Source: Lutjanus erythropterus
Lineage: Eukaryota; Chordata; Actinopteri; Lutjaniformes; Lutjanidae
DNA: 64,000 nucleotides
Assembly: GCA_020091685.1 (NCBI GenBank)
Contig: CM034600.1
Coordinates: 5,965,837 to 6,029,836, forward strand
Direction of reading: 5' to 3'
The position numbers were made by a program, and so were the translations under genes. Within the stretch, counting starts at the first letter, position 1, and each line of letters begins with the position of its first letter. Positions 1 through 64,000 of this stretch are shown one piece after another. The notes beneath the pieces were generated by a model, which made no database searches, was not told where the DNA came from, and saw only the letters and a list, made by a program, of their open reading frames with translations.

Positions 1-1774
1 CTGAGCACAAACCTGTCCAATTCAAACCCAAAACAGGAAAGTGTACAAAATATTAGATGACAATATTTCAAATATAGATTAAATCTTATTTCTAATATGT
101 TTTATGTACATAAGACCCTAATTTACATGGTTAGAGGACTAAAATGGATTTAGGTTTATAGAGGCTTTAACATAGCATATTTTGTAGCTAAGAGTCACAT
201 TAAGCTTAGATTATCAAATTATATCAATCAGATTTTGTAGTCCACCACATACAGTAGGAGTATTACTGATCATTTTCAAGGCACTATGTGATTCTATCTT
301 AACTTTTTAACCTAAACTTTGGTGCCCTGACAACAATTGAGGCAGTTTTACTGACTGATGACCATGAAATGTGGCGGACAACTGAGGAAAGCTGATAAAT
401 GGACATTTGAGCTTATTAGTTTGTCACATGAACATACGTTTCTGTAGACAATGACCATGCTCTTGGTCTTATTGCAAAAGTACAATAATTACACTTTTAG
501 TTTTTGCAGAAAAGATTGTGTAGTTTGTGTTCTGAACTCTTTGACTTTCTGTCAGCATTGGTTGTATTCAGTGGGTACAACATCTGTTATTAAACTTTAG
601 TCTAAAGCTCAAAGAAGAGAGAAAAACAAGAACCAATTGTGTTTTTGAAAAGTAGGTATTGGGAGACATCCATTGTCTCCACAGTTGACAGCTCCAGTGA
701 CAGCTGAGTCAAATTGTATGGCACGGCCACAATGTGCTCGGGCCTTGATATCCAGACTCTCTTTTCAAATCCACTTCTTTATTAAACACACATACACACA
801 CCATAAAATATAAACATGAGTTTATGTCTGCTGCGCACATTATCGCCCTAAAAAATGGTGGAGAAGATGTCATCCTACTTTGTAGTTCAGTTCAGCTTGT
901 TTGAATAATGTCACGACCAAAAGGGATGAATGGAAGGTTCTGCAATTTTCATTAGAAGTAATTATTCTCTTTATTGCTGCCTTTTTTGGGGAGTAATTTT
1001 TATTATATTTTCATCTGCTGTCTTGTGCCAGAGCGGTGTCCAAATCCAACTTTTTGGAAACAGGGGCCCTGAGGCGAAGCCAGGAGGCAGAGCTGCTGTT
1101 CACTGACCCTGAATATTTCAGCTGTGTCCCAGTTCAGTGCGACGATAAAGCAGACTGCAAAATAACAGCTCCTTCAAAGGACCACTGACATAGAATTACT
1201 TAGCTTTGATACTACAGAAACAGAAGAAGGGGTAAGACAACTGGTGGAGGGTGAGAAGAAAGAGAAGACGAAGTGACCATGTAGGGAATACTAATTTAAG
1301 GACAATCAGGAAAGAGAGTCAAGAAAGTAAGAAAATAAAGTCAAAACAATGACTGTCTTTTAGCCAGGTCTCATAAATCCAGCCTTCTGTTCTGTGACGT
1401 AGTTTTGAAATCAGTGGATTCTCTAGCTCATGCTGCCCACCAGCTGTAGCAGGCAGCTCCAGTGAGCGAATTATTTATGAACTTATCCACGCAGTGTGTC
1501 CAACTGCACAGCCGCCAGCTAGCCCAACGGATACAAGAAACTGCCTGGACTCTGGAGTATCTGTCCGAGCATCGGCTGCTAGCAGACTACGGAATAATAA
1601 TGACGGGCTGTTCTTCTGCTGGATATTACAAGTACTTAGGCTGGTTTGTTTCTCATCATGAGATGCATTTCAGGCCACAGAGACTTGTTAGAGCTCTGTT
1701 TTCGAGATGTGTTTACATCGCTGTAAGCCTGAATTAGATGATGCAAAGAAACAACACCAAGTTTATGTGTGATC

Positions 1775-2160
1775 TAGAATTTCCTTCCAGGATTTCTGCA
1801 GGCTTCAACAAGTTAAATTTAAATTTTAATACCTTTTCAAGACCATTATGAATGCAATTTTGAGTCAAGATGGAATTTAAAATGCTTTTTAAACTTTTTA
1901 GATTACAATATATGCAAAAAAAAAATCAATTTCTTTGTATTTTTAGATTAAAATCATAGAACATATTTTCATCTTTTCTACCTGTGAATAAACAAAATAT
2001 GATGAGTGCTTCCATAAGCTAGAACAAACCAATTTCCACCAATATATCATGAAATCCACCTGTCAACCAAAGCCAGTTTATTAGCTAGCATGTCTTTCAA
2101 AATGTTTGCCACCTCTGCACTTGTTCCACTTCACCAAATTAAAATTTTTACAGGCCCGCT
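1775..2160 (+). repeat. degenerate interspersed repeat
   Basis: The stretch opens with TTCCAGGATTTCTGCAGG and carries AAGACCATTATGAATGC. Both resemble an interspersed repeat that I recall from many fish genomes. The rest is AT-rich and decayed. The boundaries are approximate and the family name is not known to me. Confidence 0.4.
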
Positions 2161-2390
2161 GACTACATTCACTTTGGGGAAAGTGGCATCTGTGACAGCA
2201 GATTATACACGAGGCATTTTACAGTGGACTGCTTCAGCAGGTAGTTTATGTTAGCTGAATGGAGCATATGATGATTAATGTTACTGTACAAAAGCACAAC
2301 TGTATACAAACACAAAATAATGACTCTTTGGATGAAACTGGATCATGTTTTATGGAGAAACTGTGGTTTCTGCTAATTTAGCTGCTGTGA

Positions 2391-2950
2391 GTAGAGATGC
2401 ACCGATTTGAACTTTCTTGGCCGATACCAATTTTGTTAAGGGTCTGACCTGCTGATTCCAATTTTCAGTCTTTCTAAGAACTATAATTGACAGCATTCAC
2501 AAACATTTTTGCAACTTTTTTTGTAAAAATTAAATTGGATGTTCATAATAAAACTATTAAATATTCATTAAATACTATTTTATATACACATTATGAATAT
2601 GAAAAATCTTGTGAGATCACCTTGTGGGATTTTGCAGGACACGATTTCACGCGATCTCATGTGGAAAGAGATGTAAACAAACCGGAGACAAGATGCGGTG
2701 CAACAGTTTGCTGTTTTTGCGACACTGTCAGCTGCTTTGTCTCATTGTAGACTGTCTGTCTTCTCTTTATCCTGTTCTCAGAATCTGTCGCCAACACCAA
2801 CTTCATGCAAGCATGTGTCTGAGTGTGTGTAGCTGTTATCAGCGCTGTAGTGATATCATGGTCGCTTTGTCTGCTGCGCGCATGACGTGACCATCATGCA
2901 GAACACGTGTGCGACAATAAGGGGCACAGATCGGATATGTGATGCTGACC
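2391..2950 (+). repeat. repeat starting AGAGATGCACCGAT
   Basis: It starts with AGAGATGCACCGATTTGAAC followed by GGCCGATACCAATTTT, which resembles the terminus of a fish DNA element with 'gatgcaccgat' ends and 'ccgatacc' subterminal motifs. No matching opposite end was found, so it is probably truncated. The right boundary is a guess. Confidence 0.4.
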
Positions 2951-3916
2951 AGCCGGACAGCAGACAGTGCCGGTCATGCTGAAAACCGGCCGGTTCCGGT
3001 CTCTGGCATCCCTTGCTGTGAGTCAGCAACACGGAGTGCCAGGAGCCAAACCTGGCAAGAAAACCACCATTGTACCGTACTCCTTGTCGTCAAACCACCA
3101 TCGCTCTTGGATGCAAGGTTCAGTCTCTGTCTCACCGTGTTCAGTGGGAGCTCCCAGTCTGAGAAGAGTCAGCTGGTTAATGGACCACAGTAGCTACAGG
3201 GCTGTGGGGGTACGATGCTCATTTATTAAGGCTCATTCAGCACTACTGTCGACTCTGACAAGACCCTCTCTAACTGCCTGTTTTTACAGGAAACAAATAA
3301 CCCTCTGCTTTCCGTTCCATGACGACTTTAAGACATATTTCATGTCCATATTGGCAAAAAAAAAAACCCTGCATGTTAATTAACGTCTTAATGAAATCTG
3401 CCAATTCAGATTGCATAATGTAACACTTCGTCTCCTTTCCATACTTGAAAATGATGCATGAAGCAAGCTCAGTGCTGCGGTCAGAATTTATTAGATCACA
3501 AAGTTTTGCTTCCATGTTGCATTTTTGTTACAGCATGATCAATACAAATATTTCCCCAAACACACTTAAAAATCAGACTTAAGTTACGGAATTTTATAAA
3601 AGTAACATTAATTTATAATCTAATCAATTTGTAAGACCTGTCAAAATTATATACAAGACATTATGTGGCCTAAAAATCAGATTATTGGACCCGAGGCAAA
3701 CCTGTCCTCAAAATCCCCCACAATACCTACGCACTATACCATCAAAATGAGACAGCTGTGAGCTCTTTCATGAGCTGTAAACAGGTCATGGGCAGTCCAA
3801 GCTGCCATCTGCTATTAATGAAGTGACATGAAGTTGAGTCTCTTGACAGAACACTGGTTAACCTCAGGGTCATAGCTGTCTTCTCAAAAGTTCACAGAGT
3901 GCCATGCACTGGCCTG

Positions 3917-3935
3917 TTTTTTTTTTTTTTTTTTT
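3917..3935 (+). repeat. (T)19 homopolymer
   Basis: Nineteen consecutive T. It could be the A-tail of a decayed retroposed sequence on the minus strand, but no body is recognisable beside it. Confidence 0.9.
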
Positions 3936-4808
3936 CCTGGGAAACTACCCAATAATTTCTCTGGCTCGGTCAGGCTCTTTGACTCAGACATTATCTAACC
4001 GCCCAGTGTGCAAATTTTTCATTCTGACCAAACAATGCAGAATGTGATTTCACTGATTAGCTCGCCGCGGTCAGAGATTATTTTCTCAGCTTGTTTGCGG
4101 ATGCAGGTATTGCAGTGTTAAGAATCTCCTGACCAAGCAAAAAAAAAAAAACCTCCAGCTTCTTCCTCTTTGCAGTTAATCCACTGAGAAACATCTCATC
4201 ATAACTGTTCTTTGCACTGACACTGCACTTTATACAGATCAGTGGCCTTCCCAATTATACTACCACTGCTGATTTGTGTGATATGTACTGTTGGTTTAGA
4301 ATAGATATGCTTGTATTATATTTGCTAGTGTTTTTTTTGTAATATAACACATAATCTTGTTTCATTTTTATGCTTAATTTTGCAATTTTAAACACATTAA
4401 GAAATAGTATGACCAACAACTGACACTACATTTAACAATGGAGATTTTTTTTTTAAAAACATTACCAAACCCTACTGGATAAGGTGTCACATACTCCCTG
4501 CCAAAACCCCTAAAGCTGAGAGCACTACAAAGTGGAATGTAGAAATGTGCCTCATATAAAGAACATCTCAAACAGAGTGCTGACATACTTGAATTGTATC
4601 TGTGCAGTTTATGGAGTGTTATAAATGGTAAAAAGATTTGCCTTTGTAGCCTGACACACAGTGTGGCTAATGTTAGCTGTGCTAGCAGCAGCAGCCCACT
4701 CTGCTTGCTGGTTAATGTCTTTGTCTGTGCTGAATATGTTTACACATTTCTCCAGTCGAGTGGTTGGGTAAAATATTGATAAACAGTATAATTGACAGTT
4801 AGCACTGC

Positions 4809-5036
4809 CGCTCCGGGTTCTCTGACTTCCTCCCACAGTCCAAAGACATGCATGCTAGGTTAATTGGCGACTCTAAATTGCCCATAGGTGTGAGTGTGAG
4901 TGGTTGTCTGTCTATGTGTCAGCCCTGCGATGAACTGGCGACTTGTCCAGGGTGAACCCTGCCTCTCGCCCAATGTCAGCTGGGATAGGCTCCAGCAGCC
5001 CGCGACCCTTACGGAATAAGCAGTTACAGTATAATC
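4809..5036 (+). repeat. tRNA-SINE body/tail fragment (5'-truncated)
   Basis: It contains CTTCCTCCCACAGTCCAAAG, GACTCTAAATTGCCCATAGG, GGCGACTTGTCCAGGGTG and GCTGGGATAGGCTCCAGC in this order. These are landmarks of the abundant fish SINE whose tRNA-like head ends in GGTTCGAATCC. The head is missing here. A second, nested copy lies on the other strand at 62,465-63,195, and the two share the CAGCTGACATT / AATGTCAGCTG segment. Confidence 0.75.
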
Positions 5037-5333
5037 GACAAGTAATTCTGGTGCTGAATAGTGAAGATGGCAACGTTTAATCATATAGTTGACTAATCAC
5101 GCACATCCCTAATCAATATATATCTAGAGTTCCCCGTCCAGATTTATTCCCAGCTCTTTCTCCTGTCTGCATCTGTTCAGATAAGGTAATAATAAACTTA
5201 ACATGAAAACTTCATACATACTCTGTTGGTAAAACTGTTCCACAGGTGTCATGGTAGGAAAATAGCACCAGCCTTTGTGGCTGACTCCAATAAAATCACA
5301 CACTGTAGTTGCAGATAGCCGAGGAAAAATCTT

Positions 5334-5590
5334 TCGGTCAGACAGCTCATGTTTAAGAATGTTTATTGCAGCAGTGGAACACAGTCAGAGTTTGGCGTCA
5401 AGGCTCCGCCCTCATCACTCCTCACAGATCATGTTTGCATAGAGATATAGAGGAGTGATATATTGGACCCCCCCTGTCGGAGCCTGCAGGCAGAGGGAGA
5501 GATGGGAGGTTTTAGCAGTTTAAACAGACCGCCAGATTGGAAGGGTGCGTTTGGTACGTACTACAGCGTGAGGCGTGTCACGTGTGATTG
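5334..5590 (+). repeat. dispersed repeat family A, copy 1
   Basis: This aligns with 11,606-11,893 in the same orientation. Shared blocks include AGAATGTTTATT, GTTTAGAGTTTGGCGT-like sequence, GAGGGAGAGATGGGAGGTTT, AGCAGTTTAAACAGACCGCC and TTGGAAGGGTGCGTTTGGTA. Relative to copy 2 it lacks about 50 bases in the middle. I see no coding content. Confidence 0.8.
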
Positions 5591-8500
5591 CAGTGCAGCT
5601 TGCAGGCATTGCTATGTTTATTGGTCAAGCAGTATTTCTGTTTAAGCTGTTCAAAAGACATAAAGACTCCTTCCTTATAGCAGCACTATGGTTAACTAAT
5701 ACACTTCTAAGACCACTATCTGAAGTTACTATTCTGAAAGATCTTTGGTAGCATTCTATTTCTCTATAAAAGGGTTTTAGGGGAGGGGAATCCGACCTGT
5801 TTGAACAGTTCATGCAATTTGCACTTAATTGGAACTGAACGGATGATTAAAGGGTTATCTGACACAGTTTTAATTGACTTTTTATATTATTTATACAGCA
5901 AATCTTTCGATGTCTCCTCATTCATCTCTATCTTTTCAGTGTTGAGAAATAAATGGGGAAGGCCATTATCAAACATCTGTGCCAAAAATCTGGACTGAAA
6001 GTTAGGAAGTCTCAGCCCTCCCTCATCATTATTCAGAGTTAATGTGTCCACGCTGTCTTTCTAAGCCAAAATAAAGTGTCTGATCGGTTTGTTGAGGGAG
6101 GACAAGAATGCTGATGATGGCAAGTGACGGAAACATATATAGGAATCTTGGCAGGTATTTATGCTTTTCTCAAATCCTCCCATCCTCCCCCATCATCTGC
6201 AACAAGCTGGATAGATTGAGTCATAAAAATACGAAAATATTTGAAACTAATTAAGACCACTTAAAGGCAAGCTTATTATTATTTGATGCTATTATACACT
6301 ATTATTCTTAGAATTTTACTTTATTCATGCAAGTTCTGTTACTGATATCGCTAATTTATTTATTTTTATTTAGAATATTTTCACAATGACTCTGGACCAG
6401 ACAAGCTGCAAAAATGGACGGACGGATGAATTTTCTGCTCTTACCAGAATCACTAATGTAGCTATACCAAAATATCAATCAGGAAAGTCGGCTCGCCCTG
6501 GAGCTTTTATTTCTCCTTTAGATCAGTTTACTCCACACTCTCCTTGTGTTTATCCCTAAAGCACTAAACTCATTTCTTATACATGTTATTCAGTCAGTGC
6601 AATCCCCTCTGTCTCTGTAATAACCCCCAAACCAGTTGACCAATCTGTTTATTATGTTCTTTGTCCAAGGCCATGTCACTATAAACATCTTCATATTGTT
6701 GTCGTCTGTTTCCCCTCCAACACACCCCTACTTGAGTCCAAAGTTTTCTTTAAACCTGTATAAACCTGTTTTCATTCATCATTATGAATAACTTTCCGAT
6801 ATAGCCTTCCTTATAAAACATTTGCAGAAACGATTTTTAAAATATAACAAATCCTGCTTTCACATCAGTTATTCAATGTAAAATGTTTGAATCAGCACCT
6901 GGGTTTACATTTAGTTGTCTTTTGTGAGAAATAAACAGCTAAACTACTAAAACTACTGCCGCTACAAGTCAGGGCTGCAACTTCAAAGATTCAGAGGTCA
7001 AGAGAATAGTTTTCAAAAATAAGTACTGCAGCCCAAACAGTGAATTAGAGCCATTTTAATAAGTTGAAATCCTATTTAACATACGATCTATGGTTGAAGC
7101 AAGTTGTTTCCCCTGCCCCAGACTTGAGAAAGCTCAATGATCTTGCAGCAATGTGACTAAAATGTGACTTAAACTCACTAAACTTTTCAGTAAGCAACTA
7201 AAAATTCATTAACATATCACTCATAAACATCTTCTCCTTGTGAAAGATTATTGATGATTCTTTACAATTCATAATAAACATCAGGCAAACAAAACCACAA
7301 CTTACAAGCTGGAATAGAAATCTCAAAGGAGGAGCGAGTTTCAGCTTGAAATGTTTCCTTGATCTATGGTGACATATTGTGGTCATTTTATGATTTGTTA
7401 TAGAAAATATATTACAGATGTCTCCTTTAAGAGAAAGAAAAAAAAACAAGAATATTTGGTGCCCTCTCTTAAATGAACTGCCACTTTGTCAAATTCAAAC
7501 AATCATGAAAGATAAATATAGTACATGGCCTGTGTGGCTGCAAGTTACAGCCCTACTATCACTACTACATGCCCATTGTATCTGAATCAGATGTGGCCAC
7601 TTTCCACCAACTTGGCCCAAATGTATCTAAATAAACCTCACACAACTCACCACACATAAGAGTTCTGCTCAATAAGTAATGTTATATTCCTGGGCATGAC
7701 CAAATACATGAGCTGGAACAAGCTGCGACAGAGAAGCCAAGAGGGGTGAAACATCACCTTAACCTGAATCTGACATCACCAGCACACAAAAACACCATGT
7801 TACTCTCTGCCTGTCACACTGGATACTGGAGAAAAACGTCACCACTTCATCTACAAAGTTATATTTGAGATGTGATTTACTGAGAGAGGCTTTGCGACGT
7901 GCGTTGCACAAGCAATAGGTCGATAAGTCTTAGGACACTGATCTCCACTCAAAGACTGAGGGACATTTGTAGCGTTAAATCCGTATGAATGTGGGTGATA
8001 TGAGGTAAGAGACCATGTGATGGACTGCGTGGTGTCCCTGGCACTGGCTCTCTTTTTCTGTGAGTGCAGCTGGCACTGACAGACAAACAAACTTACAGCT
8101 GTGCCTCCAAATACACAAAACCCCAAATGCAGGTTCACAGGGGGGTGATTTTGCTTCCCTTCCTAATGGTCAAGTTGTAGCGCAAACACGAGAAGGAAAC
8201 AAAACGTACAGAGAAATGTGTGCGTGTAATACTTTACGCACAGGACAGTACAAATGAAGAATCCGTGCTGCTCTCCTTGATCACCTATTTAGGATTGCTC
8301 TGATAAAAACACCAGTCTCAGAAAATGTCAATGTAGGATCGGTTATGCCAGTCTACGCATGATACATAATGTATCATCGAGTTTCTCCAGGACCTGCCAG
8401 TGTCTTGGCAGGGGTAAATCAGCTGCTGCAAACCTGACTGTTACTGACTGACTGATCAATGGCACCATGAGTACCTGGTGTATACTGTACCCATATAATG

Positions 8501-9239
8501 TCTGTTATTGAACTGCAAAGACAGACACTGTTATTTCAGTCTTTATTTCCTGATTTGGTTTGGTTTTGTGGGGATCACAGCACTAAAACTTGACTAGCGG
8601 AGCTTTTGAGAGGAATCTTTCTTTTCTGACTGCGAACTGAATTCGACTAAACTGTTTTGAAGTTGTGGAGAAAACAAAACAGATGTTTTACCGAGTGGAC
8701 TAAACTCTAGTGTAATAGTGTAATAATGCAGCCTAATTCCCAAAGTAAATCTGCATATTTTTCTGTTTCTGTTGTCAGAAAACAGAATCACTATGAAATG
8801 TGACTGTAGCTCATAAATATGATGTTGACCAGCTGTAATCGCCAAGCTGCTGAGCTGCAGGTAAAGTCATTATTGAACAATTACAACATCATCAGACAAA
8901 ATAAACAAATGTGAAGGATAAAGACAGCAGCTGTGCTGTGAAATCAGCTACAGTGACATTTAAAATGAGTGATTACATGACGGTTAGAATCAAGAAGACG
9001 TTATGCTCCGCTTATTTGTGGTGTCCCCCAGGGCTCCATTCTGGGTCCCATCTTATTTACAAGCATAAACAGGTGTAGACATGATATTTTAATATAATAT
9101 TTTCATTACCATGTAGATGACACACTACTTTGTGGCCCGTTAAAGCTTGGGACCTCTGATTTACCCAATAACAAGGCTTGCACACTTGCTCATCACAAGT
9201 AAAATGCCATGTCGGGCAAGTAAATCAGGCAACCCTCTT

Positions 9240-9525
9240 GGCCAATTGGGCAAGTGGTAAAAAAAAGAATTTTATTTATTAAACTACTTTGACAATCAAT
9301 TAATTAAAGTAATATTTCATGGAAAATGGCAGAGAATGTTGTTTTCAGCCTCCCAAATATAAAGATTTCTCAATTTTCTTTATTTATCATCATATTAAAC
9401 TGAATATCTTTGGATTGTAGATTGACAAAATGAGACATTTCAAGACATCAACTTGGACTTAAAAAAATGGATGGATCTTTTTCACAGTTTTTTGACATTT
9501 TATGGACATTGTAGCCCTACATTAA
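9240..9525 (-). repeat. AT-rich MITE copy nested in the LINE relic
   Basis: It contains AAACTGAATATCTTTGGATT followed by a run resembling GACAAAATGAGACATTTCAA, ending near ATTGTAGCCCTAC. The same blocks occur in the copies at 58,390-58,712 (same strand) and 59,990-60,298 (opposite strand). The flanking 9,160-9,240 and 9,526-9,705 hold GGGCAAGT / CCCACTTGCC motifs, probably a further element. Confidence 0.6.
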
Positions 9526-9651
9526 TTTTAGTTTTTGTTGTTATTTGATAATTGCAAATAAATAAACCAAATGGTACAAGGGCGAATAAAAATTGACGTC
9601 TTGTGGGTAGATTTCTGACCCACTTGCCTGACAAGGAAAGTGAAAAAAGCA

Positions 9652-9680
9652 TTAACGTTGAACCTCGCTATCAACGTTAA
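9652..9680. repeat. 10 bp inverted repeat, 9-base loop
   Basis: Arms TTAACGTTGA and TCAACGTTAA are perfect complements. They lie in the material that interrupts the LINE relic. Confidence 0.8.
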
Positions 9681-11162
9681 CAATCTCTCATCTAGACTAA
9701 AAAGAAGGCCTGCAACCAAGGTGCTATTTTTGACTCAGGGTTGTCTTTTGATGCTAAGGTGCAGTCCTGCTACGTCCTGCTGAGACATTTAACAAAGATC
9801 AGGTCATTTATTTCCTCTGCAGATCTAGAAAAGGTCATCCATGCTTTTATCTCCTCCAGACTTGACCAGTGAAACGCACTTTATTCTGGTATAAGCAGGT
9901 GAAACATCTAAAGACTGCTACTTGCTGCCGGGATTCTGATACATACTAAGACATCAGACCAATCCCTGCTGCCCTACACTGGTTACTTGTCAGTTTTAGA
10001 ATTGATTTTGAGATTTAGCTGCCCATTTCTAAGGGCTTGAATGGTCATGTAATGGTTCCTAAATCTCGACTTGTCAATAAAGGTCGCTGGGCCTTTGCTA
10101 CCCAGCTGTGGAACTCCCAGGATGTCACCACTCACTCCCTCTTCTCCAAAAACGCTCTCTCCCTCCTCCAAATTCTTTGTTTTTCAACAAGTGGTGCTGC
10201 TAACAGATTAGAGGTGTTGTCTGTATCCGTGACTGTTACCAGAACAACACTGTCACATTATTTGCCAAGATGCTCAAAGCTGGCAAGCATGAAACTAGCT
10301 CTGAGATAATTTCCTCTTGCTCAAACAGAGCCAATTGCAAACATATCTTTGGTTTACAAGATAAAGTAACAACTAATTCTTGCCAGTTGGAAGACAGACA
10401 GTTGTAAATCTGTGTTGATTCATCTGTTGTGCAGCTCTTTCAATTGGATTTTGGAACTGATTAAACAAAGAAGTTTCCTTTGGTATACCTACGCTTGAAA
10501 TATTTACACACAGCTAGACTCGTTGGCTCAGGGTGGTATTTGCTAAGACTGAACTCAAACAAGCGCCATGGAAGTCTAGCATTCTGAGACGGACATGGAT
10601 AACCATACTTTTTTTAATCACACTTGCAGCAGGGGCAAAATTAAATGTCACATATTTGATTTCCGGGCTGATAAGGTTTAACAATCTCTACAGAAGAAGA
10701 GCAGCAGCAGCAATGTGTGTTTCGTCTCCGTGCCTGTCAGAGCAGAGCAGGCCAGATGAGACCTGAACCACCACACCAGATGGCAGGTGACTGTTCTGTA
10801 GGACACAGACCACAGGGGACACACAATGATGGCACTGATGTGTGTGTGAGTGTGTTAGGGAGAGGGAGAGAGAGATAAATAATGCGAGGGAGGACAGACA
10901 GATTGAAGATGAGTTTTATTGTAACACTGGAACTTCAGTTTGACAAGTAAACTTTAAGCTACTCTGATGTCAAAACATGTCACTGTAATGTCAAATCTTA
11001 TTCCGTCTTTCACTGGGTATCTGGAAATCCTAATGGCAACTGACATCAACTAAATCATCTGAATCAAACCTACAGTAAATGTTAATTGGTGACATTCATG
11101 ACATTTAAAGGTCAGTAGGCTTCCTAACAAGTTTCTATAGTAGATAGCTGTCAGCAAGCAAA

Positions 11163-11590
11163 GCTATTTAAAGTGACAGTACAGCCCAAAATCAAAAATA
11201 CATATTTTCCCCTGGCCTGTAGAACTATTTATTCATCTAGATGTTTTGGTGTGAGTTGCAGAGTTTTAGAAATACTGGCTGTAGAGATGTCTGCCGTCTC
11301 ACTAATATAGTGGGACTAAATGGGACTCGGCTTGTGGTGCTGACAGCACCAAAAAAATACATTTGAAAAATTTGATGCTAGTGTCTGTCTCTGAAAATCG
11401 TTATCTGGATACTCAAGACAATCTACAGACCTCGTTGTGATTGGTTTCAAGCAGGAACTACTTTTTTCTGCCGTACAATCTACTGGATTTTCTTTTCTTC
11501 TAGTTCCTACATGAAACTGCTCACAACAAGGTCTGTGGATTATCTTGAGTAACAGATGAGTTTTGGAAAGAGATACAAATATAAATAATA
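11163..11590. repeat. dispersed repeat family B with internal foldback
   Basis: The left part (11,270-11,395: GATGTCTGCC, GGCTTGTGGTGCTG, AAAAAAATACATTTGAAAAA) matches 51,295-51,440. The right part folds back. ACTCAAGACAATCTACAGAC near 11,413 pairs with GTCTGTGGATTATCTTGAGT near 11,532-11,551, and GCAGGAACTAC pairs with TAGTTCC, so about 50 bases on each side can pair. It looks like a MITE-like or foldback element. Confidence 0.75.
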
Positions 11591-11605
11591 ATATATAATG
11601 ATAGT

Positions 11606-11893
11606 TCAGTCAGACAACTCACATTTTAGAATGTTTATTCAGCAGCAGAACATAGTTAGAGTTTGGCGTCTAGGCTCTGATTTCATCATCGCAGGTTAAG
11701 TGACATAGAGATATAAGGGGAAGCCTGCAGGTGGATGCTGGAGTGGAGGTGAGACTAAAAGGGGAGGCAGCAACACCAGTGCAGGGCAGCAATGCATTGG
11801 CAGTCAGAGGGAGAGATGGGAGGTTTAGCAGTTTAAACAGACCGCCATATTGGAAGGGTGCGTTTGGTACATACTACTGCAAGTGAGGCATGT
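11606..11893 (+). repeat. dispersed repeat family A, copy 2
   Basis: Partner of 5,334-5,590. It carries the same GAGGGAGAGATGGGAGGTTT and AAACAGACCGCCATATTGGA blocks plus an extra middle part (GGATGCTGGAGTGGAGGTGA region). It abuts family B, so A and B may be parts of one larger composite. Confidence 0.8.
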
Positions 11894-12479
11894 CACTTAT
11901 TAACACAGTTTTTGGCTGAGTAATCATCAGTAATGTGGATATAAGAACTAAGTGGGCAAAAAAAAATAACAGAACAGCTAGAACAGTTTGATAAGTTCAG
12001 AACATTACATTAATTTACTGTAATGCAGCCTTTAAAGCAGACTGAGGGTTACTTTGGCTGTATTCACACAAAATCTGACATTCTGCAGAGATGTGGGCTT
12101 GTTTATTTGCGCTTTAGAACAAAACCACTGTGGGGAAAAAAATCAGAAAATAGTGTTTTATTTTTCTGAGTCACAGCCTTGTTCTCGCTAATGACGCTCC
12201 TCCTAATTCACACTCAGTGTAATTTTCTTTATTTTCTTTTTCATTATATTATTTACCTATAGCTGCTTAGTTATTTCATTTACTTAATTATATCCATATT
12301 AGTGATGATTATTTGTTATTATTTGATGATGAATTAATATTACAACTGCATTAATGTGTCTGTTGCATTTTAGGTTTTTTAGGATGAGCTTATTGTCTTA
12401 TTTTAAGTATTTTATACACTAACGGGCAGTTTAATCTACAGCAATATAGCAGTTTCTACTAAATAATTATAATATTGCA

Positions 12480-12602
12480 CTTCCTGAGAATGTACGGTAT
12501 TTTATTTTAGAGAATATGTGTATATTGAGCTATATATCATATATCACAGAATAGCCTGAAATGATCAAGATATTATCCATGAGCCATATCGCCCAGCCCT
12601 TG
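12480..12602 (+). repeat. hAT-like element end
   Basis: The stretch ends in CATATCGCCCAGCCCTTGG, very like the right end of the 44,389-44,941 element (ATATCGCCCAACTCTA). The preceding AT-rich text (TATATATCATATATCACAGA) is typical of such ends. No left end or target duplication was found. Confidence 0.45.
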
Positions 12603-13927
12603 GTCAACTGTGAAAACTGTTTCATGCATGAATGCTGTAGTACTTAAAAATATGCATTCATTTTGCTCGATGAAACTATAACACCAATTTTCCTAATCTG
12701 AGATTAAATATAGGCCACTGTGAAGACACCAACCATACCAGTTTTTAACTATTTTGTCCCCAGAGCTCAAAGAGAAGAACCCCAGAACTTCACCAGCCGT
12801 CATATCAAGCTACCAGCAGAATATCTGTAAAATCAGATCAAGCAATGGACTCAGCATTTTCAACAACAAATACAATTAAAAACTTTCCACAGGAGAGTCA
12901 TTGAAAAACATCGGCCTGTCATTTCTTCCATTAATGCAATGTGTTTTGTGAACACCACTAATTTCAATATTTAGAAAGTGGACCTTTGACAGTTGTATGA
13001 GTACCCATGACCTAGATAACTTAGAGACTATTTTCAGTTAGTAACAAGAGCTTTCCTATACTAGCTTTCTCCAGTGGGCCAACTTTTCACCGTCACAGAT
13101 AATCAAGGGTCCTGGGAATCTGCTACTTCTGTATGTGATTGGTAGATCTGGAAAATCTTTGCTACCCTGTTCCCTGGGGTGCTCTCTAGGCACTGCTGTG
13201 ACAGTATGGGATGCAGAGGTTGCTGTTGAAAACAATCTAAAAGGAGTTTTCACATTCTCTGCAATAATTCAGGCACATTTGGAGTGGGTCTGACTGGGGG
13301 AGTACCTTGTCACGTCTCCTGCTTGACATTCATGCACATCACCGCAGCCAAGGTCTGTGTTTGGTGTCACTGGGAAGTAATCTCTGTTACATGGATATGG
13401 TGCAAGAATTTAAGATTCATTCAACCATGACTTGTGATATTTCTGGCTGAGAACTCAAATGCAACTTGTCTGAAGGTTTTTGTAACTGTTCTGAACTTAA
13501 GCACGGTACCAAAAGCCAGCTGTTAAAACGGAGGATGTAATCGTTCAAATGATGATGCAAATTATCTTTCATCAAAGACAGATGAGGATTTGCCTCCTGA
13601 CCCAAAGAATGGTATTCCGGGCCAGCTGATTGTACTTTATTGTACTTAAAGGGCCTAAAAACACTTAGGGATCACGAGAAGGATGTTTCCATTTTGGGCT
13701 GCGCCACACTAACCAGGACTCAAAACTTGTAATGATCAAAGTCTGTTGGTAGATTCTGTCTGTCGAGGTTTAGTTGGTTTAGGATTGTTTCAAGAGTTTC
13801 TTAGATTTAAAGACCTGGAAGAAGATCTTTGCCTCTTGATTATTGTATCTATTTTTGGAAAACAACTGAGAAACTGTTCATAGCTTAAACATGCACAGCA
13901 GTGCTTGATCTGATGATGCAGCAAGAG

Positions 13928-14105
13928 GAAAGGTTAAGGGATCACCAAAGTTATTACAATTGATCCTAAGGGGGACATGACTGTGCATAGCAAATTCCAT
14001 GGGAATCATCCAAAAGTTGTCAAGACAGTTCACTCAAAACCACAAATATTATCCTTTTTATGGTGCTAGAGGAAAAGGCAGAGGGTCATTTCAGTTATTA
14101 AGAGG
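13928..14105 (+). repeat. dispersed repeat family C, copy 1
   Basis: It shows AAGGGATCACCAAAGTTATT, GGGAATCATCCAAAAGTTGT, TTCACTCAAAACCACAAAT and GGTGCTAGAGGAAAAGGCAG, the landmarks of a very common fish repeat. A second copy follows at 14,575-14,715 and a relative at 47,930-48,255. Confidence 0.65.
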
Positions 14106-14574
14106 CTATTAAGCTTTAAGCCATTAAAATTCCATTGCATTGTCTGAGGACTCTGAATGTCAATACATTGCATGCATTTTGGATGAAAAGAAGCGGCACC
14201 AAATTGAAAAAAAAAAGTTCATTGTTTAATTGTTGCATGTTAATTGTTGACGATGAAATTATATTACCAGAACAATTTGCATCATTAGCATCACTTGGTG
14301 GGCGGAGGTGGTGGTAATGATGTTGATCCTTGATTGGAAAAGGTATAGCATAATTGTTCACTAGGTCAAAAGCAGGTTTTCTTATTTTATGCATTTAACC
14401 TGGCAAAGACCTTGGAATGTGTACTGACTGCCAGTCAAATTGGAGAGTTCTTTTCACTCAGAAAGGGGCGGAAACATGACACATGACCAAAGTACCCAGA
14501 TGGGCTGCTCTCTATCCAATCCAATTTGAGATATTAGCACTGCATAAGCGAAGACTTTGACCTGGTGGTGGCAC

Positions 14575-14715
14575 TACAGGGAAAGTCAGGGGATCATCAA
14601 AGTCACTGGGCTTTATCCTCCCTCCACCATGAATATATGTTCCATATTTCAATGAAATCAGTCCAATAGTTGCAGTGTAATTTGAGCCTGAATCAAAGTG
14701 GTGGACAGATCTACT
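14575..14715 (+). repeat. dispersed repeat family C, copy 2
   Basis: It shows AAAGTCAGGGGATCATCAAA, then TTCAATGAAATCAGTCCAAT and TGCAGTGTAATTTGAGCC-like sequence. It is parallel to copy 1 but more diverged. Confidence 0.6.
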
Positions 14716-15056
14716 GAAAGTCTGTCACTGATCTGCAACAATTTGCTCAATGAAATGGATATTTCTCCACAGTATGGTCATTTGGGTAACCTTATAAAAA
14801 CGGGACCTTGAAACTGCAGTTAAATTCATCAGAAGTGACTTTTTAACAATGCGTTCCTGTCCCTGTCTGTATTATAGTGTGTTGCAACAGCACAAGACGA
14901 CATCTGCAGATCTGCCTCCAACACCACCAGCAGCTCAGTAACAGTAACATCACACTGCCTGCAATCTGCCACTGTTCAGTACCTCTCACAGAGTAGAAAA
15001 TGTGTTGTAGTTTTGGGGCTGACAATTTATTTTCTCGCCAAAAGTTTGTGGTACTA

Positions 15057-15076
15057 TATGTGTGTGTGTGTGTGTT
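15057..15076 (+). repeat. (TG)n microsatellite, short
   Basis: About ten TG units. Confidence 0.9.
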
Positions 15077-15741
15077 GGTCTTTTTTGTCTATATGACATC
15101 AGCCACAGAGCAGACAGCATCCCACCAACTGGCCTCAATTACACACCCTGCCCCGTGACACACTGCACCAACAGACTGACCGATGTCTCACAGCGAAATC
15201 CAGACAGGTATAATTTCATGACACAGGCTGGTTTGCCGTCATACACCCAGCAACACAACCATCTCCACGGACAGCTTGTTTAGTCTACTATCCACCTCAT
15301 CAATCTGCATCTGGGCGCCTGGCAGCGTGTGGGATTGTTAATAGATCAGCCTCATTTTTTCATATTACATTTACCAATGGATGATTTGTCTGGTTCTTGC
15401 TTGCTTGTCAGCTGGAAGTGGTGATGATGTGGCAAAGTTTTAGCTCATGCTCAGTACTTCTCTGTTTCCTATGTGAATTCATACATATCTGCACACACAT
15501 ACACTCAACAAAGATATAAGAGAAACACTTTTGTTTTTGCTCCAGTTTTTCTTGAGTTGAAGTAAAGGATCTAAGACTTCTTCTGTGGAATCTCAAAGCT
15601 TGTTTCTCTCTAATATTGTTGACAAAGTTGATACAACCTGTGTTGGTGAGCACCTCTCCTTTGTCAAGATATTTCTTTCACCTGAAATGCAGTTTGATCT
15701 TAAAAAAGATTTTATTAGGCACTGTACTGTGGCTATTTAAG

Positions 15742-15958
15742 ACAGGGCTGCAGATACTTTTTTCCCCCAGGAGGGCCAAGTTATGATGTGCCCTACTTTA
15801 CCTCTGATTGGCTAGAGCCCAGTGCCATTTTTTTTTTTGTTTGGGTTAGTTTAGGCATGAGGAGTGACTGGTTAGGTTCAGGGTAGCCAATCAGAGGCAA
15901 AGTAGGGTGGGTAATGACTTTGCCTTCCTGGAGAAAAAAAAGGTATCTGTAGCCCTGT
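15742..15958. repeat. 217 bp foldback MITE
   Basis: The two ends are ACAGGGCTGCAGATAC and GTATCTGTAGCCCTGT. Pairing continues inward through GGAGGGCCAAG / CTTTGCCTTCC, GCCCTACTTT / AAAGTAGGGT and CCTCTGATTGGCT / AGCCAATCAGAGG. Arms are about 72-74 bases (15,742-15,813 and 15,885-15,958) around a loop of about 70 bases. No ORF is present and no clear target duplication was seen. Confidence 0.85.
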
Positions 15959-17009
15959 GTGAAATAGCCATAGTGCATAATTAATATGTATTTTTTCAAG
16001 ATAAAACTGAATTTTTATTGTGATCAGTCCAAGGCACACTTGTGCAATATTCTCAGCATCTCGACCTGCCACACCTGTCAGGTGGATGGATTATCTTGGC
16101 AAAGGAAGAAGTGCTCACTAACAAGGATTTTGACAAATTCGTTAAACAAAATTTGAGAGAAATATGCCAGTTGCCTGCCTTCTTTTTTTCTCCAGGCGAT
16201 ATCAACCCGACTGGGATTCACCTGTGAAGATCTGGTCAGGCTGCTCATTGGTTTCCTCAGACTGGAGCTGTCCAATCAAGATTCAGGGCACTGAATAAGA
16301 AGAGCCAGTCTTGATGCTCTGATCTGCCTGAGCTTCCTTTTCCATTTGTTGCGCAGAGCTTCTCTGAACCCTTTAAAACATATGTGGAGGAGACTGAGGA
16401 CACTAGGTGAGCTGTTGCACCCTCTACATTTCACACACGTAGTCACTTTGTCTAGAAACACTAGGTTTATTGGTTACTGCCACCTTTGTATTTGTTTTGG
16501 TGAAGCTTTTTTTTCTAGAAGCTAGTGAGGCCTTTTGTTTGTGTTTTTTTTTCTGGAGGTAGAGGCTCGTCAGGCCTAGTTTAGTTATATTTAATTTCTT
16601 TTGTTTCACACAACCAGTTTGTCCCATCTCCTCCACATTCTGGGAACCTTTTGTTGTCTCTTTGTAAATATTAAAATGAGCTGTAAATAAAATCACTTGT
16701 CACTTCCACTCTGACTCCTTCAAATTGTTTGGTTGTTGTGTTATTGTCTAGTCTTACAAAAGGGGTAAACAATGTTGTTTACCCACAGACGCTGTGATCC
16801 TGCTTGGTCTGAAAGGAAAACATATTTAGGATATTGTTGTCATATTTTGTAGGATAATATACACTGTTTAGATAATGCACAGCCCAGTGTGCCACACTTT
16901 TCAGCAGCATTTTAATTAAATTTGTGACTAAATTGTCAGACATCAAGACAGTGTGTGAGAGTCTTTTTGCTTTTTATTATCGACCCATGGTCCTCTCCTA
17001 CATACCTAT

Positions 17010-17160
17010 CGACCTACCCATTTTTTTGCTCGTAAGTTCTTCAAAGTAGCCACTTTTTGCTTTGATGACAGCTTTGCACAGTGTTGGGATAATATGCAAT
17101 TTCCTTTAAAAAAATAAAGAAAAATGAATTGAATGAGAAGTGTGTCCAAACACATGTATG
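17010..17160 (-). mobile_element. Tc1-type transposon remnant, internally deleted
   Basis: TTCAAAGTAGCCACTTTTTG and TTTGATGACAGCTTTGCACA read, on the minus strand, like the C-terminal transposase region of a fish Tc1 element (GCAAAGCTGTCATCAAA). AAAATAAAGAAAAATGAATT and GAGAAGTGTGTCCAAAC resemble the element's terminal sequence. Both lie within 150 bases, which implies a large internal deletion. The assignment is from memory of fish Tc1 sequences. Confidence 0.55.
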
Positions 17161-17488
17161 TGTGGGTATTAAAGGTTAGGTTTCTCTAGACAAACATCAG
17201 CTCCAGTGTAAAAATACCTCTGGCATGTGGTCATACTGTATGGGTGTCCATATAATATATCCAGCCTAGCTCCCCACTTATTTTTTCATAAGGGTGCTTT
17301 TTGGATCATTGTACCTTTACCACCTTGGCTAATAGCCCCCCTCGGTTACCATGGCAACACACAGGTAAGTGGAAAGAAGTGCTTAGTTCGCCACGCAGCA
17401 TGAAGCCTGTTTCTAAAACTGTTGACCTATAAAAATATACACCCACCAACATGTGGAGGCTACCAGAACCATATATGTTTTGGACTCT

Positions 17489-17637
17489 TTGTGTGTGTAA
17501 GTGTGTGTGTTTGATGGCAGCAAATGCAGAAAAAAAAAAAATCAATAACCCAAGTTTTTTTATGTACTGTGTCTGTGTTGTCTTTTTGGCTGGCTTTTTA
17601 GTGTGTATGTGTGTGTGTGTGCGTGTGTGTGTGTGTA
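17489..17637 (+). repeat. TG-rich simple sequence
   Basis: It has an interrupted TGTGTGTAAGTGTGTGTG stretch at 17,489-17,510 and a longer (TG)n with one GC interruption at 17,600-17,636. Confidence 0.9.
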
Positions 17638-17724
17638 ATCCCTCAGTTTGCACAAGTGCAGAGATTCGTCTAAATGACAGCACATATAGAGAGGACTCTG
17701 CAGTTTGGAAAGTAAAGCAGATCT

Positions 17725-18015
17725 GTCTCCTTCTGCCTCTCCCTCTCCTACTTCCCTGCATCTATCTTTCTTTTTCAATCGCTCAAGCTCCCTTATCCCA
17801 ACTTCATCATCCTCTCTCCTCTTCAATCTTTCTCACCTTTTCAATCTCCTGCAACATAGTTCATTCCTTTCCTTTTGTTGAATTACTTTCCTTGTGTCCA
17901 TCCCTCCTCTTTTTCTTGTCTACTGAGTTGTCTGCCACCATTCTTATACCTCCATTTCACTTTCTGTCTCTCCTTTACCTCCCTTTCTCCCTCCATCCTC
18001 CTTTGTTTCTCCCCC
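17725..18015 (+). repeat. pyrimidine-rich (CT) tract, about 290 bases
   Basis: It is strongly C+T on the plus strand (TCTCCTTCTGCCTCTCCCTC and similar). The apparent open frames here are by-products of this skew and resemble no protein I know. Confidence 0.85.
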
Positions 18016-18599
18016 TGGGCTTTGCTGTGTCTGATCTATCAGAAGCTCCAGACAGCTGTCTATTCCCTGCAGGCAGCCATCAGAGACACTGACCATATGG
18101 GAGGAATAGTGATTGCGCTCTGTTGCTCTCTTATTGTTTCCCTTTTCATTTTTAGCCTTTTCCTGAAACACTTCTTGTATATATCCGTTCCCTTTGGTTC
18201 CTTTCATTTTGCCTCTCTTTAAATCTTTAAGGCCGTCAAGAGCCAAACCGCTCGGCTTGTGGTGGAGAGGGGAGGGGGCGTGGAGGGGAGGTAGGTATTT
18301 TTGTGACAAAGCCACGGACTCGAGGTGTATCGAGGGATCATTAGGGAATAATGTGACAACGTATCTCTGCTGTATTGTTTTTGGACTGTTTTTTTAAATT
18401 CAAAACATTTGTCTTTAAAGGGAATTGAGGCCACCAGATATTTTTGTCTCAGGTATTTTAGGAGTTCTGTACGCATGGCAGATTGAGATAAAAAAGGGAT
18501 GTTGTTGGGATTATGGCAAATACAATATCAGCTTCAGTTTTATATTTGTTGTAGTTTCATATTTGTCAGTACTGTACAACACTATTACAGAGTACATCA

Positions 18600-19510
18600 T
18601 AGTATAAATCAGTAATAAGCAATAACTCTATAAATGTCATGTCAGTAATGCAATTTATAAAGTCTTTATGTCCATGACTTATAATATTTTATAAACCTTT
18701 GCATGATTGTATGATTATAAACATTTATAAAGTATTATAAGTTCAGTATTCATAATGCTTTATAGCTCCATGCTAAACTGGCAACAGTGTTTGTGAGAAG
18801 ACTCTGACTCCTGGGTTACACGGCACATTATAACTACCAAACTTTAGCCTGTTATAAAGACTCATGGAAAGCTGCTCTAAAGTTTCAAAGTTTTTTGAAA
18901 TGTAATAATGTCTTATAAATATTAATAATACACTATAGCATTAATTAAAGTGAAAGGACTGTATAAAGTTATTAGCCATTGTATGATGTTCATACAAAAC
19001 AAGGTTTATTATGAGTACTATAAGTGGTGCACATAATTTATCATAAGTTCAGCATTCATAATGCTTTATAACTCTGTACCAAAGAGACAACAGTGTGTGA
19101 AAGAACGTGAGTCATGTGTTACACACAGGACATTATAACAATTATAACCACTTAAGCCTGTTATAAAGACTGCTCACATGTATCATAACAAAATATAAAT
19201 TCTAAGTTTTTGAATTTGGAGAATGTCTTATAACAGCTATAGCAAGTTATTGATATTTAGAAGACATTATTCAAGATCATGAAACTAAATACATTATTTA
19301 AGAACTTAGAATTCATAATCTGTTATGATACACTGGAGCAGTTCTCTACATGTCTTTATAAAGGGCTAGTAACTCTTTTGTCACTTTGGTATGAAGGTAT
19401 AAAGTATTATGAATGCTAAACTTACAATACATTATGTCCACCACTCATAATACTTAAAAAAATTGTTATAAGTTGTAATAAATTATTATAAATGTCTATT
19501 TATTTTTCAT
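18600..19510. repeat. about 0.9 kb TTATAAAG-rich foldback with repeated arms
   Basis: The block at 18,735-18,870 (GTTCAGTATTCATAATGCTT, CCTGTTATAAAGACTCA) recurs as a direct copy at 19,040-19,175. A third copy is inverted at 19,360-19,460 (AAGTATTATGAATGCTAAAC, GTCCACCACTCATAATAC). The second and third copies can pair over about 75 bases at roughly three-quarters identity by eye. It looks like a MITE-derived palindrome with an internal duplication. Confidence 0.8.
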
Positions 19511-20573
19511 TTTTTTCAACTCATGGTTTTGTTCTTGTGGCCTGAAATGTTTCCGTTTTGTTTCTCACTTATGTCATCAGTGTTTGTTTCCACCCACAGC
19601 AGGCAGCTGTTTTTAGTGTAAAAGCTCTGATAAACCCCACTGTGTGATACCAAATGGCACCTCGCACCAAACTGCACCAAGTTAGCGACTAGCTAACACT
19701 GAGGAGCACTTAACAGCTAATGAGCCATATTTTTAACACAGGAGGATGGTGTGGATTGTTTGCTTATTCATGGAGTCTGATGAGACTAACAAAAATGTCA
19801 GCTTCTAGTTTTCCAAATCCCACTTCAATATCTGGTGGCAAACACTTGAAGGTTATAAAAAAAATTCCATTGCAAGGAAACAAAAGCATACTGTTATTTC
19901 ATGTGGTTGACATTTAGCTTAATGGCTCTTTAATTGGTCACGCAATAACCATAGACAAGTCACGTCACATCACACCACTTCGTTCTCTCCTTGAAGTGTC
20001 TTTATGCTATAAATTTCCTCATTATTTCTGCAATAAATGCCAGATATGAGAGCAGCAGACTTCTTTAGTGACGTACAAGACTGAGTGGGTGAAACGTATG
20101 ATCTTAGAATAGTACTGCTGATTTTAAAGAGAGCATTCAAGAAATAGACAGAGCAAATAGGATTTCATAGCTTCTGATCTTGACTGGTAAATTAACTTGT
20201 ATAAATTAAAATTTAGTTAAATGCTTTCCTCACTCATATGTTCATTTGATGGATAGATTGGGCTGCTATCTTTACAGTGTTGGAGAATCCCCCTCATCAG
20301 TGTCTTTAAGCTCCATTGTCTCCCATTAATCACAGAATAAGTCATTATAACAATCCTTCAGTAAGAGGTCTTATTGTATGTAACCTTTCACTTATGTCAC
20401 CTTTCTCATTTCTCTCCTGAAGGTGAATTCCATCAGTGGATACAATGAAAACATGATTAATCACATGAAACATATGGCAGGTTTGTGATGAGCGTGAGTA
20501 ATTGTCCCTGTCTTTAAAGTCCATTTAATTAAAAAAGGGGGACATAAATCTATGAATCTCATCTATGTTGCCA

Positions 20574-20576
<3 letters not shown>

Positions 20577-20635
<59 letters not shown>
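20577..20635 (+). repeat. (TG)29 microsatellite
   Basis: There are 59 bases of uninterrupted TG in intron 6. It is a likely polymorphic marker. Confidence 0.97.
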
Positions 20636-20637
<2 letters not shown>

Positions 20638-21529
20638 GTGTCTGACAGAGTTTGCAGGGTTAAAAGGAGACATGAAATGTTTCAAAATAATGTTAACTGA
20701 GCTGTGCAAAAACATACTGCTTAAATATCTCCCTAAATAATTTTGTATCGTTTTGATTTCAGGTTTAATGTCTTTTGTTGTGTTTGCCCTGTATATGTCT
20801 ACAGGCGCTGGCATCACATTCACTTGAAACCCCAATTAAGCCAAAATGTAAATGGCTTTATTGCTTTGCCTCTCACTTGACTCCCTTTCTGTTTTTCTCT
20901 TCTCCCTTGCTCTCCAGCACTGTGGCATTTGGGCGACAGCGAACCATAACGGACCGATTGTTTGGTCTGTCTGAGCACGATAAGCTTTCTAAAACATGTC
21001 AACAGTGCTTCTGGCAAGGGACAGCTGGAAGGCCCATAAACTGGCCCCTAGCTGACTGGAATCATCACCAAGTCCTGCTGAAGTCAGTGGCACTAAGTCG
21101 CATATTCTAAAACCAGAAAAAAACATGCCACAAAACCAGGAAGACTTGCTATTGAGAGATTGGAGTTTTAAATATACATGTATTAATTCACAGGCAGAGC
21201 TGTTGGTTGAGCTTAAACTCCATGAGCAACGCCAAAGAAGCTTTGGAGAGTGGAAATTACATGCTTGGCAAACTTGGACGGCGGCTAGAAACTCTAAAAT
21301 GAATATGAATAAAAAATAAAACACAAATGATTTGAGTTTGAAAGTTAAGTTGCGACTGTGGAAACAGGTCAATGTCAACTTAGGTCAGTGTCAGCTTGTT
21401 AGTTGCTGTACCTTTGAACTGCTTCTTGCAGAGGTACTTAGAGGACATAGTTTGGTCAGTTGCCAGGGAAATAACTGGGTTGTCAGTTCAAGTGTACAAC
21501 TTCGGTTGTGTGATAACAGAGACAGGCAA

Positions 21530-22165
21530 AGCAAAAGTTGCATATCAACAACATCTAGGAACACCACCAACTTCTCTGAGCCCGAGCTCATCTGAGACTG
21601 TCTGACAGAAATTCAAAAGGTTTGCTTTGGTCTGATGAGTCCACATTTCAAAATTTGTTTTTGGAAATCATGGACCTTGTATCCTTTCGACAAAGACCAT
21701 CCAGATTGTCACTGGTGCAAAGTTCAAAAGCCAGCATCTGTGATGGTATATGTTAGTGCCCATGGCATCATGGGTAACTGTCACATCTGTGAAGGCCCCA
21801 CTGATGCTGAAAGTGCATACAGGTTCTGGAGCAATATATGCAGCAATCCAGACAATGTCTTTATCAAGGACGTCCCTGCTTATTTCAGTGAGACAATACC
21901 AACACACATTCTGCATGTGTTACAGTGCATAAAATACTACCAGACTGGCCTGCCTGCCATCCAGACCTGTCTCCCTTTGAAAATATGTGGTGTATTATGA
22001 AGCACGAAATATGACAACAGAGACCTGGACTGTTGAGCAACTGACATCGTAAAGCAAGCAAGAATGAGAGTATTGTTAAAGGAAAAGCCCTTGTCCCAAC
22101 TTTTTTGAAACATGTTGCAGGCGTCAAATTTCTGTTTGTATATTTACAAAAAAAAGCAGAGTTTG
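21530..22165 (+). pseudogene. IS630/Tc1-superfamily transposase relic
   Basis: The plus strand around 21,635-22,000 translates with a few frame breaks as SVMVYVSAHGIMGNCHICEG, then AESAYRFWSNI and DVPAYFSETIPTHILHVLQ, then DLSPFENMW-like sequence. This is the DDE-domain order of a fish Tc1-like transposase, whose intact form has a W at VMVW and QQDNA before HTA. Upstream TCTGAGCCCGAGCTCATCTG and downstream CCAACTTTTTTGAAACATGT are nucleotide landmarks of the same family. The catalytic Asp region and the PIENVW motif are damaged, so it is dead. The family differs from the 40.4 kb element. Confidence 0.75.
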
Positions 22166-23554
22166 TCAGCACTTTGTGAGTTCTTTCTACTCTGAGTGGC
22201 TCACTTGCTTAGTTACCATAATAAATTCAACTTTAGGTCTCGTTAGTGTTGCAGGTGGTGGTGACCACCTGGTGGCGCACAACGCCACCTGGAAGCCTTC
22301 AGAACACAGCTGCAGCTGAGACTGTTGAGGTAAACAGCTTGGTATGCTAGCCTGTCAGTCAAACAAAACCCCAAATCAACAACATCTACCTGCTCACATC
22401 TCTCTTGCTCTCTGCTCTGTTGGTCTTTGACTCTATTAATAAATTCATTCAGCCAATTAGATTATTTATGCTTCAGTGTTCAGAGAATTTGATCTTCGGT
22501 TTCTTACAAATCAGCTCTTGCACCACTCAATAAACAGCATGAGAACATCAATAACAGTTGGTCATTGAGGTCTTAAATTCATGAAACACATCAGTACATT
22601 CATACCATTACAATTTTCACTTCGAGAACAATTTCTGATAAAGTTCCTCCTTCCAGCAGAAGGATGATGCACTTACTAATGGTGCCACAAATGAAACAGA
22701 AACAACAACCAATCAAATCATGTTTCTTTTTACTCATGCATGCAAACGAGCTGCTGTGCAGCAGTTATGCTTGTTCAGCTGATATTATGGAGCTTCTGAT
22801 GCAAATGCTGCTCTAAGAGTGTTACTGGGAAGAATTGTTTCCTTGCACCCTGTATGATGAGCTCCAGTGTATATGCAGATGTGGATGGCATACCTTTCCT
22901 TTGCAATAAAATGGGTTCAAATCAGGCTCATGACTTCTCTGACCTCACATCTCTCTCTGTCTCCCAGCATTCCTTTCACTCCACAGAATACAATGTGTTA
23001 TCTAACACTGTAGAGATGCAATAAAAGTCGGGGTTTGGATTTGCAATAAAGGCACCTCATTCTCCCTTTTACAATGTGAAAAACCAATTGATTTCTACCA
23101 TCCATATATACCCAAGCAGAATATATGAGCAGATTCTGTAGCCATCAGTCAATATAAAAAATTAGACTTACTTTCCTCACAGCTGAATACTGTTGCATGA
23201 TTCAGTTGCTTTTGTGAGACATATTAAAAAAACTCAATAACAACAGCTCACTGTGCAATGATTCAACAGGCTGCTCTGGCCTCTCACACTCTAATCCAAC
23301 AATATAATAGATGAGGTTATTTAAACTTGATGAGTCTATATGCATTGCATTAGTGAGATGGCTCATAAAGTGTTGTTTTCCTCTGCAGCCATCAATAAAT
23401 ACAGAACGAGAGATGGAGGGGGACTTGTTTCATTCTCACTTTGCCAGCCTTTTTTTTTTTGTTTAAATCATTTATGTGCATAGTTTCTATCATCAACATC
23501 TGAACAAAAAAAGAACGGCAATTAGTCAGAATGTTAGGGTACTGGGGGACTTAC

Positions 23555-23631
23555 GAGAGGGTCCTCTCCAACCGCCCTCCTGTGGAGCCAATGATTTCTC
23601 CAAGGGTACAGAAGGTCTGGCCCAGAAAGTC
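23555..23631 (-). CDS. cpne5/cpne8-like: copine exon 6: end of C2A (DFLGQ...TLGEI)
   Basis: The 77-base exon encodes residues 105-129, starting DFLGQTFCTLGEIIGS and ending GRLERTL, with two bases (TC) of the next codon. DFLGQ-FCTLGEI-GS-GSRLE is characteristic of the CPNE5/8 subgroup. The acceptor is CCCCCCGCAG (a C-run on the minus strand) and the donor GTAAGTCC. In the family the next exon begins near G-(I/V)PGKKCGTI. No such sequence was found on the minus strand between 1 and 23,554, so intron 6 probably extends past the window edge. Confidence 0.96.
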
Positions 23632-23869
23632 CTGCGGGGGGGGACACAGAGAAGAGAGTGAATTAATTGTGTGACGGAGCCAAGAGATGGTCCAAGTTTA
23701 AAACCAGACTCAAACCAACAGATAATAATGTAAATATGACCTGCAGATAACTTAAAGGATAGGTTCACGTTTTTTCACGTCTGTCATAAAACAATACTCC
23801 CATGCCCATATGTACACTGAAATAGTTTAAGGTTGCTGTAATCTTTCCTCCTGTTCATAATGGCCCTTA

Positions 23870-24350
23870 CTTTTTATACCACGTACCACCACAGAAAATA
23901 CTGAGTTCTCCAAGTACCACCTACTGTTTTGCACTATTTGGCGCAATGCTTAATATGGCTGCTTGATTTATTTTTCATATGATCTGCACTTCTCTTCGCA
24001 ATAGTTCCCATTTGGAAGCACTATTGCAGTGTTTTGGAAGAATTCATATTAAGTCTCCTCATTTTCTCAGTGTCCATTACAGTTTAACTACCAGTAATCA
24101 TGGACAACATGTGTACGCGCTATGTGCATGATCATCACTACATAGCAGGCTGATATTTTAACAAAAATACAGGAAAGACAAAACTTTTTAATTTATATTT
24201 CAGTGGTCCCATGTTTTCATTTGAAATTTGTAGTATTTTATAATGTTGTGTGTTCTTAATTTATTTCATTTATATTTTTGATATTCTTCTGCGTACCACT
24301 AGAATGAGTGTTCGTGCCACCAGTGGTTTACGTACTACAGTTTGAGAATC
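23870..24350 (+). repeat. degenerate repeat with CGTACCAC termini
   Basis: ACGTACCACCACAGAAAATA near the left and GTACCACTAGAATGAG, CGTGCCACCAGTGG and GTACTACAGTTTGAGAATC near the right resemble the ends of a fish interspersed repeat. The interior is AT-rich without coding potential. It lies in intron 5. Confidence 0.5.
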
Positions 24351-24568
24351 TAGGCAGTAGTTTGTCCACACCATATTAGCTTCAGCTGAACTTTAGAATA
24401 TGTTTTTATATTGGTTTTTGCACAGAAAACATTTAAATCACTTTGAGGAAGGATTTCTTCATGGCCTGTATAAACAGGAGGAACAATTGTCGCAATAAAA
24501 AAAACCTCTCTCAATCTTCCATAAAACAAAATACTTGAGAAAACTTTTTTAAAAAGTAAAGCAACCAG

Positions 24569-24570
<2 letters not shown>

Positions 24571-24614
<44 letters not shown>
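24571..24614 (+). repeat. (TC)22 microsatellite
   Basis: There are 44 bases of uninterrupted TC in intron 5. Confidence 0.97.
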
Positions 24615-24617
<3 letters not shown>

Positions 24618-26544
24618 ATGCTGCCCTATGTCTTACATCAAACTTAACATTACCATTCAGATTTACACGTGTACTTTATTTCACAAGTTGGGTCATGTTA
24701 TGTGAAATCATCGTAGAAGTTATTTGCCTTTGTGTTAGAGGTCCCTCCCACTGCCACACCCCTCTTTAGCCAATAGGTATTAACAGATAATCAACTGTCC
24801 CTTGACTCCGCCGTCAGAGGCTGGGGGATGTTTGTGGACTGACTGGACGATGGAGAAACTTACACAGGTGCTGGTCGCAGCTAATGAGTATGTTATGTTA
24901 CGTTGTGTCACATTAAATAAGTCATGCACAATAACATAACTTGAATAACTCCAAATTTTAAACAAGTCTCCCTTGACTTTTCACACAAACACAAACCTCA
25001 GTCTCCTGGGTGAAAGTCCTCTGACTCATCCATCCACCCAGGCCTCCTCTCTACACAGACTTTCTCACTCTTTATATTGCTTTCTTCATAATAACTACTG
25101 CCATGAGAGGTCGCCGTCTAACAATAAGCATAAATCCTATAAGCTTTTTGCACAGATAACCTATTGTGGTATTTTTCTGGGGAATATAATGCCCTGCTTG
25201 ATGCGATTCATAACTTTACACTCTCTTTGTCTAAGGCACCAAGGTATGCTCAGTGCTGACAAGATTCCCATTTATTTGAGGGGGTACTGAAGTTTTGCAA
25301 CATATGAGTTCATGAGTTAGCACAGGGGAACCAGCGCATTAAAATATATCAACACTAAAATAATTGCTCTACACATTTGTGGACTGTATGCACTCTAATA
25401 AACAGTGTTAACATTAAAGATAATAGGCTTGATAGGAAGTATGAAAAACAATAAAACCAACAGGGATTGTAATGGAGATATTAAAGTTATTAAAGTTACA
25501 TTAAAGTTTAATCTGATCTTATTGGAGTGTCATTTAATATTATCCATTAAATTTAGGGTTTAATTTCACCTATTATATAAGCATGCATTTGTCCAACTAG
25601 GTCAAGCCCAGGAAGTCTTAGTGGGGTGCATTATTGAGGTGCTTGTTGACCGATTCATTATTCTTAAAAAGACCACTGTGTGCATGAGGCAAATGTCCTA
25701 GTAGAAAAGACTCAGTCAGCAATTTCACTGAACAACAGATTTTTAAGTTTACAGCCAGCCCACAATCTGCAAAGACAAACATATGGCAACATAAAAAAAG
25801 CAGATAGATGACACAACACAATTAAACTGCACAGCAACAAGGGCAGAGCACTACGTGTTGATGTTTGTCATGTGTGGGCGCGAGCAGGTGTAGGTGTGAG
25901 TCCCACAAACTGAATGTGTGTAGCTCCAGTGCATGTCCTGACATGCACAATCTGCTGTAGTGTACTGTTTCAAACAACAACAGCTGCTTTCGCTTTGAAG
26001 TTCTGAAAGTAGTTTTACCTGAGCGAGTGATAAAATGCAGACAGACAAAATGAGGAACAACACAACTGGGGAAGCTTTCCGGATGGGAGCTGTTGGTGTT
26101 CGTCCTTGATGAAATGAGATGAAAGAATGGGAGAAAAATACAATAAAATTAACGTGAATGAAACACCAAAAAAAAACCACAAGTCTCCACTGGGGAAAGT
26201 GAAATATATCGGAAAATAAAAAGTGAAATGTAGTCCCAGGACTCATGAGGATAGTACAATCCGCAGACACAGCACTCACCTTCTGCTCTCCCACACGAGA
26301 TGATTTGTTAGGGAAGAAAAAAAGACTTTGTCACAAGATGGATTTACTGTATACTTAAACACTAGAATAAACAAAATAATAGACTTTATTCAGGCTGAAT
26401 CATCATCGACTGCTTCAATCATTCACTGTAAATGAGCTTTAGCAGTATGAGTAACAATGAATACAATGTGATACATTTGAGGGCTGATGGAAGTTGTCAG
26501 CGCTGAGTCAAAACTGTCATTTGAGTTTGACATACTGTACTTAC

Positions 26545-26584
26545 GTGTTTGGAAATGTTACAGCTTCTGGAGTCCACATTGTAC
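26545..26584 (-). CDS. cpne5/cpne8-like: copine exon 5: C2A calcium-binding loop 3
   Basis: This 40-base micro-exon completes Val91 and encodes YNVDSRSCNISKH (residues 92-104). It is the membrane-facing loop 3 of C2A. In a typical C2 domain the pattern is hydrophobic-Asp-x-Asp. Here the first Asp is Asn93 and the second is Asp95; a further ligand-like Asp105 opens exon 6. The human CPNE5 counterpart, as I remember it, is YDVDSKSPDLSKH, so the insertion of four residues relative to PKC-type C2 loops is a copine feature and not an error. The acceptor is TTTCTCGCAG and the donor GTAAGTAC. It is too short for an ORF search and was found by splice-site and phase matching. Confidence 0.95.
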
Positions 26585-29221
26585 CTGCGAGAAACAAATG
26601 GGTGATAAGACTGGAAGAACTTGTGACAATGTGTTTGAAGACATTTTAGTTCAGATCCCATTGTATTTGCCTTGAAAAAAAAATAGCTGTTTATATTCAA
26701 AGCACTAATTTTCCCATCTCATTCAATTTTTATTTGCTATTAATCATCATCTGATATCCAGGAAACTTGGTGGAATTGTGTCTCTGGGGCCAAGGAAGAA
26801 GACATTAAATTCTGGAATGGATTATGGGATGGATAAACAAATTTTATGACACTTGGGGTGGGGTATGCAGTTCTGGAGAAAGATGTTTGATTGTTGTGCC
26901 TCATTCCCAACTCATAAAATACTTTTGTTGAGTGACTCAGTCTGAGCCACCAAACAAACAATGAGACTCAAGAATCAGTCCAACCCAAAGCATCTGTATT
27001 TGACTACCAGGGAAAGAGACTCGACAACTACCTCTGTTTCTCCAGAATCGTTTACTGCACCTTTAAGGAGAGGGCATTTTTCCTCAGCAAAACAGATGCT
27101 AGTCAATTAATGCTTATATGGTATTACTGAGGCATTAATTATGTTAATATACAAGTATCATGCACATACACTCAAATAAGCACAGGTGGATCATTTACAG
27201 TTATCTGAAGTTACAAGTTTATGCTGAATCTGATGTGGCATGTTGGTACAAGCCTTTCACACATAAAAAAGAAACAGGGATTTAAGATAAGAATGCAAAA
27301 ATGTTCTTGCTTGAAGCCCATTGTCTATTTCTGTACAATATGACATAGATTGGGAAAAAAAATCAGATGAAAGGCAGTGGGCTCTCTTTCTCTTTCTCTC
27401 TAAACAACAGTGAAAAAAATTACCCTAATTTCGGGTTACAACACTTTTCTTCTCTTCAAAACTCTTCAGCAAACTTAATATAGACAGTAGTAGCGCTGCA
27501 GCAGAAACGCCGTCCATGTGGTCACCACAGCCGTGTGAGCCACAGCAGTTCAGTGACGCAGCCAGTGTGGCCCAGGCGCTGTGACAGACCAGGTCTTCAA
27601 ATCTTGAAATCTGGTATAGAGCACTGAATTCTGCAGACTTTGGTCAGAGACCTGGTGTGTGCCAGGTATGTGCCAGGTATATCCCACCAGAGAGCAGAGA
27701 AGCTATTTTTAAAAAAATGAGTAATAACCACTGTAAATGATAATTCTTCATAGTCATTAGCATAAGCCTTTCCTTTTTTATACATTTTTTTCAACACTGA
27801 CTTAAAAGAGCCAAGAATAAAGGAATATCTGAAAGTGCTGTTATCTTGATATTATCTGGAAATCCTACTGCCTAAAACCTCTCACTACTGTAGCATCTGG
27901 GTTGTTCCACAGAAAGCTTATTATTTGGGGAGTAAACAGAGAAAATGACCTTACAAAGCAGGAGGGATGCTCTCAGGTTGGAAATATGCACAACAGCAGC
28001 ATAATAGCAACATCACAAACAATGTTCCTGTTCCATTTTCATGTTTATGCTGTATACAAGCTACTGCTCTGCAGACCCCACTGTGCAGTAAAAGCACACG
28101 TCTGTTCCTTGATTAAAGCAGAGGCATGTAAGTGATTTTCCCTGCTATTGATTGAGAATAACAGGTAGGTGAACTGAACAGAATAACCAAGTGGGTAAAC
28201 AGAGACTAATTTAATCAGTGGGGCTATCAGGCGGTCTTGGTAAGTGGCCTGTTTTTTTAATATCCTTCCATGACATTCTAGCATCTAATTTTAGTAGTGA
28301 TTGGCCTGTTCATTTATCCTAACCAGGCAAAATGATCTGTTCACCAAACTGAAGACCTGCAGAGAGAGAAAATATTCAAATGTAATCAAAGACATTGCTA
28401 CTTTTACTCGGATCCCCTGAATCCACATTCAAGCATTTACATAGCAGAACGTATCAGAGTTTAGAAATTAAGGAGAAATATGTAATATTACTGTGCTGAA
28501 TTGTGATATGATACATCATCACACATTGAGGAAGCATTCCAAGTTGAAATTTTAGCTTCTCAGACAACGATACAGCCAGCATGTTCTCCTATGAAATTTC
28601 CAGTCAGGTCCAGAACATCTGTTTTTGTTTGTCCATTTTATATTTATTAGAGTTCAAACTAATGCTGAATGTTTGCCCAATAAGCAAGTAGCTGTTCGTG
28701 AGTCCTAAGAAATCATTAATAATCCTTTAGAAGTGGAGTAAATGTGTATAAACTGAGCAATATGTTAATGAAGTCCAGAAGGCAGTCATTGAACTCTGCC
28801 TCCAGAGTGTGTATTTTCAGAGCAGTGGGCTTTTTTTTTTTGGTTTTGGGGATAATTGGCTTAGCTTTACTTTGGGAGACATTTACAAAAGATGATCAAC
28901 TTGCAATGTAGGACTCATCCTTACTTGTCATTGTCAAAGCATAATGTTGTGTTTGTCTTGTGCTTTTGCAGGTTCAGAGACCCTGCAGTCTGCAGAGATC
29001 CTGCCTGAGCTTTGAGTTTGGGAAGGAGGGGGCGGGGGAAAAGAACTCTCCTCAAACATACTGTAGATCATATAGTAAAAAGGGATTTAACCTTAATATA
29101 ACATCAGCTCTATTTAGACTGCAGTTCTCTTTTTTGAACAAGGATCTTACATATTTCTCCTTTAAATTAATTCAGTTTTATTCAGACAAAAAGTAAATAA
29201 AATACTGGCAAAGCTACTTAC
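26585..29221 (-). other. copine intron 4, unassigned parts
   Basis: Apart from the repeat at 26,750-26,925, nothing recognisable was found. A plus-strand acceptor-like GTGCTTTTGCAG at 28,961-28,972 has no coding continuation. Confidence 0.8.
26750..26925 (+). repeat. interspersed repeat fragment
   Basis: CAGGAAACTTGGTGGAATTG and GGGGCCAAGGAAGAAGAC match my memory of a fish repeat containing 'ggaaactaggtgg...gggccaaggaagaa'. It lies in intron 4, close to exon 5. The edges are uncertain. Confidence 0.45.
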
Positions 29222-29325
29222 ACATCAAACCTTAGATTTTGTTTCTCTTCAAAGAAGAAATCCAGAACAAACTTCCTGACGAAATCTGGATTCCGAGTGT
29301 TATCGATTACCTCTGTCCTGCCAAA
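29222..29325 (-). CDS. cpne5/cpne8-like: copine exon 4: FGRTEV...NPDF segment of C2A
   Basis: The 104-base exon encodes residues 57-90 plus two bases of codon 91. It starts [19 protein letters not shown] and ends [10 protein letters not shown]. The pattern (R)TEVI-NT-NPDF-RKF-FFEE is the strongest copine signature in the window. Acceptor CTATTTTTGTAG and donor GTAAGTAG are both strong. One oddity is Arg67 in NTRNPDF, where family members usually have Leu (NTLNP). The exon fits its neighbours exactly: exon 3 ends in Glu56 at phase 0, and exon 5 supplies the G that completes Val91. Confidence 0.97.
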
Positions 29326-29559
29326 CTACAAAAATAGAAATGAAGTGATAATTGGTGGTATTAGCAGCATTGATTCAAGAGTCAATATATATTATCAAAG
29401 TAATAATCAAGAGAAAATACAGCAGAGAAAGAAGTGAATGAAATTCATGAGATTCAGCAGCAATCCATATTACCATTGTAACATTTCACACAGGGACTGG
29501 ATCCATAAATACAAATCTCCTTTGTGAAAATATGACCACACTGTATCACAGTGAGCTTC

Positions 29560-29815
29560 ATTGTACTGTGTGCTAAATCTCTCTGTCCCCAGAGAAATCA
29601 GCCCGCTACATTAGAGCCAGCTCCCCACCTCGCGAGCCCACAGAGTCCTGGTCCCAGCCTCCCTCCTGGGCCAGGCCGTTTCTCCATCTCCGTGACAATC
29701 ACACCAGTAATCCCCCTGGTGGACTGCCAGCCTCGCCTCCGTGGCCCGGCCTGACAGCAGCGTGTAATGAGCTATTGATCTTGGCACTGCCTCACCACAG
29801 CCTCAATACCTCTAC
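29560..29815. other. GC-rich, non-repetitive block in intron 3
   Basis: About 250 bases, 235 bases upstream (gene sense) of exon 4, are clearly richer in G+C and CpG than the surrounding intron. They contain CCACCTCGCGAGCCCACAGA and GTGTAATGAGCTATTGATC. A 67-codon plus-strand frame here is Pro-rich, lacks splice support and resembles nothing. The block is a candidate conserved regulatory element. Confidence 0.4.
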
Positions 29816-31638
29816 TCATGTCTTTAGTGTCCAGTGCACATAATCCATGCTATCAACTGCCTCCCCAGCCTATCCATTACCAAAGCCTCATTGGAGAGTG
29901 TATTGGACCTCAGAACCTACCTGCTGCATCGACCTGAAAGGGAAAATCCCAAGATATTTCCTAGTAGTGTTTCTATTTTTAGGGATGGAGGCCTCTGGTT
30001 TATAATCTCATTCAGGCATGATTGGTTAATGGGTGCCGGGGTGTTGTGGGTGAAGGTTAGGGAATTGCTTTGTTACTGAGGGAGATGAAAGAGTAAGCAG
30101 AGCAGTTTATTGGTTTCAATATAGGATATGGATGTAGACCTATCAAATGGGTCTATTACAAATATATCTTCTAACTATCTCTATCTTACCTTTTTGATTT
30201 ACTGTTCTTCAGTGAACCTCTGGAACAAACATTCATGGCTATATTAGCTCTCTATGATGCGCACCAAGTAAACATAAGTTCAATAAGGAATGAATGAATG
30301 TTTTAATGATTCTTGAATCTTAATGAATCTTTTACTTTTTAACAAAACGTGTCACAATACTCACCTCGCCAGTTTAAAAATTATGCCATCTGAAACTGAA
30401 TTGTGTTCAATAATTTTGAAGAAATATCTACGCAGTTATTTTGACTGATATTGCAATTGAGAAATGACTTGCAATTTTGGAGGAAAGAATAATTAATTAT
30501 TCTCATTTTTGTTGAAAAACACATTAAAACGATTATGGTGATGTTTTCTGAAGTCTAGAGAATGATGTGTTGGCCAGAACATGTCTGCAGCACCACAATA
30601 TTTACTTTAAAATGGTATTTTGACACACCTCTTGCCTTTAACAAATATTGCACATCCTGTGATTTGAAAATTGCATTAGACCATATTATGATTCAGATAA
30701 AATTTTGATAAATTGTTCAGCCCTTCTGAAAAACATTAAAAATTAAGGCTTTTCATAAGTTTGTTTGTCTAAATGTTGCCCTCAGACAACTGTTTACCAT
30801 TGTGGAACAGCTTTTAGGAATTAATGCGGTAAGGAGTGTAAGGATATTTCAGCAAACTCAACATCTATCAACCAAAACTTCATAACCCTCTTTAAAACTA
30901 GATAACGGTAATAGAGTAATATTTCAGTGTTTGATCATTTGTGTTAGATTTTATGCTATTAGTTTCCTCTGGGCTCTGCTTCTTTTTAAAGCACTGCACC
31001 ATAATTGAGGATGCATTGTGTGTATTGTATAAAAGGCCAAAAAATGAGTATGTTACCTTGAGGCAACACTGTACCATAAAGGATTAAACAACAACAACAG
31101 TGATGCACAAAAGGAGGATCTGTGCTTAGAGTTGTTTCCCATGTGTATATCTGCACTGCTGTTTTGTGTTGACTAGTAAAAGTTTTGTATTGTACATGTA
31201 TTGTGTTTGGGTAAATTACATGGAGTTTATGCAGACCACAGTACAATAGTTGCATTAGTAGAAAGCATTTTTAAACAGTTCATTGTACATCTGCAGGTCT
31301 CAAGCTGGCAACTGGGTCTGAATTAAAGTTTATTTTTAACAGGTATTATAGTAAAAGTACAGCAGTACAGCTGTCGCACAATACTTATTGTGTAGGATAA
31401 GTTATTGGATAGCGTTTCTCTGTTGCCTTTTGTGCTGTGCCAAGTTCTAACAATAACGTGGGTGGGTCAGCTGTGTTTAGCTGCAGAATTGAGTGAACTG
31501 ACCCTGAATTTAGCACTTTGTTTGTCTTGTACGGCATGACCTTGGCAGAAGTCATGTGGACTCCAGAGCTGGAAAGAACCCAGAATAAAGTGTAGGCCTA
31601 TTCAAGTTCATAATTATTCAAAAGGCTATACACATATC

Positions 31639-31663
31639 AGCTAATAATTTATTATTATTAGCT
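31639..31663. repeat. 10 bp inverted repeat, 5-base loop
   Basis: AGCTAATAAT and ATTATTAGCT are perfect complements. The sequence is AT-rich and short, so chance is plausible. Confidence 0.7.
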
Positions 31664-31767
31664 ATTGACTTTGAATATGATTCCCAAGACTGGGTCATAC
31701 CTATGTTCCCTGGCTCTATATAGCACATAACAGGCAAGAGGTATAGACTGATAGATATTACTTGCAC

Positions 31768-32080
31768 TTTTTCTAATGGCCAGCAGGGGGCATCTCCACT
31801 GGTTGTAAAACTAAGTCTTTTTGTATGCATCCTTATAGCAAAATGACCCAAGTTCTCACTTGATGTATGACCTCAGTACACAGTTTGCTAATGAGCTACT
31901 GGTCTCAATTGCTAGTTTCAAGTCTTCTTCAACACAGCATGATGTTAATTTTGTAAATTATGGTCCCATTTAGAGTAAAATAGATTGTTGAAGTACTGAT
32001 CAATCATAAATCAAAATTGTGTTACTGCATTGCGTATTTGCTGCCTAAACTGTTTTCAGAAACATATTTTAGTGTACTAG
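31768..32080 (+). repeat. dispersed repeat family D, copy 1 (left part)
   Basis: It begins GGCCAGCAGGGGGCATCTCC, continues AGCATGATGTTAATTTTGTA, AAATTATGGTCCCATTTAGA and ACTGATCAATCATAAATCAA, and ends TCAGAAACATATTTTAGTGT. The last two blocks recur at 36,410-36,500 and 38,415-38,510. A further part may follow at 32,560-32,760. Confidence 0.7.
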
Positions 32081-32559
32081 TCTTTATTTATTTGATTTAT
32101 GCTACATATGTGTCCCTATACAAATAAACATTAATGCCACACACCATATAACCTAAGCTAATTTGCAATGCCAGCCACTAGCTGGGCCTTTAAGATACAA
32201 AACACTCAACAATTTAACTGCAACAAATACACAAAGGGCAGTGCAAATACAAACAACAAGAAAATACTAACAGACCAATACATGACATAAACGTCAATAC
32301 ATAATATAGCACCACAGAATAAGAAACACATTATTCATGACTACATAACAGATTCCTCTACAAAAACTGTCTCAGTTTGAGTTTACAGTGATCCAAATCA
32401 GGATCCAGTTTGAGTTCTATCGGTAAAAGAATTCCACATGTTAATTTCTCGGACAGAAAAATCTGTTAAACATCCAACTGGATGCTCCATGTGTTATTGA
32501 GCCTGAAGCTCTGAGTGGAACCACTGGGTCACTGAGCACCTGAGGAGCCTTTGTTGCCG

Positions 32560-32760
32560 GGCAGGCTGCCATTACCTCCTGGTGAATGGATGAGCCAAGA
32601 CCAAGCACTGCCCAACCAGTATTATGTCACCCACCAGCTCCATGCTCTGGTTACAAACACAAGGTATACCCCATAATGTCAAACTCAGGGCCTCAAAACA
32701 GTAACCCATAAACAATGGTTGACATCACAATTGGTTCACACTTGGTTTGGGGTAGGAATA
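32560..32760 (+). repeat. dispersed repeat family D, right part
   Basis: CCACCAGCTCCATGCTCTGG, CCCCATAATGTCAAACTC, CCTCAAAACAGTAACCCATA and TTGGTTCACACTTGG parallel the right half of the 38,265-38,720 copy (CAATAATGACAAACTTGAGG, TTCAAAACAGTAGTCCACAA). The sequence between 32,080 and 32,560 is not recognised. Confidence 0.6.
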
Positions 32761-33139
32761 GGAGTTAAAATAGAACAAAGGGCCCTGTGAACATAGACCC
32801 CTGGGAAGTAAGGACCCTGTGGAACCTGGGAACATAAAGCTAATGAAAACTTGGTTTAAAAACCCAAAGAAATCTTCTATAATGCTTGAATATATTCATG
32901 ATGTGCAACAATCAATTTCAAACGCCATTGTGCGTTTATGTAGGACCTCAGAGTGAGAAGCTTATTGTTTTTTTCCAGTGCCTTTAATGCAAACTTCTTT
33001 GCAAACCTTTGCAAAATATTTAATTGCAAGAGATTTGTGACAAAGGAACAATTCACTGGAGTAGTTTGTGAACTACTGTAGCTAGCTGTAGCTGTTATTA
33101 TGCTACCCACAGAATATGGCTATAATACATGCTAGAATA

Positions 33140-33164
33140 GTCTGTTGAATACAATTCAACAGAC
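33140..33164. repeat. 11 bp perfect inverted repeat, 3-base loop
   Basis: The arms are GTCTGTTGAAT and ATTCAACAGAC. One of a group of tight hairpins between 33 and 50 kb. Confidence 0.9.
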
Positions 33165-34259
33165 ATATTTGCACCACTGACTCGTGTCTCTTAAAAGTTT
33201 TCAAACTACTCAGTTTTGTGGAGCAGTTTATATTCTGACAACAGACGGTGAATAAAATTTGCTAATGGCTTCACAAATGAAGGACTCCACCCTCTGATCT
33301 CTTTTAGGTTAGCACTATCAAGATGTGATGCTGTTGGTCAATGTCATAAATCACTCAGCTCACCAAAATTGTACTTTGTGTGGATTTACTTCAAGCGAAT
33401 GACTTATCATGCTGATTATGCTGAAGTGCGCTTTCACCACAAGATTTTGCAGTTTTAAATGCTGATATGACCATGCCTTTACTCTTGATTTACAGCATGT
33501 AATTACACAACAGAACTGTCTGTCTGTAGTCCTCCGTGGGCAACAATGATGATGATTTGTGGGAGAATGTAAGTGGAGGATCATAACCATGGGCAGGGGT
33601 AAATGGAAACGGCAACAACAGTGAACAGGCAGAAAAGAACACAAAATAAAAACAGCCTTACACAAAGCTTTAAATAGAAAACACTCCAGGATGAAGGGTC
33701 AAGGGTGGACTAGTTGGAGAAATCATGTTACACCTTCAGGATATAGGCCAAGTGATAAGAAAAAAAATGCTACAGACTGATCCCCTGCTGAAGCCCTATT
33801 TGACAAAATTTCATTTACAAACTGTATATATTATAATTGGGAGTATAGCCATAATTGGAAACATGAGGTTAAAGGGAAACTAAGGATTTGTCAGGTTTTC
33901 ATTCAAGAACAATTATCTGCTTGTGGTGTTGATATGTGTACAGCTGACAGCGAGATGTTTACTCTGCTGATTGTGGTGCAATTCATGCCGTGTTTTTGAT
34001 TAAGCCCTGCCACATGGAATAAAAAGGTGTGAGGTGTCTTGAAGTGAGGGGATCAGTGGCAGCAAAGCCCTCACTGGCACATCAGTGTTGACTTTGAATT
34101 TGCAAATGGGCAAATACGCCTTTTAAAAACTGAATGTCAAAGGCAAATTAGATGAGGGAAAATAAGGCTAAGAGATGACATGATAATGTGTCTGTGCGCC
34201 GGAGAGACGTACTGGGCGGAAAAAAAGGAATGGAATTGAAAGGAGCAGCAATGAATGGA

Positions 34260-34273
34260 AGGTCACATGACCT
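34260..34273. promoter_or_regulatory. nuclear-receptor-like inverted half-sites
   Basis: AGGTCA-CA-TGACCT is an inverted repeat of the nuclear-receptor half-site with a 2-base spacer. Its core GTCACATGAC also fits an E-box/M-box. It lies in intron 3, about 480 bases downstream (gene sense) of exon 3. A function is only inferred. Confidence 0.25.
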
Positions 34274-34756
34274 GCCTTAAAAAGGAGTGACAGAGGGCGA
34301 GACAGCAAGACATCAGGGGGAACAGACGGTGAATATTTGATGAGGATGACAAGGAATCTCCCTTCTTTTTCTCCCAGCCTGAGCGATGATATGAAGTTGT
34401 TTTAACGTTATCACGTATCTGATATAATGAGATCAATTTTATGTATTTATTCCTTAACCTGCACTATTAATTCATCAGTTTGGGTCAGGTATATGAAGCC
34501 TTTTTTTCCTTTCCTGAGTCCATTTCAGACAGTGGTTACACTTGTCTGGGCAAGTGAAGAGGCTGACACTTTCAATTTTCTACAACAATGTTCTCAGGGG
34601 TTTGCAATGAGATGCCTCTGGACATCATCTTAATAGCCCATTCTCAAACTTTAATACTCATTACACTGTATTCCTCAAAGAAATACACACATATCTGGCA
34701 GACAGGTAGACACTATTGGATAATGATAATGGAGAACAAAAGGTTATTTAACTTAC

Positions 34757-34803
34757 CTCCCTCCATTCTTTGGTTCCCACAGCCTGCAAATACAGCACAA
34801 CCA
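34757..34803 (-). CDS. cpne5/cpne8-like: copine exon 3: C2A middle strand
   Basis: This 47-base exon finishes codon 41 and encodes VVLYLQAVGTKEWRE (residues 42-56). The equivalent human stretch is roughly -CV-YTQ---NKQWRE before FGRTEV. The acceptor is CTTTCCCTTCAAG (an AAG acceptor after a good pyrimidine tract) and the donor is GTAAGT. A second AG inside the exon (TATTTGCAG) also looks like an acceptor. Using it would drop the start of the exon and break the frame with exon 2, so the upstream AAG is preferred. The exon ends on a codon boundary and exon 4 opens with Phe-Gly-Arg in phase 0. Confidence 0.93.
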
Positions 34804-35514
34804 CTTGAAGGGAAAGAGGAGGAGGAAGAGTTGAAGGGGGAAGCATGAGGAAAACAAGAAAAAAAAAAGAAGCTATTTAATTTAAGTGATTAGCCTGATG
34901 TTTTTTTTTTACAAGTTGGCACCTGCAGCACCTCACAGATATTCAAACACTCAGGTAAGAAAATCAATGTGACCCCCATCCATTTTCATTAGTTTTGGCG
35001 CAGCTAGAGGCCAGGTCAATAATTCTTTAATAAAAACCATTACACACCACTGTCAAACTGAGAAACTCTGGGCAATTAAAATATTTTACGTGTATTTAAT
35101 CTATAACGAATACATTCACCCTAAATAAGGCAAAACAGTAGTACAGATGAACTTCAGTATAATGAAAACACATTAACACAATATATTTTTCTTTGGTTCC
35201 TTCTCACTTTTCTATCAAGCATACCTACATAACAATGAAGGAGTAATCAATCTCTACATTTTCTGCCTTGCAGACGTGTTGTCACCACATTCAGTAAGGC
35301 CTCTCCCTGGCTGTCAATTTCTATAATTACAAAAAGGCAGAATTGCTGTTTATGGGGCATTATTAGTGAAACATACAGCCTAGTTCTCATTGATAACTGC
35401 TCTCCAAAAAAAGTAGAAATTATGATTCCCGTCCTGTCTATTGGGCATGAAGATGGTTGTCATTATTCTCAACTACTACTGGATGCCTTACCATGAAATC
35501 TTGTACAGATATTC

Positions 35515-35822
35515 ATGGTCCCCAGAGGGGAGGTCAGGACCCCAAAAGGGGCTGCAAGATCATTTCTGGGGGTCATCAGATGGTTGTGGAGAATAACGTA
35601 AAAAAGCATATTGTGGCAAGCAGCACAGAGCAAGAGCCAGGAAGAACCTCTCAGCAACACCAGCCCTTAAAAGACATTAAACTTAAGGGACAAGCACTCA
35701 AAAATATGAGTCTGGTAGCTTTCTTGTGTCATACAGCAAATGTGGGGAGAGGATGGGTCGAGAACACCAACCTGACTATGCTGGGGGGGGTTGCAATTTG
35801 AGAAAGTTAAGAACCGCTGCCA
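35515..35822 (+). repeat. hAT-like repeat (GGTCAGGACCCC ... AAGAACCGCTGC)
   Basis: The left part has GGGAGGTCAGGACCCCAAAA and the right end TTTGAGAAAGTTAAGAACCG. These resemble fish elements with 'gggtcgggacccc' and 'gagaaccactgc' ends. The interior reading frame of about 110 codons matches nothing known to me. Confidence 0.5.
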
Positions 35823-35874
35823 AAGACTTCGGTGATGCTACCAACATATTTAAGTTAACCTAATGATATACCCA

Positions 35875-35960
35875 TGAGCCTTAACTGTTCTTTATGTTTA
35901 AATGTTACTTTGCATGTTAGCATGTTTACATGTTAACACACTAAGCTGAAATATTACATT
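35875..35960 (+). repeat. short repeat fragment (GCATGTTAGCATG)
   Basis: TTTGCATGTTAGCATGTTTA followed by TTAACACACTAAGCTGAAAT is a landmark of the repeat also seen at 47,930-48,255. The rest of the copy is missing. Confidence 0.5.
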
Positions 35961-36057
35961 TAATTATTAATAAATAGATAAATAAAGATTGGATAGATAA
36001 ATAAACCTGCTAACGTTTCATGTAAACACTGATTCACTAATCAGACCAAAGACTGGT

Positions 36058-36155
36058 TGCAAAAATATGCAGTTGCTTTGCTGGCAATAGAAACTGTTCA
36101 AATATATGTATTTGAACAGTTTCTATTGCCAGCAAAGCAATTGCACATTTTTGCA
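36058..36155. repeat. 47 bp near-perfect inverted repeat, 4-base loop
   Basis: The left arm, 36,058-36,104, and right arm, 36,109-36,155, are complementary at 45 of 47 positions around the loop TATG. The core is GCTTTGCTGGCAATAGAAAC paired with its complement. The two mismatches are near the outer end. It is not AT-only and belongs to no microsatellite, so it is not explained by composition. Confidence 0.95.
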
Positions 36156-36199
36156 CTTTTTTATATGGTACTTTGCGACTAGCCAGGAACCAGATGAAT

Positions 36200-36620
36200 C
36201 TGCAAGCTCATGTTTTATATGCTCTGGCTGATCGATGTGGCCACCCTCCCGTTCAGTCAGATTTCCACCTGTCCTGGCTCTTGTTGGGCTAATCACAATG
36301 GAACTGACAGAGGAGAGTCACCGGTCTAGATTTGAAAGGTCACATGTCACACGTTTCAAGCGCAGCGCGTCAGGCTCAGAAACTGAGATAAGGCTGTCAA
36401 ACTAGGCAGTGCTGATCAAATATGAATCAAGATTCTGTTACTGTAACAGAATCTATACTGTAACCATTTCATAAATTTTCAGAAACACATTTTAGTGTAC
36501 TATTGAGCTGAAATTTGAATAAGTTTGTGACCAGGCCATCATTATTTCCTCCTTGAAAATGAACAAAGCAAAGTCCTAATTTGCATGTGTTGCTCAGCGC
36601 TACATCACTCGTTTTGTTGC
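36200..36620 (+). repeat. dispersed repeat family D, copy 2
   Basis: It shares GGCAGTGCTGATCAAATATG, AATCAAGATTCTGTTACTG and TTTTCAGAAACACATTTTAG with the 38.3 kb copy. The left half (GATTTCCACCTGTCCTGGCT) looks like an unrelated or more diverged portion. Confidence 0.65.
36430..36454. repeat. 12 bp perfect inverted repeat, 1-base centre
   Basis: The arms are AGATTCTGTTAC and GTAACAGAATCT. The sister repeat at 38,445 reads AGAATCTGTTACTGTGTTGC, so the right arm is specific to this copy. Confidence 0.9.
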
Positions 36621-36962
36621 TCTGACTTATTGCAAGGCTTTCCAACTCAATTCATCACAACTGGTGGCAACCAAAAACCTCAGTTCAGCTCTTAGTTCAG
36701 TTTTATAGTAAAATTACAGACTCACAAAGTTGGTAGACTCTTAAATTTATACTAAACTCTTTGATTTCAATAATAAAAAGTTAAAGTATGGCTCCCCAGA
36801 CTAACCATTATTGTGTTTTACCGTTTACAAAATCCTACTGTGGTTTGTTCACCAAACATTACATTTGTCTTCTGAGGAGTTGCTTTTGTACAACTGCATG
36901 AACAAGGCAGAAGCAGCCCAATTATAACCCACACATTCATCATGTTGTCATGTTAGGATCAA

Positions 36963-36980
36963 ATATATATATATATATAT
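36963..36980 (+). repeat. (AT)9 microsatellite
   Basis: Eighteen bases of alternating AT in intron 2. Confidence 0.95.
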
Positions 36981-37029
36981 GTTCATGCATATTCAAACAA
37001 ACAAACCTCACCATAAAGGCTCTTATGGA

Positions 37030-37275
37030 ATGTATTAATAATTGGCCAAGTGTTGCTGTTTGTGTCTAGACGGGCACCATCAGCCGCTGCGTGCCTCTGT
37101 GAAGTTTGGACATTAGCTCTAATGAACTTCAGACTGTCTGGACGATTAAAACCGCATTTTCACTCCTAATGAGCAATTAACAGAGGGGAGATAACAGAGA
37201 AAGGGCAGCAGGCACAGAACCTTGGGCATTGCATCTTTAGAAGAACACAATCATTTCTTTGTCAGAATGTCAACA
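37030..37275. other. candidate conserved non-coding block, intron 2
   Basis: It is a non-repetitive stretch of balanced composition with several homeodomain-like TAAT cores (ATTAGCTCTAATGAAC, CTCCTAATGAGCAATTAA). No repeat landmark or plausible exon was found. Conservation cannot be judged from one sequence. Confidence 0.25.
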
Positions 37276-38264
37276 ATACAGGGAGCATACAGTGCTGCTT
37301 AAGAGGGTTTTGTAAGTTGTATTATAAGTGAATCCATTTGTGAATAACACGTTAGCCTTCAATTAAATTACATAAAAGAAAACATCAAGGCAAACACACT
37401 TCAGGATTAAATCTGCTTGTATCAAAGTCATACTCCAGTGCTCTCACTGCCCCAGCAACTATAATAATGATGTTCAAGAGACAGACAGCATGTCTCTATA
37501 TTGAGATAAAAGTCACAAGACCTTTATATTTCCCCAAGGTTGCAGAGTAACAGCGCCACAGCTCGACAGTGGGCTCAGACTAATCTGCGTCAAGGCTACA
37601 TCAGTGTCGGCCGCATCCGAAGAAGCTGGCTGATTGCCTGCTTCATGGAAAGTGACTGAGAAAGGAGAGAGCCCATCTGGTCAGCTGCGGAGCAGCATAA
37701 TCACAAGGCAGTACGTTGTTACTCTGAACCCGACTCCAACTACAACTCCTGACAAAAGTCTGGCTGCAGGACGGGTACGCAGGTGACTCTGAGCATGAAT
37801 GAATCAGAACTGGGCAGAAATTATATTAAGCTCTCACGTGGATCAACAGTACACAGGAAAGCGAGCACAGAAAAATCCCTGATCTCCACATGCACAGATA
37901 TTTTGAGGAGCAGCGACACCCCCACACCCACTGTATTGTCTCCTTCTCTTCTCTTGATGTAGGCACACTTAAAATTGTTTGCCTAAACACAAAAATAGAC
38001 ACACATACACGCTTGTGTGCACAAGGAGGAGACACTGATTATATGATACATATAATACACAGATAGAATTACTTGCCCAATTTCATTAGTTGTGTTTGCA
38101 TCCAAATGTGTGAGTAATAACCAAATTTCAAGTAAACTGGAAAAAGAAAATTGAAAGAATGCTCATTTCTATCCACTATGCTTATTGCAATGCAACTATT
38201 AGGAGTTGGCTCATCAAGCTAAGCGTTAGGTGCCACCAATCCTCCATTTGGATAAGCATTATTA

Positions 38265-38725
38265 AAGCATTATATATTTGTAAATTATGGTTTCATTTAA
38301 AGTGGAACAGATAAAGCAGGGTATGCTTTAGGGCATGGCTACCGTGTGATTCATTTTAAGTGAAGTCTGTCCAGTGCGATGCTCAGGGCTCCTGAAACTC
38401 AGACCAAACTGTAAAACTAGGCAGTGCTGATCAAATATGGATCAAGAATCTGTTACTGTGTTGCACACTAGTCACATAAAATGTTTTCCGAAATATATTT
38501 TAGTGACTGTTTAACTGTAATGTGAGAAGCTTTGAGCCCAGGCAGGCCTGACAAACCAAAACCAAATACCACCCACTCCCCGAGGTCCATGCTCTCTTCA
38601 GTACTACACATGCTGTGGTTGTGAATAACAAAATGGCGACCCCAATAATGACAAACTTGAGGCTTCAAAACAGTAGTCCACAAACTGATGGGTGACGTCA
38701 CGGTGGGTTCACTCTTGATAAGCAC
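38265..38725 (+). repeat. dispersed repeat family D, copy 3 (fullest)
   Basis: It runs from TATTTGTAAATTATGGTTTC through GCAGGGTATGCTTTAGGGC, GGCAGTGCTGATCAAATATG, TTTTCCGAAATATATTTTAG, GTCCATGCTCTCTTC and AACAAAATGGCGACCCCAAT to ACGGTGGGTTCACTCTTG. It joins the left and right parts seen separately at 31.8 and 32.6 kb. No coding content is visible. Confidence 0.7.
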
Positions 38726-39334
38726 TAATAAATTTAACTAGCTAGTGTTGGCCTAACCTAATTTTTTGTGTGGTGCTTCGCCTCTCTCTTTGGCCTGTTG
38801 GTCAAACAAATATGGAGATACCTGCTTCAGAAATGGCTGCATCAGAGGTATCAATAATTGTTGTATCATTATTAATTACAATAATTAGATCAAATATATT
38901 TAATAATTTGGTCCAAAGGGGCTCCAACCACTTTGACCACCATGGTTGAAAGTCCCTGCCAGCAAATATTTCACTGTCATGCACATTTCCGCATCATTTT
39001 AACAGATTTCTACAGGACATCAAGAACACATAATCTCCAGCATGTACAGTACAGACACGCAAGCAAGTGACATTTCAATCCCTTCTATATTAAAATTTAT
39101 ATTAAAATCCCATCAGTGTGTTGAGCGTAATTGAAAATGACAGAGTGTACTTTCGGACTCATCCGGCTAATGCCGAGCAAGCTGACAGCAGGAGTCACCT
39201 GTGCGAGGGTTTTTTCAGCTGGGGATTTCTTGCTGCATGCCTCTTGGATTTGCGCTGCAGGAAAATATAATCAGAGAGTAGGCAGACAGAGACAGGATGC
39301 CACAGGCTGACTCACAGGCTGAGGGCATGCAAGC

Positions 39335-39560
39335 TGCTCACGGTGAGGTGAAACAGAGAGGTGGTCGGGAGGTGGGAGCATGCGGCAGGAAGGGGGTGGA
39401 GCTGAAAAAAGAGGACCAAAGAAGGATAAAATGTAATATTAAAGAGAAGAACAGGGAGGGAAGGTGAGATGAGAATGATAGAGAACTTGAAAGGGACAAA
39501 GAGTAGAGAAATAGATGGAGAAAGGGGGACATGGTGAAGGTAAGAAGATGAGATGGATTG
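39335..39560 (+). repeat. purine-rich tract
   Basis: About 220 bases are strongly A+G on the plus strand (GAGAAGAACAGGGAGGGAAG and similar). Long minus-strand frames here are low-complexity Ser/Leu/Phe artefacts of the skew. Confidence 0.75.
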
Positions 39561-40429
39561 ATGATTGTTGGCAAATAGAAGCGGAGTGGAAATCTGACAC
39601 AGTCAGGCTGTGGCAGATTTCTGCTGGAGAAGATGGGGTGAGTTTTAAGGTTTTGGCTGTCAGAAATCCCTCACAGATACACCGCTCACACAGCAATTTA
39701 GGTGAGGCAGGGTGGGCACAGGGCTCACCACTAATCTATTGATCTCCTGCCAAGAGAGGGATAAGGCAAGAGAGCCCCGAACCTTTGGAGGCCAATTCTT
39801 GAACCTCAGTGGAGCAGCTACAACAAAGCTGCACGGTTGGGAGCCAATATGGGGAGATATCCTGCACCGGGTAGGGTGTTTTCTGTGAAAATCCAGCCTT
39901 CTTATGAGCCTAAATCACAATGTGACGCTGCAATAGCGAAGAGCACCCCATCACCTTTCACTGAAATGGCACAGATTCCCCCTGATTCTCAAAATCAAGT
40001 TTTGGTGTTGGGTGTTTCTTGTGAATCTCAAACCTGCATTAACTGGTCTCCCACACAACACTGACATATCATCTTAAACCATTTTTACACCAACATTAGC
40101 ATCTATATGCAGGTTTCTGTTTATCTTCTTGTGTGTCATGGTTCAACAGCACAAACACACCAGAAAACAGGGTTAGAAAACAGTAGAAAGCAGCATGGAG
40201 GTCAGTGACAGTATTAGCAAACAGTTGCCTATTTACACATAGAGCAACATTGGAGGGATTTCATTCCACCTAAAGAATTTAAGCCCAATATTCATACTCC
40301 TTTTGGCTCTATTTTGGTCTCCACCACCCCCTGAGGAAAATATATGGTTCTTAAGCTGCTAAATGACTGATGTGTAATTTTAGCACTTTTTCGACAAAAA
40401 CAACCACCTGCTACAGCTGATGTGAGCAG

Positions 40430-41333
40430 GGAGACAAAACACTACAGCTGCAGGCTGGACAACCCTGGGAAAACTGAAAATATGTAGTCAGCCAATCACA
40501 TGGCAGCAACTCAATGCATGTAGACATGGTCATCATCGCCACAACCAAGGTATGCAGAAGATCATCTCTGAATGCACAACCTTAAAGCAGATGGGTTACA
40601 GCAGCAGAAAACCACACCAGGTGCCACTCCTGTCGGCTAAATACAGAAAACCGAGGCTACAGTTCACACAGGCTCCCCAAAATTAGACAACAGAAGGCTG
40701 GAAAATGTTGCCTGGTCCGATGAGTTTCGACTTCTGCTGCGACATTCAGATGGTGGGGTTGGAATTTGGCGTAAATAAAATGAAAGCATGGATCCATCCT
40801 GCCTTGTATCAGCAGTTCAGGCTGCTGCTGGTGGTGTAATGGTGTGGGGGATATTTTCTTGGTGCGCTTTGGGCACGTGAGTACCAATGAGCATCATTTA
40901 AACTCCACAGCCTACCTGAGTGTTGTTTCTGACCATGTCCATCCCTGTATGACCACAGTGTACACATCTTCTAATGGATACTCCCAGCAGGATAACACAC
41001 CATGTCACAAAGCTCAAATCATCTCAAACTGGTTTCTTGAACATGACAATGAGTTCACTCAACTCCAGTGGCCTCCTCAGTCCCCAGATCTCAGTCCAAT
41101 AGAGAACCTTTGGGATGTGGTGGAACAGGAGATTTGCATCATAGATGTGTAGACGACAAATCTGCAGCAACTATGTGATGTTATCATGTCAATATGGACC
41201 AAAATCTCTGAGGAATGTTTCCAGCACCTTGTTGAATCTATGCCACAAAGAATTAAGGCAGAATGAAGGCAAAAGGGGGTCCAACCCGGTACCAGCAAGG
41301 TGTACCTAATGAAGTACCCTGTGAGTGTACAAA
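40430..41333 (+). pseudogene. Tc1-like transposon with dead transposase
   Basis: The 3' part encodes a degraded DDE domain. At 40,980-41,140 the plus strand reads YSQQDNTPCHKAQIISNWF, then FTQLQWPPQSPDLSPIENLW and DVVEQEI. QDN-PCH holds the second catalytic Asp and PIENLWD the third acidic residue. Upstream, WSDEFRLLLRHSDGGVGIW-like text and MVWGIFSWCALG can be traced through stops. Left landmarks are CAGCCAATCACATGGCAGCA and CAACTCAATGCATGTAGACA; the right end is AAGGTGTACCTAATGAAGTA before CCCTGTGAGTG. Part of the N-terminal DNA-binding region is deleted, so the copy is non-autonomous and dead. Confidence 0.88.
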
Positions 41334-41807
41334 ATTCCTGACCTGTAGAGAGATGTTTTTTAAACAACTTTTTTCAAATGAATATGGCCATTAAAAGCTG
41401 CAGGTGCAGGATGGACAGCCGTGAACATTTGAATCAACAGGAGCCACTCACTCTTTGCTCAGATCTCATTAGGAGACCATGGGGGTAATTAGAGACCAGT
41501 AATCTTTATTTAGATGGGACAGCTTAGGCCTTGCTTTTATTCACCTCCGCCACTGAGCCTTTACTAAATGACAACTGAACTGCATATATAAAATGAATGG
41601 GGAAAAGGTACAGGGTTGATTTATTTATCATTCAGCAACACAGAAGTGTATGCTGAAATGTACATTTATATTAATCACAAAAAATAGCTCATATAAATTG
41701 ATGAATAAATTAAAAAAATAAAGTATTTTTTGCGGTGAAGTGCAAAGAATCAATCAAGGACTCTCACAACCTTCACTTGCCAGACAGCAGCAGGGTGAAC
41801 ATGGTTG

Positions 41808-41833
41808 GGAATTGTTTTTAAGAAAACAATTCC
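41808..41833. repeat. 11 bp perfect inverted repeat, 4-base loop
   Basis: GGAATTGTTTT and AAAACAATTCC flank TAAG. Confidence 0.9.
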
Positions 41834-42243
41834 TTATCTATATCTACCAGACGTTTCCTACACCAAACCTCTGACATCACACCGTTATATTTAAGCACCA
41901 AAATCACTTGGTTAGGTTCAAGAAAAGATTGTGGCTGAAATAAATATGTCAGGTACAGTAAGTATATCACATAAGCTAACTTACGATCATTAATGCAATT
42001 TGCCTGTGTTAACACAAGTTATCAAGTGTATGTAAGTTAAAGTAAGTCATAATAATAGAATTGTTTGCAGTTTAAGGTGTTTAAGGTGTTTTATCATGGT
42101 GGTCTATGGGGTAAAATGCTTTTTGGACTGGTGGGGATTTTTTTTGCTGCAACAACACGAATGGCCACTGAGAAAAACTGGCAGCAAGGCTGAGCAGCAT
42201 TGCCCAGTCTAGTTCTATTATAAGCCTAAGGAATGTCTCCTGA

Positions 42244-42280
42244 ATTTGTCCTTTGCTTCTATCATAAGCAAAGGACAAAT
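42244..42280. repeat. 15 bp perfect inverted repeat, 7-base loop
   Basis: ATTTGTCCTTTGCTT and AAGCAAAGGACAAAT flank CTATCAT. Confidence 0.95.
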
Positions 42281-42488
42281 ACCAATATAACTATGAGTCA
42301 TAATAAGCTGCTTCCGCAGACAACCAATACATTTTTCTGATGAAGACAGCCTTCTTGTAGTTCTCTCTGTACAGGCAGCTAACCTCACCAATATTACTGA
42401 TGATACTGTAACATTTTTTTAAAATTCTTTCTGTCTATTATTGTGTCATTTTAGTGCCATAACAAATAATCTGTCTTTCTGCAGTTTA

Positions 42489-42758
42489 AGAACCACTATG
42501 TAAGATTTAGTGGCATCTAGAATCACCTCACTCTCCCCTTCAAGTGTGTAGGAGAAACTTGGTTTCTCTGTTGTGAGCTACTGCATAACATGGTTGTGCT
42601 CCATGGAAGAGAACCCCAACCCTTTGTAGGTATAATCGGCTCATAATAAAAGATAATAAAAACACAACCATTCCTAATTTCAAGTGATTATGTAGTAATA
42701 TATTCAGTTTCTGCCATACCCTGGCAATAAATCTCTCTAAATCTTACACACTGGACCT
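42489..42758. mobile_element. MITE family E, copy 1 (270 bp)
   Basis: The left end is AGAACCACTATGTAAGATTT and the right end AAATCTTACACACTGGACCT. They are inverted repeats of each other with a few mismatches. Inside are GTGGCATCTAGAATCACCTC and ATTCAGTTTCTGCCATACCC. The same plan is seen at 50,757-51,126, and I recall the 'ggtccagtgtgtaggattta' ends as very common in fish. Confidence 0.85.
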
Positions 42759-43183
42759 TTCAATGAACTTTTTAAAAGTTTATACACAAATACTTACAGC
42801 AGCAACCCCCTACAGAGAGAAAATTGCTGCAGTCCTAAAAAAGTAATAAAAGGCCAAAAATAATTTCATACTCACATAAAAACAACTATAATCATATATT
42901 TCATATATCAAAATATAGCCTGATCTTCCAGATGAGTCATTTCAAAAGCACAGCAGGCACTAAAACAGATTTTTAGAAGAGGACGATGAACAAACTCTCA
43001 AAACTAAAACCACACCTGCTGTGCTATAACAACACATTCACTCCTACCTGCTAGTGAGTCAGACTTCTCAAGCAGAGACAGAAAAATGAATGTATAGATC
43101 GTATCACATAGTCTATAGAATTCTATAAACATGACTGACTAACTTTGAAATGAGAGACTACAAAAAATAATCACTTACAATTA

Positions 43184-43212
43184 TGTGTATCAAATCAGTG
43201 ATTTGATACACA
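43184..43212. repeat. 14 bp perfect inverted repeat, 1-base centre
   Basis: TGTGTATCAAATCA and TGATTTGATACACA flank a single G. Confidence 0.95.
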
Positions 43213-44388
43213 GGCTTGTATTTTATTTTAAATACATCTGGACTGGTGGGAGTGGGGAGGCCGTCTCTCCTACACATTTTAATGGAATGAAACACCCATG
43301 CATGAGGCTGAAACTGTCAGTACTCCACTGGCAAATGATGTTACATAAGAGAAGTGGGATGTTTCATATGGGAGCCTGATAGCGGTTTAGATGGTGGAGG
43401 ATAGAAATAAAAGAACAGATAAATTGTGGAATAAGTGTGTAGCTTCAGGAGCTGCACAGTGAGAACATGAAGCCACTAAAAGACTTCCTCATATTTTCCT
43501 CAAGTGTCCTCTCCTAAACTTTCAAAGTTTTAATGAGCCAATGTCATCAGTGGTTTTCTTTTTACTTCAGAATTGAAATGATATGAACGTATTATCACAT
43601 TTGAATTGGAATTGGAGCACAAAATTACACTTTTTGAAGTGCAAAAAGGGTCACTTCAGTGACTGTAAAGCCGTGCCAAACACAAAGAAGTACAGTCATA
43701 GCTATTGGGAAGGAGAAGAAAAATATCTCATGAATTCTATTATTTTCATCTGGGTCCAAAAGAATACATCATAGAGATGCATTTGTCTCTGACCAAATGA
43801 CAGAACAGCACATAATCTCTTCAGAGATTTCAATTTTTCTTATTACTGCAGTTCAAATGGAGAAGAATTCCACTTGCTCAGGAAAATGCATGAGAGCTGT
43901 TTGCATCTCTCCAAGGGCAATGTCAGCGTGGCTGAGGTCCCACATGCTTAGAATATGTTAAAACCCAGTCAAGACTGGACTGAATAACACTGTAAAAAGG
44001 GTCAGCTTCACTGTCTAGCTGACAAACAGCAAGACAGAGCATTGTGTTTGAAAGAGCTTTGTTTCACAATGAAACATCCATCATTTAAAAAAGTGACACC
44101 TACTCTGAAACACTGACTGACAGTGTAAATTGGTACACAGCATGCTTGAATTCTTTCCAACAGGGCTTATATAACTTTAATCCTCAGTGGACAAACTATC
44201 AGTGTAAAATGAACTGGTGATTGATTTGGTTATTATACTTAATGCTGATGTCAAGATCACTTTAGTCTGGTCAGAGATAACTCCTAGTCTGAGTCCAAAC
44301 CACACACTATATTAAACATGAATATGGTTTCCAAGCCGTCACTCATATATTTCTGAAGAGCGATTGTGACGCTTACAGTGTGGTGCAT

Positions 44389-44941
44389 TAGGGTTGGGCG
44401 ATAGGACGACTATATTGTCTATCGACGACAGGCTGAATCCATCGCTGATTGCTTTTTTGTTTTTAGGGCGATTTTTCATGTTATTTCTCTAATGTAATAG
44501 TCTGCAGAGTGACAGCCTCTGCTCTGCACCACATTCTCATCCAGTGGCGCAGTTCACACCCACTCAGCCGACCATGAGCGCTCTGAGCTGGGTGACGAGT
44601 GAGAGGAAAACAGCCTGCAGAGTCAGACTCTTTAAACTCTTTTCATCCTGTAAAGTGAGGATTTATTTTGACCAAACCAGAGTTGGTGATTGCTGAAAGA
44701 GTGGACAGACTAACAAAGATGGTTTTGGTGAGTTTTACATGTTTTTCTGTCGAGTTTAAATGAAGTGTATTTTCTGAGGAGTTAACGAGCCAACACAGTG
44801 AATTTGCCGCTTGTGCACATCCCCCAGCTGTGACCTCAGAGGACAGGAGGAGGTGGGTGCGGGGTACGATGATATCGCCAATCACTGATTGACGGGCTGA
44901 CAATGATTGTTTGGAAAATTTTAGCATATCGCCCAACTCTA
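44389..44941. mobile_element. 553 bp non-autonomous hAT-type transposon
   Basis: The ends are TAGGGTTGGGCGATA and TATCGCCCAACTCTA, 15-base inverted repeats with one mismatch. Both are flanked by the identical 8-base direct repeat TGGTGCAT (44,381-44,388 and 44,942-44,949), the target-duplication length expected of the hAT superfamily. The interior is GC-richer than the intron (AGTGGCGCAGTTCACACCCA region) and has no transposase frame, so it must have been mobilised in trans. The clean duplication suggests a fairly young insertion. Confidence 0.93.
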
Positions 44942-45318
44942 TGGTGCATATACATACACCGACATTGCATTACCCTTCAGATCGTATGTCAACATCGGCG
45001 CCATATTGGATAGGGCAAGACTGGCCAGTAAACAAATACAAGTAAATGGGGGAGCTGTGTTATTTATGGATTAAAAAGGTTTTTTATTTCTCAAAATATT
45101 TCACTGAGTCATTTTTATATTCACAGGCTCATGATCAACATGGAGTAAGAGTAACTTTTTTTCTACTCCATATATATTGTAAACCATGGAATATAACTGC
45201 CATCTACATCAGCTGAGAAATGTAAACATAGTGCTTTTTATCCAGAAAACTGCAGCCCAGTTATGTAGCACATGTATTTGTTCACAGGCTAGTCTTGCCC
45301 AGACCAATTACGCCAGTG

Positions 45319-45613
45319 ATGTTGACTAGAGATGTTAATGATTAATCATTACTTGATTAATCGGCATTAAGAATTTAACCAATTAAAAATGCATCGATCG
45401 ATAATTAGTCAATTGTAATTGCACCTCATTTGACATTGCTTTCTCTGGTGGAGACATTTGTTGCATAAGAAAACTTAAAATTAAAAAAAAAAGTTAAATT
45501 GAGAACAATAATGTGTGTTTTGTCTATTAATCATCAACAATTAATTGATTAATCACTTGTTAATATTTTCAAATATTGGATAAGGAAAATGGATGAAAGC
45601 TGAAGCCCTAACG
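45319..45613 (+). repeat. AT-rich 'ATTAATCGATTAAT' repeat
   Basis: It opens with AGAGATGTTAATGATTAATC, contains GCATCGATCGATAATTAGTC and AATTAATTGATTAATCACTT, and ends with GAAAGCTGAAGCCCTA. It resembles the AT-rich MITE family with GATTAATC ends but is distinct in the middle. Confidence 0.6.
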
Positions 45614-45899
45614 CTGATGCATTGCAGCAACAGGCCAAACCAGCAAATGCAGTGTCTACGTATGTACACATATGCTGTAGTGGCTCCAGCTCCACATAAC
45701 TACTGTCTCATCCAAAACTGGAGGATGGAGCATGGGTGAAGCTGAGGTGGGTGAAATGAAGCTGCTACCTAGCAGACAGCCAGCTGTCATGGCAGCCACT
45801 TGTCAGTCTATGCACTTTATTATCAATAATTTTAAGCCTTAATATAATGTAAGCACGCCATAAAGTTGTTGTGAATGGTTAAATTAGCCACAGAGAGCA

Positions 45900-46060
45900 A
45901 AACTGTTTTTGTACCAGGCAGTAAACATGTTTACTTCCACTGTAAAGTTGGGCATTTTCATATGGGAGCCTATGCGGATTGACTTGCTTTTGGAGCCAGC
46001 CTTTAATGGCCATTCGAGAAACTACAGTTTTTGGCATGTTTGCCAGGACATTGCAGCTTA
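45900..46060 (+). repeat. interspersed repeat fragment
   Basis: CAGTAAACATGTTTACTTCC, GTAAAGTTGGGCATTTTCAT, GGGAGCCTATGCGGATTGAC and TGGCCATTCGAGAAACTACA match, from memory, a fish interspersed repeat. No second copy is in the window. Confidence 0.55.
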
Positions 46061-46189
46061 ATATTTTTTATGATATGACACGTCCCACCTTACTCCCAAT
46101 GAAAGTCTGAGATAAAAGGAAAAAAATAATCAAGACCAAGACAGGACTTGAACACTACATGACTGGAGTTCATGGTCTTCATAAAGCAT

Positions 46190-46705
46190 TGGTTTCCAAC
46201 CTGGGGTCCAAGCCCCACTACAAGTGGGCAACAAAAATCACATGGGATCCCCAAGGCTTTGTCTGCTCTGAGGTTGTCAACATTACATTTGCACACATTA
46301 TACGACTACAACAACAACATTTATAAAACTAAAATCACAGTATTTGCAAAAGTCTGTATCTAAAACTATTTAAAAAGAAAAGTTTTCTCCTCATGTTAAT
46401 TAGTAGGCCACACCTCTGTGACCTCTAAGGTTCTGTGATAATGAATCATTCTTATTCTGTTCGTAAAGATGAGTGTGTTTATGCCTACTCTGGCTGGTTG
46501 TTAAAAGAAAAAATGTTAAGGTTATACTAGAAAAGAGACATTTCACAAAGGTAAACCTTTGGGGAAACAATTATAACAGATTTTAATTTTTGACAATAAA
46601 GCTTTGGAGTGAATCACATTCTTTTGGTGTGTGTGAGCAGGAAGGCTGAGCATCTCTTAGATACATGTAGGAGGGACTCCAAGGAAAAAAGGTAGGGAAC
46701 CATTG
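46190..46705. mobile_element. hAT-like non-autonomous element (about 516 bp)
   Basis: The left end is TGGTTTCCAACCTGGGGTCC and the right end AAGGTAGGGAACCATTG, imperfect inverted repeats (the right end carries three extra bases). An identical 8-base repeat TAAAGCAT lies at 46,182-46,189 and 46,706-46,713, which fits a hAT target duplication. The interior has GTGGGCAACAAAAATCACAT and no coding frame. Confidence 0.75.
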
Positions 46706-47929
46706 TAAAGCATATTAAAGTAAAAATAAAGAGACAACTGTCAATGCCAACAGTGAGGGAAAAAACACTTGCAATATAACCCCACATGAAAGGAAAAGTA
46801 GAGAGAATTAAAAAAGGAAAAAGAAGTGGAAGCTTTCTTGCTTGAAAGAGCTCTTCACTGGAAAAATGTCTGCCTACTGCTCTCTATGCTTCTATTTATT
46901 CATGTGCATCCTTTGCAAGCCAGCTTCCTAGTTCTTCACTTCTTACAGAAACACGCATTGATTGCAAAGTTATACATCCTCCACACGTGGGTGGATATAG
47001 AGGAGCAGTGGGTAATTTGATGGTGGAGTAAAAGAAACTGAAATTTAATTTACACAATGACCAGGCAGCATGATACAAGCTCCTCAAGGACAAACTCTGA
47101 GCCATCAATAAATTAGATAAGGAGAAGTGCTTCACCATCTTGCTTTGGTATCTTGGCACATTCTTGTACAAAGCTGAAACACACAAACACGTGCAACACA
47201 CACACTTTTAATTTAAAGCTGTTAGCAAGGCTTGATGACTGAAACTCTAAAGAGCAGAACCTGGGAGTAAAGAAATACTTTTTTCCCATTGCATTCTTGA
47301 GGGAAAATCGATGACTACCTCAGGTATAAGAAACAAAACAGTAATTCAATACTGCACTGAAATGAGAGTGGATATCACTGACAGGATCACTGAGTGGATC
47401 ATAAAGTATCATCTGATATGAAGTACCATCAAAGCATTGAAGCCTTTGGGTTCTGTGTCTAATTTGCTCTTTCTATTTTTGTATCTGTCCCACATGTGCA
47501 ATCATGTGCTTTCATGTTTCATGTCTGTGTTGTTATCTCTCTCGTGGCGTGTGTGATCTGTCATCGATCACTAACTTTGATCCCTGAAAACCTCACATGC
47601 ACTCTCATCTTGCATCATAGCCTCCGAGTCTAGCTTTTTGACTTAGTCTCTCTTTACTGGCAGCACGTTTCAGTGTTTGTGTGAGTTTATTCTTTAGCTT
47701 TTTGCTTTAGCTTTAGCTTCTTTAGCTGAAGACAAATGTGACTAATTTTCATTAGAAATAAATCATTTTTTGTAATTAATTGATTAATAATGATAATGAA
47801 ATTTTAGCATCATTACAGTGCAAAGTCTTGAGTTATACCTAAAAAAAATCCCTTCCACATGAATTCTTAAGTTTGTGATGATGTCTTGACTTTTCCACTC
47901 GTTCCATCAGCTGTTTCTTCATGGTTTCC

Positions 47930-48255
47930 AGTCAGTGTATCCTACTGACTTTGGTGATCCCTGAACATTTTTGGTTTTCATTGAAATATCTCAAAAACCT
48001 GTTTGGTGGGTCGCCATTTAGTACAAACATGTTTCTTAAATCGTGACAACTTAAGTGACATTTTGACTTACTGTTATTTATTACATTAACGTGCTAGACT
48101 AAGATGATGAGCATTGCTAACACTTTCTGCTACTCATTGACACACTAGCATTTGGAGTATGTTAGCATTCTGATGTCAGCTTTTCACATAGCACCACTGT
48201 GCCTGTATAGCCTTATATAGCTACTAGAATCACAATAGACTTTTAGACGTGTTAA
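47930..48255 (+). repeat. dispersed repeat family C relative
   Basis: It shows GACTTTGGTGATCCCTGAAC, TTGAAATATCTCAAAAACC, GTGCTAGACTAAGATGATGA, GTATGTTAGCATTCTGATG and CACCACTGTGCCTGTATAGC, in the order of a very abundant fish repeat. It is diverged, with no coding content. Confidence 0.7.
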
Positions 48256-48821
48256 AACTCAGTTGACCAACTCTGTAATATTGGCCTTTCTTCTTGATTA
48301 TATGAATGCTCGCAAGTCATTGAGAAGAGAATCTTTCTCATCACACCTATACAACATGAAGGCAGAATCAGCCTCAACTAACTGGAAGCCACCACCTGCT
48401 CAGATAAGCAAAGGGTGTACAAGCATTCAAAGAATGCAGAACAACACACAAAGCATTAATTTCATCTTTCTCTATTGACCACTTAACTAGTGGCACATCC
48501 ATGAGTGCATCAACTTTAGCAGCATGTCATCTACTGTGAAACAGAGTTACCCTCCTCACACAACCTGACAAAGCTTAGTCACTCTCAGTTGAGAGGACCT
48601 AATGATGCACACCTGTTTTCACTTTCACTAATTCAGCTGATGAGCTACCCCAACATCAGAGGCAGAGAAAAACAGGAAACAACATCATACAATCCACTGT
48701 AGGGCTGAATACCAATAGACCACAAACACAATGACAACGTTTAAACAAAAAAGATGCTGCAACATTTTTATACAGATCAATGGAAACATTGGACTGAAAT
48801 TTATGATCTAATACAGCCATT

Positions 48822-49292
48822 CTTAAACTCAATGACGCCACAGCCCAATTTTAAATTTTGCAGCCACCCAGACCTTGAATCACAACTCTGATCAACATGA
48901 GACTAACTGTACCAATGACAAGGCATAACATTAGATTCCAGTGTTAATGTGACGGGTCACCAAATATGTTGTAAAAGTGATTAAACTACATCAGAAAAAT
49001 TAATAATAATAACACATAACTTTTCTGTGAAGGTTCTCGATCATCCGGGTCATGGTACTGGACTTGGTTGAGTTCTAGAAGATGTTTCACCTCTCTTCTA
49101 GATCTCTACCAAATCCAGTTGCCTATGACAAGCTTTTCTATGAACACATAACATTGTTTTATTAGTTCTGTTTACTTATAATACATTTGATACAATTAAT
49201 AATAAGTATTTTATGGTAATTTCAAATATTTTATTTTTTTATTTTTATGACCTTTCACAACCCACCAGTGGGACTTTGGGAATCTTATATCC
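48822..49292. repeat. interspersed repeat split by a second repeat
   Basis: The left part has TCTTAAACTCAATGACGCCA and TTGCAGCCACCCAGACCTTG; the right part has TTTATGACCTTTCACAACCC and ACCAGTGGGACTTTGGGAAT. The two are ends of one fish repeat. Between them, at 49,020-49,140, GATCATCCGGGTCATGGTAC and GATGTTTCACCTCTCTTCTA belong to a different widespread repeat, apparently inserted later. Confidence 0.6.
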
Positions 49293-49664
49293 GACACATC
49301 AAAAACTGTACGTGTTGGGAAACAGCCCTGTGGAAAAGGAGGGGAGTAGCCTTTTCACAGCAGGGGAAACACCAGAAATTTAAGGATGAAAGATGAAACA
49401 TCACAGTCCAGGTTTTTACTCTTGGATGTGGCAGAAAAAAATTTGGGTACTGTTAATGGGAAAAATTGGACTAGGCCAATAAATCAGGATGTACATGAAG
49501 CATGTGACTTAAACATCTACTGAAGCTTCTGTTTCACAGAGAAGACTTAAAATAGCAGCAGACAAAAACATCTGATCTTTATGGACCAATGAAGACACAT
49601 GAAACAAACACAAAGGCCAACTGGAGAATTAGGCCCACAAGCTGTTTTCCTGATACGCCTAACT

Positions 49665-49707
49665 CATCACATTTCCAAAACAGTAATACTGTTTTGGAAA
49701 TGTGATG
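49665..49707. repeat. 21 bp perfect inverted repeat, 1-base centre
   Basis: The left arm starts CATCACATTTCCAAAACAGT; the right arm is its exact complement around a single A. There are no mismatches in 21 pairs. Confidence 0.97.
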
Positions 49708-49758
49708 GAAACATGAACACAGTTCACATTTTCTGTTGCCATTTTGTTTGCAATTGAC

Positions 49759-49828
49759 CTATTTATAATATAATTTATATTTATCTATTTATAATATAAT
49801 TTATATTTATCTATTTATAATATAATTT
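49759..49828 (+). repeat. 26 bp tandem repeat, 2.7 units
   Basis: The unit begins CTATTTATAATATAATTTAT. Units 1 and 2 are identical over 26 bases and unit 3 stops after 18 bases. Confidence 0.95.
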
Positions 49829-49844
49829 GGACTTTAAACTATGC

Positions 49845-49935
49845 TGATTTTTTTTAATGAAGATTAACTGGTTGTCAAATTTGTTGATTAATTTTCTATC
49901 ACCTGACTAATTGATAAATCAATCAAATGTTTCAC
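49845..49935 (+). repeat. AT-rich MITE terminal fragment
   Basis: GATTAACTGGTTGTCAAATT and TTGTTGATTAATTTTCTATC with CTAATTGATAAATCAATC resemble one end of the AT-rich MITE present in intron 1. Confidence 0.45.
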
Positions 49936-50088
49936 CACATGGGAAACGTCACTTCTGATGTGCATTCAGGTGTCTTATGTCAAATAAGGAGTCACAATGA
50001 CAAAATGACAAAAATGTGTCATCCATCATGACTTGATGATCATGTTAAGCAATTTAAGAACTCTACCAGGTCGTGGTTTTGGTGGTTT

Positions 50089-50090
<2 letters not shown>

Positions 50091-50123
<33 letters not shown>
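50091..50123 (+). repeat. (TG)16 microsatellite
   Basis: About 33 bases of TG in intron 2. Confidence 0.95.
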
Positions 50124-50124
<1 letters not shown>

Positions 50125-50756
50125 GACATAAGCCCTGCTATTATAGATTTTTTTTTTCTGTTTTTCTTTATATTTAGTCCCACCTGTCTCCTTCTATAAA
50201 TTGACTGTCATCTAACCTGATGGAGAAAACTATTTTCTCCTGTTGGACTGAGTCACTATGTTACTTAACCACTTCCTCTGTGATGCATATTACATTCCCC
50301 CACATAGATGAGTATGTTCATATGTGTTAATAGCTATGTTTCCATTCAAATGTATCATAAATTTTAACTAAATTTCAAGAAAATTGGCAGAAGAAAATGC
50401 AAATGAATTGTTTCCACCCACTACTCTTAGGCAATTACTAGTAGTTGAGTCATTGAGATAAGCAGTAGTTGGCGCCAATTCTCTAATTAGAAAACCACAA
50501 CACCATTTACAAAAAAGAGGACACAACAAGATGACGTAATTAGAAGGGTGCCAGTTGAACCTCAAATGATGAAAACAATAGAGAGCACTGTGAAGGACTG
50601 GAATGGAAACGTGACATTTCTATTTGTTTGACATATTAATGTGAGTGAGGTCCCATCAGATCTGTACGGAGTGATTATGTTTATATTATTATGTCATGGG
50701 AGTGATGACATTGGAGACCCTTGGAACAGAAACAGTTGATCAGACATGTATGTTGA

Positions 50757-51126
50757 AGGACCAGTGTGTAGGATTTAGTGGCATCTCAGAGTGAGCTTGC
50801 AATCACCTCATCTCACTTTCTCTAAACATGCAGGAGAAAGAACGTGGCCACGAAGCATGTGCAAAGCACAAAACGCCCTATCTGGAGCAAGTGTGTGGTT
50901 TGTTCATTTTGGGCCATTGTAGAAACGTTGCAGCACAACATGGCAGCCACCATTAAAGAGGATCCACTCCTTCTGTACGTAGACAGGCCTTATTCTAACG
51001 TACCAACAAGACAATAATTCTTATTTTCATGGGATTAGACACTAATGAAAACATTCTTATGAATATTATATTCCATTTATGCCATATTCTGCCAATAAAT
51101 CCCCATAAATCTTAAACATTGGCCCT
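50757..51126. mobile_element. MITE family E, copy 2 (370 bp)
   Basis: The left end is AGGACCAGTGTGTAGGATTT and the right end TAAATCTTAAACATTGGCCC. The ends pair over 21 positions with about four mismatches. GTGTGTGGTTTGTTCATTTT and CATTCTTATGAATATTATAT lie inside. It is longer than copy 1, which lacks the middle. No clear target duplication was seen. Confidence 0.85.
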
Positions 51127-51294
51127 GTAAGTGTTCACTGTGTCAGAACGTCTTCTAAAAAGTCGGTTCCATCTTCCATTAGGAACCTTGAGCAAACACA
51201 AAAAAGTTTTTGTAAAGCTGAAGGAGATTTTTGGAATTTTGCCATTTCATTCAACCCTTTAGAATGCAATACAGTGCCTCAGCACTGCATAAAA

Positions 51295-51440
51295 ATATAT
51301 TGTAGAGTTCTGGAGATATCAACCACAGTGATGTCTGCCTTCTCTGTAATATAATAGGACTAGATGGCACTCAGCTTGTGGTGCTCAAAAAAATACATTT
51401 AAAAAATTCAAAACCAGTGTCTCTTTCCAAAAAACATTAT
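51295..51440 (+). repeat. dispersed repeat family B, copy 2 (partial)
   Basis: TGATGTCTGCCTTCTCTGTA, CTCAGCTTGTGGTGCTC and AAAAAAATACATTTAAAAAA match 11,285-11,380. The foldback half is absent. Confidence 0.75.
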
Positions 51441-51959
51441 TCTATAGTACCTCTGACATGCTCAAAGTGCAATTTAGTTCAGTTCTATTGGAGAGAAGTC
51501 TGAACTACCTTTGACTCTTTGCCAGTAAGCCATGTGGGCCTTTTTGTTATGTTCATTGGGCTAATACAGAGTTGGGTTTAGGATTGTAACTTTTATTTAA
51601 TTGTAGTTTACTCAGAACTGTGATTTTATTTCTACTCAGGGCTGGTTTGTTTGATAATCTGGCCAGGCATCTCCCTGAAGTCACATTTCATTTTCTATAT
51701 CTGGCAACAAAAGATAGAAACATGCAACAAATTGACTCCTTATCTATTTGCATGTTACTCCCCTCTCCCCTTGACCAGCTTGGTGTTGTAACATACAGCT
51801 GACCCATTTACTGAGTTCTACCTGTTAGTTGCGAACAATATTAACATCAGAATAAAGTGATTAACTCGCCTTCAGCTCTGTGAAAAAAATACTATTTTTG
51901 ACCTGATTGAATATTGTGTATTTTTGCTTTCTCTGTCTTGTGAAGTTACTATATTTAGC

Positions 51960-52090
51960 ATTGACACAATCAGCGACTACGGTAATTCCTGCCGTACAAG
52001 TAGCTCTGATTAAGCGCGCATAATTTGATTAAATCGTTTGCATGAGAAGTGGAAAAGGAATGACTGACTGAGTGGGTCAATCTCCTCTCT
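51960..52090. other. candidate conserved non-coding block, intron 2
   Basis: CTCTGATTAAGCGCGCATAA and GATTAAATCGTTTGCATGAG combine homeodomain-like TTAA/TAAT cores with an octamer-like TTTGCAT in a non-repetitive context with CpGs. Conservation is untested. Confidence 0.25.
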
Positions 52091-53134
52091 CCTGTACCGC
52101 ACACACACTGTTAATTACTTCCTTCCTGTCATAAACTGCAGTCACATGCTGCCAAGGCATTTGCTCCCATGTAGCTTTGCTCCCACTGCTGCCAAATATC
52201 CAACAGCTGAGACTCGGCAGCCATAAAGGCTGGACATGAACAGCGGGGAGCAGCTGTGCAAGTTAAACATATCAGGTAACTTTTTTAAGGGTTTAACTTA
52301 TGAAAACACCTGTAGACAAGTGTATCCAGATACATGTCCAGATAACACTCAGGTAAGTGGAGAGAATAACAGCACTCTGTATTTTGTTGTATTGTAATGG
52401 ACAGAAAGTGAGTTTCTCACTGCTGTTATGTTATCATTGTGCTCTGAGATGTTAGTTCAGATAAACACATTCAGGATAAATGGACTGTTGCTGTTGCTGC
52501 TATTTCCAGGATGTTAGTGAACGTGTCAGATAAGTGGTTGTTAAGACTTCAACTTCCTATGACAGCCTCAGTTTGAGAGTTAGTACACTTGTTAGAGGCA
52601 ATTAGATCAGATGGCAGCAGATCACAAGGTGATGCACATTAGATCATTATACTGTGTGAAACATCCAGAGTGGTCAAAACCTAAAGCCGGGACTGTCAGG
52701 AGCACAAGAAAGTTTAATATAGGACCGGACACAAGTTTAGCTTCAATTAAAGCTCTGCTATGCCCTATTCTGCTAATATGGTCACGTATATCGGTGCTCA
52801 CAATAACATATGGCTGCTGAAGTGTCCAAGCACCCACAAAATCGTGCCTATGCCAGATGACATTAGACCTAATGCAAGAACATTCTCATATTCTTATCTT
52901 ATCCTATCTGTCTCTGGCTTTTTTTTGATACATTGGGCTTGTACAAGTGTGACACATCAAATTCACAAACACTCCTAACTTTAAAAAAAGAAAATTATAA
53001 TATATAATAATCCACATTAACATGATGAATTCTACCTGTGTATATTTGTGCACACGTTCATGAGGACTGTAAGTTTGCGTAATTATCACCCCAATAATAA
53101 CATAAGGTTAAGCGTCCTGCCCCGTATGTCAGGG

Positions 53135-53365
53135 GGTGTTCATTCATAAAAAATGGAATAAATGTCTAAGTGGACTTTTGCACCAGATTTGAAGAAATTT
53201 CTTCAAGGAGTTCCAGAGATATTACCTTCATGAGAATGGTAAGGATGCGAGGCAACAGTGACCTTGAACTTTGACCAGTGATCAAAAATAAAGTTCCTCC
53301 TGCCACAGCTGTCACCGGTGAGGCGGTATGAACATCCTCTTGCCACAGCAAGGCAATCAATGACC
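53135..53365 (+). repeat. dispersed repeat family F, copy 1
   Basis: TTTTGCACCAGATTTGAAGA, TCCAGAGATATTACCTTCAT, CAGTGACCTTGAACTTTGAC and CCACAGCTGTCACCGGTGAG match a familiar fish repeat. A partner lies at 55,015-55,275. Confidence 0.7.
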
Positions 53366-54068
53366 ACAACAGGAGGAGGGGGTCAAGGTGAATTTTCCAC
53401 CACAACAGAACACCTGCCATAATATGTGATGTTGCATTGTCAGACATTGCAAAAGAGGATGTTCCCCTGGACACAGCTTTACATGTACCTGCATAGAGCC
53501 AACATGCCTGACCGTATAGCCACTTTGAATTACTGATGACATTGTTAAGTTGTATGAATACATTTAAATTTATATTTCAAACTGCAGTGTCAAACAGGAT
53601 AATATCAACATAACTATTAAGTGTAATTTTATAGCATTTTCAAACTCAAAATTGCTTCAAAATAATTAAATAAACTATCCATTAGTGAAAAACAGCAGAC
53701 TAACTGCACACCACTTCAACAACAGGTCTGTACGACTCATAAATTGTGAATATAAATTCAAAATACAAGAAATTTTATTCTCCTAACTCACTTGTACAAA
53801 CCACTTAAGAACAAATCTGCTTGTATGAGCAGTTTTTACAGGAGGCCTATTGTGCTGTATTGCAGCAAAAGTGAGCCAGGTTCAACAAAATGACACAAAA
53901 TGAGGGGTTTTTTTGTTTTGTTTTGTTGTGTTTTTTCGAACCCACTGTGTTGGCACCTCCGCTAGGCAGGGTTGCCAGGTCTGTATGACAAAACAGCCAA
54001 ATGGAAAATTAAAACTAGTCCAACGGCCAATAAAATCTGGACCAGTGAGTAGAGAGCATTAGGCACAT

Positions 54069-54110
54069 TGTGTGTGTGTTTGTGTGTGTGTGTGTATGTA
54101 TGTATGTGTA
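54069..54110 (+). repeat. TG / TGTA simple sequence
   Basis: An interrupted (TG)n passes into (TGTA)n over about 40 bases. Confidence 0.9.
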
Positions 54111-55014
54111 CTTGGGCATGCATACATGTGACATGAGCCATGTCCATGTGTGTCTGTGCTGATCTGGAGTCAGTTTGGGTATAAAGAAATGATTTAATTT
54201 ATAATATGGATTTTTATTTATTGATATTATTAATGTAATTTGCATGTAAAATAGGTAAACACAACCAAGGGACGAAAAAGTTAACCTGCAGCAGCACTTT
54301 GAAAGTAGCCCAATTCCACGGGAGAACCTGGCAACCCTGCGGCTGGACCAACACAGTGGTCTCACTGAAATGGAAAAGGCAGGAGGGGGTGTATTTTTTC
54401 ACACTTTGTTAATGTTTGTCTGAGCACAATCTTTATGTGTATGAAACTAAGTATCATCAAGTAAAGACGTTTCAGCACCCACTGGAATACTTACAGTACT
54501 GACAATTAAGTTAATAATCCTTAATTAGTGTGCAAATTAATGCACTGAATCTTTGCATAATTATCACTATGAAACTAGACATTTCCAAGTGAAACAAGAT
54601 GACTTTTCTTCAAAGTTAAGATGCTGCTGCACCTCAGACTCGTATTATAGATTTCTGTCATTTTTAAACTTGTTTTTCTACAGTACTTGCAGAATTATTT
54701 TTGTTCTTCTGTTTTGTTTTGTTTTTTTCATTGGGTTTCAACCGGTGAGGACAGAAAAGGTAAGAATTTCATCATACAGTACAACTTATTGTGCATACGC
54801 ACAAAACTAGAATTACCACCTCACATTTGTATGCCAACACCAACCAGACAAGTTGCAGTTCGTCAGACTGAGTCAGACTCACATATGTATTGAAGACTTT
54901 GAAGGAATTTTACAAAAAAGGTATTAAGTGTATTTTTTGGCAAAACTGAAGTTGAATAATTTCCAATGAGAAACATTCTGTCTTTACTATTTTTACAGAA
55001 GAGCACAGCAGAGC

Positions 55015-55275
55015 ATTATGATGTCACAGTGGCACTGACATTTGACCTTCAAATTCTAATCAGTTCATTCTTAAGTCCAAGTGGGCCTTTGTGTCAAATT
55101 TGAAGAAATTCTGGTCATGAGAAAGGGACAGACATGAGGTCACAGTGACCTTTGACCACCAAAATCTCCTCAGTTCATCCTTGAGTCTAAACAGAGATGT
55201 GTACATGAAAAAAAAGAAAGAGAAGAAATACCTTTGAGGCACAAGATATTCACAAGAATGGGACAGACGAACGTA
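55015..55275 (+). repeat. dispersed repeat family F, copy 2
   Basis: ACATTTGACCTTCAAATTCT, GTGTCAAATTTGAAGAAATT, GTCACAGTGACCTTTGACCA and GAATGGGACAGACGAACG are parallel to copy 1, with the segment order partly duplicated. Confidence 0.7.
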
Positions 55276-56639
55276 TGGAGTAGTGTCTCTTCTCATTACA
55301 TCTTCCAGCTGTGGTGCATATAGCAACAGGCAGCTGTGAGCAGTGTTCACCACATCTGCTTCTGCTGCCTGGACTAAAAGAAAGGCTCGTGCTCTGGTTG
55401 GAGCCCAATAGCTCCTCAGGCTGCCCTCACATCTGCAGCCAGTCGCAGACATTAGCACTCGAGCCTCAAGACCAGCATGGGTGAGGTGTTAGACAGCTGT
55501 GCTCTCCAGCTGTGTAACTCATTTAAAGCCAGACTGCCAGGCTGATTTGGGGTAACGTTTGTCTGAGAAAGTTGTACCGTATGGGTTCTCAAAGGTACCA
55601 CGCTGTTCAGAGGCTGCTGGACCTGTTTTAGTTGGTGAAGGCAGAAAGCTTCAGTGTCAGGAGGGCAAACAGGATAAACACCAAAAACCTGTAACAGAGC
55701 AGTCTGGATTACCAGGTGCACAAAAGATGCAGTCTGTTATTTTCTTTATACGGCTCTTGGACTTTTTCTAGCCTTTTTGGGAGTACAAATGCACTTAGTC
55801 TTGTTGTCAGAACATTTCCAACTAAAAGACTTTCTTGGCAGTTTTCTGTTGCCGTGTCTGCCACACTCTCTGCTCTGATGATTGTGATCAGAGACAGCTC
55901 TTCATCTGCAACGCTAAAACTTATTGTTTTATTATGGATTTAAACAAAGCTGGATCTGAAAGTAGTTTTCTTCCTTAATAAAATTCTTGAGAAGTGCATC
56001 AGTTGATCCCTTGTAACAGGCAGCTAAGTTTGATTACTATGTTTTACAGTTTCATCAAATGACTGAGGCAACGCACAATATTTTCTGTCCCAGTTTCACA
56101 TTGTAACTAATTTTTTTGACCGCCTTTACCATGCTCTTTTTGTGTTTATTTAATGTTATGCAGGGCTTTGTGTCTGCCCTCCTCGGCTCTGCATGTTTTA
56201 TTCCCTTATTTTCATCACTGTAAAAGATTTTGTGCTTTGATATTGAAATAAATATTCAAAACATGTAATTCATTTATAGATGGGTGATGGGAGGTTTCAT
56301 GTATTTAGAAATGAAGCGCGTTGCTGGAATCTGATCTGAAGAGGGTAAATTTGTATGCAGCACCTGTCCTTGTAAACTTTTTTAGTACAATCCTATGAGT
56401 TTAGGTAGTCAGCTTTGGCTAGTTAACATGACACACTGAATTCAACTAAGACATAACACATGAGACTGAGACTATACACAAAGTTAGCTCTACAGGTATG
56501 TGACCTGCAGCATAGTTTAACAACACACAACCTCCAGTTTCTGGATATTATATTAATAATGTCAGCGTGTATGACAACATACCAGGTACTAGATATGAGC
56601 TAAATGAGCTGTTTTACAAAACTGCTGGAGCTAATAGAT

Positions 56640-56765
56640 AATAGACCTTTTTCACAGCAGCCATTTTGACATGAGGAGGGTAAACACCGGTGTTACCATA
56701 ATTAAGGCTTTGTTCCATTCAGGTCAAACAGAGTCAGGCTGCTGCTATTATCCATTGTGCATTTA
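56640..56765 (+). repeat. interspersed repeat (GACCTTTTTCACAGCAGCC)
   Basis: GACCTTTTTCACAGCAGCCA, AACACCGGTGTTACCATAAT and AAGGCTTTGTTCCATTCAGG are landmarks of a fish repeat recalled from memory. Confidence 0.55.
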
Positions 56766-57800
56766 TGTTAATCAAGCCATAATCTCTCAGTCATGTAGGT
56801 TTGTTTTCTACCCCCATCGTGCCCGTGCATATCACTCCTGACTCCTGACATTGCTGGACACCCGTCTACACCACAGGCACTGAGAATTCTCAATTCTGAT
56901 TGTCTGGCAGCTGTGGATTAACATCTAGTAATCATCAGACACCTGGATTACCTCTTAATGAGCTGGTATTAAACTTTTGGTAAAGATGGTGAGCTTTTGT
57001 TATCCGTTATGTTATGTAAACAAATGCCCATTAACCCGTTAACCCTAACCCAACCCTACACCAACTCCAAACCCAACTGCAGGTCGAGTGAGTGTTTTCG
57101 GATGTGGAATTCAATTAGGATCATACACAGCTCAGACACCAGATGCCTGGTTAAGATCTGCATCTCCAGAATCCCACATTAAAAAAATAACCTTCCCTAA
57201 ATACCAAAAAAAAGTTTATCCACCCTTTGTGAGGTTGTGGAATTCATTCCAGCATTAGAACAGTAGTACATGCACTTTAAGAGGCAGGATTTTTTTTAAC
57301 CCTCACTTGTCTTCCGGCTCTGACATCCTCCAGCCCATCAATCCCTGTCTTTTTTCAGTTCCACAACATACTGACGCTCAGCCAACCTCAAGTCCTGACC
57401 TTTCTTCAACCTTGACTTTTCAGCCCATCCTCACTCTTTCATTTTATCAGCAGTGTTGCCACCCATTGAAAGCTCTGACCTTCTGGGTTATTTAACAGTG
57501 CAAGAGCCAGATGAAAGTCAAATTCATTGTATCTTACTGCTTTTCTTGCTGTAAGGAAGCAAACCAGTCTACAAAAAAACATAAATAAATAGAGAGAGCA
57601 ACAAGAAGGTGATTTTCTGGCCTCAGCTGAACAATAAAGTTGTGTACTATACATAGCTATGGAGTTGATTTTCAGTTCAATATCCAAATTGGCAATAAAA
57701 ATCTACTTTTACTTTAATTTATTCTCTCAAGTAATGACCAACAAAACAAATAATGTTCTATCATTAACAGCTTTTCGGACAACAGAGAGCTCATACTTAC

Positions 57801-57841
57801 CAGGATCTGACTTAGAGAATGTATCCACATCCAGTAGACTC
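57801..57841 (-). CDS. cpne5/cpne8-like: copine exon 2: C2A calcium-binding loop 1
   Basis: This 41-base exon completes Arg27 and encodes SLLDVDTFSKSDP (residues 28-40), then gives the first base of codon 41. The motif is loop 1 of a type II C2 domain. Asp33 and Asp39 sit where calcium-ligating aspartates are expected, and Ser-Lys-Ser-Asp-Pro is near-invariant in copines. The acceptor reads TTTCCATAG and the donor GTAAGTAT. Thr34 followed by Phe resembles CPNE8 (DTF) more than CPNE5 (DMF), from memory of the human proteins. Intron 1 upstream is 2,794 bases and intron 2 downstream is 22,997 bases. Confidence 0.95.
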
Positions 57842-58389
57842 CTATGGAAACAGCAACAGTACAGGTAAAGATTTATCAGAGGGCTGCAAATGGGTCCAAA
57901 TTAGGTTAGAATAGCACAGACTCATTTATGATGATGTCTGTGTAAAGAGGCCACATTATTACAATAAAACTGAAAATAAAATCTGTAATAAAATCCTTTC
58001 CATCTCATACTTCCAGCCCGTCCTCACCATCATTTTTATTTCACTCTATTACAGTCTGTCTTTTTGTCAGTTTCTCAGTCATGTTAAACACTTTGAATTC
58101 CACTGACCTGTCTGAAAAATGCTATACAAGTAAAGTTTGAATGAATATTTCATTTTACAACCTATATCTATGTTTATTGTGAGGCAGTGACCTCTAGTGG
58201 CAGGAGCAGTGTAAAGAGCGAGAAAAGTCCTGGTATGGAGGAGGTCGGGGTGGATGGATAGGTAAAACAAGGATAAGACTTTCACCCATGAGACCAGGCT
58301 TCATGTTCCATGTGAAATCAAAAGTCAACTTTGATTTATTTTATAATTTAAGGTACTGAATTTACATCCCATATGCGATTTACATCACT

Positions 58390-58712
58390 TACCTTAAATA
58401 AGTCTTCAAAGATTACTCGATTAATCAATTACAAATTGACTATTAAATTAATCACCTATACTGTTTTGATGATAGATTAATAGTTGTCCTTCATGTTTTC
58501 ATTTAGAAATGTACAAATTCTCTCATTTCAGCTTGTCAAATGTGAATATTTTCTGGTTTCTGTTCTCCTTTATGACAGTGAACTGAATATCTTTGGGTTG
58601 TGACATTTGAGTCATCTTTGTGGACCAAACAACTCATCGATTAATCAATTAATTGAGAAAACAATTGACAGATTAAGCAATTAGATAAATTATCTTCAAT
58701 TGCAGCCCTACA
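58390..58712 (-). mobile_element. AT-rich MITE in intron 1, minus-oriented copy
   Basis: It starts near ACTCGATTAATCAATTACAA, contains TGAACTGAATATCTTTGGGT, and ends ATCTTCAATTGCAGCCCTAC. Read on the minus strand it begins GTAGGGCTGCAATTG. It pairs with the plus-oriented copy at 59,990-60,298. Confidence 0.8.
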
Positions 58713-59237
58713 TAAGTCACATGACATAACAAAACATATTTATTTTAACACAAACCATGATGTTTTCTTAAATATTGCAACCATTTCACAATGATAACCA
58801 TGTGTTTCCACATATATGTTTTGGAAGTAACTGGCGGTCTACTTATTCTTTTGTTTAGGTATGAGGACGTATTGCAGAATTCAATTATGTTGAACTGTTG
58901 TATCAGCCAAAAAAACCCCAAAAAACTAACCAATGGAGGTAGCGGTAGACCACCAGTTCCCATGTTCTGCGAGGTAAAATGACTGTTTTTGCCAAAGGAG
59001 ACTGGTGGCTTTGTCGAGAGCGATATTTAGCTTGATGGTTTCTGACAGTAAGGTAAAGTGGTGAAAATATTATAAATATAACATACATTTAAACTGGTAT
59101 TGATTTTTTTGTTGTTGTTTTTGTGGGGTTAAAATAAGATTTGCTGCTGACCCTGTCCACAGCAGTACCTTGCTTAGCTTTCCTACAATAGACTATAGAC
59201 AATAGACAACAGACAGACTAATAAGTACCTCAGACAA

Positions 59238-59258
59238 CCCCCCCCCCCCAAAAAAAAA
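59238..59258 (+). repeat. (C)12(A)9 homopolymers
   Basis: Twelve C followed directly by nine A in intron 1. Confidence 0.9.
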
Positions 59259-59562
59259 CAAAAAATCTGAACTATCCCTTTAAGGCAGAAAATAGAAAAT
59301 ACCACAAATCAACAATAAAATGTTGTGCAAAACCAAGGTTAAACTTGAAATACACTTAATATTTCTGGAATGTCATTTTAGATGTTTTGAATCTTATGAG
59401 AGGATTGAATCTCCCTGTCTGAGCTCTCCCACCCTCCCAGGTTTTGGCTGTCTAACCCAGGTGTCTGGTCACTTCAAGTCTGGCTGATCTCAGGAGGGAC
59501 AATACAGGAGCAACAGCCATTCATTATTCAGGACTGGACTGGGAAGACAGTCCGCCACACCA

Positions 59563-59660
59563 CCAGGCAGCTAGGCAGGCAGGTAGGCAGGCTGACAGTC
59601 TGCAAAACCCTGACTGAGTTTTACTGCTCCGTCAGTCAGTCAGCCAGCCAGCCAGTCGGT
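59563..59660 (+). repeat. CAGG / CAGT / CAGC tetranucleotide tracts
   Basis: AGGCAGGCAGGTAGGCAGGC at 59,573-59,592 and GTCAGTCAGTCAGCCAGCCA at 59,631-59,650 are interrupted tetranucleotide repeats about 40 bases apart. Confidence 0.8.
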
Positions 59661-59921
59661 AAGCAGAGCAGCCGACCATTCAGCTACGGCAGCATGTCAG
59701 CAAACAGTCAATTCAGGTGCACATGAATGCTGTTTTGATTCAGGGTAATAAAATTAATACTAATGTATTCCTGGGGATTATTACTGTAGTTACTGACAAT
59801 ATTCCATTCATGCATTTTATGGAAAACATTTATGAACCTGCATCATACAGGAGACCATCTATAACTTGACGCTTTACAATGTCACACAAGCAATAATCAA
59901 CCATGCACATCGGTCACAGAC

Positions 59922-59922
<1 letters not shown>

Positions 59923-59986
<64 letters not shown>

Positions 59987-59989
59987 GAT
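59923..59989 (+). repeat. (GATA)~17 microsatellite
   Basis: About 67 bases of GATA with one GATAAATA interruption, directly beside the next MITE. Confidence 0.97.
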
Positions 59990-60298
59990 TAGCTTCAACT
60001 AATTATCATTTTCATTACTGATTAATCAGTCAATTATTTTCTTGAGTAATTGATTAGTTGTTCGGTCAATAAAATGTCTGACAATGCAGAGTAAATGTTG
60101 ATCACTTTTTTCAAAAGCCGAAGGTGATGTCCTCAAATGTCTTATTTTGTCCACAACCCAAAGACATTCAGTTTACTCTCAGAGACAAGTAAAGAAACCA
60201 GACAATATTTATCCAACATTTGAGAAGTTGAAGTCAGAGAATCTGTATATTTTGTTTTTATAAAAAAAATAACTCAAAATGAATAATTGATCATAGAT
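59990..60298 (+). mobile_element. AT-rich MITE in intron 1, plus-oriented copy
   Basis: It starts TTAGCTTCAACTAATTATCA, contains TGTCCTCAAATGTCTTATTT, CACAACCCAAAGACATTCAG and AAAGAAACCAGACAATATTT, and ends near AATAATTGATCATAG. It is the inverse of the 58.4 kb copy. Confidence 0.8.
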
Positions 60299-60635
60299 TC
60301 ATAGATAGATAGCAGTGGCCAGTAATCTAAAAAAAAAATCTTACATTTTACAAAAATGAATGTTTGTTTTCAGAGGTAGTGGATGTGGAGGCACATCAGG
60401 GAAATAACCTCAGCAGAAGGTATCAGTGTTGCATCAGAAGAAAACAAATAACTCTCTACACAACATCCACATTCACCACACACATCTAATTAACTTCTAT
60501 CACTTTGATGCTGCTTGCTTATCAATCTGAATTTCATATCAGACTGGAGCAGGTGACATTACAGACTTCTGATCCGTCTTTCATCTTGATTAGATCTACT
60601 GTAAATGTATCTGAATGAGAGTTATATGACCTTAC

Positions 60636-60715
60636 CGGCACGACACGGTAACTTCTATTTTAGTTGCAGGGACTCTGGTGTTGAGAGGGTCGAATTCCCC
60701 TATTGATGCCATCAT
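60636..60715 (-). CDS. cpne5/cpne8-like: copine exon 1: start codon and N-terminus
   Basis: The exon encodes residues 1-26 plus two bases of codon 27 (CG|G, Arg). It runs from the methionine pair MMASIGEFDPLN into the first strand of C2A, VPATKIEVTVSC, which matches the copine pattern IPATKVEI-VSC. The start is supported by an in-frame TGA nine bases upstream (minus-strand context TGA GCC GAG ATG ATG G). Two ATGs are in tandem; the second has A at -3 and G at +4, so it may be the one used. The donor is GTAAGG just after position 60636. Exon 2 supplies the missing G and continues SLLDVDTF in frame. Confidence 0.93.
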
Positions 60716-60762
60716 CTCGGCTCACGACGCTTAATGAGCATCCGCAAAGAAACGAGATCTGA

Positions 60763-60798
60763 TCATTCACAACAGGATCGTGATCGCAGTAAATCCAT
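60763..60798 (-). promoter_or_regulatory. possible upstream ORF in the copine 5' leader
   Basis: An ATG 81 bases upstream of the first copine ATG opens an 11-codon frame (MDLLRSRSCCE, then TGA) that ends before the real start. If the transcript begins upstream of 60798, this short ORF could lower initiation at the copine start. Whether it is transcribed is unknown, and it has no recognisable product. Confidence 0.35.
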
Positions 60799-61060
60799 TG
60801 TCGAGATTCTTCTTCTGGTACATATGTATTTATATATAATTTTTTTTTTTTTTGAGCAGAGAGTAGCGGAGGAAGGAAAGAGAGGAAAGGGGACTGACAG
60901 AGAAAGAGAGGAGAGAGGCAGTGAAAGTTGTGAGGCAGATTTAAAGTTCATTCATCCTTCATGCGTTCACGGTGCGCTCCATGTGTCTGTCCGGAGCTGA
61001 GGAGGAGGAGGAGGAGGAGGAGGAGGAGGAGGAGGAGGAGAGCGCAGCCAACCGGAGGCA
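60790..61060 (-). promoter_or_regulatory. cpne5/cpne8-like: probable copine core promoter and 5' leader
   Basis: The block just upstream of exon 1 is richer in CpG than the flanking DNA. On the minus strand it has a long CT-rich stretch (about 60858-60930), the CTC/GAG trinucleotide tract, and a TATA-like run TATATATAAATA near 60826-60839. If that run is a TATA box, transcription would start around 60800-60810 and the leader would be about 90-100 bases. A start nearer the GAG tract is equally possible. The position follows from exon 1; the exact start is inference. Confidence 0.5.
60999..61041 (+). repeat. (GAG)14 trinucleotide repeat in the promoter region
   Basis: There are 43 bases of uninterrupted GAG (CTC on the gene strand), about 280 bases upstream of the start codon. 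It may lie in the leader or the proximal promoter and is likely length-polymorphic. Confidence 0.95.
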
Positions 61061-61289
61061 CCGGCAACAACACGGTGTTTTCCTCTCCTCCCTCCCTCCC
61101 TGTGTATGTGTGTCATTTATTCACATACATTAGTCACCTGTTACTGGCTACTAACGCTGGTGTTCATCGAATAAGATATTTTTCGAGGCTTAGACTAGGT
61201 GGACAAAATTAGCAACCCAGAAAAAACCCATTAACATTTTTCAGACATGTCCACCTTCTCTGACTATTGTGTCCCATAATTCTGTTTAT

Positions 61290-61680
61290 TATAATTATTA
61301 TTTTATCTTATTGTCAGGTATTTTTAATCTCATGATTTGATTTTTCTCTTATCTCTAGTTATGATCTTTTATTTTATTATTTTAACAATTTATTTCATAA
61401 TTATGACTTTTTCCACTCAGCTGTGACTCTTTTTTTCTCATTATTCTGACTTTTTATCCTGTGATTTTTTTTTATTATTATTTTGACTTTTTATCTCATG
61501 GAATTTTTTTTTCACAATTTTGACATTTTATGTCAAAAATGTGATTTTCTTATGTCATTTTTTTATTTTCTAAATTTATATCTCATAATTTTGACATCTT
61601 ATCTTATAATTTTGATTTTCTTATCTCATAATTGTGACTTTTTATCACAATTATAATTTAACTTTTTTTTCTCTCTCTTT
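61290..61680 (+). repeat. degenerate tandem array (TTATCTCATAATTTTGACTT-like)
   Basis: It has repeating units of roughly 20-30 bases around TTTTATCTCATAATT-TGAC, with variable T-runs, upstream of the copine promoter. Units are too diverged to count reliably. Confidence 0.8.
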
Positions 61681-62370
61681 TATTTGCAGAAATTGGCATT
61701 CATAGCCTGTGTTTCTGCTACTGATAGATTCAGATTGTTATTCTGACAACATTATGCAATGGATCCCTACAGATTTTTGTTAAAGATTAAGATTTTTTTT
61801 TAGCCAGAAACAGCTGTTATATCACTCTCCTCAAAGCCACCAAACTCCATTAAAAAAATTATCATTTTACCTCGCAGACCATCAAAAACAAACTTAATTC
61901 AAACTCGTCAGAAACCAAATAAAAGTCTCTCTATTGTTAATTCTTCCACTGTAAATAGTAGTTTGCTATTACAGAAATGTGTATAATCTCCATATCACCT
62001 TTATTTAAGTTGTCAGATAAACATTAAATATTGTGCACCATGTTGTGTTAATGTGTCGCTGTTCATTTGAGTTGACTGTACTGTGTCTCCAAAGTTAATG
62101 AAATTTAAATGTATAAGCAGATGCAATAACACAAAACATATGGCTTACTTGAATAATGCATGATTCATTGATTTAATGCATAAATTAATGATGAATATAT
62201 CACAGATTTCCTCAACATTAACACATGATCAAGGTACTATGACTCATTTGTTAACACATCAATGTTAATTCACACTTACTTACATTAATTGATATGCCAT
62301 CAGATAAGCTGGGAAAAAGAGAACATCAGACACATGCATTTGAGCAGTCTGTGAAAACAGAGCAGGACTG

Positions 62371-62429
62371 GTTTCCTTCCTTCTTTCTGTGTTTCTTTGT
62401 GTCTTTCTTTCTTCCTTTCTTTCTTTTTA
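62371..62429 (+). repeat. TTTC / TTCC-rich tract
   Basis: About 59 bases of irregular TTTCTTTCTTCC-type sequence inside the foldback. Confidence 0.85.
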
Positions 62430-62464
62430 AAAACTTTTTTGTGGAAGATGAACCCAAAACATGT

Positions 62465-63195
62465 AGCAGGCTCATCCATTATCTATACCCACTTGTTGTT
62501 TGGAGGGTCACGGGGATCCCAGCTGACATTAATTGAGAGGCAGGTTACACCCTGGGCACATCAGCACTTATCACAGGGTAGAGACCAGTGACGGTAAATA
62601 AAAATGGACATGTCTCCACTTCCTCCAACTGTAGAAAACGTAAGCTAAAACATCCCAGATGTGGGCACTGTCACCTTCGGCTGGTTGGTCATCTTGAGAG
62701 GCTGCGCAGTAGTGATCAGTGTTGGAACTGTCCTGTTGAGTTCCCTCCCTCACATCCCATTAAAACTAATTAAAACTGATCAGAAAAATGAACACTTGAA
62801 CAAACATCATTGTGATAAGAACTACCCTAAATGACAGGACACATCTTTGGGGAAAATTTTTTTTTGACATGTACTTTGATGTTATAGGAGGCAGGATTTA
62901 TGACTTGTACTGCAACCTGCCACCAGGGGGCGATTAAGATGCTTTGGCTTCATTCTTGGGGAGCTGTGATCCTGTCCATTTCTATTACATGTTGTTGGTA
63001 GAGATAAACAACCAGTGACAGTCACAGATGAACCTAACCTGCATGACCGTTTGAGGAGGACAGAACGAACAAGGAAACCCCACACAGATACAAGGAGAAC
63101 ATGCAAACTCCACACAGAAAGGCTGTAGTGATCCAGCAGGTTCGAATCCAGAAACCGTCTTGCTGTGATGCAAACCGCTGCACAACCGTACCGCA
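62465..63195 (-). mobile_element. tRNA-derived SINE, split by a nested insertion
   Basis: On the minus strand the head has an A-box-like region near 63,170-63,185 and the B-box-like GGTTCGAATCC-type sequence at 63,137-63,150. It continues through TTTCTGTGTGGAGTTTGCAT, CATGTTCTCCTTG and TGCAGGTTAGGTTCATCTG. Then it is broken and resumes with CCTGTGATAAGTG-like, CCCAGGGTGTAACCTGCC and CAATTAATGTCAGCTGGGAT. The interruption at about 62,597-62,998 contains GCCACCAGGGGGCGATTAAG and GGACATGTCTCCACTTCCTC, a different interspersed repeat. GGTAGAGA and CCAGTGAC occur on both sides of the break. Confidence 0.75.
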
Positions 63196-64000
63196 CATAC
63201 AGGGTGGGAATGGATGGAGATGACTAAGTTTAACTGGTACCCAAACTGAGTATGAAAAAGACCCATGGAGTTTTCATCTTTACTTAATCACTACTTCACA
63301 CATGAGATAACTAGATCAATAAGAATTAAATCAAGAAATTTGCCACCCAGCAATGTGACAGGACGATGACTGGGTGATGTAGATTTTCACACATGACCAC
63401 CAGTTTAATTTAAAAAAAATGCTTGACATTTCCTCTGAGAACAGGTCCTGTTCTGTTCTCGGAGAGATTGATCAAATGCACGGGTCTGACATGCCCCTTT
63501 TCTCCTGCTAATTTGATGGCATATCAATTAATGTATGAAGAAGCAGTGAATTAACATTAATGTGTTAACTGATGAAAAAGTCATAGTGGCTTGATCATTT
63601 GTTCATGGTGAGCAACAAGAATTCATGAGACATCCTGTAATTTAATTCATGCATTAAATCATCATGAGTCATGTATTAGTAAAGCATTACTGAAGTGTAT
63701 GTTTTGCACCATTTTTATAATGTGTTACCACAGATGCATTGCAATGTAAGCCAGTGAACAAATGTACTGTATTATACATTCTATCATATGTAAATCTCTT
63801 ATTTTTTCAGTCTTTTATTTTGGGCCTAGTTAAGACTTTCACAGGAAGATAGATAATAAGAAACAGAAAAGAGAAAAAGTAATTAAATTGACCGCAAAGA
63901 TATAGGACAAAGCTTTAGCTTATTATACCAACCTTTTTTTTACATAACATGTTATAATAAGCAACACTTTCACTGCTGGGTTTAAGCTTCACACACAAAA

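Follow-up and report, generated by a model that had tools for sequence, protein, structure and literature searches.

The question raised by this locus is whether six short open stretches on the minus strand of a 64,000-nucleotide window (the whole stretch of DNA analyzed, C10:5965837-6029836, from a genome of 937.6 Mb in 444 contigs) belong to an intact copine gene and, if so, to which copine. We give a probability of about 0.93 to the reading that they are part of a protein-coding copine gene that is intact and represents copine-9 within the copine 5/8/9 group, most likely in a teleost genome.

Human CPNE8 was aligned to the minus strand of C10:5916001-6049836 (133.8 kb) with a splice-aware dynamic program and the alignment was rerun with other guides. 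The lengths (4/4) and 24/24 domain-boundary residues of the human guide sequences match Table 1 of a review on copines (PMC10968396), an agreement that checks the register but not every residue. The same six window exons were found whether the guide was CPNE8, CPNE9, CPNE5 or the more distant CPNE4:

60636..60715, minus strand: coding exon 1, 80 nt; residues 1-26 plus 2 nt; donor gtaaggtc
57801..57841, minus strand: coding exon 2, 41 nt; C2A loop 1 (RSLLDVDTFSKSDP); AG acceptor, gtaagtat donor
34757..34803, minus strand: coding exon 3, 47 nt; VVVLYLQAVGTKEWRE
29222..29325, minus strand: coding exon 4, 104 nt; encodes 35 residues
26545..26584, minus strand: coding exon 5, 40 nt; C2A loop 3, YNVDSRSCNISKH
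23555..23631, minus strand: coding exon 6, 77 nt; end of C2A (DFLGQTFCTLGEIIGSTGGRLERTL)
1..23554, minus strand: window part of intron 6 (full length 29,272 nt), next feature exon 7

From the exon 1 donor through the exon 6 acceptor, the limits were identical in all six minus-strand runs with real copine guides. The first aligned residue depended on the guide; when CPNE8 or CPNE4 was aligned to the window alone, the last one varied too. As the guides differ in their first aligned position within exon 1, the start codon was picked by inspection and the exon was lengthened by six bases, reaching an ATG ATG pair at 60715-60710; an in-frame TGA lies nine bases upstream (60724-60722). A perfect (GAG)14 repeat (60999-61040), CTC on the gene strand, precedes the start codon by approximately 285-325 bases and likely lies in the promoter or 5' UTR.

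The six exons comprise 389 nt (129 codons plus 2 nt) and, when spliced, encode 129 residues without a stop. GT-AG boundaries and compatible phases are seen at all five junctions in the window, and a GT likewise stands at the end of exon 6. An earlier sequence-only reading of this DNA had proposed six exons of 40-104 bases with agreeing splice sites and phases and no stop, and the spliced alignment reproduced its exon limits and its count of 129 residues exactly. Its minus-strand placement was likewise borne out, with window-only scores of 404 (CPNE9), 445 (CPNE8) and 156 (CPNE4) versus 44-47 on the plus strand with the same three guides.

Outside the window, 14 further exons (7-20) follow on the same strand between contig positions 5960118 and 5917202, the first of them, exon 7, at C10 5960118-5960055. 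The whole gene has 20 exons, a coding sequence of 1,671 nt including the stop codon and a product of 556 amino acids. Its introns range from 241 to 29,272 nt, intron 6 being the longest, and 19/19 are GT-AG. The span of at least 60.7 kb suggested earlier was true but low, as the gene covers 109,350 bp from start to stop. In the spliced protein, the copine A-domain (PF07002) was found at residues 322-541 (E 2.2e-87, profile positions 1-218 of 218) together with two C2 stretches (PF00168, E 1e-34 for the whole spliced protein). The copine family assignment of the sequence-only reading is supported by the 14 downstream exons, which complete both C2 domains and the A-domain. The first 129 residues alone matched Pfam C2 with an E value of 6.7e-16; among solved structures, the plant copine BONZAI 1 came out best (E 5e-17), with synaptotagmin-1 at 4.2e-6. 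Because the window holds 6 of the 20 coding exons and 129 of the 556 residues (23%), its portion is the N-terminal quarter of the protein, essentially the C2A domain, and not the 5' half of the gene as previously thought. The exon limits had been read correctly to the base and are confirmed here, and the recovery of such small exons across long introns from raw sequence matters mainly as a check of method. The gene itself is a copine gene of an ordinary, well-conserved vertebrate type. Rfam searches at the gathering threshold gave no match in the window, and no tRNA was found there.

We then consider which copine the gene encodes. Over the full length, the protein is identical to human CPNE9 at 452/551 residues (82.0%), to CPNE5 at 439/556 (79.0%), to CPNE8 at 434/556 (78.1%) and to CPNE4 at 274/540 (50.7%), while the first 129 residues alone hardly separate CPNE9, CPNE5 and CPNE8 (75.0, 72.1 and 71.3%). 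CPNE5 and CPNE8 share a residue that CPNE9 lacks at 63 sites, and at these the gene carries the CPNE9 residue 25 times, the 5/8 residue 29 times and another residue 9 times. The CPNE8 residue is present at 4/40 sites where CPNE8 alone differs and the CPNE5 residue at 5/30 sites where CPNE5 alone differs. A tree was built with FastTree from 217 columns, using CPNE4 as root and 100 bootstraps. The window gene grouped with a second copy at C2:4.28-4.58 Mb in 100/100 bootstraps, and these two grouped with CPNE9 in 97/100 (local support 0.97). Copies at C10:18.5 and C2:19 Mb fell weakly with CPNE5 (51/100) and those on C22 and C12 weakly with CPNE8 (42/100). The C12 copy, represented by only 151 of the 217 columns, was placed next to the root and apart from C22, yet is most like the C22 copy (141/151). 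Taken together, these comparisons indicate that the gene is most likely a copine-9 member rather than copine-5 or copine-8. We had initially read it as copine-8, an assignment overturned by the comparison with CPNE9 in terms of identity, diagnostic sites and tree.

It is improbable, given the 97/100 grouping with CPNE9, that the gene is nevertheless a copine-8 or copine-5 member, as might be argued from the small gaps between 82.0, 79.0 and 78.1% identity, from the 29 copine-9-diagnostic sites (out of 63) that carry the 5/8 residue and from the failure to find the CPNE9 neighbors locally. A separate candidate for copine-8 is present elsewhere in the genome. The C22 copy agrees with CPNE8 at 207/217 sites and lies approximately 120 kb from an ABCD-type gene. 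This resembles the arrangement in human, where CPNE8 lies near ABCD2, and makes the C22 copy the candidate for copine-8. The copy at C10:18.5 Mb is closest to CPNE5 (198/217). Of the neighbors of human CPNE9 (BRPF1, OGG1 and ARPC4), none was found near the gene: OGG1 is located at C10:25.8 Mb (20 Mb off), the nearest BRPF-type match on C10 at 9.03 Mb (3 Mb from the gene) and ARPC4 on another contig, C2 (13.0 and 23.0 Mb). We treat the missing synteny as rearrangement and do not let neighbors define the family of what we regard as a copine-9 gene.

A Pfam search revealed at least 14 copine loci in the genome. Eight of these have a long A-domain exon near profile positions 105-185 and six, the window gene among them, a first A-domain exon near positions 1-59. 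Three A-domain loci lie within approximately 25 kb on one strand at C21:22716669-22741920 and seem to form a tandem array belonging to a different copine group. In addition to the window gene, the 5/8/9 group comprises the copies at C2:4.28-4.58 Mb, on C22, on C12, at C10:18.5 Mb and at C2:19 Mb. These would fit three copy pairs derived from the teleost genome duplication, the copine-9 pair alone being firm. Between its exons 4 and 20 the C2 duplicate (C2:4283320-4575184) extends over approximately 292 kb, versus the 109 kb that the window gene occupies between its start and stop codons. Eight of the 20 exons were matched in the DNA examined and could be compared by codon, the other 12 being without a match; 134/289 codons differ from the window gene and only 13 residues change. 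In exon 4, 33 of 34 whole codons specify the same residue in both copies. With so few residue changes among so many codon differences, both copies are under purifying selection.

These codon data bear on the idea that the locus is a decayed or untranscribed pseudogene, which the long, repeat-containing introns might suggest. We consider this very unlikely, as the frame is open across all 20 exons, the splice sites are intact and 121 of the 134 codon differences from the C2 duplicate are silent; a retrocopy is ruled out because the gene has introns. The possibility that short open pieces flanked by splice-like sequence aligned by chance has a negligible probability and is rejected: single exons encode 13-35 residues, exons 2 and 3 were weak alone in the first probe, which did not report exons 1 and 5, and chance extra exons do occur in guide alignments (17005-16939 with the CPNE9 guide on the window only and 3158-3099 with the CPNE5 guide on the whole region, each seen in one run only and dropped), but the 129 residues match a C2 domain and their joint minus-strand scores of 404 and 445 are far above those of shuffled CPNE9 proteins on the window (43-52 in 8/8 cases) and of the plus strand.

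Several other elements were noted in the window. Within intron 6, positions 21600-22070 on the plus strand hold a decayed transposase fragment with frame breaks, presumably Tc1/mariner-like as judged from its motifs. The open reading frame at 21635-22000 gave no significant Pfam match, and a stretch similar to 21600-22070 (76%) was found at another locus examined. An open frame on the minus strand at 20989-21378 showed a weak match to Pfam Zn_ribbon_LapB that falls short of the curated cut-off (E 3.4e-4), covers a 16-residue stretch and is probably due to chance. Interspersed repeats at 11164-11577, 44459-44793, 58491-58611 and 60006-60290 have approximately 74-98% identity to other loci examined; among these loci, the repeat at 44459-44793 occurs at a single other place, approximately 52 kb away on C10.

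The two copine-9 copies differ from the remainder of the group in the C2A domain. Comparison with synaptotagmin predicts five aspartate ligands for calcium. Exon 2 (DTFSKSD) and exon 5 (Y-D-x-D) each contribute a pair, and the fifth opens exon 6. Exon 5, which is 40 nt long in 6/6 group copies of the genome, encodes YNVDSRSCNISKH in the window gene and YNVDTRSSNLSKH in the C2 duplicate (C2:4312245-4312284), versus YDVDSKSPDLSKH, YDIDSKSPDLAKH, YDVDSKSANLSKH and YDLDCKSDNLSKH in the four remaining copies. The predicted loop-3 ligand is thus Asn in 2/2 copine-9 copies and Asp in 4/4 others. The human guide sequences follow the same division, with Asn at this site in CPNE9 and Asp in copine-8 and copine-5; BONZAI 1 also has Asp (VYDVD). 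A search of window positions 23501-29400 for an alternative exon 5 found none, either as a 40-nt AG-GT exon or by the motif Y-[DN]-x-D. With Asn replacing one of these five Asp residues, calcium binding by the copine-9 C2A domain might be altered, perhaps weakened. It is conceivable, though on balance we doubt it, that the C2A calcium site of the copine-9 class was already altered before fish and mammals diverged and has been kept so, leaving calcium sensing to C2B and the A-domain. If so, the copine-9 C2A domain would be a calcium-weak or partner-binding module. The Asp-to-Asn change is a modest lead, open to testing, as to how copine-9 might differ from copines 5 and 8. Among the literature matches listed, from a search that was not aimed at the loop-3 change, no title concerned a fish copine-9.

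According to the review cited above, copines bind calcium and phospholipids through their C2 domains, of which C2B is the dominant one in membrane binding, and bind partner proteins via the A-domain; copines 5, 8 and 9 form one group (PMC10968396). In mouse retina, Cpne9 is enriched in S-cone bipolar cells and has been used to mark them (PMC7308094). On the basis of these two sources, the protein can be expected to act as a calcium-responsive membrane adaptor, perhaps a neuronal one. By analogy with the family, it would be cytosolic at rest and, upon a rise in calcium, would move to phosphatidylserine-rich membranes, chiefly by means of C2B, whereupon the A-domain would carry bound partner proteins to the membrane.

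Among known systems, human CPNE9 (Q8IYJ1, 553 amino acids in Table 1 of PMC10968396) shares the order C2A-C2B-A-domain and 82.0% identity over 551 aligned residues with the window gene. The fish protein differs in its length of 556 amino acids and at both ends, and its gene has a coding span of 109 kb and a duplicate on C2. The Asn in C2A loop 3 is common to both, the human residue being that of the guide sequence. Copine-8 and copine-5 belong to the same group, whose six copies in this genome all have the 40-nt exon 5, and reach 78-79% identity; however, they have Asp at C2A loop 3 (human), and the C22, C12, C10:18.5 and C2:19 Mb copies are closer to them. Among solved structures, C2A is matched best by the plant copine BONZAI 1 (PDB 6kxk, 6kxu; E 5e-17), which is distant and carries Asp at the loop-3 site.
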